Of a DNA stretch of 36,158 bases, positions 1 to 36,158 are shown piece after piece. Within the stretch, counting starts at the first letter, position 1. Every line of letters begins with the position of its first letter. The notes under the pieces were generated by a model. It saw only the letters and a program-made list of their open reading frames with translations. It did not search any database and was not told where the DNA came from. The stretch lies in contig CANDGI010000032.1 of NCBI GenBank assembly GCA_947384285.1, forward strand, positions 1-36,158, in the 5' to 3' direction. The position numbers and the translations under genes were made by a program. The stretch comes from an uncultured Lachnospiraceae bacterium (lineage in GTDB: Bacteria; Bacillota; Clostridia; Lachnospirales; Lachnospiraceae).

Positions 1-18
1 GTACAACAGAAACTCTTT

Positions 19-1797
19 TTAATCTTCAAGAAGTTTCCGTTTTCTCTCAATCATCTCGTCGATTCTTTCTATGAAAGACGCTACATCCTTCACGTTCTCA
101 CACCGCTCAATGCGCCCGTCGGGATACACTCTCTTTGAGATACTCCCGGCTCCCAAAGCCAGGATAGACTGTTTCTCCTCCATCATCAGAATATTATACA
201 GCCCCGCCTTTCCCGGCTTAGCATACCCAACATTTTCAAAATTCCCTGCAATATTCTTCTGGCGGTATAAGTAATAGGGCAGCATTCCCATCTCCCTTGC
301 ATATTCCGCAGTTAGATCAACCGTCTCCCAACTGTTTTTCATCCGCATCCCCTGGTAATCCTGGGACTTAGTCTGAAATCTGGCCGCCCGCTTGATGGCA
401 AGGGAATGAACCGTCAGATTGTCCGGGGATAAGCCTTTGATCTGCTCCATGGTATTTCTTACATCCTCTAAGGTCTCTTCCGGCAAACCCAGAATCAGAT
501 CCATATTGATATTGTCAAATCCCAGCTCCCTTGCCAGCCAAAAGCTTTCGATGGTCTGCGCTGTTGTATGGCGCCGCCCAATCAGCTCCAGGGTCTCCTG
601 CTTCATGGTCTGGGGATTGATGGATATCCGGGAAATTCCATGCTCCCGCAATACCATAAGCTTTTCCCTTGTGATACTGTCCGGCCTTCCCGCTTCTACC
701 GTATATTCCATCAAATCCTTGAAGGGGACGCTTGCCTCAATTTCCGCCAGCAGCCGATCCAGCTGTTCTGCCGATAATGTGGTAGGAGTTCCCCCGCCAA
801 TATAGATGGTATTTAATTTTTTATCTGCAAAAAAAGCAGATGCAAATGCCAGCTCCTGCTTCAATGCATCCAGATAGCGCTCCACCTGCCCCTGCCATTT
901 TCCGATGGGCGAAGAGGAAAAGGAGCAATAAGAACAGATGCTTGGACAGAACGGGATGCCTACATACATGCTGCAGCCATCCTTGTAGTCTATCTGGCTT
1001 AACATCTTTTGTTCCTGTTTTGCAATCTCAATGCACAAGCCTATCTTCTGTTGGGACGCAAAATAAGTGTCCGCCATATAAATTTTAATCTCTTCTTCCT
1101 CTTTTCCCTGCTCCAGCATGGACATGGCAATTTTCACAGGCCGGATGCCCGTAAGGCTTCCCCAGGGAAGCTTCTGCCCTGTAAATTCCGATAACATCCG
1201 GTATAGGGACTGTTTCAATCGGTCTTTCGTCATTTTCCGGTCTGAAAAATCTGTCTGAACCGCTGTCCGGGCTGCCAAGGCATAACCGCCTGCTCTATAA
1301 GCCAGCTCCTGGAATATGGTGCTATCTTCTGCGGCATATCCGTCTGCCTGAGACGCTGTCCCCTGGAATATGGTGCCGCCCTCTGCGGCATGAACGTCTG
1401 CCTGAGACGCTGCCCCCTGGAATATGGTGCCGCCCTCTGCGGCATGAACGTCTGCCTGAGACGCTGTCCCCTGGAATATGGTGCCGCCCTTTGCGGCATG
1501 AACGTCTGCCTGAGACGCTGTCCCCTGGAATGCGGCAGGACTTCCCACCGTTTTCAATTTCTCCGGCGGAAGGTACAGTCCTATTTCTATCCTGTCTTTT
1601 CCTGATTCATCAGGCTTAAAACCACTTTTTTCCAGATAAGAAATCTCCATATGAAACAAAGGCGTATGCTCCTGTTCCAGTCTTTCGATTTTCTCCTGGT
1701 CTGCAGACACCTTCACTTCCTCCCCGGCATAAAAGGCTTTCACCAGAGAATGGATATCGTATGTAAAATCATCTTTATTTAAACAAACAGTTATCAT
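19..1797 (-). CDS. hemZ: HemZ-like coproporphyrinogen III dehydrogenase family radical SAM protein
   Basis: Predicted oxygen-independent coproporphyrinogen oxidase-type radical SAM enzyme. The radical SAM cluster motif CPSICSYC (C284, C288, C291 from the chosen start) binds the 4Fe-4S cluster, and it is followed by the IYIGGGTPTTL and GRPDSITREKL blocks typical of HemN/HemZ proteins. I start at the ATG at 1797 (MITVCLNKDD), which has AGAGAGG five bases upstream; the reading frame is open up to 1842, but that would overlap the upstream gene. It is the third gene of a rel - MBL hydrolase - hemZ operon, an order common in Firmicutes. At 592 aa it is about 90 residues longer than Bacillus HemZ, and the excess is a tandem 18-residue repeat between the N-terminal domain and the radical SAM core (see the repeat entry). 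Whether the true substrate is coproporphyrinogen is an inference, because many HemN-like proteins have other roles. Confidence 0.85.
   Translation of the reverse strand: MITVCLNKDDFTYDIHSLVKAFYAGEEVKVSADQEKIERLEQEHTPLFHMEISYLEKSGFKPDESGKDRIEIGLYLPPEKLKTVGSPAAFQGTASQADVHAAKGGTIFQGTASQADVHAAEGGTIFQGAASQADVHAAEGGTIFQGTASQADGYAAEDSTIFQELAYRAGGYALAARTAVQTDFSDRKMTKDRLKQSLYRMLSEFTGQKLPWGSLTGIRPVKIAMSMLEQGKEEEEIKIYMADTYFASQQKIGLCIEIAKQEQKMLSQIDYKDGCSMYVGIPFCPSICSYCSFSSSPIGKWQGQVERYLDALKQELAFASAFFADKKLNTIYIGGGTPTTLSAEQLDRLLAEIEASVPFKDLMEYTVEAGRPDSITREKLMVLREHGISRISINPQTMKQETLELIGRRHTTAQTIESFWLARELGFDNINMDLILGLPEETLEDVRNTMEQIKGLSPDNLTVHSLAIKRAARFQTKSQDYQGMRMKNSWETVDLTAEYAREMGMLPYYLYRQKNIAGNFENVGYAKPGKAGLYNILMMEEKQSILALGAGSISKRVYPDGRIERCENVKDVASFIERIDEMIERKRKLLED
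1257..1543 (-). repeat. In-frame 54-bp tandem repeats inside hemZ
   Basis: Four near-identical 54-bp units lie in the hemZ coding strand. On the plus strand CGTCTGCCTGAGACGCTG starts at 1341, 1395, 1449 and 1503, and GGAATATGGTG starts at 1311, 1365, 1419 and 1473. A degenerate fifth unit extends to about 1257. The unit encodes 18 residues of the type FQGTASQADVHAAEGGTI. Because 54 is a multiple of three, the frame is kept. The units differ by only a few bases, which suggests recent expansion. Confidence 0.95.
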
Positions 1798-1807
1798 GCC
1801 GGCCTCT

Positions 1808-2428
1808 CTATAAATATGGATTGCGGGCACGCTCTGTCCCAATGGTTGTTAAGCCCATATGCCCTGGATACACCCTCACCTCGTCTGGAAGCGCCATAAG
1901 CTTTTCCTTAATGGAGCGCACAAGCTTTGACATGCTCCCTCCTGGAAAATCCGTTCTTCCCACAGACTGGCAGAATAAGGTATCGCCGCTGAACAGAACC
2001 TTTTCTTTCTCCAGATAGTAACAGCAGCCCCCTGCCGTATGCCCTGGCGTATGCAGCACCTTCAGCTCCATGCCAGCCAGTTCCAGGATCTCCCCGTCCC
2101 TCACATACACGTCTGCGTGGTAACTGTCCCTTCTCCCAACCATAATGGAAACATTTTTCCCGGAATCCTCCAAGGTGTCCTTCTCCGCCTCATGGGCATA
2201 AACCGGAATCCCAAATAGTTCCGCCAGCTCCTCTGCCGCCATGGCATGGTCAAAATGCCCATGGGTCAAAAGCACTGCCTTGGGCTTTAATCCCTCTTTT
2301 TTGATTTTTTCCGCCAGCATCTGAGCAGAATCCCCTGGATCTATCACCAGCATTTCCTTCGTCTCCTCATTGATGGCAAAATAACAGTTGGTCGCCACCT
2401 GCCCTACACAATAATGTTTCATTTCCAT
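1808..2428 (-). CDS. MBL-fold metallo-hydrolase (glyoxalase II-like)
   Basis: A 206-residue metallo-beta-lactamase-fold hydrolase of the small YcbL/GloB-like group. The metal-binding signature THGHFDH (H56, H58, D60, H61) is complete, followed by LHTPGHTAGG, the bridging aspartate in FSGDTLF, and a final histidine in YPGHMG. Known relatives hydrolyse thioesters such as S-lactoylglutathione, but the substrate here cannot be read from the sequence. It sits between rel and hemZ on the same strand; its stop lies 10 bp before the hemZ start, so the two are probably co-translated. A cytoplasmic housekeeping role is likely. Confidence 0.88.
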   Translation of the reverse strand: MEMKHYCVGQVATNCYFAINEETKEMLVIDPGDSAQMLAEKIKKEGLKPKAVLLTHGHFDHAMAAEELAELFGIPVYAHEAEKDTLEDSGKNVSIMVGRRDSYHADVYVRDGEILELAGMELKVLHTPGHTAGGCCYYLEKEKVLFSGDTLFCQSVGRTDFPGGSMSKLVRSIKEKLMALPDEVRVYPGHMGLTTIGTERARNPYL

Positions 2429-2455
2429 AATTTTTCTGTTCCTTTCTAATCTGCA

Positions 2456-2572
2456 AACCAGAGGAGCTATCCTCTGGTTCCCAAAATATCTATCCTGTTT
2501 TCCGCCTGCAAGATTTTGTCTATCCTCTGGTTCTCTCGATATCTATCACATTTTCCACCTGCCGGATTTTGT
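2456..2572. repeat. 53-bp tandem duplication of the rel 3' end with a perfect palindrome
   Basis: CTATCCTCTGGTT starts at 2467 and again at 2520, and the two 53-bp units 2467-2519 and 2520-2572 match at roughly four positions in five. The right-hand unit is the last coding stretch of rel. The left-hand unit lies beyond its stop and is out of frame (53 is not a multiple of three). A perfect 10-bp-arm palindrome (AACCAGAGGA, 4-base loop) spans 2456-2479 at the outer edge. It could act as a hairpin between rel and the MBL gene, but no T-run follows it. Confidence 0.85.
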
Positions 2573-4886
2573 CGATCAGGCTGGTCAGCTCTTCTTTTCC
2601 CTTTGTTTCAAATGCAAGGGTGATGGTTGCAATGCCCTGTTTGCTGGTATTGGAATGCACGGCGCTGATGTCAATCTGCCGCTCCGTCAAAATCTTGGTG
2701 ATATCCACCAAAAGCCCGGTGCGGTTATTTCCATAAATCTTGATTTCCGCCATGTACCGCCCAGCTTCCCCTTCCTCTGCCTGCCATTCCGCATCCAGAA
2801 GGCGCGCCCGCTCTATCTCCGAAAGGTTGATGATATTGATGCAGTCTGTCCGGTGGATGGAAATCCCTCTCCCCCGGGTTACAAACCCTACAATCTCATC
2901 TCCGGGAACCGGAGCGCAGCAGCGGGAAAAACGTACTGCCACATCATCCACGCCCTTGACCACAATGCCGCTCTTCGAATGCCCGTGAGCACTCCTCCCC
3001 TTGCTGCCAGGAGAGGCCGCATTTCCCATCCCGTCATTTGCCATGGTTTTTAAAATCTCTGCATCTGTGAGGTCTGCTTTGTGGTCTTTCTTATAGTACT
3101 CCTGCATTTTATTGATAATCTGGCCTTCCTTTAAGCCGCCGTGGCCTACGGCCGCCAATACGGATTCCCAGTCCCGGAACCCATATTTGCGCATGATGCG
3201 CGCCTGATAGGAGGGCTGGTTCAACTCCGGCCAGTTGATGCTCTTTGTTTTACAATACTGTGCAATCATCTCCTTGCCCCGGGAAATATTTTCTTCCTTA
3301 AATTCGCTTCGGAACCACTGATTGATTTTATTTTTTGCCTGGGTGCTTTTCACGATATTCAGCCAGTCCCGGCTGGGTCCTCTGGAATTCTGGGAAGTCA
3401 GCACCTCAATCCGGTCCCCATTCTGGATCACGTAATCAATGTTTACCAGTTTTCCGTTGACTTTGGCGCCAATCATCTTATTTCCCACCGCGGAATGAAT
3501 GCTGTAAGCAAAATCAATGGGGGTTGAGCCATTGGGCAGATTTTTTACATCGCCGGACGGGGTAAAACAAAATACCGCATCGGAAAACAAATCCAAATCG
3601 CTCTTTAACAGGCTCATAAACTCCCGGTTGTCAGACATATCCTTCTGCCATTCCAAAATCTGCCGAAGCCAGCTTAGCTTTTCTTCCTCCTGGCTCTTCT
3701 CTGTCAGCTTATTCCCATTGGAGGCCTCTTTGTACTTCCAGTGGGCAGCAATTCCGTATTCCGCGGTGCGGTGCATTTCAAAGGTGCGGATCTGTATCTC
3801 AAAGGGCTGCCCGGTGGGGCCAATCAGCGTGGTATGCAGCGATTGGTACATATTGGGCTTTGGCATAGCAATGTAATCCTTGAACCGTCCCGGAATGGGC
3901 TTATACATCTCATGAATCACGCCCAGGACCGCATAGCAGTCCTTCAGGGAATTTACGATAATGCGGATGGCAAACAGGTCATAAATCTGATCCAGCGTTT
4001 TATCCTGGTTTACCATTTTCTTATAAATGCTGAAGAAATGTTTGGCGCGCCCGTCAATGGATGCAGCAATCCCTGCTCCTTTGATATGGTCCTTTACTTC
4101 TCCTACCAGCTGGGAAATGTACTCTTCCCGGACGCTTTTGCGGAGGGCTATTTTTTCTACCAAATCATAGTACGCCTCCGGCTCTAAATATTTTAAGGAT
4201 AAGTCATCCAATTCTATTTTTATCTTGGAAATGCCAAGCCGCTGGGCAATGGGCGCATAGATATCCATTGTCTCCCTGGCTTTTTCCCGCTGCTTTTCCG
4301 GCTTCATATATTTTAAGGTCCGCATATTGTGGAGCCTGTCAGCAAGCTTAATCAAAATCACGCGGATATCCTTTGCCATGGCCAGGAACATCTTCCTTAA
4401 GTTCTCCGCCTGTACCTCCACTTTATCTGCATCATAGGACAGCTGCCCCAGTTTTGTCACGCCATCTACTAAAAGGGCAACCTCCTGGCTGAACTCCCTG
4501 GCAATCTCCTCGTCGGTCATTACCGTATCTTCCACCACATCATGGAGGATTCCTGCAACAATGGTTTCCTTATCCAATTCCAATTCTGCAAGAATTATCG
4601 CCACGCAAAGGGGATGGATAATATATGCCTCTCCCGATTTACGCGCCTGCCCCTTATGCGCTTCATCTGCAATCTTATATGCTTTTTCAATCAGGGAAAT
4701 ATCCGTGGAGGGATGATACCGCTTCACGCTTGTAATCAATTCTTTATACAAGCTCTCTGGGCTTACAAATTCCTTTGTAGGCCGGATCAGCCCTTCCGTC
4801 TCCATGACTGTTGCTTCCTGTTCACTTAGTTCCATCTTTTTTCTATCTTCCATATGCATTTCACCATCCTGTATGCATGTATCCAT
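2520..4886 (-). CDS. rel: Bifunctional (p)ppGpp synthetase/hydrolase, RelA/SpoT family
   Basis: Full-length (788 aa) Rel protein that makes and degrades the stringent-response alarmone (p)ppGpp. Domains in order: an HD hydrolase domain with GILHDVVEDT near residue 115; a synthetase domain around 240-370 with IPGRFKDYIAMPKPNMYQSL; a TGS domain near 440-500 (FTPSGDVKNLPNGSTPIDFA); a conserved Cys region (RFSRCCAPVPGDEIVGF); and a C-terminal ACT domain. Both catalytic halves look intact. Start choice is uncertain: ATGs at 4886, 4859 and 4853 are all in frame, and none has a perfect ribosome binding site. It is first in the rel - MBL - hemZ operon, with a good promoter just upstream. The last codons lie in a 53-bp tandem duplication. 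Confidence 0.96.
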   Translation of the reverse strand: MDTCIQDGEMHMEDRKKMELSEQEATVMETEGLIRPTKEFVSPESLYKELITSVKRYHPSTDISLIEKAYKIADEAHKGQARKSGEAYIIHPLCVAIILAELELDKETIVAGILHDVVEDTVMTDEEIAREFSQEVALLVDGVTKLGQLSYDADKVEVQAENLRKMFLAMAKDIRVILIKLADRLHNMRTLKYMKPEKQREKARETMDIYAPIAQRLGISKIKIELDDLSLKYLEPEAYYDLVEKIALRKSVREEYISQLVGEVKDHIKGAGIAASIDGRAKHFFSIYKKMVNQDKTLDQIYDLFAIRIIVNSLKDCYAVLGVIHEMYKPIPGRFKDYIAMPKPNMYQSLHTTLIGPTGQPFEIQIRTFEMHRTAEYGIAAHWKYKEASNGNKLTEKSQEEEKLSWLRQILEWQKDMSDNREFMSLLKSDLDLFSDAVFCFTPSGDVKNLPNGSTPIDFAYSIHSAVGNKMIGAKVNGKLVNIDYVIQNGDRIEVLTSQNSRGPSRDWLNIVKSTQAKNKINQWFRSEFKEENISRGKEMIAQYCKTKSINWPELNQPSYQARIMRKYGFRDWESVLAAVGHGGLKEGQIINKMQEYYKKDHKADLTDAEILKTMANDGMGNAASPGSKGRSAHGHSKSGIVVKGVDDVAVRFSRCCAPVPGDEIVGFVTRGRGISIHRTDCINIINLSEIERARLLDAEWQAEEGEAGRYMAEIKIYGNNRTGLLVDITKILTERQIDISAVHSNTSKQGIATITLAFETKGKEELTSLIDKIRQVENVIDIERTRG

Positions 4887-4932
4887 CCTGTAACACTCTC
4901 TTTTTCATACCTTATCAGAAATGATAGGTTAT

Positions 4933-4961
4933 ATTATAATTAATTTTTTCTAAAATTGCAA
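4933..4961 (-). promoter_or_regulatory. Promoter of the rel operon
   Basis: On the minus strand TTGCAA (4956-4961), a 17-bp spacer and TATAAT (4933-4938) form a good vegetative promoter about 47 bp before the rel start. It overlaps the 3' end of the upstream HAD-GNAT gene, so rel can be transcribed independently. Confidence 0.7.
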
Positions 4962-5864
4962 TGTTTTCGTGTACCTTTGCATGGTCCTTCCCTGGATTTT
5001 TATTTCTTCCTGCCAGATAAAACCTAATTTTTCAGCCAGATGGACTGAAATTTCATTTTCCTTTTCAATCAAACAGTGGATTTCCTCAAATTCCGTTCCT
5101 TCCTTTGCAAACTGCAGGATCCCCTGGCACAATTCGGTGGCAAATCCCTGATTCTGAAATTCCTCCCCAACCAGATACCCCAGCTCCAAGGATGGCTTGC
5201 CCTGGATTTCCCGGTTGCTTAGTCCCGCCCGGCCAATCATCCTTCCCGTAGGCTTTTCCACTGCAATCCACATGCCATATCCATAAAAGGCATACATGTT
5301 TTTGATATAAGCTTTGGTATATTCTTCCTCTTTTTTCCGGTCTTCATACAATCCATCCATATATCTTGCAATGCTTTTCCCCTGATACAGCTGGTACAGG
5401 CCGTCCAAATCCTCCACCGTCATCTCCCGCAGGATACACCGCTTCGTCTCAATGACCGTCCAGGGAATCCCATGGAAACGCTGATACATCCGCTCCAGGA
5501 AATAGAAATCTACCTCCTCAAACCCTTCCACCACCATAACTGCATCCGCCAGCTTCTGAGCACACAGCCTGGGATTCACATAGCCCACAGCGGCAATCTT
5601 CATTTCCTTTCCCAAATCCAGCGTCCTGTCTGTGGCGCCAAGAACCAGGCATTCCTCCGGTTTCAGCTGATGCAGCTCCAACAATGCCCGTATCTTTTCT
5701 GGACAATCCACCCCAAACATATCCAGGTTTATAATCTGGACTCCATAGCGGTAAATGCCGTCCAAAAGCTCTGTCAGTCCGTCCTCCATCACAAAACGTT
5801 CCAAATCATCTGGTTTCGCTATATTCATTTCCCGTAAAGATAACATCAGCCCTCGCAGATCCAT
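4950..5864 (-). CDS. HAD-like domain fused to GNAT N-acetyltransferase
   Basis: A 304-residue two-part protein. Residues 1 to about 125 resemble the C-terminal half of a HAD-type phosphatase: LVLGATDRTLDLGKEMKI matches HAD motif IV and is followed by AAVGYVNP. No DxDxT nucleophile motif is visible, so this half is probably not a phosphatase. Residues about 135-304 form a GNAT domain (RCILREMTVEDLDGLYQLYQ at its start; acetyl-CoA loop around EEFQNQGFATEL), of the RimJ/RimL-like type that acetylates amino groups. The substrate is unknown. It lies alone, upstream of the rel operon and divergent from the 6.1-kb genes. Confidence 0.75.
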   Translation of the reverse strand: MDLRGLMLSLREMNIAKPDDLERFVMEDGLTELLDGIYRYGVQIINLDMFGVDCPEKIRALLELHQLKPEECLVLGATDRTLDLGKEMKIAAVGYVNPRLCAQKLADAVMVVEGFEEVDFYFLERMYQRFHGIPWTVIETKRCILREMTVEDLDGLYQLYQGKSIARYMDGLYEDRKKEEEYTKAYIKNMYAFYGYGMWIAVEKPTGRMIGRAGLSNREIQGKPSLELGYLVGEEFQNQGFATELCQGILQFAKEGTEFEEIHCLIEKENEISVHLAEKLGFIWQEEIKIQGRTMQRYTKTLQF

Positions 5865-6014
5865 CGCAAACCCTCTTTTCTTGTCATATCTGCTACTATA
5901 TCATATTCCATTTTTTATGACAAATCATTTTTTACACTATTTTCTTTATTTTCTGATAATTTAGTCTTTTTTCTTAATTGTCGAATTATATCAAAATTTG
6001 TCGACTATTTTTCC

Positions 6015-6043
6015 TTGATTTCACACAATTTTCATCGTATAAT
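6015..6043 (+). promoter_or_regulatory. Promoter for the 6.1-kb membrane/secreted protein genes
   Basis: TTGATT (6015-6020), a 17-bp spacer and TATAAT (6038-6043) lie 55 bp before the start at 6099. The 5865-6014 stretch before it is AT-rich and contains the direct repeat TTGTCGA twice (near 5978 and 5999), which could be a regulator site. I see no gene there. Confidence 0.7.
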
Positions 6044-6098
6044 GAGAAAAATCAACAAACTTATTTTTACATTTTTTTACAAAGGAGGAATGGATTCT

Positions 6099-6608
6099 AT
6101 GAGTAAAGGGAAAAAAAGAGCTTTAATCATTGTAGTTGTCATTCTGCTGATTCTGCTCACCATAGGAATCTGCTATTTTTTATTTACCAAAAAGGACACC
6201 AAGGATCTGGAATATGACGACAACGCCACAACCGGAATTATGCCGGGCGTTGACGTGGATGAACGGAGAAAGGAGCTGCAGACCCTTTTAGACCGCAGCA
6301 TGATTGCTTTTTCCATCAACACCTCCCCGGTCTTTTTAAATGGAACTGCCGAGGGAAATCTGCTGATTGAAAATCCGGGCAATAATGCGAAGCTTTTAAA
6401 GGTCAGCATCATCATAGATAAGACAGAAGAAGAAATCTACGCTTCGAAATACCTGAAACCGGGAACCTATATTGAAAATGTTAAACTGGACAAGGTTTTA
6501 GAAAAGGGCACCTACGACGCCACCGCATACTTCCTGGCCTATGACGAGGAAACCACAGAATATATCGGGCAGACCGGGGCGCAGATCACACTTACCGTAC
6601 AGAACTAA
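6099..6608 (+). CDS. Membrane-anchored extracytoplasmic protein of unknown function
   Basis: I do not recognise the family. I start at ATG 6099, with AAAGGAGG ten bases upstream; the ATG at 6090 is too close to that site. The 169-residue product has a short basic N-terminus (MSKGKKRA), one membrane segment at about 9-29, and an extracellular part. That part ends in a likely beta-sandwich with strands around FSINTSPVFLNGTAEGNLLI, KLLKVSIII and GAQITLTVQN. It lies 57 bp before a gene for a secreted protein that also looks beta-rich, behind one promoter, so the two may form a surface or envelope unit. That link is inference from position only. Confidence 0.7.
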   Translation: MSKGKKRALIIVVVILLILLTIGICYFLFTKKDTKDLEYDDNATTGIMPGVDVDERRKELQTLLDRSMIAFSINTSPVFLNGTAEGNLLIENPGNNAKLLKVSIIIDKTEEEIYASKYLKPGTYIENVKLDKVLEKGTYDATAYFLAYDEETTEYIGQTGAQITLTVQN

Positions 6609-6665
6609 CGTGCCCGTACACCAGCTGTATCCGTACTGTGACAGGTGCAGACAGGAGGTATACTT

Positions 6666-7259
6666 ATGAAGAAAAAAAATATGTTTTTGCAGCTTGCATT
6701 ATCCGCAGCTTTGCTCGCCGGCGCGCTTTCCACTACCGCCCATGCAGCTGAGGCCACCTCAAACAGGGACATTCCGGTAGGCGGTTCTGGACAGGTAGAA
6801 ATGGTAGGTACCATTGAACCCACCATCCTTTCCGTTACCATGCCTTCCTTCGTTCCATTTAACATCAGCAACAGCCTTTCCACACAGAACAAGGTTATTT
6901 CTCCAAGAATCAACGTGAAAAATAACTCCAACGTTCCCGTGCAGGTAGATGTAGCCAAGACCAATATAGATATCAGCAAGCTGAAAAACACAACCTGGAG
7001 CAGCACCGGCGCCGTGGGTCCAAACCAGATTGCCATCGGTTTAAAGAAGGAAGATGCTCCCAATGAAATGCCTGCAACCTTGGCGAATGCAAGATGGTTA
7101 AAGGAAAACCAGACGGAAAATATGAATGTTTTGATTCTTGACTCCAACCAGGAAGGCGCAATGTATGTAGTAGGCACCTTGGGAGACAAGGTTTCTGAAA
7201 GCGCAACCTTTAACGTAACGCCCACCTTCGTGGTTAGCAGGACTTCCATTACGGAATAA
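6666..7259 (+). CDS. Secreted beta-rich protein of unknown function
   Basis: A 197-residue protein with a clear Sec signal peptide: MKKKN, a hydrophobic core, and a cleavage site around TAHA-AE near residue 28. CAGGAGG lies before the ATG at 6666. The mature part is rich in Val, Thr and Asn, with no cysteine, sortase motif or membrane anchor. Phrases such as TMPSFVPFNIS, RINVKNNSNVPVQVDV and SATFNVTPTFVVS resemble Ig-like or WxL-type surface proteins, without the diagnostic WxL motifs. It is probably exported and co-transcribed with the upstream membrane protein. Its last codons are the start of a 67-bp tandem repeat that continues downstream. Function unknown. Confidence 0.75.
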   Translation: MKKKNMFLQLALSAALLAGALSTTAHAAEATSNRDIPVGGSGQVEMVGTIEPTILSVTMPSFVPFNISNSLSTQNKVISPRINVKNNSNVPVQVDVAKTNIDISKLKNTTWSSTGAVGPNQIAIGLKKEDAPNEMPATLANARWLKENQTENMNVLILDSNQEGAMYVVGTLGDKVSESATFNVTPTFVVSRTSITE

Positions 7260-7390
7260 TTTAGGAAAGCAGCCTTTCCACGCAGCGTCTGCCTTTTTGG
7301 CGGGCAGCGCTTCCATTAAGGAAAAATTTCAGGAAATAACCTTTCCATTCAACACCTGCCTTTTTGGCGGGCAGCGCTTCCGTTAAGGAA
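7243..7390 (+). repeat. 67-bp tandem duplication at the 3' end of the secreted protein gene
   Basis: CTTCCATTA-like starts at 7243, 7310 and 7377 have an exact spacing of 67 bp. CTGCCTTTTTGGCGGGCAG occurs at 7289 and 7356 and forms a small hairpin (CTGCC/GGCAG) in each copy. The first copy begins inside the last codons of the secreted protein gene. The copies may act as duplicated weak terminators. The rest of the 7260-7565 gap holds no gene that I can support. Confidence 0.85.
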
Positions 7391-7510
7391 GAATTGCCAT
7401 TTGGCAAATAGAGAAATAAAACTACAAAAGATTAAATTACAATCACATCTGTCACAGTATTTACACTTATGAACTATGAATGCTTCATAAGGCATGGAAT
7501 ATAGAACACG

Positions 7511-7542
7511 CAGCCACTTTCGTTTAGATTCGGAAGTGGCTG
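7511..7542 (+). promoter_or_regulatory. Leader hairpin before the EpsG-like gene
   Basis: CAGCCACTT (7511-7519) pairs perfectly with AAGTGGCTG (7534-7542). The hairpin ends about ten bases before the AGAAAGGA ribosome binding site and has no T-run, so it may affect mRNA stability or translation rather than termination. Its role is inferred. Confidence 0.45.
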
Positions 7543-7565
7543 TATGCAAAAGAAAGGACAAAATT

Positions 7566-8660
7566 ATGGCTGTTTATTATGTTACAATTTCCCTCCTTGC
7601 CGGCCTGGGCTATTTTTTCACGGAAAAAAAGCAGAAAAACAAGGCAGTCTTTTGGTACCTGGCTGCATCATTCCTGCTTCTGGCTTTTTTAGCCTCTTTC
7701 CGTTACGCCATCGGCTTCGACTACTTTTCTTACCGGAATATTTATGAAATGGTATCCCAGTGGTCCTTTGCCGATACCCTCCGCTGTGCGCAGACAGAGC
7801 CGCTGTATTATGTGATGTGCAAAATTTTCTCCCTGGCCGGCTGCCCCTTCCAAATCTTCCTGCTGTTTGTCAACCTGTTTTTAATGGCAGCAGCCATGCA
7901 GTTTATTTTCCGCTATTCCAAGCTTCCCTGGGTCAGCGTCTACCTCTACATTACCCTGCAATTCCTGGCCTGCAACATGAACTTAATCCGCCAATCCATC
8001 GCAGCGGCCTTCTTTCTAATGGCATACCCTTACCTGAAAAACCGAAAGCTACTGCCCTACACCCTTATCATTTTTATAGGCGGAATGATCCATAACTCCC
8101 TGTGGTTCGTGTATCCCCTATACTTCCTCTTAACCTGGAAGCATAACAAAAAAACCTTGACTTTCCTTTTTACAGCGACCTGTCTGGGATATCTCTTTTT
8201 TGACCCGGTTTTTGCACGGATTTCCCCCTTTCTCCCAGCAAAGTATGCCCGCTACTCCGGCAGCTATTTCTGGAGTGCCAACGGATTAATTTATGTACTT
8301 CTCCCCGGCCTGTACTGCCTTTTAATTTACCTTTTCCGAAACCGCATGGAAGACCCCTTCCAACGCACCCTCTACCTCAACAGCGCCCTTTACCAATTTA
8401 TGATCAGCGCCTTTATTACAAAACACTTTATCCTGGAACGCTTTGCCATCTACCCCTTTGTATTTTCCTTGCTGGCAATCCCGGAAATCATTGATTCCTA
8501 CCGCAAAAAAACAGGAAAGAACACGTTAAGCTATCATCGTGTCCTTTCCCTGTTCCTGCTTTTCGGCTTCGCCTGGTTTTGCTTTTCAGCAGCCCAAGGC
8601 TTCCACCGCGTATACCCTTATGTAAGCCTATTAGACAAAAGCCTAACCATGCCAAATTAG
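7566..8660 (+). CDS. EpsG-like polysaccharide polymerase/membrane protein
   Basis: A 364-residue polytopic membrane protein with about ten hydrophobic segments. The EpsG family hallmark RYAIGFDYFSYRNIYE lies near residue 46 and is followed by TEPLYYVMCKI and NLIRQSIAAAFFLMAYPY; EpsG and related Wzy-like proteins share the arginine-rich loop in this second block. Family members polymerise or help assemble exopolysaccharide in the cytoplasmic membrane. I start at ATG 7566 with AGAAAGGA upstream; the longer open frame from 7494 runs through the leader hairpin. No other exopolysaccharide genes are adjacent, so this is an isolated copy. An exact role cannot be assigned. Confidence 0.75.
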   Translation: MAVYYVTISLLAGLGYFFTEKKQKNKAVFWYLAASFLLLAFLASFRYAIGFDYFSYRNIYEMVSQWSFADTLRCAQTEPLYYVMCKIFSLAGCPFQIFLLFVNLFLMAAAMQFIFRYSKLPWVSVYLYITLQFLACNMNLIRQSIAAAFFLMAYPYLKNRKLLPYTLIIFIGGMIHNSLWFVYPLYFLLTWKHNKKTLTFLFTATCLGYLFFDPVFARISPFLPAKYARYSGSYFWSANGLIYVLLPGLYCLLIYLFRNRMEDPFQRTLYLNSALYQFMISAFITKHFILERFAIYPFVFSLLAIPEIIDSYRKKTGKNTLSYHRVLSLFLLFGFAWFCFSAAQGFHRVYPYVSLLDKSLTMPN

Positions 8661-8678
8661 AGGCGGTGCTTTTTTATC

Positions 8679-8792
8679 TTTGGATGCGGACGGAAAGACA
8701 GAATTGCCTTAAGATAATCCATGTTGATTTCTGTCTTTCCTGTGTATCCAAACGTACGAAATCTGCCCTAAGATAATCCATGTTGATTTCTG
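8679..8792 (+). repeat. Palindromic element copy 1, with an internal direct repeat
   Basis: Just after the EpsG stop, GGATGCGGACGGAAAGACAG pairs in part with CTGTCTTTCCTGTGTATCC. The right arm is followed by AAACGTACG. The arms resemble those at 15.0-15.2 kb (GGGATACGGACGG and TTTCCTGGGTATC). The 24-bp sequence TAAGATAATCCATGTTGATT (plus TCTG) occurs at 8710 and again at 8769, so the interior was partly duplicated. It belongs to the dispersed element family described in the findings. Confidence 0.6.
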
Positions 8793-8858
8793 CTGTCTTT
8801 CAGGAAGTAAATGGAAACTTAGGCATATGGACTGTAATGTTAATTCGTGTGGATTCCT

Positions 8859-9914
8859 TTAATCCTCTGCCCTTGCCATTGCTTCCTGGAAGTCTTTTTG
8901 GTCGGTGAATATCTCATATTTATATGGATTCTTTTTCTGCACAACTGCCCGTTTGATGATGGCCGCTAGGCAGATGACATTGGCAGCCAGGGCAATCATT
9001 GCAATGATGCCTTGTGCCCGGGGGTCTGCATAGGTTGGCTGGGCTGCTGAAGATAAGTCAAGGCCGTCCTTCCATCCTGGCCCGTAAAGGCTTGGCAGCA
9101 CAGAAAATTTTCCGCTAATCTGGAATAAGGGGAAAACCTGGGCGAACATGCACCAGGCAGCCAGGGTGTTGGCACGGTTCTGAATCCAGCCGCCCTTGTT
9201 CCAGAATTTATTGGCAAAGGTAGGCGCAAGCAGCAGTGCAAAGCCGCAATACCATGCATGGGTAGGCAGGTTCAGATATGTATACTCAAAGTTCCAAAGG
9301 TCGTATGCAATGATAAAGCACCAGGTCATATCCGGCCACAGCATATCGTCTTTTTTCTTAGAAGAATAAATGCCCCACCAGCCGGTCATACAGAAAATGT
9401 TAAGGATTCCTGCAATGCCATTGACCCAATTCCACCAGCCGCCATACAGCCAGACGCCTTCGTTGGACATCCAATACCTGGAACCTGTTTCCGCCAAAGC
9501 CGCTGCGCCCCTGATTCCAGACTCAAAATCGGAACCTACCGCAATCAAAATGTTAATTGCCACAATCACAAATGGAAATGGTTTGAACCACTCATTCTTG
9601 CCGATTCCCCATTTATATTTAATCATCATAAAGCCAATACATCCCGCCACTGCCGCATACAGCTTGGCATAGTGGAACCAGCCGCCCATATAAAGATGGG
9701 TCTGGTTATTTACTGCCCATTCTGCGCCTGTGGATGCTCCCACCGCAATTGAAACAAAATAAACGGTCAATGCAAGGGGAAGGGCAAGGAAGAAGAAGAT
9801 TCCTCCTGCCTTTGTCCGCCGGGCAATTTCATTGCAGACCACCAACCCGGTAAACACCAGCACCCAGCCGATCAACTGATACATGGCATTGTCGCCATAA
9901 ATTTGAAATAACAT
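8859..9914 (-). CDS. DUF5692 family membrane protein
   Basis: A 351-residue integral membrane protein with about nine hydrophobic segments, very rich in tryptophan and aromatic residues. I recognise it as DUF5692, a family of unknown function found in gut Firmicutes and Actinobacteria. I start at ATG 9914 because AGGAGG lies nine bases before it; the frame stays open to 9950. The conserved-looking WPDMTWCFIIAYDLWNFEYT block and the N-terminal GASTGAEWAV could line a transport or catalytic site, but this is speculation. It appears monocistronic, with superoxide reductase upstream on the same strand and a strong hairpin between them. Confidence 0.7.
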   Translation of the reverse strand: MLFQIYGDNAMYQLIGWVLVFTGLVVCNEIARRTKAGGIFFFLALPLALTVYFVSIAVGASTGAEWAVNNQTHLYMGGWFHYAKLYAAVAGCIGFMMIKYKWGIGKNEWFKPFPFVIVAINILIAVGSDFESGIRGAAALAETGSRYWMSNEGVWLYGGWWNWVNGIAGILNIFCMTGWWGIYSSKKKDDMLWPDMTWCFIIAYDLWNFEYTYLNLPTHAWYCGFALLLAPTFANKFWNKGGWIQNRANTLAAWCMFAQVFPLFQISGKFSVLPSLYGPGWKDGLDLSSAAQPTYADPRAQGIIAMIALAANVICLAAIIKRAVVQKKNPYKYEIFTDQKDFQEAMARAED

Positions 9915-10052
9915 TCTACATATCCTCCTTTTATTTCCTATAAATTTCAACTGGCTATACCAGCTATTTGATAAAATTTTAATACTTTTTTAATATTTTT
10001 TCAAGTTTTTTAATAATTCCCTTTTCGTCCATTTATCAAACCATCTGGTACA

Positions 10053-10146
10053 TCTAGAGCGAACGTTTCATATTGGGATAAGGAGGTCTCTGGCGAATTG
10101 CCCAGTTTGTGTACCAAAGGGCAATCCGCCAGAGACCTCCTTATCC
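10053..10146. repeat. Palindromic element copy 2: long hairpin after superoxide reductase
   Basis: A 28-bp arm at 10076-10103 pairs with 10119-10146 with one mismatch, around a 15-base loop. The outer side carries CTAGAGCGAACGTTTCATAT (10053-10072), the arm shared with the copies near 22.6, 33.2 and 35.2 kb. The hairpin lies 26 bp beyond the superoxide reductase stop. It probably ends or protects that transcript, although no T-run follows. Confidence 0.85.
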
Positions 10147-10171
10147 AGAGATAAAACTAATCTTATAGAAA

Positions 10172-10540
10172 TTACCGGATTTCTGCTTTCCACAACCCAT
10201 GCAGGTTACAGTATTCATAGGCCGCCACCGGCTCATCATCCGAAGACAATTTGAATTCCGCTTCTGGCTTTTCCCCCGGGGTAAGCTTCCGAAGCATCCC
10301 GCCATGCTTTGTCTCCAGATAAATCCACATAATATAATGCTCTTCCAGCATAGGGTGCTCCAATTCTCCTACCTTCACCAGGATAGCATCACCCTTTTTC
10401 TCCACCAGCGGCACATGTTTTTCCCCGGAGGCATCCGTAGTATTTGCCAAAAGCTCCTGAAAGACCTTTGCCCCTTCCTGCTGGCCCGATACGATTTCCA
10501 TTGCTATGCTGCAGCATTCACTGCACTTAAAAAAATTCAT
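10172..10540 (-). CDS. Superoxide reductase (desulfoferrodoxin/neelaredoxin family)
   Basis: A 122-residue cytoplasmic enzyme that reduces superoxide to hydrogen peroxide with electrons from rubredoxin, a typical anaerobe defence. The iron ligands of the catalytic centre are in place: H42 (KHVP), H62 (EHPM), H68 (EHYI), C111 and H114 (YCNLHGLW). The N-terminus has C6, C9 and C10 but not the full four-cysteine desulforedoxin site, so centre I is probably absent or incomplete. AAAGGAG precedes the ATG. A rubrerythrin gene at 20.1 kb would remove the peroxide it makes. It appears to have its own transcription unit. Confidence 0.93.
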   Translation of the reverse strand: MNFFKCSECCSIAMEIVSGQQEGAKVFQELLANTTDASGEKHVPLVEKKGDAILVKVGELEHPMLEEHYIMWIYLETKHGGMLRKLTPGEKPEAEFKLSSDDEPVAAYEYCNLHGLWKAEIR

Positions 10541-10618
10541 AAGACATACTCCTTTGCTATATATTTTCCAGTACTCCTCTCTTTAGTATATCCAAAGTTT
10601 CTGTCTTCCATTCCTAAC

Positions 10619-11500
10619 CTACCGCTCAATCGTGATGTCATAGAACCGCTCAAACACTTCGCCTGCCGCCAGCTTATTGTTCCATTCACGGTTCTTTAAG
10701 GTTCCGCCAAAGTTCTCCCGGTCACACCTGCCGTACCAGGGTTCAATGCATACAAAGGGCGCCTGCTTCTTTTCCGGCGACCAGATGCCCACCAACGGGG
10801 ACTTGAAGGAAACGGTAAGATAAGGCACATTTTCCGCATCCGCCAATGAGATTTTCCCTACCTGGTAATCCTCAATAATATAGGCTCCCTCGTCGAAAAA
10901 TCCATCCGCCAGCAAATGCCTGCCGCCAGGCAGTGCCAGCATATTTTTATAATTATGCATCAAGCCCGTATCCAGGTTGATTTTGGAAAACAAAACCTCC
11001 GTCTGATCCATCCAGATGCTGTATTCACTCTGCTTTTCCCCCTTCTTCAAAGGACACAGAAATGCCGGATGCCCGCCAATGGCAAAATACATATTCCGGG
11101 TGGGTTCCTCGTTAATCACTCTCCAAATTACCGTAACAGTATTTTCCACAAGCCGGTATCCGATTTCCAGACGAAAATCAAAAGGATAATTCTCCCGTGT
11201 GGCGGGTGTTGCATCCAGCCCAAACCAAATTTCTTCCTTGTTCTCTGAAATGCAGGCAAATTCCATATCTCTGGCAAATCCATGCTGAGGCATGTGGTAT
11301 TCCTGATTATGGTATATATATTTATCCTCCTTCAGCCGTCCTACAAGCGGGAAAAGCACAGGTGAACGCCGTCCCCAATACCGCTTATCTCCCTGCCACA
11401 AATACTCCTGTCCCGTTTTTCTATCCTTCAAGGACATCATCTCTGCACCCAAAGTGGAAAACTGAACGCTTAACCTCTCATTATTTAATTCGTAAACCAT
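10619..11500 (-). CDS. Aldose 1-epimerase family protein (LacX-like)
   Basis: A 293-residue galactose mutarotase-fold protein. Likely active-site residues are the histidines in MPQHGFARD and AIGGHPAF and the glutamate in CIEPWYGRCD, which match the acid/base residues of aldose epimerases. The family interconverts alpha and beta anomers of sugars or hexose phosphates. Length and motifs fit the LacX/YihR-like subgroup rather than GalM. It lies downstream of a lone sugar-binding lipoprotein and a chemoreceptor on the same strand, 73 bp away, so a link to the same sugar is possible. GAGGAGAG precedes the ATG. Confidence 0.85.
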   Translation of the reverse strand: MVYELNNERLSVQFSTLGAEMMSLKDRKTGQEYLWQGDKRYWGRRSPVLFPLVGRLKEDKYIYHNQEYHMPQHGFARDMEFACISENKEEIWFGLDATPATRENYPFDFRLEIGYRLVENTVTVIWRVINEEPTRNMYFAIGGHPAFLCPLKKGEKQSEYSIWMDQTEVLFSKINLDTGLMHNYKNMLALPGGRHLLADGFFDEGAYIIEDYQVGKISLADAENVPYLTVSFKSPLVGIWSPEKKQAPFVCIEPWYGRCDRENFGGTLKNREWNNKLAAGEVFERFYDITIER

Positions 11501-11573
11501 TGTCTCTCTCCTCGCTTTCTATGAAAATTCCCATTCTGCCCTGCCTTATGGCTGGCAGGCTGCAAAATCATGG

Positions 11574-12542
11574 TCATTGGTATTTCTCTACATTCGTGCT
11601 GTCAACTTTTTCAAAAGGAACCCAGACATACTTGCCATCTTCGGATAAGCCTTCTATTTCCTTTGCAGAACCTCCGGCTCCAAGAGCCATCGCCACCTTC
11701 ACCGCGGCTTCTCCCTGCCCCGTTGCTGATTGGTAAACGGTAAACTCCATATCACCTGCAACAATGGCTGCGCACCCGTCTGCCGTGGCGTCAATGCCCA
11801 ATATGGCTGCATCCGAAATCCCATTCTTTTTGCAGGCGTCGATGACTCCAAGAGCCATTGCATCATTATTGCATGCCACCACATCAAATTCTTTTCCCGT
11901 GTTTAAGAATACATTGAAGTATTTCTCTGCCTTCGCCTGGTCCCAGTCTGCATGATCCTGAAATACATAATTAATCTTCTTTCCAGATTTATTCAGGGTA
12001 TTTTTCAATTGGCCTGTTCTTCCTTCCGTTGCGGAATGGCTGTTAGGCCCTGTGATAACAGCCACGTTAATTTCATTCTCTCCGGCCATCTTGTCCAAAA
12101 TATATTCTGCCTGGTATTGTCCGGCAACCCCCTCGTCAGATCCCACGTACATATATTTATCTGCTTCCAGGTGAGCCTCATCCGGGCAGCTATTGAAAAA
12201 CACAATCGGCAGATCCCCTGCAATTGCTTCCAGTTCCAGCGCCGTGTCTGTATCCACCGGCGAGCAGACAATTACATCATATCCTTCTTCCACAGCCTGC
12301 TTCACCTGCTCCACCTGGACTTCGATGGAATCCTCCGCTTCATGCACATCCAGCGTTACCCCATTCTTTTCTGCCGTTTCCTTGGCACTGTTGATCAATA
12401 CGGTGCGGAAGGTATCGGCGGAAGAAAGTGTCAGATAAATCTTTGTATTTCCGCCTGCCTTGGAACTCTCTTTCCCAGCACAGCCGCACAGGCAAACCAT
12501 CATCCATGCTGCCAAAAACAGCATTCCAGCTCTCTTTTTCAT
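11574..12542 (-). CDS. Sugar-binding lipoprotein (ABC-type periplasmic binding protein fold), orphan
   Basis: A 322-residue type I periplasmic binding protein (LacI/ribose-binding-like). It has a lipoprotein signal ending in the lipobox LCGC (C21), so it is anchored outside the membrane. Two-lobed fold blocks include [20 protein letters not shown], the acidic hinge segment [20 protein letters not shown] and [21 protein letters not shown], which resemble the glucose/galactose and ribose binders. No ABC permease or ATPase gene lies in the window. It follows a chemoreceptor gene by only 12 bp, so its likely role is to present a sugar to that receptor. It may also serve a transporter encoded elsewhere. 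The ligand is not known. Confidence 0.85.
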
Positions 12543-12554
12543 CCCAATCCCTCC

Positions 12555-14558
12555 TTAAATACGGAATAATTTTACCTGCTCTGCCAGTTCTTCTGAAGAA
12601 GCTGTCAGGCTCTTTGACTCCTCCGCCACATGGGCGCTGTTCTTTGCGATTCCCTTTGCCTGCTCCAGCATATTTTCCGAGGTGGCAAGAATCTCATCCG
12701 AGCTTGCCGCCTGTTCTTCAGAAATAGCCGCAACGTTTGCCGCAACCTCATCCACCTGATTAATCTTTCCAACCATATGCTCAATCATTTCGCTGGTTTC
12801 CTGGATATTTCCAAAAATCTTTTCAAAGGTATCAATTGCCGTGTGGATCAGCTCACTGCTCTTTCCGATATCCTCTGCACTGCTGCCTGTCTGGCGCACT
12901 GCATCTGCTACCAGTGTATTTACCTCATCAATCAGCTTTGAAATATGTTCCGCAGAATCTGCGCTGTTATTTGCCAAGGTTCCGATTTCAGAAGCAACCA
13001 CTGCAAATCCCCGGCCTGCTTCCCCGGCTCTTGCCGCTTCGATGGAAGCATTCAAGGACAAGAGGTTTGTCTCCTCCGCAATATTCCCAATCACCTGGAC
13101 AATCGCTACAATCTCCCCGGATGCCGTTCCCACTTTATTGACTGCCGTTTCAAGGTTGGCAATGGACGCCCGGATATTCTCAAGCTCCTTCCCAACACGC
13201 TCCATGTCTTTTCTTCCCTTTTGGGATACCTCCACAGTTTCCCGCATTTTATGTTCAACATCGTCGCTGTCAGCCTTCGTATCCGCCACTACCCCTGCCA
13301 GCTTTGTTGCATTTTCCGCAATCTCGTATACGGAAAGGGAAAGCTGGTCTACGGTGGAGTTCAGTTCTCCCATGGATTCGGACTGGATAGCCGCCGCAGA
13401 CTGCATCTGCCTGGATACATTATCACTCGTATCCGCCTGGGTTCCAAGCTTATCGGAAATGCTGCCCATGGAGGCAATCATTTCTTTCATAGAATGGATA
13501 AAACGTTCCACACTCCGGCTCATAACGGCAATCTCATCATTCCCCTTGCTGGTTACATCTACAGTAAAATCACCGTCCGTCATTGCAGTGATTACCGCTG
13601 TCAGCTTTTTCACCGGATTGATGACAATATGGGTTACCCGTTCAATCACAAGACACAAAACCAGAATGGAAACCACGCTGATGACAATCATAATGGTACG
13701 CAGACGGATTAAATCTGCCATAACAACATCTTTTGGAATATGGGAAATTAAAATCCAATCTGTTCCGCTAACTTTTTCAAATACCGTCATATTTCCTTCC
13801 AGGACTGCAAAATCATAGTCCTGATCCATGATTTTCTCTCCCACCTTCTGTTGGAACGCATTGCCGCCTTCCCCGCCTATTTTCGTAGAAATCAATGAGC
13901 TGTCCCGGTTTGCAAGGATTGTACCGTCTCTGCCGTCCACCAGAAATGATTCTGCCTTTTTCATCTCGATAAATCCATTTACAATGATGGAAATACGATC
14001 TAAGGTCATATCTGCTGAAATCACTTTTATCTTTCCAGAACCATCATTTAAAATACCTGATGCGCTGATGACATTCTCCCCCTGGGCATTCACATGGGCA
14101 GAGCCCACTGCCATATTTACCCGGGTCAGGCCTTCCTGATACCAGGCGCTTCCTGCTGGGTCTTCCTCGCTCACCGTAGACTCCGATGCCCGGAACACCT
14201 TTCCGTCCTCATCCGCAATATACAATCCCTGAGGATAGTTGGAATTATAATTATAGTAGCCATCCAGAATTGCCTGGAGCTGGTTTTCATCCGGCTTAAT
14301 ATTTTCCAATGCAGACTTCACTGCCTGGAATGCCTCAATGTTCTCGTTCAGCCAGCCTTCAATCTGGGCAGACTGGTTCCCTACGGATGACTCTAAAAGA
14401 TTCCTGGAATAATTCTCAATAATTCCTGCTGATGTACGGTAAGCGATCAGCACCAGCACAATCATCAGCAAAACCACAATGGGCACAATAATTGCCAATA
14501 GCTTCATCCGGATCGATATGATTCCCTGTCTTTCCTTCTTTTGTCCCTTCTTTTCCAT
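12555..14558 (-). CDS. Methyl-accepting chemotaxis protein with dCACHE-like sensor
   Basis: A 667-residue transmembrane chemoreceptor. It has a first membrane segment at about 18-40, an extracellular sensor of about 240 residues with CACHE-like phrases (GLYIADEDGKVFRASEST, AWYQEGLTRV, LVDGRDGTILANRD), a second membrane segment, a HAMP domain (NPVKKLTAVITAMTDGDFT), and the signalling domain with the hairpin tip EAGRGFAVVASEIGTLANNS. It sends ligand information to CheA/CheW; no che genes are in the window. I start at ATG 14558 with AGGAAGG six bases upstream rather than the GTG at 14564. It is directly followed by a sugar-binding lipoprotein gene, which is the notable pairing. Confidence 0.93.
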   Translation of the reverse strand: MEKKGQKKERQGIISIRMKLLAIIVPIVVLLMIVLVLIAYRTSAGIIENYSRNLLESSVGNQSAQIEGWLNENIEAFQAVKSALENIKPDENQLQAILDGYYNYNSNYPQGLYIADEDGKVFRASESTVSEEDPAGSAWYQEGLTRVNMAVGSAHVNAQGENVISASGILNDGSGKIKVISADMTLDRISIIVNGFIEMKKAESFLVDGRDGTILANRDSSLISTKIGGEGGNAFQQKVGEKIMDQDYDFAVLEGNMTVFEKVSGTDWILISHIPKDVVMADLIRLRTIMIVISVVSILVLCLVIERVTHIVINPVKKLTAVITAMTDGDFTVDVTSKGNDEIAVMSRSVERFIHSMKEMIASMGSISDKLGTQADTSDNVSRQMQSAAAIQSESMGELNSTVDQLSLSVYEIAENATKLAGVVADTKADSDDVEHKMRETVEVSQKGRKDMERVGKELENIRASIANLETAVNKVGTASGEIVAIVQVIGNIAEETNLLSLNASIEAARAGEAGRGFAVVASEIGTLANNSADSAEHISKLIDEVNTLVADAVRQTGSSAEDIGKSSELIHTAIDTFEKIFGNIQETSEMIEHMVGKINQVDEVAANVAAISEEQAASSDEILATSENMLEQAKGIAKNSAHVAEESKSLTASSEELAEQVKLFRI

Positions 14559-14718
14559 GAACACCCTTCCTCTTTTCTCCTGATACAGCAGCAGATTGCT
14601 GTAACGGACTTTATTTGCTATTCTTCTATTTTAGTATGTTTCGGCAGATTATACAAGAAAAGATTCAAAAATTGAGGGGATTTTTACAGAATTATGAGCG
14701 TTCTGCTGCAAAGATTTG

Positions 14719-14810
14719 TATACTTGGGATGTGGATGGCAGTTTTTTTTGCTATTGGGGGATATTGGGATACGGACGGCAATTTGGGGTATTCAAATATC
14801 AGTGGCGCTG
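14719..14810. repeat. Palindromic element copy 3 in the MCP-aldolase gap
   Basis: GATATTGGGATACGGACGGC (14760-14779) faces TTTGGGGTATTCAAATATC across a short interior. The left arm matches the outer arm of the 15.2-kb element. A diverged second copy of the left arm lies at 14722-14740 (ACTTGGGATGTGGATGGCA). An open frame of 103 codons crosses this stretch, but it has no ribosome binding site or recognisable product. I see no gene in 14559-15254. Confidence 0.5.
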
Positions 14811-14930
14811 AAAAAGGAGCCAGCTTGCTGGATATTGAAATAGCAAATGGCTGCGGCGGGAGAGCTGGTTCTGTAAAAAATGCGGGATGGAAACGCTGTG
14901 AATTATTCTGGCATATCTTTCTATAAAAAC

Positions 14931-14987
14931 TGCAGGATACAGCGCCCTATCGTCTTACGAATCAAGTGCCATATCCTGCAATTTTTT
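14931..14987 (+). terminator. Bidirectional-looking hairpin terminator
   Basis: TGCAGGATA (14931-14939) pairs with TATCCTGCA (14972-14980), and TTTTTT follows at 14982-14987. A run of A before the left arm means it could also work on the minus strand. No gene ends next to it on the plus strand, so what it terminates is unclear. Confidence 0.5.
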
Positions 14988-15023
14988 ATAAATCCAACAA
15001 TGAAACGTTACAAATTGCCCAGA

Positions 15024-15254
15024 CTGCTGCAACGTTTATATTTCGATACCCAGGAAATCCGGGAGCGCCCTTTCTAAGCGGACGATTCACGTGCGCACTT
15101 AGCGGAGGCGAAATCCACTGCTTAGGCCGACTTAGGAAGGAGGGCTTTCCCGGCTTCCCTAGCCGAAGTTAGCAGTTCGTTCGCCATCGCGCTGCCCGGT
15201 CCGCGTGAGAAAGGGCACTCCCGGATCTCCGTCCGTATCCCAAATATATTATCC
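15024..15254. repeat. Palindromic element copy 4 with a long structured interior
   Basis: Long arms at about 15044-15075 and 15208-15239 pair through ATCCGGGAG, GCCCTTTCT and flanking bases. The interior (about 132 bp, GC-rich) has its own small palindromes: CTAAG/CTTAG at 15074-15102 around CACGTG, and several GGCTAG, GGAAGCC and CCTAAG blocks. The right end reaches to within one base of the aldolase stop codon. I find no open reading frame in it. It looks like a structured RNA or a non-autonomous repeat; I do not recognise a named family. Confidence 0.75.
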
Positions 15255-16106
15255 TTATGCTTTTCCTACGCTGCCGCACACTTCCATCTTGCTCATCACG
15301 TATTCTTTCACCTTATCTCTTCCGCAAGCGTTATATTTCTTCGGGTCGATGGTGTCCGGGCTGGCGGAAAGAACCTCCTTCACGCCATTGGAAAATGCAA
15401 TCCGCAGATCCGTTGCGTAATTCACCTTGCAGATCCCCCGGCGGATACATTCTTTTACCGCCTCATCCGGCACCCCTGATGTGCCGTGGAGCACCAGGGG
15501 AATAGATACTGCTTCCCGGATTTCGCTTAAGCGTTCCACATCCAGCTTGGGGGTTCCCTTGTATACGCCGTGGACGGTTCCGATGGCAACAGCCAGGGAA
15601 TCAATGCCGGTAGCATTTACAAACTCCACAGCCTCTGAAGGTACGGTATATCCGCCGCCTTCGCCGCCGTCCAAATCATCCTCCTTGCCCCCTACTTTTC
15701 CAAGCTCCGCTTCCACTGGGACATGGGAGGGATGGCAGGCGTCAACCACCGCTTTTGTCACAGCGATATTCTGTTCAAAGCTGTCGTGGGAGCCGTCAAT
15801 CATAATGGATGTGTAACCGGTGCGCAGTGCGCGCATTGCCAGCTCAAAGCTGTTTCCATGGTCTAAATGCATGACAACAGGTACGCTGGCCTGGTCTGCT
15901 GCCGCCTTTACATTTGCATAGAAGTAAGAAAGGCCGGCATATTTTACGGTAGAAGGCGTGGTCTGCAGAATCACCGGGGAGCGAAGCTCCTCTGCCGCTG
16001 CCACTACTGCCTGCACCATTTCCATATTTTCCACATTAAATGCACCGATTGCATAACCACCCTTCTGGGCGTCTAACATCAATTGTTTTGTTGTCGCCAA
16101 TGCCAT
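15255..16106 (-). CDS. Class II fructose/tagatose-bisphosphate aldolase
   Basis: A 283-residue zinc-dependent ketose-bisphosphate aldolase that splits fructose- or tagatose-1,6-bisphosphate into dihydroxyacetone phosphate and glyceraldehyde 3-phosphate. VMHLDHG holds the catalytic aspartate (D82) and a zinc histidine (H83). AIGTVHGVYKG and VLHGTSGVPD carry the other zinc histidines. Length and the GEGGGYTVP loop fit the GatY/KbaY/FbaA class. It is the last gene of a kinase - PTS - aldolase operon, 20 bp after the EII gene, which completes a route from imported sugar to triose phosphates. Fructose versus tagatose cannot be decided by eye. Confidence 0.92.
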   Translation of the reverse strand: MALATTKQLMLDAQKGGYAIGAFNVENMEMVQAVVAAAEELRSPVILQTTPSTVKYAGLSYFYANVKAAADQASVPVVMHLDHGNSFELAMRALRTGYTSIMIDGSHDSFEQNIAVTKAVVDACHPSHVPVEAELGKVGGKEDDLDGGEGGGYTVPSEAVEFVNATGIDSLAVAIGTVHGVYKGTPKLDVERLSEIREAVSIPLVLHGTSGVPDEAVKECIRRGICKVNYATDLRIAFSNGVKEVLSASPDTIDPKKYNACGRDKVKEYVMSKMEVCGSVGKA

Positions 16107-16126
16107 GGCAATTCCCTCCTTAACTC

Positions 16127-18010
16127 TTATTTATTTTCCAGCAGACGTACGATTTCCTCTCTGGACTTAGCATTCATCAAGCTGTTTGTAAATTCTTCAT
16201 GCACCAGCTTGCCAGACAGCTCTGCCAGTGTCTTCAGATGTAAATCCCCACCGTTCTCATTGGTGGCAATCATAAATACCAGATGTGCCGGCTCGCCGTC
16301 CTCGGACGCAAAATCAAATCCTTCTTTGGAAACGCCAACTGCCACTCTCGGGGTTTTTACCGCGCTTGTCTTGGCATGGGGAATTGCAATTCCCATACCC
16401 ATCCCTGTGGTGGATAACGCTTCCCTGTCATAAATTGCTTTCTTAAAGTTCTCTTTATTTGCAAGAACCCCGTCTTTTTCCAGCAAAGCTGCCATCTCTT
16501 CAATTACTTCATCTTTCGTTTTTCCCTTAACCTGCAAGGTTACTGTGCTGGCATGGTACAAGCTCTGTGCTGGCTTTGCTTCTGCCCGGCTTACATTCCC
16601 TGTGCTGTCTGCAAAAACCATGGGAGCCTCTGCTGCTTCCACTACCTTCGGCGTTATCAGCACATACAGGACTGCGCCGATGGCAGAGCCAACCAAAATA
16701 CATCCAACCCACAGAAGTGGTTTATTTACTAATCCAAGAATCAAAAATCCACCGTGAGGCGCGGGCACTTCAATTTCCATCAGATAAGAAAGCACTGCTG
16801 AGACGGAAGAGCCAATCATAAGAACCGGAATCACCTTCAACGGGTTTTTTGCCGCAAAAGGAATGGCTCCTTCTGTAATATGGGTGCAGCCAAGCACGTA
16901 GTTAATCAAACCTGCTGCTCTGTCATCTTTGGTAAAACGGTTTTTACAGAAAGTTGCTGCCAGCGCAATAATCAGCGGCGGTGTAATGCAGGCTGCGGAA
17001 ACCCCTGCCATAAACAGGTAATTCCCCTGGCCCAAGAGCATCGTTCCTGTGACATATGCCGCCTTGTTTACCGGGCCGCCCATGTCAAATGCGGACATGC
17101 ATCCTACTACAACGCCCAAAAGCAGCGGATTGGAATTCTGCAGATTTGCCAAAAATTCCATCATCATGTTGTTTAATGCGGAGCAGGGATTTCCAAGCAA
17201 TACCATTACTGCCCCGGTGACCCCCACAGATATAATGGGTATCATGAAAATCGACTTTAAGCCTTCTAACTGTCTTGGCATTCTGCCGAATATCTTTACC
17301 AGCCAAAGCACAAAGTAACCTGCCAAAAATCCTCCGATGATACCACCGATAAAGCCGGAACCTGTCTCAGCGGCAATCATGCCTGCAACAAGGCCTGCCA
17401 GCATACCGGGCCTGCCGGAAATGGACTGGGCGATAAATGCTGTCAGCACCGGAACCATCAATCCCATGGAATATCCGCCGATAGACTTAATCAAGGCTGC
17501 TATTTCGTTGTACTGGCTGGACTCTGGGTCAAAAGAGTAAATTCCCCAGAGGAATGAAATGGCTGTCAGCACACCTCCGGCAACCACAAGGGGCAGCATA
17601 TGGGAAACACCGTTCATCAGATGCTTGTAAATCTGGCGGCCAATGGACAGTTCCTCTTCCGGAGCTGCCTGGCTTTGCACGCCGCTTCCCTGCCTTACAT
17701 GCACATTTCCATCCAGGCATCTTTGAATCAGCTCCTTTGCCTTGCTGATGCCGTCTGCCACCGGAACCTCCAGCACCGGCTTTCCATTGAAGCGCTCCAA
17801 ATCCACATTTTTATCGCAAGCGACGATAATCGCATCCGCTTCCTGAATATCTTTTGCTGTCAGGGCATTTTCTACCCCGATTGCTCCGTTTGTTTCAACC
17901 TTGATTTCACATCCCAGCTCTGCAGCGGCCTTTTTCAATGCCTCTTCTGCCATAAAGGTATGTGCAATACCAGTCGGACATCCGGTAACGCCTAATATCT
18001 TCTTTGCCAT
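16127..18010 (-). CDS. fruA: Fructose-type PTS EIIBCA
   Basis: A 627-residue phosphotransferase permease that imports and phosphorylates a sugar in one step. The domain order is IIB (residues 1 to about 100, phosphocysteine C11 in GVTGCPTGIAHTFMAEEAL), IIC (about 125-455, roughly nine to ten membrane segments, with GGPVNKAAYVTGTMLLGQGN), then IIA (about 475-627, phosphohistidine H545 in GIAIPHAKT). Bacillus FruA has IIA first, so the order is rearranged but complete. It starts 4 bp after the kinase stop. Together with the kinase and aldolase it suggests fructose, or another ketose taken up as the 1-phosphate. The symbol is by analogy. Confidence 0.9.
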   Translation of the reverse strand: MAKKILGVTGCPTGIAHTFMAEEALKKAAAELGCEIKVETNGAIGVENALTAKDIQEADAIIVACDKNVDLERFNGKPVLEVPVADGISKAKELIQRCLDGNVHVRQGSGVQSQAAPEEELSIGRQIYKHLMNGVSHMLPLVVAGGVLTAISFLWGIYSFDPESSQYNEIAALIKSIGGYSMGLMVPVLTAFIAQSISGRPGMLAGLVAGMIAAETGSGFIGGIIGGFLAGYFVLWLVKIFGRMPRQLEGLKSIFMIPIISVGVTGAVMVLLGNPCSALNNMMMEFLANLQNSNPLLLGVVVGCMSAFDMGGPVNKAAYVTGTMLLGQGNYLFMAGVSAACITPPLIIALAATFCKNRFTKDDRAAGLINYVLGCTHITEGAIPFAAKNPLKVIPVLMIGSSVSAVLSYLMEIEVPAPHGGFLILGLVNKPLLWVGCILVGSAIGAVLYVLITPKVVEAAEAPMVFADSTGNVSRAEAKPAQSLYHASTVTLQVKGKTKDEVIEEMAALLEKDGVLANKENFKKAIYDREALSTTGMGMGIAIPHAKTSAVKTPRVAVGVSKEGFDFASEDGEPAHLVFMIATNENGGDLHLKTLAELSGKLVHEEFTNSLMNAKSREEIVRLLENK

Positions 18011-18014
18011 CCTT

Positions 18015-18935
18015 CTATCTCACCTTTCTAACCTGAATATTTTTCCTGTAAATGTCTACTTTTTTCAAATCTCCGATTGCATCGCTTTCTGCCACATTGG
18101 CTCCGGTAGCGGCGGACTTTTTCAAAGCCTCCTCCACCTGTTCTGGATGCTCCAGCCATTCGCTCATAAATGCGGCTAGGGCAGAATCCCCCGCACAGGC
18201 GGAACTGCGCAATTCTACAGGCTGTGCGCTTGCGTAATAAATTGCTTTTCCATCCGAGAAATAAGAGCCCTTATCCCCAAGGGTCAGCAATACATTCTGT
18301 GCACCCTTCTCATGTAAAATGTCCATGACCTCCCCGATATTTTCTTCACCCTCAATGGTAATTCCAAAAATTTCTTTTAATTCCTCATCATTGGGCTTAA
18401 TTAAATAAGGCCGGTACGCCAGAAGTTCTTTTAACTTGGGCGCGCTGATGTCCAAAATAACCTTCACGTCCTTTTCCTTGCAAATGGAAAGAACCTCATC
18501 ATAATACTCTGTCCCAACGCCTTTGGGCAGGCTGCCGCTGATGGATAAATATTCCATATCCTTAAGGCTTTCCAGCAGCTTCGTCATTTCTTTCTGGTTT
18601 TCTTCTGTTACCAGAGAGCCTTCGTTCACAAACTTAAATTCCTGTGTGCCGTCATTTAAAAAAATATTGATTCTTGTGGTGTCTTCCACCATGACCGGCA
18701 GCACCTCAATACCCTTTTTCCTGGATTCGCTCACAATATAGTCTCCCGAAAACCCTCCAAAAAAACCAAGGATTTTAGACTCCACCCCAAAATGCTTTAA
18801 AACAAAGCTGACATTCAACCCTTTTCCATTGGGCGTGTATACCGTATCAAAGGTTCGGTTCACCGCGCCTGGAACAATTCCCCGGGTCGAAATATTCATA
18901 TCGATTGCCGGGTTTGTTGTTAATGTATAGAGCAT
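18015..18935 (-). CDS. fruK: 1-phosphofructokinase family sugar kinase (PfkB fold)
   Basis: A 306-residue PfkB/ribokinase-fold kinase of the FruK/LacC group. It has the N-terminal TLNPAID-like start (TTNPAIDMNI), NGKGLNVSFVLKHFG for sugar binding, and ACAGDSALAAF with the catalytic aspartate near the C-terminus. The likely reaction is fructose 1-phosphate plus ATP to fructose 1,6-bisphosphate, which the co-encoded aldolase would then split. Tagatose 6-phosphate kinase is the alternative. It is the first gene of the operon, with an AGGAGGAGG ribosome binding site. A 10-bp-arm palindrome lies 48 bp upstream and probably controls it. Confidence 0.88.
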   Translation of the reverse strand: MLYTLTTNPAIDMNISTRGIVPGAVNRTFDTVYTPNGKGLNVSFVLKHFGVESKILGFFGGFSGDYIVSESRKKGIEVLPVMVEDTTRINIFLNDGTQEFKFVNEGSLVTEENQKEMTKLLESLKDMEYLSISGSLPKGVGTEYYDEVLSICKEKDVKVILDISAPKLKELLAYRPYLIKPNDEELKEIFGITIEGEENIGEVMDILHEKGAQNVLLTLGDKGSYFSDGKAIYYASAQPVELRSSACAGDSALAAFMSEWLEHPEQVEEALKKSAATGANVAESDAIGDLKKVDIYRKNIQVRKVR

Positions 18936-18982
18936 TTTTAACCTCCTCCTGTTTTTTATGGCTTCATTCTACATCAAAAAAA

Positions 18983-19020
18983 GATGAAAATCTTTTCCAA
19001 AATTGAAAACGATTTTCATC
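18983..19020. promoter_or_regulatory. Candidate operator of the PTS operon
   Basis: GATGAAAATC (18983-18992) and GATTTTCATC (19011-19020) are perfect inverted arms of 10 bp. The right half also resembles a catabolite (cre) site, TGAAAACGATTTTCA, with one extra base. It lies between the kinase gene and the RpiR regulator gene, so the RpiR protein is the likely binder. This is inferred from position. Confidence 0.6.
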
Positions 19021-19053
19021 CTTTTTCTGTTCAATATCCTATGCATCCGATTT

Positions 19054-19794
19054 CTATTGGTAAGAGGTAAGATAGTCGATAATCAGCCGGGCCATAATCT
19101 GCAAAGGCACCCGGGAGGATACCTCAAACTCCTTGATTGCTTTATGGCTGTGATGGAATCCCACCAGGCTGCAGACCGACAATTCCAGCAGCGGGGACTT
19201 TTCATTGCAGCAGCAGGTGAGCACCTTCGCTCCGCAGAGATTGGCATTTTTGGCTGACTCAATCAGCTCCTGAGTCATGCCGTTTAACGAAAAGTTAAAT
19301 ACCACCTCATCTGTTTTTAAACGCTTGGTTTTATTGCGCATAATATTTGGATCCCGGACTGAAACTGCGTTAAAATCCAAAAGCTGTAATTTCAGGGTAA
19401 ACTCCTCCGCCACATATTCCGTCAGCCCCCGGCCAAACACGAAAATCCGGCTGGCTTCTTTGAGATATCTGATAATTTCCAGAATCCCGGAAACGGAAAT
19501 CTGCTCAATCACCCGCTGGGCTTCTATCAGGGATTTGTTCATCACCTCTCCCATATTCTGGATATCCTTTTCCTCGGCCTTCACCGTCAGGCGGTATCTC
19601 AGCTCATTAAAGCCGTTGAGCCCGCATTTTCGTATTGCCCGTGAAACGGTGGAGGGGGACGAAAAAGTATCAAATGCAATTTCAACAATGGAAAGCTTTG
19701 GCATCCGCTCCTCGTTTTCATTGATAAACCGCACAATTTCCAGCTCCGTTTTTGACAAAGCCTCTGTAATTTCTTTATTCAGCTCTATTAGCAT
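19054..19794 (-). CDS. MurR/RpiR family transcriptional regulator
   Basis: A 246-residue regulator with an N-terminal HTH (residues about 1-77, including KLSIVEIAFDTFSSPSTVSR) and a C-terminal SIS sugar-phosphate binding domain (about 110-235, RIFVFGRGLTEYVAEEF). RpiR proteins sense sugar phosphates and control nearby sugar genes. I start at ATG 19794, preceded by GGGAGG six bases upstream; the frame stays open much further, through the 36-bp repeats, but that is an artefact of the repeat. It is just upstream of and co-oriented with the fructose-type PTS operon and probably regulates it through the palindrome at 18983-19020. Confidence 0.88.
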   Translation of the reverse strand: MLIELNKEITEALSKTELEIVRFINENEERMPKLSIVEIAFDTFSSPSTVSRAIRKCGLNGFNELRYRLTVKAEEKDIQNMGEVMNKSLIEAQRVIEQISVSGILEIIRYLKEASRIFVFGRGLTEYVAEEFTLKLQLLDFNAVSVRDPNIMRNKTKRLKTDEVVFNFSLNGMTQELIESAKNANLCGAKVLTCCCNEKSPLLELSVCSLVGFHHSHKAIKEFEVSSRVPLQIMARLIIDYLTSYQ

Positions 19795-19909
19795 CGGTAT
19801 CCTCCCGTTCTGCAGCATTCCATACGCCCCTTCACTTTTATATTTTACAATATATCTGTTTATAATTCCATGCTGCAGGAAAATTCTCTGATATTTTTTA
19901 ACGAAAAGC

Positions 19910-20052
19910 GGTGTACCATGCCATATCTGCAGGCGCAAAAAAACGGTGTACCATGCCATATCTGCGGGCACTGAAAAAACGGTGTACCATGCCATATCTG
20001 CGGACGTTAAAAAAGCGGTGTACCATGCCATATCTGCGGGCGCTGAAAAAGG
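19910..20052. repeat. Four 35/36-bp tandem repeats upstream of the RpiR gene
   Basis: GGTGTACCATGCCATATCTG starts at 19910, 19945, 19981 and 20017, so the spacing is 35, 36 and 36 bp. The 15-bp linkers differ slightly (GGCGCAAAAAAAC, GGGCACTGAAAAAAC, GGACGTTAAAAAAGC types). The array fills much of the 19795-20115 gap between rubrerythrin and rpiR. It is too short, and its units too uniform without spacers, to be a CRISPR. I see no gene in the gap. Confidence 0.92.
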
Positions 20053-20115
20053 CAGCCAGAAAACGGCTTTTCCTCCGCATTTCTAACTGCCCTGCCACAT
20101 CATTGCAAACTGATT

Positions 20116-20655
20116 CTAATAATTCTCTGCCTTCACCTGGAAATAAGACTGGGGGTGGTCGCAGACTGGACATTTCTCTGGCGCCTCTTTTCCAACGCAA
20201 ATATGCCCGCAATTGCTGCACTGCCAAATCACATCTCCATCTTTGGAAAATACCTTCTTACCGGTTACGTTATCCAAAAGCCTGCGGTATCTTTCTTCAT
20301 GCTCTTTCTCTATCTTTGCCACGCCTTCAAATAATTCTGCAATATCGTTGAAGCCTTCTTCTCTTGCCTCTTTCGCGAACTGAACATACATATCTGTCCA
20401 CTCGAAATTCTCTCCGTTTGCAGCTGCCTTTAGGTTCTCTTCTGTAGAGCCCACGCCGCCGTTTAAGAGTTTATACCACATTTTTGCATGTTCTTTTTCA
20501 TTTGCCGCCGTCTCCTCAAAAATGCTGGCAATCTGCACATACCCGTCCTTTTTGGCCTTGCTGGCAAAATAAGTGTACTTATTCCTTGCCATGGATTCTC
20601 CGGCAAAAGCCGCCTCCAGGTTCTTCTCCGTCTTCGTTCCTTTTAAGTCTGCCAT
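20116..20655 (-). CDS. rbr: Rubrerythrin
   Basis: A 179-residue non-haem di-iron peroxidase. It has an N-terminal ferritin-like four-helix domain with the ligand motifs [13 protein letters not shown] and [13 protein letters not shown], then a C-terminal rubredoxin domain with CSNCGH and CPVCDH. It reduces hydrogen peroxide to water in the cytoplasm of anaerobes. The length matches the family. A strong promoter (TTGACA - 17 bp - TACAGT) lies upstream, so it is probably an independent unit. It complements the superoxide reductase at 10.2 kb functionally. Confidence 0.96.
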
Positions 20656-20699
20656 TTTGTTCTCCTCTCTGTATCTTAATTGTTTCCGGTTGTGGTTCT

Positions 20700-20728
20700 A
20701 CTGTACCTTTTTTGGAAGGATTTGTCAA
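20700..20728 (-). promoter_or_regulatory. Rubrerythrin promoter
   Basis: On the minus strand TTGACA (20723-20728), a 17-bp spacer and TACAGT (20700-20705) lie about 45 bp before the rubrerythrin start. Confidence 0.7.
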
Positions 20729-20739
20729 TTTGTTTTATG

Positions 20740-20808
20740 TTTCTGAAATTTTATACCAGTTCCGCAATCCTGGTAACGCCCACATAGATTTCTGAAATTT
20801 TATACCAG
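20740..20808. repeat. Direct repeat at the 3' end of the peptidoglycan-binding gene
   Basis: The 20-bp sequence TTTCTGAAATTTTATACCAG occurs at 20740 and 20789, a spacing of 49 bp. The right copy encodes the TWYKISEI segment of the peptidoglycan-binding domain. The left copy, read in another frame, supplies the stop codon at 20751. Confidence 0.8.
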
Positions 20809-22022
20809 GTGGGGTAATCCACTACGCCAGTCTGGGGCAGGCCGAATACCGACTGAAACCTTTCCACCGCCCGTTCAGTTGCCGGCCCGAAAGAGCCGTC
20901 TGCCGCAACTCTTGGAATAGAAGTATAGACCTGGGCAATACGGTTTAACTGCTCCTGCATCTGGCGCACTTTTTCTCCGCTGGAGCCGACCTGAAGGTTC
21001 TCTCTGGGCCAGGATGCCGGGATACCGGAAATCTCTTCCGCCTCGTTGATGTACATGTTGCTTCCATAGTAATAGCGGAGGATCTCTATGGCGCTGTAGT
21101 TCTGATCCCCCAGATACTTGGAACCCCATTGGCTGAGCCAGTTAGGGCAGGTGACCCTCTGTCCGTCGCAGTACTGGGTCAGTATAGGTTGTTTCACATT
21201 GGGCCTGGAAAGAAAATTCGTGAACATCTCATCCACAACCCGGGAAATGCTGGAAAAATAATTCCTGCCATACACCCATTTGTGGTCATAGGCGGTGGAG
21301 GAGGTAATCGTAAAATCATAGCCTTTGTTCCGGTACCACTCCGTATACACCCGGTTCAGCGTAAATGACATAATCGCCAGAATATTTGCCCGTATCGTAC
21401 TGTCTGGCCAGGTGGCATAGATTTCACTGGAAGCCACATTTTTGATATAATCTTTGTATTTTACATAGTAATCCCCCGCTGTGGAATCCCCAGGCGTGCC
21501 GTCGTGGACTACCACATATTCTGGAATCACTACCCGGCTTAACACAATCTCCCCGCTCTCATCCACAGGCTTAATCTCCGCTTCCGCTATCTTAGGCGGA
21601 AAATTCCCAAACAATGTGTTTGCCGGTATCACAATATTCTTCAATTCCTCTTCCGACACTTCCAAAGGCTCCATCCTTACATTCTGCAAAGATAATTCCC
21701 CGGAAAAAACGTCCACCCCTTCAATGCTCACGGGCTGATAGCCTTCCGCTTCCACCTCCACGGTATATTCTGCATAGGGCTGCTCCGGCTGCTCCGGCTC
21801 CATGCTGTACTCTAAAGGCGGTGCCGCCAGGGTAAGAACCTCCGACTGGCCGTCCGCATCTGTGGAAATCTGTTCCAGCTTGCTTTCCGGATCTCCTGTA
21901 TAAGAAATGGTAACCCTGGCATTCTGCACGGGAACCATCCCTACTGCGGAAGTCACCTGCACCTTCATGGTTCCGTTGTCCACATGGTTGATTTGTGCTG
22001 CACGCAATTGCTGATTTTGCAT
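20751..22022 (-). CDS. Peptidoglycan-binding domain protein with beta-sandwich N-terminus
   Basis: A 423-residue protein without a clear signal peptide. The N-terminal third looks like a carboxypeptidase-regulatory or CNA-B-like beta-sandwich (KVQVTSAVGMVPVQNARVTI, YTVEVEAEGYQPVSIEGVDV). The middle has a conserved region (WPDSTIRANILAIMSFTLNR, YGRNYFSSISRVVDEMF, CPNWLSQWGSKYLGDQNYSA) that resembles SpoIID/amidase-enhancer-like proteins of Clostridia. The end (about 352-412) is a PG_binding_1 domain (LQVGSSGEKVRQMQEQLNRI, DGSFGPATERAV). I start at ATG 22022 with AGAGG five bases upstream. A role in spore or cell wall metabolism is likely, but this is an inference. The C-terminus is touched by a 49-bp-spaced direct repeat. 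Confidence 0.75.
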   Translation of the reverse strand: MQNQQLRAAQINHVDNGTMKVQVTSAVGMVPVQNARVTISYTGDPESKLEQISTDADGQSEVLTLAAPPLEYSMEPEQPEQPYAEYTVEVEAEGYQPVSIEGVDVFSGELSLQNVRMEPLEVSEEELKNIVIPANTLFGNFPPKIAEAEIKPVDESGEIVLSRVVIPEYVVVHDGTPGDSTAGDYYVKYKDYIKNVASSEIYATWPDSTIRANILAIMSFTLNRVYTEWYRNKGYDFTITSSTAYDHKWVYGRNYFSSISRVVDEMFTNFLSRPNVKQPILTQYCDGQRVTCPNWLSQWGSKYLGDQNYSAIEILRYYYGSNMYINEAEEISGIPASWPRENLQVGSSGEKVRQMQEQLNRIAQVYTSIPRVAADGSFGPATERAVERFQSVFGLPQTGVVDYPTWYKISEIYVGVTRIAELV

Positions 22023-22128
22023 AAACACCTCTGAATTTCTACACTTATTTATAGTTTATGCCAAACTGCAGAAAATGTTCCACCCATCCATTCCTCCAGT
22101 AAGAAAAATCTGATCCAAATACATTATA

Positions 22129-22174
22129 CGCGCCTGACACGGACGAAGCTAAAACTTCCCTCCGCGCAGGCGCG
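22129..22174. terminator. Hairpin between the small membrane gene and the peptidoglycan-binding gene
   Basis: CGCGCCTG (22129-22136) pairs with CAGGCGCG (22167-22174) across about 30 bases. It lies 35 bp after the stop of the small gene at 22209. There is no clear T-run, so function as a terminator is uncertain. Confidence 0.4.
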
Positions 22175-22208
22175 CATTCTCTTTCTATCCCTGTAAGCCA
22201 AACATTTT

Positions 22209-22403
22209 TCAGCAAGGCTGCTGCCTGTCCTCCAGGCTATATTCTTGCGGGTACATACTGATATATTTTGTATCCATCTGCAGCTTCCTTGCATACAAAA
22301 TGCCGCTAAGGCAGACTGCCAAAACTGCTGCAGCAACCACAAACATATTCCCCCGCTTCTTCTTTCCATTAAAATCTGCGAATTCATCCTGTTTTCTTTT
22401 CAT
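22209..22403 (-). CDS. Small single-pass membrane protein, possibly DivIC/FtsL-like and truncated
   Basis: A 64-residue product starting at ATG 22403 with GGTGAGGAAAG upstream. It has a basic, hydrophilic N-terminus (MKRKQDEFADFNGKKKR), one membrane helix at about 19-37, and a short outer segment YISMYPQEYSLEDRQQPC. The layout recalls septum-formation proteins of the DivIC/FtsB type, but those continue with a coiled coil of 40 or more residues, which is absent here. It could be a truncated copy or an unrelated small protein. Confidence in any function is low. Confidence 0.45.
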   Translation of the reverse strand: MKRKQDEFADFNGKKKRGNMFVVAAAVLAVCLSGILYARKLQMDTKYISMYPQEYSLEDRQQPC

Positions 22404-22575
22404 TTTCTTTCCTCACCTGTATGTATATGGAGTTCCTAAAACAATTTCTTTTTACTCTGCTATACTAACATTAGTTTGTGAAAAAGTCTTTAAATCCATC
22501 CTGCTTTTTTCTTAAAAAATAATAAAATTCAGGAAAGAAAACAGAAATACCCTCGGATTCTACCCTCATTTCCAC

Positions 22576-22643
22576 CTGGAGCGAACAATCTGTATTTTGA
22601 TACACAGGAAAGGGAGGATCCAATATGAAACGTCAACTGTAGT
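22576..22643. repeat. Palindromic element copy 5, downstream of the NUDIX gene
   Basis: CTGGAGCGAACAATCTGTAT at the left and CCAATATGAAACGTCAACTG at the right are diverged inverted ends of the family. Between them GATACACAGGAAAG matches the right-arm motif of copies 1 and 4. It lies 18 bp after the NUDIX stop. The rest of 22404-22575 is AT-rich with no gene that I can support. Confidence 0.7.
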
Positions 22644-22660
22644 ACTGGAACTGTCCAGGA

Positions 22661-23281
22661 TCAATCAAACTGCGTCACCCAGTTCTGCGACCGGTATGCC
22701 TGAAAGCACATCTCTATCTGTTCCCGGTTACACTTCTCCTCTGCAAGGCCTGGCAGCTCATGCTCTGCAAAATATCCTGTCTCTGTGGTTTCAATGTTTG
22801 CCACAAAGACGCCTCCAAGGGATTCGCAAAGGTAAAAAATTTTCACTACTCCGTAGGCATAGGAGGGCTGGTTATGCTTCGCCCGGTCCTGCACTGAGAT
22901 CACAGACCGGACGGCAACATCCAAGCCAGCCTCCTCCTTCACCTCTTTTATGGTATTCTCCATGGGAGACTGGTCTAAATCACACCATCCCCCTGGCAGC
23001 GACCAGCTTCCGTCGCTCTCATGGACAAGAAGAATTTTATCCTCTTTGAAAACCGCCGCCCTTGTGTCAAGCTTCGGCGTCTGATATCCCGTGTCGTTGC
23101 AAAACAGATGGGTAATCTTATCAGTTGGAAATCCTGTCCGTTCCGCCATCATTTCCGCTGCAATTTCCCGGATTCTCTGATAACGCTCCTGGTCATACAC
23201 GCCTTCACTGTAATACAGCCCAGACTGTGCAAGGCTCTGCAGCTCTATAGCCCACCTGCTGATTTTATCATCAATCTTCAT
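22661..23281 (-). CDS. NUDIX hydrolase with N-terminal helical domain
   Basis: A 206-residue pyrophosphohydrolase. Residues 1 to about 65 are the helical N-terminal domain found in a subgroup of bacterial NUDIX proteins (ISRWAIELQSLAQSGLYYSE). The Nudix box spans about 97-120, with GGWCDLDQSPMENTIKEVKE then EAGL; the usual REV arginine is a lysine, but the EVKEEAG metal-binding core is intact. It hydrolyses a nucleoside diphosphate linked to another group; the substrate is unknown. Its ATG overlaps the ilvE stop by 4 bp, so it is translated together with the branched-chain aminotransferase, an odd partner. Confidence 0.9.
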   Translation of the reverse strand: MKIDDKISRWAIELQSLAQSGLYYSEGVYDQERYQRIREIAAEMMAERTGFPTDKITHLFCNDTGYQTPKLDTRAAVFKEDKILLVHESDGSWSLPGGWCDLDQSPMENTIKEVKEEAGLDVAVRSVISVQDRAKHNQPSYAYGVVKIFYLCESLGGVFVANIETTETGYFAEHELPGLAEEKCNREQIEMCFQAYRSQNWVTQFD

Positions 23282-24345
23282 TCTTTTACTTCCCTTGTCC
23301 AGCCATATTTATCTTCTTCATTCCCCCACTGGATTCCAGTAAGATAATCGTACAATCTCTGTGTCAGCTCTCCGATTTTAAAATCATTTACGGTGACAAC
23401 ATCATCCTTATATACAAATTCCCCTACCGGAGAGATAACGGCTGCCGTTCCAGTGCCGAAGGATTCTTCCAATGTACCGTCATGGCCGGCCTTCATCAAA
23501 TCATCTACAGAAAGGTGGGTCTCGTTTACCTTATAACCCCAGTCCTTTAAAATATGAATGATAGAATCCCTGGTTACGCCGGCAAGCACTGTTCCCTCTA
23601 TAGGTGCTGTATAAATTTCGCCGGCAATTTTGAACATAATGTTCATCGTACCAACTTCCTCTACATATTTCCGGTTCACGCCATCCAGCCAGAGTACCTG
23701 GGTACATCCTTTTTCCTCCGCACGCACCTGGCCAAGAATGGAAGCTGCATAATTGCCGCCGCATTTGGTAAATCCTGTTCCGCCTTTGACTGCACGCACC
23801 AATTCATCCTCTACCAGAATCTTCACTGGATTAATGCCTTCTGGATAATAGGCGCCTACCGGACAGCAGATAATCATAAACTTATAGGAAACAGCCATAT
23901 GAACGCCTAAAGAAGCTTCTGTGGCAAACACAAAGGGACGGATATACAAAGAGGTTTCCGGCTCCGATGGAATCCAGTCCTTCTCCACCTTTACCAGTTC
24001 CTCAACGGCCTTCACAAACATGTCCTCCGGCACTCCCGGCATGCACAGGCGTTCATTGGAAGTAATCATCCGCTTTGCATTCATTTCCGGGCGGAACAAA
24101 AGGATCCTGCCATCTTTGGTGCGGTATGCCTTCAATCCCTCAAAGGTTTCCTGTGCATAGTGCAACGTCACGCAGGACGGGTTGATGGACACCGGGCCAT
24201 AGGGCTCAATCCTTGCATCATGCCATCCCTGCCCTTTATCCCAGTCCATCACAAACATATAATCTGTCATATATTTGCCAAATCCAAGTTTTTTCTGGTC
24301 TGGCTTTTCTTTTAATACGTCTCTCTTTACAAATTTAATCTCCAT
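23278..24345 (-). CDS. ilvE: Branched-chain-amino-acid aminotransferase
   Basis: A 355-residue PLP enzyme of fold type IV, BCAT class II length. It makes leucine, isoleucine and valine from their keto acids using glutamate. The PLP lysine is K194 in GTGFTKCGGNYAASILGQVR. Other family blocks are YAQETFEGLKAYRT, LYIRPFVFATEASLGV and SFGTGTAAVISPVGEF. GGAGG lies near the ATG. ilvB-ilvN lie 2 kb upstream on the same strand but are separated by a plus-strand gene, so ilvE has its own promoter region with repeats. It is translationally coupled to the downstream NUDIX gene. Confidence 0.95.
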   Translation of the reverse strand: MEIKFVKRDVLKEKPDQKKLGFGKYMTDYMFVMDWDKGQGWHDARIEPYGPVSINPSCVTLHYAQETFEGLKAYRTKDGRILLFRPEMNAKRMITSNERLCMPGVPEDMFVKAVEELVKVEKDWIPSEPETSLYIRPFVFATEASLGVHMAVSYKFMIICCPVGAYYPEGINPVKILVEDELVRAVKGGTGFTKCGGNYAASILGQVRAEEKGCTQVLWLDGVNRKYVEEVGTMNIMFKIAGEIYTAPIEGTVLAGVTRDSIIHILKDWGYKVNETHLSVDDLMKAGHDGTLEESFGTGTAAVISPVGEFVYKDDVVTVNDFKIGELTQRLYDYLTGIQWGNEEDKYGWTREVKE

Positions 24346-24377
24346 ACGATTTCCTCCATCCTGTTCTACGTATTACC

Positions 24378-24470
24378 ATCCTGCCCGGGATGCGGCGCAG
24401 ATACCTGCTCCATAGGCTTTGTGGCAGCCACTGGATTTGCAGGCAGCCTTCCTGCCCGGGATACGGCGCA
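24378..24470. repeat. Duplicated segment in the ilvE leader
   Basis: TCCTGCCCGGGATGCGGCGCA (24379 onward) and TCCTGCCCGGGATACGGCGC (24450 onward) differ at one base and lie 71 bp apart, inside the transcribed leader of ilvE. Each holds the palindrome TGCCCGGG/CCCGGGCA-like core. No T-box signature is visible in this leader. Confidence 0.75.
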
Positions 24471-24506
24471 CTGCTGCATTGCGTCTCGGAAAGCAACTTT
24501 TTTACA

Positions 24507-24535
24507 ATTATTATACTTTTTTCCACAACTGTCAA
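24507..24535 (-). promoter_or_regulatory. Candidate ilvE promoter
   Basis: TTGACA on the minus strand (24530-24535) is followed after 17 bp by AATAAT (24507-24512), and a perfect TATAAT overlaps at a shorter spacing of 14 bp. The start site would give a leader of about 150 bases containing the 71-bp-spaced repeats. Confidence 0.5.
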
Positions 24536-24672
24536 GATTATTCTCCGGACTTATATTCGCCATAACTTTTTATTATATATTTTTGTTGCTTTAATAACTT
24601 TTCTGCATATCTTAATTGTGGTAAAATAATGTATACTCAAAATATCACAACAAATAGAAAAGGAGACTTATT

Positions 24673-25188
24673 ATGCATCAGTTTCAACCTTATCCAATTG
24701 ATTTATTAGAGTTTAATCCTTTTACCAAACTGGCAGACGAATGGATGATTATCACCGCTGGCAATCAGGAAAAAGCCAACGGCATGACGGCAAGCTGGGG
24801 AGGATTCGGTGTTCTTTGGGGACAGAATACAGCCTTTATCTTTGTTCGTGAAAACAGGTATACCAAAGAATTTATCGACAATGGAGAATACTTTTCCTGC
24901 AGCTTTTTTGACAAAAAATTTAAAAACGATTTGAAATACTTCGGCGTTGTATCCGGCAGGGTGGAAGACAAGTTTAAGACAGCTGGCTTAAATGTGAATT
25001 TCCAGGGTAACATTCCCTTTGTGGACGAGGGGAACTTCATTGTCCTCTGCAGAAAAATGGCAGCTGTTCCTATTACAGAAGCTCATTTCCTGAATCCAGA
25101 ACTGAAAGAAAAATGGTATTCCGGCAAAGAAGAAAATAATTTCCACACCATGTATGTGGGAGAGATTGTGGGATTGCTGGCAAGATAA
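24673..25188 (+). CDS. Flavin reductase family protein
   Basis: A 171-residue flavin-binding split-barrel protein. NGMTASWGGFGVLWGQNTAF and FVRENRYTKEFIDNGEYFSC are typical of the flavin reductase/FMN-binding family in Clostridia, which often carry FMN and serve as reductases of unknown partner. AAAAGGAGA precedes the ATG. It is a single rightward gene placed between two leftward ilv units, transcribed divergently from ilvE. The substrate is not known. Confidence 0.88.
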   Translation: MHQFQPYPIDLLEFNPFTKLADEWMIITAGNQEKANGMTASWGGFGVLWGQNTAFIFVRENRYTKEFIDNGEYFSCSFFDKKFKNDLKYFGVVSGRVEDKFKTAGLNVNFQGNIPFVDEGNFIVLCRKMAAVPITEAHFLNPELKEKWYSGKEENNFHTMYVGEIVGLLAR

Positions 25189-25318
25189 GGATTACCATTC
25201 TGCCTTATCAAACAAAGGGCTGGCAAAAGGCCGGAATAAGAACTGTCCTGAAAACATAACCAGTTTTCATTGATTGTGGCGGGATATTCTCATGATTGTC
25301 TGTCGGAAAATGAAATTT

Positions 25319-25370
25319 ATCCACAATATATAGCTGTGTCTCTGGAGATGCCACAGTATATATTGTGGAT
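25319..25370. terminator. Long hairpin between convergent genes
   Basis: ATCCACAATATATAGCTGTG (25319-25338) pairs with CACAGTATATATTGTGGAT (25352-25370) with one bulged base. It lies between the convergent flavin reductase and DUF1905 genes and may end both transcripts, although T-runs are lacking. The remainder of 25189-25415 has no gene. Confidence 0.6.
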
Positions 25371-25415
25371 TCACTTATCCTTTCCCGGCAGCCCGGCGGT
25401 TTCCACGCTTTTCCC

Positions 25416-25712
25416 TTATTCCCGCTCCCTGGCTGTCACCAGGACTTTGTCCCCTGGCTGCTTTCCGATCCGGGAACGGATATCCTTCCGCAGGCCTATG
25501 ATATAACATATGCTCCCGTCGGGGTTCTTTACCCCCATATTGACAATGCTTCCATCATAAGGCTCCCCGTCAAACGTAACGTGCACCTTTACCCGGCCCT
25601 TTCCAAACTCTTTCCTGATATCGTAAGGAAAAACCACGTAAGCGCCGCCCTTTTGCTGGGCTTCATAAATCAGGGATTCATATTCATAGATTCTATTTCC
25701 GCTATCGTTCAA
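25416..25712 (-). CDS. DUF1905 domain protein
   Basis: A 98-residue small protein matching DUF1905: AYVVFPYDIRKEFGKGRVKV, VTFDGEPYDGSIVNMG and LRKDIRSRIGKQPGDKVLVT are the conserved blocks. The fold is a small beta barrel, and its function is unknown. The start ATG overlaps the stop of the upstream isochorismatase-like gene by 4 bp, so the two are translationally coupled. Confidence 0.85.
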   Translation of the reverse strand: MNDSGNRIYEYESLIYEAQQKGGAYVVFPYDIRKEFGKGRVKVHVTFDGEPYDGSIVNMGVKNPDGSICYIIGLRKDIRSRIGKQPGDKVLVTARERE

Positions 25713-26242
25713 TGTTCCACCATCTCCGTCTCAATCTGGCACATGCTCATGGTAAGCAAAGCCGCCTGATGGGATGCCGCGGTTACCCCGGCACAGCAGG
25801 AGCTATCCACCCGGATGGTATTTTCCGGCATGGCAGCTTTTAGAAGAAGGGCATTGCTCACCACGCAGATATCCGTACACAATCCCACCAATTCAATTTC
25901 CATGGGCTCCTTTTGGTTCTCCTGCCTTAAAAGCTCCATCAGCTCCAGCGAACCGAAGGCAGGCTTGTCAATGATGTGGGAAGGGTCTGCAAGAGCCTCA
26001 ATTTCCGGGTGCAGCATCCACCCTTTGGTTCCCTCCACACAATGAACCACCGGCAGCTTCTTTCCCTCCGCCGTATCCAGGTAATTGTCCCCATGGGTAT
26101 CCCTGGTCAGATAAATATCAGGTTTCCCATAGGATTTCATCTTTTCTATCACAGGATTTACAATTGCCTGAGCCTCCTTTGTTCCCAAAGAGCCATCGAT
26201 AAAATCCTTCTGCATATCCACAACCACTAAAATTTTTCTCAT
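25709..26242 (-). CDS. Isochorismatase-like cysteine hydrolase (nicotinamidase-type)
   Basis: A 177-residue cysteine hydrolase with the catalytic triad D9 (VVVDMQKDF), K93 (IIDKPAFGS) and C126 (GLCTDICVVS), plus a possible metal site in TRDTHGDNY. These features fit nicotinamidase, which releases nicotinic acid from nicotinamide for NAD salvage, although related amidases share the motifs. I start at ATG 26242 with GGAG ten bases upstream; the GTG at 26251 is too close to that site. It is coupled to the DUF1905 gene downstream. Confidence 0.85.
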   Translation of the reverse strand: MRKILVVVDMQKDFIDGSLGTKEAQAIVNPVIEKMKSYGKPDIYLTRDTHGDNYLDTAEGKKLPVVHCVEGTKGWMLHPEIEALADPSHIIDKPAFGSLELMELLRQENQKEPMEIELVGLCTDICVVSNALLLKAAMPENTIRVDSSCCAGVTAASHQAALLTMSMCQIETEMVEH

Positions 26243-26326
26243 TATTTCCACGCTCCATTCTACAGTTCCTTACCATCCATCTTCCCATAAAACTGCACAA
26301 ATTTCAAAGTTTCCATCCCGGCCTCC

Positions 26327-26475
26327 TGGAAGAGCATGCCGCAGCTGAATGATTAGCTCTCCAAAATAATCCTGCCGCGTCCCTGTCCCATGGAAGAGTA
26401 TGCCGCGGCTGAATGGCTGGCCGGCCAAAATATTCTGCCAGATCCCCTACCCCATAGAAGGATGAGCCAGCCGGA
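26327..26475. repeat. 64-bp tandem repeat at the ilvN 3' end
   Basis: TGGAAGAGCATGCCGCAGCTGAATG starts at 26327 and its near-copy at 26391. A third, more diverged start (TAGAAGGATG) lies at 26455 inside the ilvN coding end. The spacing is 64 bp each time. The repeats separate ilvN from the isochorismatase gene (26243-26446), and no gene is present there. Confidence 0.8.
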
Positions 26476-26986
26476 AATACTCGGCCCTTCCAGCGCAGGA
26501 AGTGCTGATGGATTCAATGGCCACCGCCCCGCCCCGGACAATCTCAATATGCTTAAATTTACTTCGCAGCAAATCAATCAGCTCATTGTTGCGCCGCTCG
26601 GTCATTTTGCACTCCAGCAGTACACTGTCTGTTCCAATGTCTGATACCTCCACCTGAAATACCTGGGCAATCTGGAACAGCTCTGCTTTATCTGCCACAG
26701 AACAATTCTTTACCTTTGCAAAGAGGATTTCCTTCATATGGATGGGCTTATCCGTCAAGTCGATTACTTTAATCACCTCCACCATCCGGTTTAACTGTTT
26801 CTTAATCTGTTCAAAGGTAATGTCGTCACTGGTGACGCAGATTGTCATGCGGGAAACCGTTTCATCCTCTGTCGTTCCCACCGTCAGGCTCTGGAGATTA
26901 TAGGATTTGCCGGAAAAAAGACCGGAAACTTTTGCCAGGACTCCCACCTGATTTTCCACATACAATGCAATCCATCTGTTTTTCAT
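26447..26986 (-). CDS. ilvN: Acetolactate synthase small (regulatory) subunit
   Basis: A 179-residue regulatory subunit that binds valine and controls the large subunit. The N-terminal ACT domain (RWIALYVENQVGVLAKVSGL, FSGKSYNLQSLTVG) and the C-terminal domain (KVIDLTDKPIHMKEILFAKV) are clear. It follows ilvB by 16 bp. Its last residues (about RAEYFRLAHPSMG) lie in a 64-bp tandem repeat and are unlike the usual IlvN end, so the C-terminal tail was probably replaced by the duplication. Confidence 0.94.
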   Translation of the reverse strand: MKNRWIALYVENQVGVLAKVSGLFSGKSYNLQSLTVGTTEDETVSRMTICVTSDDITFEQIKKQLNRMVEVIKVIDLTDKPIHMKEILFAKVKNCSVADKAELFQIAQVFQVEVSDIGTDSVLLECKMTERRNNELIDLLRSKFKHIEIVRGGAVAIESISTSCAGRAEYFRLAHPSMG

Positions 26987-27002
26987 TCTTTTTTCCCCTT
27001 TC

Positions 27003-28733
27003 CTATTTTAATTTTAAAATCATTTCTGTCATGGGATTGCCGCCCTTTACCATAGGAAGCACGATTTCCTCTGCTGCAATCATAAATTCAATCAGAACAG
27101 GCACATTGCTTTTCTTTGCCTGATGGAAAGCTGGGGCAATCTCCTCCTCCTTCGTGACACGGATGCCCAAAGCCCCGTAGCTTTCTGCCAGCTTCACAAA
27201 ATCCGGTTCATAAGGAGGACAGGCTGGATTGGGCCCCTTACAGTCATTGGGACAGCCCTTCTTTCTCCGCAGGCAGGTAGCCTTATAGCGTTTTCCGTAG
27301 AAAAGCTGCTGCATCTGCCGCACCATGCCAAGATAATAATTGTTCAAAATACATACGATAACATTGGTTTCCTGAGCCATGGCCGTAGCCAGCTCCTGAA
27401 GGTTCATCTGCATGCCGCCATCTCCGGTGATACACACCACCGGCTTATTTGGACAGCCGATTTTCGCCCCTATAGCCGCTGGAAACCCAAATCCCATAGT
27501 GCCAAGGCCCCCGGAGGTTATATACTGCTTTTTCTCGTTCAGCTCTATGTACTGGGCAGCCCACATCTGATGCTGGCCTACATCTGTAACGATAATCCCC
27601 TCCGGGAACTGCTCATTAATCTGCTCCATAACCATCTGGGGCGTCATGCCTTTGTCCCGGCGCATTTCCAGAGGATTTTCCCGATCCCATTCCCGTATCT
27701 CTTCCAGCCATTCTTCCGTGTCCTGGGGTTCCGCCCACTCCAGCAGCTTTTCCAGCGCCAGGCTGGCGTCCGCAACAATGGGCACATCCACCACAACATT
27801 TCTGGAAATGGCTGCTGTGTCAATGTCCACATGGACAATCTGGGCATTGGGGGCAAATTCATTCAAATCCCCGGTAATCCGGTCGTTAAACCGGGTTCCG
27901 ATGGAGAAGAGCACATCGCATTTCCCAACTGCAAGATTTGCTGCATATTTTCCGTGCATTCCGCTGTTTCCGATGTAGTAAGGATGGCTGGTGGGAATTG
28001 CCCCTTTTCCCATAATCGTGGTTACCACAGGTACTTTCATCTGCTCCACCAGCTGTAACATTTTCTCATTGGCCTTGGCAATGTTGACACCGCCTCCAAT
28101 AAGGAATAAAGGCTTTTTCGCACCCTTCAGCAGCTTATAACCCTTTTTCAGCTGTCCGATATGGACGCTTTCATTGGGCTTATACCCGCGGATGGATACC
28201 TCCTTTGGATAATCCCCCGGCCCTAAGGCTGTCTGGATATCCTTGGGAAGGTCGATAAGCACCGGCCCCGGCTTTCCTGTTTTGGCAATGTGGAATGCCA
28301 TTTTCAAAATCTTTCCCAATTCCCTGCGGTCACGGACAGTCACGCCGTACTTGGTAATGCTGCGGGTCATGCCTACAATATCCACCTCCTGGAATGCATC
28401 ATTTCCAATCAGGTTTAAGGGCACCTGGCCGGTAATGCACACCAACGGGATATTATCATAATGGGCATCCGCAAGACCCGTAATCACATTGGTAGCGCCT
28501 GGGCCGCTGGTTACCACGCAAATGCCCACCTTTCCCGTTGCCTTTGCATAGCCTTCTGCCTCATGGATTAATCCCTGCTCATGCCTGGGCAGCACCAGCT
28601 CTATTTCTTCATGCTTATATAATTCATCTAAAATATCTGTTACCATACCCCCGGGATAGCCGAATACCGTGTCCACCCCTTCTTCCAGCAATGCTTTTAC
28701 AAATAATTTTCTTCCTGTGATATCCATCGCCAT
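27003..28733 (-). CDS. ilvB: Acetolactate synthase large subunit (biosynthetic)
   Basis: A 576-residue ThDP-dependent enzyme that joins two pyruvates, or pyruvate and 2-ketobutyrate, in valine/leucine and isoleucine synthesis. The catalytic glutamate region (VLPRHEQGLIHEAEGYAKAT), FAD-region blocks and the ThDP motif GDGGMQMNLQELATAMAQ are present. I start at ATG 28733, with AGAGGTG six bases upstream, rather than at 28784, which would run through a leader hairpin. Near the C-terminus (about 27213-27285) there is a cysteine-rich insert, C-x6-C-x3-C-x6-C in CLRRKKGCPNDCKGPNPACP, absent from Escherichia coli-type enzymes. ilvN follows directly. Confidence 0.95.
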   Translation of the reverse strand: MAMDITGRKLFVKALLEEGVDTVFGYPGGMVTDILDELYKHEEIELVLPRHEQGLIHEAEGYAKATGKVGICVVTSGPGATNVITGLADAHYDNIPLVCITGQVPLNLIGNDAFQEVDIVGMTRSITKYGVTVRDRRELGKILKMAFHIAKTGKPGPVLIDLPKDIQTALGPGDYPKEVSIRGYKPNESVHIGQLKKGYKLLKGAKKPLFLIGGGVNIAKANEKMLQLVEQMKVPVVTTIMGKGAIPTSHPYYIGNSGMHGKYAANLAVGKCDVLFSIGTRFNDRITGDLNEFAPNAQIVHVDIDTAAISRNVVVDVPIVADASLALEKLLEWAEPQDTEEWLEEIREWDRENPLEMRRDKGMTPQMVMEQINEQFPEGIIVTDVGQHQMWAAQYIELNEKKQYITSGGLGTMGFGFPAAIGAKIGCPNKPVVCITGDGGMQMNLQELATAMAQETNVIVCILNNYYLGMVRQMQQLFYGKRYKATCLRRKKGCPNDCKGPNPACPPYEPDFVKLAESYGALGIRVTKEEEIAPAFHQAKKSNVPVLIEFMIAAEEIVLPMVKGGNPMTEMILKLK

Positions 28734-28762
28734 AACATTCACCTCTGCATTCGTTCGGATAC

Positions 28763-28798
28763 CCTGTGGAGCGCAATCAGCCAATCCCTTTCCACAGG
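28763..28798 (-). promoter_or_regulatory. Hairpin in the ilvB leader
   Basis: CCTGTGGA (28763-28770) pairs with TCCACAGG (28791-28798), ending about 20 bases before the ilvB ribosome binding site. It may modulate ilvB translation. I see no T-box or leucine-rich leader peptide. Confidence 0.4.
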
Positions 28799-28984
28799 CT
28801 CCTATTTCATAGTATCTGCTCTATTGTAGCAGAAATCTTCTTTTTAGGAAAGTGGCATTCTTAACCAAAATTGGAATTTATCCAGGAATTTTGCAAAAAG
28901 ACAGAATAAAATTTTTGAAGTCCTATTCCACCTGGGAAAAAACTGCGGTATAATAGAAAATATTTGTAGAAAGGGACAAAAATA

Positions 28985-29146
28985 ATGATTCTATTGGTAA
29001 CAGGCGCATCACACACAGGCAAGACAATTCCTGCCAAAAGGCACAATGTAAACAATGTGCTTCTTGATGATAAGTACGAAGTTGATATTGATTTGACAAA
29101 AAATCCTTCCTTAGCCCTGCAATTACAAGAACATTTTTGGGGCTAG
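28985..29146 (+). pseudogene. Remnant of a P-loop ATP-binding protein
   Basis: A 53-codon frame starts MILLVTGASHTGKT, a clear Walker A motif in the style of small Clostridia ATP-binding/kinase-like proteins, with GAAAGGGA upstream. After about 18 residues it jumps to HNVNNVLLDDKYEVDIDLTK and ends with ALQLQEHFWG. Full-length relatives are several times longer, so this looks like an internally deleted copy. The kinase-like assignment comes from the Walker A motif and length only. Confidence 0.55.
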
Positions 29147-29214
29147 CCATATGAAAAGATGGAGACAAGGAATGCAAAAGATAAAACATCAAAATAGTTC
29201 ATGGAGGAAAAGAT

Positions 29215-29607
29215 ATGATAAAACGCAGTGCCGAAGCAGACAGCAAAAAAATACACAAGTTCCTTCAAGAGTATAATCAGCAGTTCTGGCAGGAATTGCG
29301 GGATTACAATTTCCATATTGAGGAGGATAATAAGATAGTGGCAGGAATTGTTGCCGGAAGTTCATTTAAGACGCTGGAAGTAGAATTTTTGTTTGTAGAT
29401 AAGAGTCACCGGGGCAAGGGCTACGGACATCAACTGCTCCGCTATGCCGAAGAAAAAGCAAAATCCGACGGCCTTGGACAGGTTCTTTTGAACACTTACA
29501 GCTTCCAGGCACCTGGGTTTTATGAGAAGGAAGGGTATGAACTGCTGCTGCAGATTGAACATGCATTTGGGGAATTCAGCCAGTATTTTTTTCGGAAAAA
29601 ATTGTGA
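29215..29607 (+). CDS. GNAT family N-acetyltransferase
   Basis: A 130-residue single-domain acetyltransferase. The acetyl-CoA binding motif is SHRGKGYGHQLLRYAEEKAK, preceded by the beta4 strand EVEFLFVDK and followed by FQAPGFYEKEGYEL near the C-terminus. GGAGGAAAAG precedes the ATG at 29215. The substrate is unknown. It lies downstream of the P-loop remnant on the same strand, and the two may once have been one operon. Confidence 0.88.
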   Translation: MIKRSAEADSKKIHKFLQEYNQQFWQELRDYNFHIEEDNKIVAGIVAGSSFKTLEVEFLFVDKSHRGKGYGHQLLRYAEEKAKSDGLGQVLLNTYSFQAPGFYEKEGYELLLQIEHAFGEFSQYFFRKKL

Positions 29608-29752
29608 ATTCCATCTGGGTGCTGCTCTCTATGGCCAGAGCCATGGCAGCATCCATTTCGTGCTTTTAAGAAATCCTGCCATTGTGGCAATTTCAGGCAT
29701 CTCCACATCCAAAACCAGAAAATCTTTATCACGTCAAATACATCCAAGTGTT

Positions 29753-29854
29753 TTAAGCAAAAAAATCCACCCTGTTAACGTAAAGGATGCAAGCAAGCCC
29801 CATCACCAGAAAAATGGGGATTGCCACGTTGATGCTGAAAATAAAATTCTCCAT
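29753..29854 (-). pseudogene. N-terminal fragment of an AEC-type transporter
   Basis: A 33-codon frame with an AAGAGGGG ribosome binding site begins MENFIFSINVAIPIFLVMGL, which is the usual opening of auxin-efflux-carrier (AEC) family permeases in Firmicutes (N-terminal helix 1). It then loses similarity and stops at 29753. Full AEC proteins have about 310 residues, so this is a truncated remnant. It sits just after the DHFR gene. The rest of 29608-29752 has no supported gene. Confidence 0.6.
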
Positions 29855-29912
29855 AATTTTCCCCTCTTACGTTTCACGGCACATATATTACCGCTATATC
29901 AAACCTTTTCAT

Positions 29913-30416
29913 TCAGGGCGCAGAAGTTTTCTTCCTCTCATATCTCAGGAAATAATATTCCAAATCAAAATACGTCTGTTCCTCGCTGTCCGCCGCCAGT
30001 TCCCATTCCTCTCTCTCATCCAGCCTTGGAAACCAGGCGTCTGCCAGGTATTCATAATCGATCTTTGTAATATGAGCCACATCGCACAAATCAACCATCT
30101 GGCGGTAAACGCTCTCGCCGCCGATGATATAAATATCCTCGCTCCTGTACTGCTTCAGCTCTTCCAAAAGCTCCTCCATGCTGTGCACCGTCTGCGCGCC
30201 CTTCACCTGAAAATTCCTGTTTGCTGTCAAAACAATATTCGTCCTGTTTTTCAGGGGCTGCCCCCCAGGAAAGCTTTCCAATGTTTTCCTTCCCATCACC
30301 ACCACTTTTCCCGTGGTAGCCCTTTGAAAAAATTTCATATCCTCGGGAATCCTTACCAGTAATTTCCCATTCAGGCCGATAGCCCAGTTCTTGTCCACTG
30401 CCGCAATCAAATTCAT
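29913..30416 (-). CDS. folA: Dihydrofolate reductase
   Basis: A 167-residue DHFR that reduces dihydrofolate to tetrahydrofolate with NADPH. It has the family blocks MNLIAAVDKNWAIGLNGKLL, the active-site acid in IPEDMKFF, the NADPH motif VVMGRKTLESFPGGQPLKNR and IYIIGGESVYRQM. I start at ATG 30416, which overlaps the upstream stop by 4 bp and has AAGGAGG before it; the longer frame to 30713 lies within the upstream gene. It is translationally coupled to a DUF6020 membrane protein, with no thyA in the window. Confidence 0.94.
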   Translation of the reverse strand: MNLIAAVDKNWAIGLNGKLLVRIPEDMKFFQRATTGKVVVMGRKTLESFPGGQPLKNRTNIVLTANRNFQVKGAQTVHSMEELLEELKQYRSEDIYIIGGESVYRQMVDLCDVAHITKIDYEYLADAWFPRLDEREEWELAADSEEQTYFDLEYYFLRYERKKTSAP

Positions 30417-32128
30417 CCCCGGTCCTCCTTCGCCGCTTTTTCTTCCTGCTCCCTTTGCAGCAAGATCGGAAGTATCAGCACAAAGGGAAGCGTAAACATC
30501 AAAGGTGAAATGTAGCGCAGGCTGACGGAAATGGGGGTCGCAGCCATCAACGTGAGCCATACCCCCAATTGGGGCGCAGCCAGGCATACAGTTCTCCACC
30601 CGAAATGTTTCATCATAAAAATTCCACAGAGGAAAAATGCCCAGAAAAACCATGCGCTGCTTATAAACACCTGCCTGGGATTTACAAAATGCTGGAAAGA
30701 GAATCCAAACCACTTTTCAAAATAATCCGTCTGGGATACATTCTGGCCATTCTGCCAGACATAATTCTGCACATAGGCAGCAGACGAGGTGATATCCACA
30801 TTCCAAAATCCACAGGTCTGCAGCAGATATTCCTTGATATATATACCGGGATTCTGAACAAGCAGCTGCAGCCACAATCTTATAAATTCCTGCTTATGCC
30901 CATGCAGGTACTGCCCATCCAACACCGTCCATTTTATGGTGTCAGCCACACAGGGGGCAAAATTCTTTTTGATGCTGCCAGGGATAAAACGCTTGATGCT
31001 TTCCATCTGCTCCTCGGTGATTTCGCCGTCATATGCCACCACACTGCAAATCTGCTGCAGCGGAATCCCCAGGCTTTCCACATCCTCCGTCTTCTGTACG
31101 CCAATCCAACGGTAAAACGGCCCTTGAATCAAACATATGAGCAGTATAGAAAACACCAAAACGCCATAACATGCATACTTCTTCTTGGATTTTTCCCGAA
31201 AGGCTGCAAGGATAAAAATAAGGACTATAAAAATCACCACATAGATTCCATTATTTCTTGTAAACGCCGTCAAAAGCATCCCCACACCAGTCCCAGCCAG
31301 ATGCAGCAGGTTCTGCCGGCCCTGCCTAAGGTCAAAATACAAATCAACGAAAAACATCATAAACAGCAGCATTGCCATGCAAAAAGGCGTATCCTTCCAG
31401 ATGGAGACCCCGTAGAGAGGGATTAATGGAAACACTGCAAAAAACAGCATCACCGTTATCCTCACTGTTCTTTTTATCTTGTGAGCCAGCATCCAATGAA
31501 GAAAATAGAGCATTTCCGCCGCCAAAAGCAACATCTGCACCCCAAAGAAAAATCCCATGGACCAGGTCAGGTCTTTTCCAAGAAAATCACCGAAATCAAT
31601 GGCCATGCCAATCAGAAGATTGTACAAAAACGGATGCCTGTTGGTGAGAACCCCGTTCATATGAAAGGAAATGGAGGAAAAGGTATCCGAATAAACCCCG
31701 CCCGGGTAATAGGACAAATAATAAGGAAGCCAGGCGGTTATGAGAAATATGCCCCAAAATTTCATGATTTGGGATGCATGCTCCTCGTCCTGCGCCAAGC
31801 TGATTTTCTTCAAGTGCACATACAAAAAAGGATCCGCTATTTTAATGACGGCATAAAACAGAAACAAAAGCACCAGAAACAATAGGACGCTTTGAAGGCC
31901 AAACCTGCCCACATAATTTTCCTTGATTGTCCCAAACACACCATTAGAAACATACATCCTTGTCATAATCACTGTACACAGGGAAAGAATTACTGCCAGA
32001 AAAATATCATACCCATTCCAGAATTTTATCTCTGAATGCCTGGTATTTCTCTTATGCCATTGATAAAAAGGCTGAAAAACCGCCAATGCTGGCAGTTCCA
32101 TTGCCTTGTCAAGAAAATCCTGTTTCAT
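30413..32128 (-). CDS. DUF6020 family membrane protein (glycosyltransferase-like)
   Basis: A 571-residue polytopic membrane protein with about twelve hydrophobic segments. The block YPGGVYSDTFSSISFHMNGV followed by NRHPFLYNLLIG resembles DUF6020 and other GT-C-type membrane glycosyltransferases, which transfer sugars from lipid carriers on the outer face. GLTSF-like catalytic residues cannot be confirmed by eye. I start at ATG 32128 with GGGAG upstream, one base after the GT2 stop. It lies between a GT2 glycosyltransferase and DHFR, and the three genes are tightly packed, so sugar-lipid synthesis is the likely setting. Confidence 0.75.
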   Translation of the reverse strand: MKQDFLDKAMELPALAVFQPFYQWHKRNTRHSEIKFWNGYDIFLAVILSLCTVIMTRMYVSNGVFGTIKENYVGRFGLQSVLLFLVLLFLFYAVIKIADPFLYVHLKKISLAQDEEHASQIMKFWGIFLITAWLPYYLSYYPGGVYSDTFSSISFHMNGVLTNRHPFLYNLLIGMAIDFGDFLGKDLTWSMGFFFGVQMLLLAAEMLYFLHWMLAHKIKRTVRITVMLFFAVFPLIPLYGVSIWKDTPFCMAMLLFMMFFVDLYFDLRQGRQNLLHLAGTGVGMLLTAFTRNNGIYVVIFIVLIFILAAFREKSKKKYACYGVLVFSILLICLIQGPFYRWIGVQKTEDVESLGIPLQQICSVVAYDGEITEEQMESIKRFIPGSIKKNFAPCVADTIKWTVLDGQYLHGHKQEFIRLWLQLLVQNPGIYIKEYLLQTCGFWNVDITSSAAYVQNYVWQNGQNVSQTDYFEKWFGFSFQHFVNPRQVFISSAWFFWAFFLCGIFMMKHFGWRTVCLAAPQLGVWLTLMAATPISVSLRYISPLMFTLPFVLILPILLQREQEEKAAKEDRG

Positions 32129-32129
32129 T

Positions 32130-33092
32130 TTAATGCTCCCATTCCTTTTCACTGTCTTTGCTCATCCCTTTCATTCTATCGCTGCACCTTTGCAGCTCCA
32201 TTTCAAAATCCTGGCGGTTTTTCTGGCAGACCGTCTGCAAAATCATCCCTGTAAAAAAAGACTGAATCGCTGCCAGCATTACAAACCCACAGGCAATCAG
32301 GGTTGGAAATTTAGGAACCAATCCTGTTGCCATATAATCCGTCATAACAGGGATAAAAAACAAAACTGCAACTGACGCCAAAACAACAGCTGCCCTGCCC
32401 CAGAACGCCATCGGCTTATACACCCGGTACAGCCTTACGATTGTCCGCAGCACCTTCATTCCATCGGAATACGTATTCAGCTTTGACTGGCTGCCCTTTG
32501 GCCTGTCCCGGTAATCCACAATAACATTTTCAATATACATGTTCTTGTCAACGGCATGGATGCTCATTTCCGTCTCAATCTCAAACCCTCTGGATAAGAC
32601 AGGAAATGTCTTCACAAACTGGTAGCTGAATGCCCGGTATCCTGTCATAATGTCTTTGATGTTATTCTGGAACATGATGTTAATTAATTTTCTGACCACT
32701 GTATTTCCCATATTGTGGAAGGGACGCTTGTTTTCGTTGAAATAGGTGGAGGAAAGCCTGTCCCCCACAACCATGTCCGCGTTTTTTATTAATACCATAT
32801 CAGCCATTTTCTTTGCATATTCCGCCGGATAAGTGTCATCTCCATCTGCCATGATATAGCATTGCGCATCAACCTCACGGAACATCCTGCGGATTACATT
32901 TCCTTTTCCCTGCTGATATTCATATCTTACAACTGCTCCTGCCGCCTTTGCAATCTCATCTGTTTTATCTGTGGAATTATTATCGTAGACATAAACTGCC
33001 GCTTCTGGAAGGGCAGCTTTGAAATCTTTCACAACTTTGCTAATGGTTTTGCTTTCATTAAAGCAGGGAATCAGAATTGCTATTTTATCCAT
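32130..33092 (-). CDS. Family 2 glycosyltransferase with C-terminal membrane helices
   Basis: A 320-residue GT2 enzyme of the dolichyl-phosphate mannose synthase/GtrB type. The fold start IAILIPCFNESKTISKVVKD, the nucleotide-binding VYDNNSTDKTDEIA and the metal site MADGDDTYPAEY are clear. Two membrane helices lie near the C-terminus (AAVVLASVAVLFFIPVM; LIACGFVMLAAIQSFFTGMI). It probably moves a sugar from a nucleotide donor to undecaprenyl phosphate, and the following membrane protein could use that product. I start at ATG 33092 with GGAGG upstream. Confidence 0.9.
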   Translation of the reverse strand: MDKIAILIPCFNESKTISKVVKDFKAALPEAAVYVYDNNSTDKTDEIAKAAGAVVRYEYQQGKGNVIRRMFREVDAQCYIMADGDDTYPAEYAKKMADMVLIKNADMVVGDRLSSTYFNENKRPFHNMGNTVVRKLINIMFQNNIKDIMTGYRAFSYQFVKTFPVLSRGFEIETEMSIHAVDKNMYIENVIVDYRDRPKGSQSKLNTYSDGMKVLRTIVRLYRVYKPMAFWGRAAVVLASVAVLFFIPVMTDYMATGLVPKFPTLIACGFVMLAAIQSFFTGMILQTVCQKNRQDFEMELQRCSDRMKGMSKDSEKEWEH

Positions 33093-33230
33093 TGCACTTT
33101 TATCCTCCGAATATGTTTTCGTGTGTTTCCGCATACAGTATGATTTCATTTTTATGAAAACACACTTCAGCATCCGGTGGGCCGGATGGCTGTCCCCACC
33201 ATTGTAGCGGATTTTGAGGAAGATGTAAAG

Positions 33231-33262
33231 CCTGGAGCGAACGTTTCAGACTGGGATACAAA
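33231..33262. repeat. Palindromic element copy 6 (half element)
   Basis: CCTGGAGCGAACGTTTCAGA followed by CTGGGATACAAAGG is one arm of the dispersed family. No matching second arm is evident on the other side. It lies directly after the stop of the degraded frame at 33265. Confidence 0.65.
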
Positions 33263-33264
33263 GG

Positions 33265-33598
33265 TCAAGGCAGGATGATGCTTCCTCCGCCGGTCCATGC
33301 GCCATCCTGGATTTCAATGGGGAGGGCGTATGTCCGGAAAAATGTTGTTCCCGACTTTTCGAAGTCTTCCACGAAACGCTCTTTGGGCAGAACAGGATGG
33401 GAAGAAGTATAGCCTTGTACTGCCACAGTTTCCAGCGACAAGAGCCGCATCAAAGATATGGAGCCTTTGTATATTCCTTTCTGTCCGTGACACAGCCCTG
33501 TGCCAATGCCAGGGCACCGAACGCCCTGCATGCTTATCCAGCTGGGCGTTGGATGCAATATACGGAAATTCAGATCCAAAACCAGGCAATAATTCCTC
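33265..33598 (-). pseudogene. Degraded frame with AraC-type cupin N-terminus
   Basis: On the minus strand GFGSEFPYIASNAQLDKHAG then RSVPWHWHRAV is a good match to the N-terminal cupin of AraC-type regulators in Lachnospiraceae. A possible ribosome binding site (AGAGGAA) lies before it, with a TTG start. After about 35 residues the similarity ends, and a second frame continues to a stop at 33265 (ending FRTYALPIEIQDGAWTGGGS), which I do not recognise. The parts are in different frames, so this is a broken or fused remnant. Neither half is likely to be functional. Confidence 0.5.
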
Positions 33599-33832
33599 TT
33601 TGCTTCCCTTGTAAAATTCTAGTTTCTGTATATTTTTTATAAATATCCTCTTTCAAAAAATAGTTTTTTATCTATTTTCACTATTTCCAACAGTCACAAT
33701 CATTAATTTATTGTTTTTTGCTATTTTTAAAGATTTTTTCACAAAAATAGTGTATACTGTAGAAGATTAAATTGTTTGTAAGTGCTTAAGAGCCAAAAAG
33801 GCTCAATTATGAAACATATAAGGAGAATAGCT

Positions 33833-34090
33833 ATGAGTCAGAAAAAGGTAGACCAGTATAAAAAAGAGAAAGCAAACCGCAAGCAGATTATGAAACGTGA
33901 AAAAATAAAACGCAGAGTTGTCACTGTATGCAGCACGGTTGTCTGCGCTGCAGTCATCGGCTGGGTTGGATATTCCGCCTTCGGGTATTTCCATAAACAG
34001 GAAGAAAAAACACCCAAACAGACAGAGGTTGACTTAACTGCAATCAGCGACTATATGAGTTCCCTGTCTTCTGGGGAGACGGCAGAATAA
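33833..34090 (+). CDS. Small single-pass membrane protein
   Basis: An 85-residue protein with a strongly basic N-terminus (MSQKKVDQYKKEKANRKQIM), one membrane helix at about 33-54 and a short acidic tail rich in Thr and Ser. AAGGAG lies before ATG 33833. No cysteine pair or enzyme motif is visible outside the membrane. Similar short proteins are common hypothetical genes in Lachnospiraceae. A small GAGCC/GGCTC hairpin (33789-33805) precedes the ribosome binding site. The function is unknown. Confidence 0.7.
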   Translation: MSQKKVDQYKKEKANRKQIMKREKIKRRVVTVCSTVVCAAVIGWVGYSAFGYFHKQEEKTPKQTEVDLTAISDYMSSLSSGETAE

Positions 34091-34135
34091 TCCAGGAACC
34101 AGGGCTGCAGCCATTTTTATATAGGAGGCGATCCT

Positions 34136-34477
34136 ATGCCCCGCGATGCCCAAATCGCAAAAGATACGATTGAACAATTTAAATAAATCCAAAGGCATAT
34201 GGCTGCAGCGAAAAAGGAAAATGCACAAGAAACGTATCTTATATTAAAAGAAGAAGATCTCTCTTTAAAAGCATTGCTCAATATAGTACAGGATATGGCC
34301 TTTTCCAAAAACAGGGCTTTCCATATCTTGTACTATGTCTTTCCCTCCATAAATTTCAGTTGGAAGTTCCTCCCAATTCTACAATATCCCAAATTCATGA
34401 AGAGAAAATACAAATCCGGAGAGTTTTTAAAAGAGAAGAATGACGAAAAAAAGAGCCGAAAACCATTGATTTCCTAA
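34136..34477 (+). pseudogene. Short frame interrupted by an in-frame stop
   Basis: AGGAGG precedes ATG 34136. The frame reads MPRDAQIAKDTIEQFK, then a TAA at 34184, and continues in frame as IQRHMAAAKKENAQETYLIL. A CAA-to-TAA change would explain the break. The reading frame runs on to 34477, but from about 34286 a near-perfect palindrome (34286-34298 with 34321-34333) occupies it, so the true end is unclear. I do not recognise the product. Confidence 0.35.
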
Positions 34478-34500
34478 AAATCCTCATGTTCCCGGCTCTT
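34445..34500 (-). terminator. Rho-independent terminator of tRNA-Gly
   Basis: On the minus strand AAGAGCCG (34493-34500) pairs with CGGCTCTT (34451-34458), and a run of seven or more T follows (34445-34452). It lies just past the tRNA 3' end. Confidence 0.8.
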
Positions 34501-34508
34501 ATCTGCAG

Positions 34509-34581
34509 AGCGATAGACGGGGCTCGAACCCGCGGTCTCGACCTTGGCAAGGTCGCGCGTTACCAACTACGCCACTATCGC
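34509..34581 (-). tRNA. tRNA-Gly (anticodon GCC)
   Basis: A complete cloverleaf on the minus strand: the acceptor stem GCGATAG/CTATCGC, a D-arm with AGTTGGTA, the anticodon stem-loop ACCTTGCCAAGGT with GCC, and the T-arm GCGGGTTCGAGCCCCG. The discriminator is T, and CCA is not encoded. A strong promoter and a terminator flank it, so it is a single-gene unit. Confidence 0.97.
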
Positions 34582-34592
34582 GCTTCTTGTAT

Positions 34593-34621
34593 ATAATACA
34601 ATATGCCCTCCTTTTTGTCAA
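34593..34621 (-). promoter_or_regulatory. tRNA-Gly promoter
   Basis: TTGACA (34616-34621), a 17-bp spacer and TATTAT (34593-34598) on the minus strand lie 11 bp before the tRNA start. Confidence 0.8.
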
Positions 34622-34628
34622 TAGTTTT

Positions 34629-34656
34629 TTGACAAAAATTTCATCATGAATATTTT
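34629..34656 (+). promoter_or_regulatory. Candidate promoter for the 34.7-kb gene
   Basis: TTGACA (34629-34634) is followed after 16 bp by TATTTT (34651-34656). It is back-to-back with the tRNA-Gly promoter. Confidence 0.5.
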
Positions 34657-34705
34657 ACTTTTTCCTCTCATATAGTAGTTCAAAGAGAGATTAAGGAGGA
34701 ATCCT

Positions 34706-35146
34706 GTGAGTTCAAAAACAAAAATTGTTGTCCTGCACCTGAAAGAAGTGGTCTACACAGCTATTTTCGCCATACTTGGAATCCTGCTGGTGATACTGCT
34801 GATCTTTATGTTCCTGCCGGATGACAAAGAGAAGGCCACAAAAGAAACCATGAAATATACGGCGGGGGTATATACTTCCTCCATACAATTAAATGATAAC
34901 GCCATAGATGTGGAGGTTGTGGTAGATGATAACCATATCAATTCTATTACGCTGGTAAACCTAGATGAATCCACCGCTGCCATGTACCCCCTGATGCAGC
35001 CCACACTGGATAACATTACCCAGCAGGTTTACGAAAAACAATCCCTGGACAATATTTCTTACGGGGACGACAACCAATATACCTCCATGGTGCTGTTAAA
35101 CGCAATCCAGGCCGCCCTGGACAAAGCAGCCTACATAGAAGAGTGA
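34706..35146 (+). CDS. Membrane-anchored protein, FMN-binding-like outer domain
   Basis: A 146-residue protein starting at GTG 34706 with AAGGAGG upstream. It has one N-terminal membrane helix (about 13-37, TAIFAILGILLVILLIFMFL) and an outer domain of about 105 residues. The domain pattern AGVYTSSIQLNDNAIDVEVV and the C-terminal YTSMVLLNAIQAALDKA resemble small FMN-binding-type domains, but the flavin-linking S/T(G)AT motif is not present. Function is unknown. It converges with the DegV gene across a palindromic element. Confidence 0.7.
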   Translation: MSSKTKIVVLHLKEVVYTAIFAILGILLVILLIFMFLPDDKEKATKETMKYTAGVYTSSIQLNDNAIDVEVVVDDNHINSITLVNLDESTAAMYPLMQPTLDNITQQVYEKQSLDNISYGDDNQYTSMVLLNAIQAALDKAAYIEE

Positions 35147-35185
35147 CACTTGCCCGGCAGTCTCTTTTTCAAACACGCTCTAAAT

Positions 35186-35257
35186 CTACAGCGAACATTC
35201 AATATTTCAATACACCAAAAAGGGGCTGCCTATCCCAATATGAAATGTTCGCTGTAG
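35186..35257. repeat. Palindromic element copy 7, complete copy between convergent genes
   Basis: CTACAGCGAACAT (35186-35198) and ATGTTCGCTGTAG (35245-35257) are perfect 13-bp inverted ends, with the inner CCAATATGAAATGTTCGCT matching copies 2, 5 and 6. It is 72 bp long and lies 3 bp from the DegV stop. It best defines the family ends. Confidence 0.9.
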
Positions 35258-35259
35258 TG

Positions 35260-36099
35260 TTAAGCTACAATAATAATTCCGCCGTCGCTGGCATACATGC
35301 TGCTGATTCCAGCCGTTTCCACTACGATAATCTCCTTAAACTCTGCCAGCTGCTTGATTTTCTCCACTGCATCCTTAGCTCTTTTCGGGCAATTGCAATG
35401 GGAAATTGCAAGAATCTTTTCCTTGGGATCCACCGTCTTGGAAATCAGGTCTGTGATCATCTTATCCACCGCTTTCACAATCCCTCTGGCCTGCCCAATC
35501 TGGCAAATCGTCCCCTCGGCGGTTCCCGCCATCACCGGCTTGATATTCAAAGTATTTGCCACAAAAGCCTTGATATTGCTTAATCTGCCGTTTTTCCTTA
35601 AGGTTTCCAATGTTTCCAGCACAAAAGAAGTGTTCAGCCCCGCAATAAATGCGTCCACTTTTTCAATTACTTCCTCAAAAGAGTTCCCTGCTTCTTCATA
35701 TTCCTGAATCTTCATTGCAATCACTGTCTCACCAACAGAAGCAGATTTGGAATCAAATACATGGATCTGCTTTTCCCCTTTTTCCTCCAGATACAGATTA
35801 CGCCCCAGCTCTGCACTGTTATAGGAACCGCTGAGCTGGGAAGAGAGTGTCACCGCATAGACATGTTCCGCTTCACAGTCAAAAGCTTCCACATAACGCT
35901 CCGGCGAAGGGCAGGTGGATTTGGGACAATTGGGGCTCTCTGCCACTCTTTTCAAAAATTCAGGCTGGTTAAAGGTCTCATCATCCACAATATGGTAATC
36001 ATCTACAAAAATCTCCAGGGGCACCGATTCAAAATGCCCATCCTTTTTCAGCTTTTCCGGCAATTCCCCACAACTGTCTACTACGATTTTATAGCTCAT
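35260..36099 (-). CDS. DegV family fatty-acid-binding protein
   Basis: A 279-residue cytoplasmic DegV protein. It has the family start KIVVDSCGELP, the ligand-binding PSPERYVEAF and LSSQLSGSYNSAE, and the C-terminal VVETAGISSMYASDGGI. DegV (FakB) proteins hold a fatty acid for phosphorylation by FakA and so feed phospholipid synthesis. GAGGAGGAA precedes the ATG. It stands alone. Which fatty acid it binds is not clear from the sequence. Confidence 0.92.
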   Translation of the reverse strand: MSYKIVVDSCGELPEKLKKDGHFESVPLEIFVDDYHIVDDETFNQPEFLKRVAESPNCPKSTCPSPERYVEAFDCEAEHVYAVTLSSQLSGSYNSAELGRNLYLEEKGEKQIHVFDSKSASVGETVIAMKIQEYEEAGNSFEEVIEKVDAFIAGLNTSFVLETLETLRKNGRLSNIKAFVANTLNIKPVMAGTAEGTICQIGQARGIVKAVDKMITDLISKTVDPKEKILAISHCNCPKRAKDAVEKIKQLAEFKEIIVVETAGISSMYASDGGIIIVA

Positions 36100-36158
36100 G
36101 TTCTTCCTCCTCGTATAATAAGTTTATAGCCAATCAAAACAGGCTATGGACTTATTCT

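Follow-up and report, generated by a model that had tools for sequence, protein, structure and literature searches.

ERIC, Correia and Nezha sequences are MITEs with TA ends. In integrons, IntI recombines the folded attC site, a system that the element described here resembles in principle only.

According to the main text of PMC3733652, REPs measure 20-40 bp; each genome has many of these intergenic palindromes, for the most part where the adjacent genes are co-directional or convergent, and in the CGTC-tagged REPs the stems are 8-9 bp long. Neighbouring REPs lie in opposite orientation and head-to-tail pairs are rare, and the CGTC REPs are described there as lacking a dedicated transposase; no word beginning with Firmicutes, Clostridi or Lachnospir appears in its main text. 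MRSC-65-2, a mobile-element or repeat candidate, is presented in the passages of PMC11109978 drawn on here as a single long, strongly covarying stem that often has dozens of copies per genome, is reported from diverse phyla and is possibly relevant as DNA.

The window analysed here is a stretch of 36,158 nt from an uncultured Lachnospiraceae bacterium, in which an earlier note had recognised seven loci with shared inverted arms. These loci belong, mostly as shortened copies, to a large, unnamed set of folding repeats of roughly 240 bases, spread between genes in scattered Lachnospiraceae, a group for which no such large structure-defined repeat family is described in the part of the literature surveyed. 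The family members are probably non-autonomous mobile DNA elements, each folding into a long hairpin and moved in trans.

Copies in the window

All seven loci were found, within a few bases of the positions first noted:

Copy 1, 8654..8775, + strand: inner arms GGATGCGGACGGAAAGACAG and CTGTCTTTCCTGTGTATCC flanking a local hairpin.
Copy 2, 10053..10146, + strand: outer arm and left inner arm present; left arms only.
Copy 3, 14760..14800, + strand: tiny minimal copy, GATATTGGGATACGGACGG and then a short loop closed by GTATTCAAATATC.
Copy 4, 15018..15268, - strand: 251 nt, near full length; the conserved core is entire, and the long stem and both inner arms are present.
Conserved core of copy 4, 15078..15206, - strand: positions 1-129 of model R1, 127.7 bits, E 4e-36 (R1 was built from 32 sequences, this core among them).
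Copy 5, 22572..22648, - strand: 77-nt derivative with both arms.
Copy 6, 33228..33277, + strand: consists of a degenerate left arm, a weak match (7.8 bits, E 0.79).
Copy 7, 35182..35263, - strand: 82-nt derivative with complete outer ends TACAGCGAACATT and AATGTTCGCTGTA.

A portion of the right side of copy 1 recurs directly 3' of it. Copy 2 reads as enclosing a fragment of the family interior, with an exact complement of its left arm in place of the right arm (GGATAAGGAGGTC...GACCTCCTTATCC); a copy before rpoB is similar, one of its arms reading as complementary to the other. The outer arms of copy 4 are not recognisable. Copy 7, after which comes TTAGAGCGTGTTTGAAAA (35166-35183, - strand), does carry the complete ends attributed to a unit at 35186-35257, but it is a short derivative and not a complete unit.

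The interiors had been thought to differ completely. By eye, however, most of those in 47 two-armed copies of the window genome are pieces of one interior, probably nested internal deletions of a single element of ~250 bp; the exceptions contain a local palindrome, as copy 1 of the window does, or a different repeat that has been inserted. The reported closeness to gene 3' ends holds roughly: relative to mechanically called ORFs, five of the seven copies lie 0-26 bp from a 3' end, a sixth does so if the uncertain ORF at 33265-33579 is accepted, and no such end is close to the copy at 14760.

Copy number and distribution

The earlier note had named chance likeness of AT-rich sequence as the reading that would undo its own, and had suggested searching the genome and its relatives. 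Searched with at most 3 mismatches, one 19-nt arm turns up at 88 sites of the 3.23-Mb genome, and at 0 when reversed. The three arm patterns gave 12 (at most 2 mismatches), 88 (at most 3) and 32 (at most 3) places genome-wide, far beyond chance, while their reversed forms gave 0, 0 and 1; covariance-model E-values reach 1.7e-40 in other genera. Chance is therefore ruled out for practical purposes.

Among relatives, presence is patchy: the core model matches 11 of 29 genus genomes and 19 of 250 family genomes, the window genome included, with 1-51 core matches per carrier in the genus. The family was seen only in records labelled Lachnospiraceae, genera thereof, or Clostridia-type, and one exact pattern search and two distant BLAST searches gave no viral, phage or plasmid match. 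The elements are mostly intergenic, with 4 of 197 inside a called gene (overlapping lower-scoring matches were dropped before counting, and single arms of the window genome below 25 bits from this count). The family also breaks assemblies, for several of its copies reach the end of a contig.

Architecture of the unit

The full unit, ~210-250 bp long, has one rod-shaped fold. At its base stands a short conserved GGACG ... CTGTKTAY, a profile based on 29 non-genus copies out of 102, those in which anchors, themselves containing letters of the motif, could be placed. The unit further comprises a stem of ~20-26 bp (by eye), which differs in sequence between copies while its complementarity stays, a core with fixed mismatches (CTAAC/GTAAG, GACTAAG/CTAAGTC, and TAAC opposite TGGAT) and a tip of variable sequence. 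Outer arms RYACTACAGCGAAC...GTTCGCTGTAGTRY are present on many units in the window genome and two congeners, and the outer end (at most 3 mismatches) was recognised on 50 of 127 right arms, in the window genus only. Outer arms were not found in the carriers G008 and G001, and thus the conserved part is the interior and not the ends. Copies in which both ends are still recognisable form a graded length series, the longest of 257 nt and the shortest of ~45 nt.

Fold, covariation and the level of constraint

Covariation in the core is strong. Two-sided changes occur in 28 of 36 pairs, the cells with such changes number 161 against a shuffle mean of 46, and 95.8% of 1151 cells are paired, compared with at most 45.4% when the alignment is slid; further pair types are barely above the shuffles (49 vs 44.9; 28/500). 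Across 32 diverse cores 24 columns are invariant, many of them at mismatches, and the predicted folds of five copies from the window genome are very stable (-78.8 to -116.3 kcal/mol).

The covariation, the stability of these folds and the invariant letters in and around internal loops would each suit a structured RNA, that is, a 3'-UTR or stand-alone transcript whose rod fold shields mRNA ends, stops transcription or serves as a protein-binding site. If the stems were constrained as RNA hairpins, however, a G.U preference is expected, and none was found in the stems on either strand. Isolated outer-stem mismatches were equally rare as G.T (65) and A.C (79) in the 112 of 149 distinct copies long enough to fold, among which related copies are not independent (41 of 190 matches had been dropped for a core identical to another, mostly one place in overlapping loci). 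In contrast, terminator-like hairpins (n=80) had 33 G.T and 10 A.C (p 0.0003 vs the elements). Counted apart from the stems, the core had 15 G.T and 30 A.C and the tip 2 and 8; the core pair at columns 49/83 is G.U-rich (7 vs one A.C). The G.U count is thus negative for RNA-level constraint, and the equal rarity of the two mismatches, unlike in terminator-like hairpins, favours constraint on the stems at the DNA level. Rfam 15 gave no informative match at or near the gathering score for the window, five loci of its genome and eight loci of relatives; a sub-gathering mir-5014 match in locus L195 (35 bits, gathering 101) lies beside the core and not on it.

Equal G.T and A.C rates would also fit passive, decayed repeats, old insertions whose arms are complementary solely through template-switch mutation and which are no longer recognised or moved. 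The part of PMC8794818 drawn on here documents that template switching can both create and repair stems, and the arm complements in copy 2 and before rpoB would fit this reading. Nevertheless, the invariant columns of the diverse cores need selection, and units up to 95% identical at unrelated sites (see below) indicate recent dispersal; we regard passive decay as quite improbable. Free change of sequence with survival of the fold suggests a mobile element whose recognition depends on the shape of its fold.

Gene context and orientation

Convergent gaps contain more copies than expected and divergent gaps fewer, which, with the closeness to 3' ends, could again speak for structured RNA. In co-directional gaps, however, antisense copies outnumber sense copies (75 to 46; p 0.011). 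Additionally, 0 of 15 terminator-like sites between 8500 and 23000 fall on an element, in a scan of loops of 3-8 nt that covered five window copies and had those at 33228 and 35182 outside it, and copy L328 sits between genes that we take, from their sequences, to be ftsW-like and ftsQ-like. The role as 3'-end RNA hairpins put forward in the earlier note is therefore not supported, and a structured RNA of any of these kinds appears unlikely. Proximity to 3' ends is equally expected from tolerated intergenic insertion.

Orientation relative to replication was considered in the near-complete genome G154, where the 13 best copies looked polarised; across all 38 listed copies the bias was not significant (p 0.15 if the terminus is placed at 1.7-1.9 Mb and 0.08 if it is placed at 2.0 Mb).

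Close neighbours were convergent (+ then -) 24 times and divergent (- then +) never, in a count of 171 copies from 18 genomes that omits most opposite-strand doubles and the genomes in which every listed match lies more than 3.5 kb from the next (G017, G112, G131, G161, G167, G176, G185, G195, G203, G219 and G275). If each unit were one end of a larger transposon, so that a convergent pair and the cargo between them formed the mobile element, this orientation would be expected. The spacers do not bear this out: among 19, two of which are the same place fetched twice and two too short to compare, the sole matches came from a duplicated locus, from an orthologous one and from a single weak similarity of 23 nt. 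Pair partners are a median 83.9% identical (13 alignments, the place fetched twice included) vs 84.1% across pairs (128), alignments below 100 nt having been dropped. The genes between wider-spaced pairs differ, and single units disperse. The convergent pair is therefore not supported as a mobile unit, and a cargo transposon is highly improbable.

Dispersal and the search for a mobiliser

Units at unrelated sites are 92-95% identical over ~220-245 bp, with sharp ends. For instance, in genome G022, L132 and L140 share 95.4% identity over 237 bp, and L259 and L123 95.0% over 241 bp (72 of 255 matches were dropped from this comparison for a core identical to another). Units this similar, at unrelated sites and with sharp ends, indicate that the unit has dispersed. 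Together with the many copies and patchy presence, they strongly support the dispersed REP/MITE-like family proposed from the window.

Among 23 distinct copies with both outer ends, TA stands next to the left end in 16, the right end in 11 and both in 7; since TA on both sides is no commoner than independence predicts, a TA target duplication is not supported. Upstream of rpoB, 23 of 27 loci had a readable start; elements are present in the window genome, G022 and G025, and the remaining 20 have none in the 900 nt upstream (E 0.01), with flanks too diverged to fix the ends of the element.

Nothing obvious was common to the genes called near 20 loci of pairs and single copies, and no autonomous parent with the same ends was seen at 30 outer-arm loci read by eye for 290 nt inward in draft genomes. 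The Y1 transposase family PF01797 had no match in four of the 12 carriers searched (G022, G008, G109 and G167, all drafts, G008 being 74% complete), including the richest genome, G022, and is also present in non-carriers. Dependence of the REP/RAYT kind is therefore not supported.

A probable mobile DNA hairpin

If the family is a set of mobile DNA hairpins moved in trans, an enzyme supplied from elsewhere would recognise the core when it is folded in single-stranded or extruded DNA. Shorter copies would arise by internal deletion, and slippage during replication, together with switching of templates at the palindrome, would produce deletions, arm duplications and arm homogenisation. Closeness to 3' ends would then reflect insertion preference or tolerance and not an RNA function. 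Against this reading, template switching should erase the fixed core mismatches unless they are selected, and simple transposition does not account for the antisense bias or the convergent rule.

It is conceivable, though we hold it only tentatively, that these elements form a distinct class of mobile DNA, with their identity in the folded, mismatched core, a single-stranded hairpin recognised by a non-Y1 enzyme, and a second copy that settles only convergently.

If the mobile-hairpin reading is right, a large structure-defined repeat family is added to a major group of gut bacteria, one that would resemble structured RNA in covariation screens. Because stem sequence exchanges freely while the mismatched core is frozen, each copy tests selection against template switching as the source of pairing. 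Why copies that are apparently independent follow the 24:0 rule is a concrete and testable puzzle.

Comparison with known systems

As far as the cited descriptions go, the Lachnospiraceae elements are like REPs, BIMEs and REPINs in being many and intergenic, chiefly outside divergent gaps, with neighbours oppositely oriented, but at 210-250 bp, with a conserved mismatched core, they fall outside the 20-40 bp that define REPs. Their reverse strand ends in ...CGTCC with the first C paired, so that the CGTC tag is only a lead. Similarly, one long covarying stem, often in dozens of copies, recalls MRSC-65-2 as described; that candidate, however, has a conserved UYCCGG repeat where the A2 consensus here reads, by eye, CTnCGG and is variable, and its diverse phyla contrast with the Lachnospiraceae and Clostridia-type records found here.

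The likeness to MITEs lies in non-autonomous, palindromic units with a length series, TA beside many ends and, on some copies in the window genus, inverted ends; the family differs in being conserved in its interior rather than its ends, and in the lack of a detected autonomous parent. Overall, the best reading is a REP/MITE-like mobile DNA hairpin, several times the size of a REP.

An arm-bearing repeat family in the genome

The inverted arms described in the earlier note are carried by all seven of its window loci, at positions right to a few bases. Across the whole draft genome (3,232,474 bases in 74 contigs, 83% complete), CCAATATGAAACGTTCGCT occurs at 12 places with up to 2 mismatches, and TTTCCTGTGTATCGAAATA and CATATTGGGATACGGACGG occur at 88 and 32 places, respectively, with up to 3; the backward-read controls gave 0, 0 and 1, which rules out the reading of the arms as few matches or chance similarities. 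The arm-bearing family is real and large, and its window members are as follows.

8654-8775, plus strand: copy
10053-10146, plus strand: copy 2
14760-14800, plus strand: copy
15018-15268, minus strand: near full-length copy
22572-22648, minus strand: short derivative, both ends kept
33228-33277, plus strand: copy
35182-35263, minus strand: short derivative, both ends kept

Profile searches over 416 kb of this genome, in 90 stretches, identified 47 two-armed copies and 81 single arms that vary in strength. The two-armed copies measure between 77 and 257 nt; one more, of 411 nt, holds a further repeat inserted in it. The interiors had been said to differ completely; by eye, however, the longer copies share a common interior (GCCCTTTGGCACGCAAACTGGGCAGCGTTCCGGCAAACTAACTGCTAACTACGGCTAAGG...CCTAAGTCTGCGTAAGCAGTGGATTTCGCC...ACGCCCATGAATCGTTTGCTTAGCCAAAGGGC), and most shorter two-armed copies resemble nested internal deletions of it. 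Likewise, the copy at 35186-35257, taken previously for a complete unit, is one of the short derivatives. Outside the window, some copies measure about 45-60 nt and still keep both outer ends (L371, L162/L372, L384).

Partial copies of one arm, in tandem, adjoin a full unit at several loci (left ends in L142, L148 and L143; right ends in L133 and L135; window 8749-8790), as would be expected if the polymerase slipped at a large hairpin or if abortive insertions recurred. In L185 and L216 the inverted repeat runs on, nearly perfect, for about 60-90 nt into the flanks, reflecting either fold-back copying or an assembly artefact.

Dispersal, ends and host range

When 183 distinct copies, each with flanks of 250 nt, were compared all against all, some pairs from unrelated sites proved to be 92-95% identical along about 220-245 bp, and their similarity stopped sharply on both sides. 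In the congener G022, for example, L132 and L140 share 95.4% identity across 237 bp, and L259 and L123 share 95.0% across 241 bp; between loci of other genera, L239 and L220 share 93.1% across 216 bp. A single unit therefore disperses, in agreement with the proposed REP/MITE-like family. Many copies in the window's genus have the outer ends RYACTACAGCGAAC and GTTCGCTGTAGTRY. These outer arms are present in the window's genome, G022 and G025 and were not found in the drafts of two further congeners, G008 and G001. In other genera, GGACG and CTGTKTAY seem to be the termini, although an anchor could be placed in 29 of 102 copies and the anchors themselves contain these letters; the outer arms are read as having been gained later, in a single lineage. 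TA adjoins the left end in 16 of the 23 distinct copies that keep both outer ends, the right end in 11 and both ends in 7 (by tally). Since the last count is about what independence predicts, it does not establish a TA target duplication, and TA may belong to the element ends.

With one arm as query (up to 2 mismatches), 9 of 61 genomes matched, the window's own included, and more than two matches were found only there (66) and in G022 (65) and G025 (15). Arm-to-arm spacing was identical (186 nt) in 19 of 31 long candidates, 18 of them from G022. A 152-nt interior query found matches in 12 of the 299 family genomes searched, among them the window's own, with only two candidates scored per genome. 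Within the genus, 11 of the 29 genomes matched a covariance model of the core (the window's own 25 times, G022 51, G008 19, G001 10, G025 9, six others 1-4, counts that include a few opposite-strand doubles); in the family, 19 of 250 genomes matched it, again counting the window's own, with up to 13 candidates scored per genome, and the near-complete genome G154 had 38 matches. The exact core pattern CTAAGTCTNCGTAAGCAGTGGATTTC occurred in 70 stretches among 84,980 species genomes, under record titles naming Lachnospiraceae, Dorea, Acetatifactor, Lachnotalea, Eubacterium, 'Clostridia' and 'Clostridiaceae'. Viral contigs had no match to a shorter form of this pattern, and phage and plasmid records had none to an element of the family.

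Conserved fold and the level of pairing

Across genera, the core is common, and the outer stem (about 20-26 bp) and tip are wholly different yet complementary (by eye, among the copies listed). The consensus rod of 32 diverse aligned cores, predicted from the same alignment used for the covariation counts, has 36 pairs, and 95.8% of its 1151 cells are paired; when the partner was slid by 1-3 columns, this share was at most 45.4%. Two-sided changes affect 28 of the 36 pairs, in 161 cells against a shuffle mean of 46, although, of the five measures used, the count of additional pair types was barely above shuffles (49 vs 44.9, reached by 28 of 500). The 24 invariant columns sit in and around the internal loops, and the core has fixed mismatches: A.A in CTAAC/GTAAG, A.A in GACTAAG/CTAAGTC, and TAAC facing TGGAT.

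The outer stems of 112 copies, folded with G.U pairs disallowed, contain 4601 Watson-Crick pairs and, as isolated mismatches, 65 G.T and 79 A.C. In comparison, 80 terminator-like hairpins from the same loci have 829 pairs, 33 G.T and 10 A.C (p = 0.0003, with counts taken as independent, which they are not fully). Core pairs tally 17 G.U and 27 A.C cells in all, although a single pair, at columns 49/83, is G.U-rich (7 to 1). Selection on an RNA from either strand should favour G.U; no such preference is seen, and it is thus more likely at the level of DNA that the arms are kept complementary. PMC8794818 reports template switching as both creator and mender of stems. It would account for copies with one arm turned into the other's complement (window copy 2 and the copy before rpoB), but does not explain the frozen core mismatches, for which recognition of the fold is called for.

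Genomic placement and convergent pairs

The earlier note placed six window copies near gene 3' ends. With mechanical ORFs, five of the seven are 0-26 bp away from the 3' end of an ORF, a sixth rests on a doubtful ORF, and the remaining one does not fit. A tRNA gene lies at 34509-34581 (minus strand). By a simple gene caller, only 4 of 197 elements fall inside a gene (own two-armed 0/47, own single arms 4/53, G022 0/27, elsewhere 0/70). Element-bearing gaps were convergent in 38 cases, co-directional in 108 and divergent in 12, compared to 22, 201 and 44 element-free gaps of at least 60 nt (convergent vs divergent, p = 6e-6). In co-directional cases, 72 of 121 were closer to the 3' end (p 0.045), and 75 were antisense to the genes against 46 sense (p 0.011). 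The 3'-end association is therefore real but weak in co-directional gaps, and the sense is not that expected of a transcript end, which does not support the suggested role as 3'-end RNA hairpins.

Among 171 copies from 18 genomes, taken from the covariance-model matches, neighbours within 3.5 kb were plus then minus 21 times, minus then plus 0, both plus 1 and both minus 5; the full G154 list adds 3 convergent pairs and 1 both-minus pair, for 24 convergent and 0 divergent overall. Of 19 extracted spacers, two represent the same place and two were too short to compare; the others matched one another only at a duplicated locus, at an orthologous one that precedes rpoB in G022 and in G025, and weakly over a single 23-nt stretch. 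Partners share a median identity of 83.9%, and copies of different pairs in G022 84.1%. The spacers being mostly unlike and partners no more alike than non-partners, the pairs seem to have arisen through separate, independent insertions that obey a strict rule of orientation.

Upstream of rpoB, the same convergent pair occupies the same site in L316 (G022) and L320 (G025), and the window's genome has a shorter copy there (L337). Between the two species, the L316/L320 stem shows one compensated pair and several single mismatches (by eye).

Other repeats nearby

A second repeat family, with ends CTAGAGCGTGTTTGAAAA, is present in 5/5 congeneric genomes searched; its members range in length from 59 bp to about 280 bp, and several measure 165 bp. 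In L163 a split IS4/5-type transposase (DUF4096 and DDE_Tnp_1) lies between such ends, and the family therefore looks like MITEs of an IS5-type element. Its 17-nt end often lies directly outside first-family ends, pointing outward, with the rest of the second element absent. One first-family copy holds an insertion of yet another palindromic repeat, the third (GAACCGTCAAGAAATAACTTTTAA...), with CTTAG on either side of it (by eye), and G025 has a related copy of this repeat before rpoB.

L118:2033-2299; L154, L157, L168, L170, L178, L179, L152; L163:1502-2383: second family
Window 35166-35183; L010, L140, L145, L147: 17-nt second-family end beside first-family ends
L032 (own contig C8, about 66870-67270); L004: third repeat

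Proposed mechanism and relation to known systems

The data establish the family, its covarying fold, its dispersal and placement, and the orientation rule for neighbours. The best reading of them is that the element is a non-autonomous mobile DNA hairpin, which would be recognised through its folded core and moved by a putative enzyme acting in trans. Internal deletion and template switching would shape the copies, and the position near 3' ends may reflect tolerance there. Y1 transposases are the movers of REPs; of 12 carriers searched, as drafts, four yielded none, among them the richest, G022. Rfam 15 gave no informative match to the element. A GA-cis RNA (RF02987, L120:1161-1247, above the gathering score) and a sub-gathering mir-5014 match (L195) lie beside, not on, it.

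Among the matches listed, literature on palindromic, MITE, REP or structured-RNA families in Lachnospiraceae does not describe this family, and the main text of two structured bacterial RNA surveys (PMC11109978, PMC8632094) does not name Roseburia, Blautia, Dorea or Lachnospir-. A human microbiome survey gives, in its accessible part, 3161 candidates, 250 of them palindromic (PMC8040213), and the family may match a numbered, undescribed motif in its tables or supplements. A similar orientation rule among neighbours is described for REPs in passages of PMC3733652, and the nearest known kinds are CGTC REPs and the repeat candidate MRSC-65-2.
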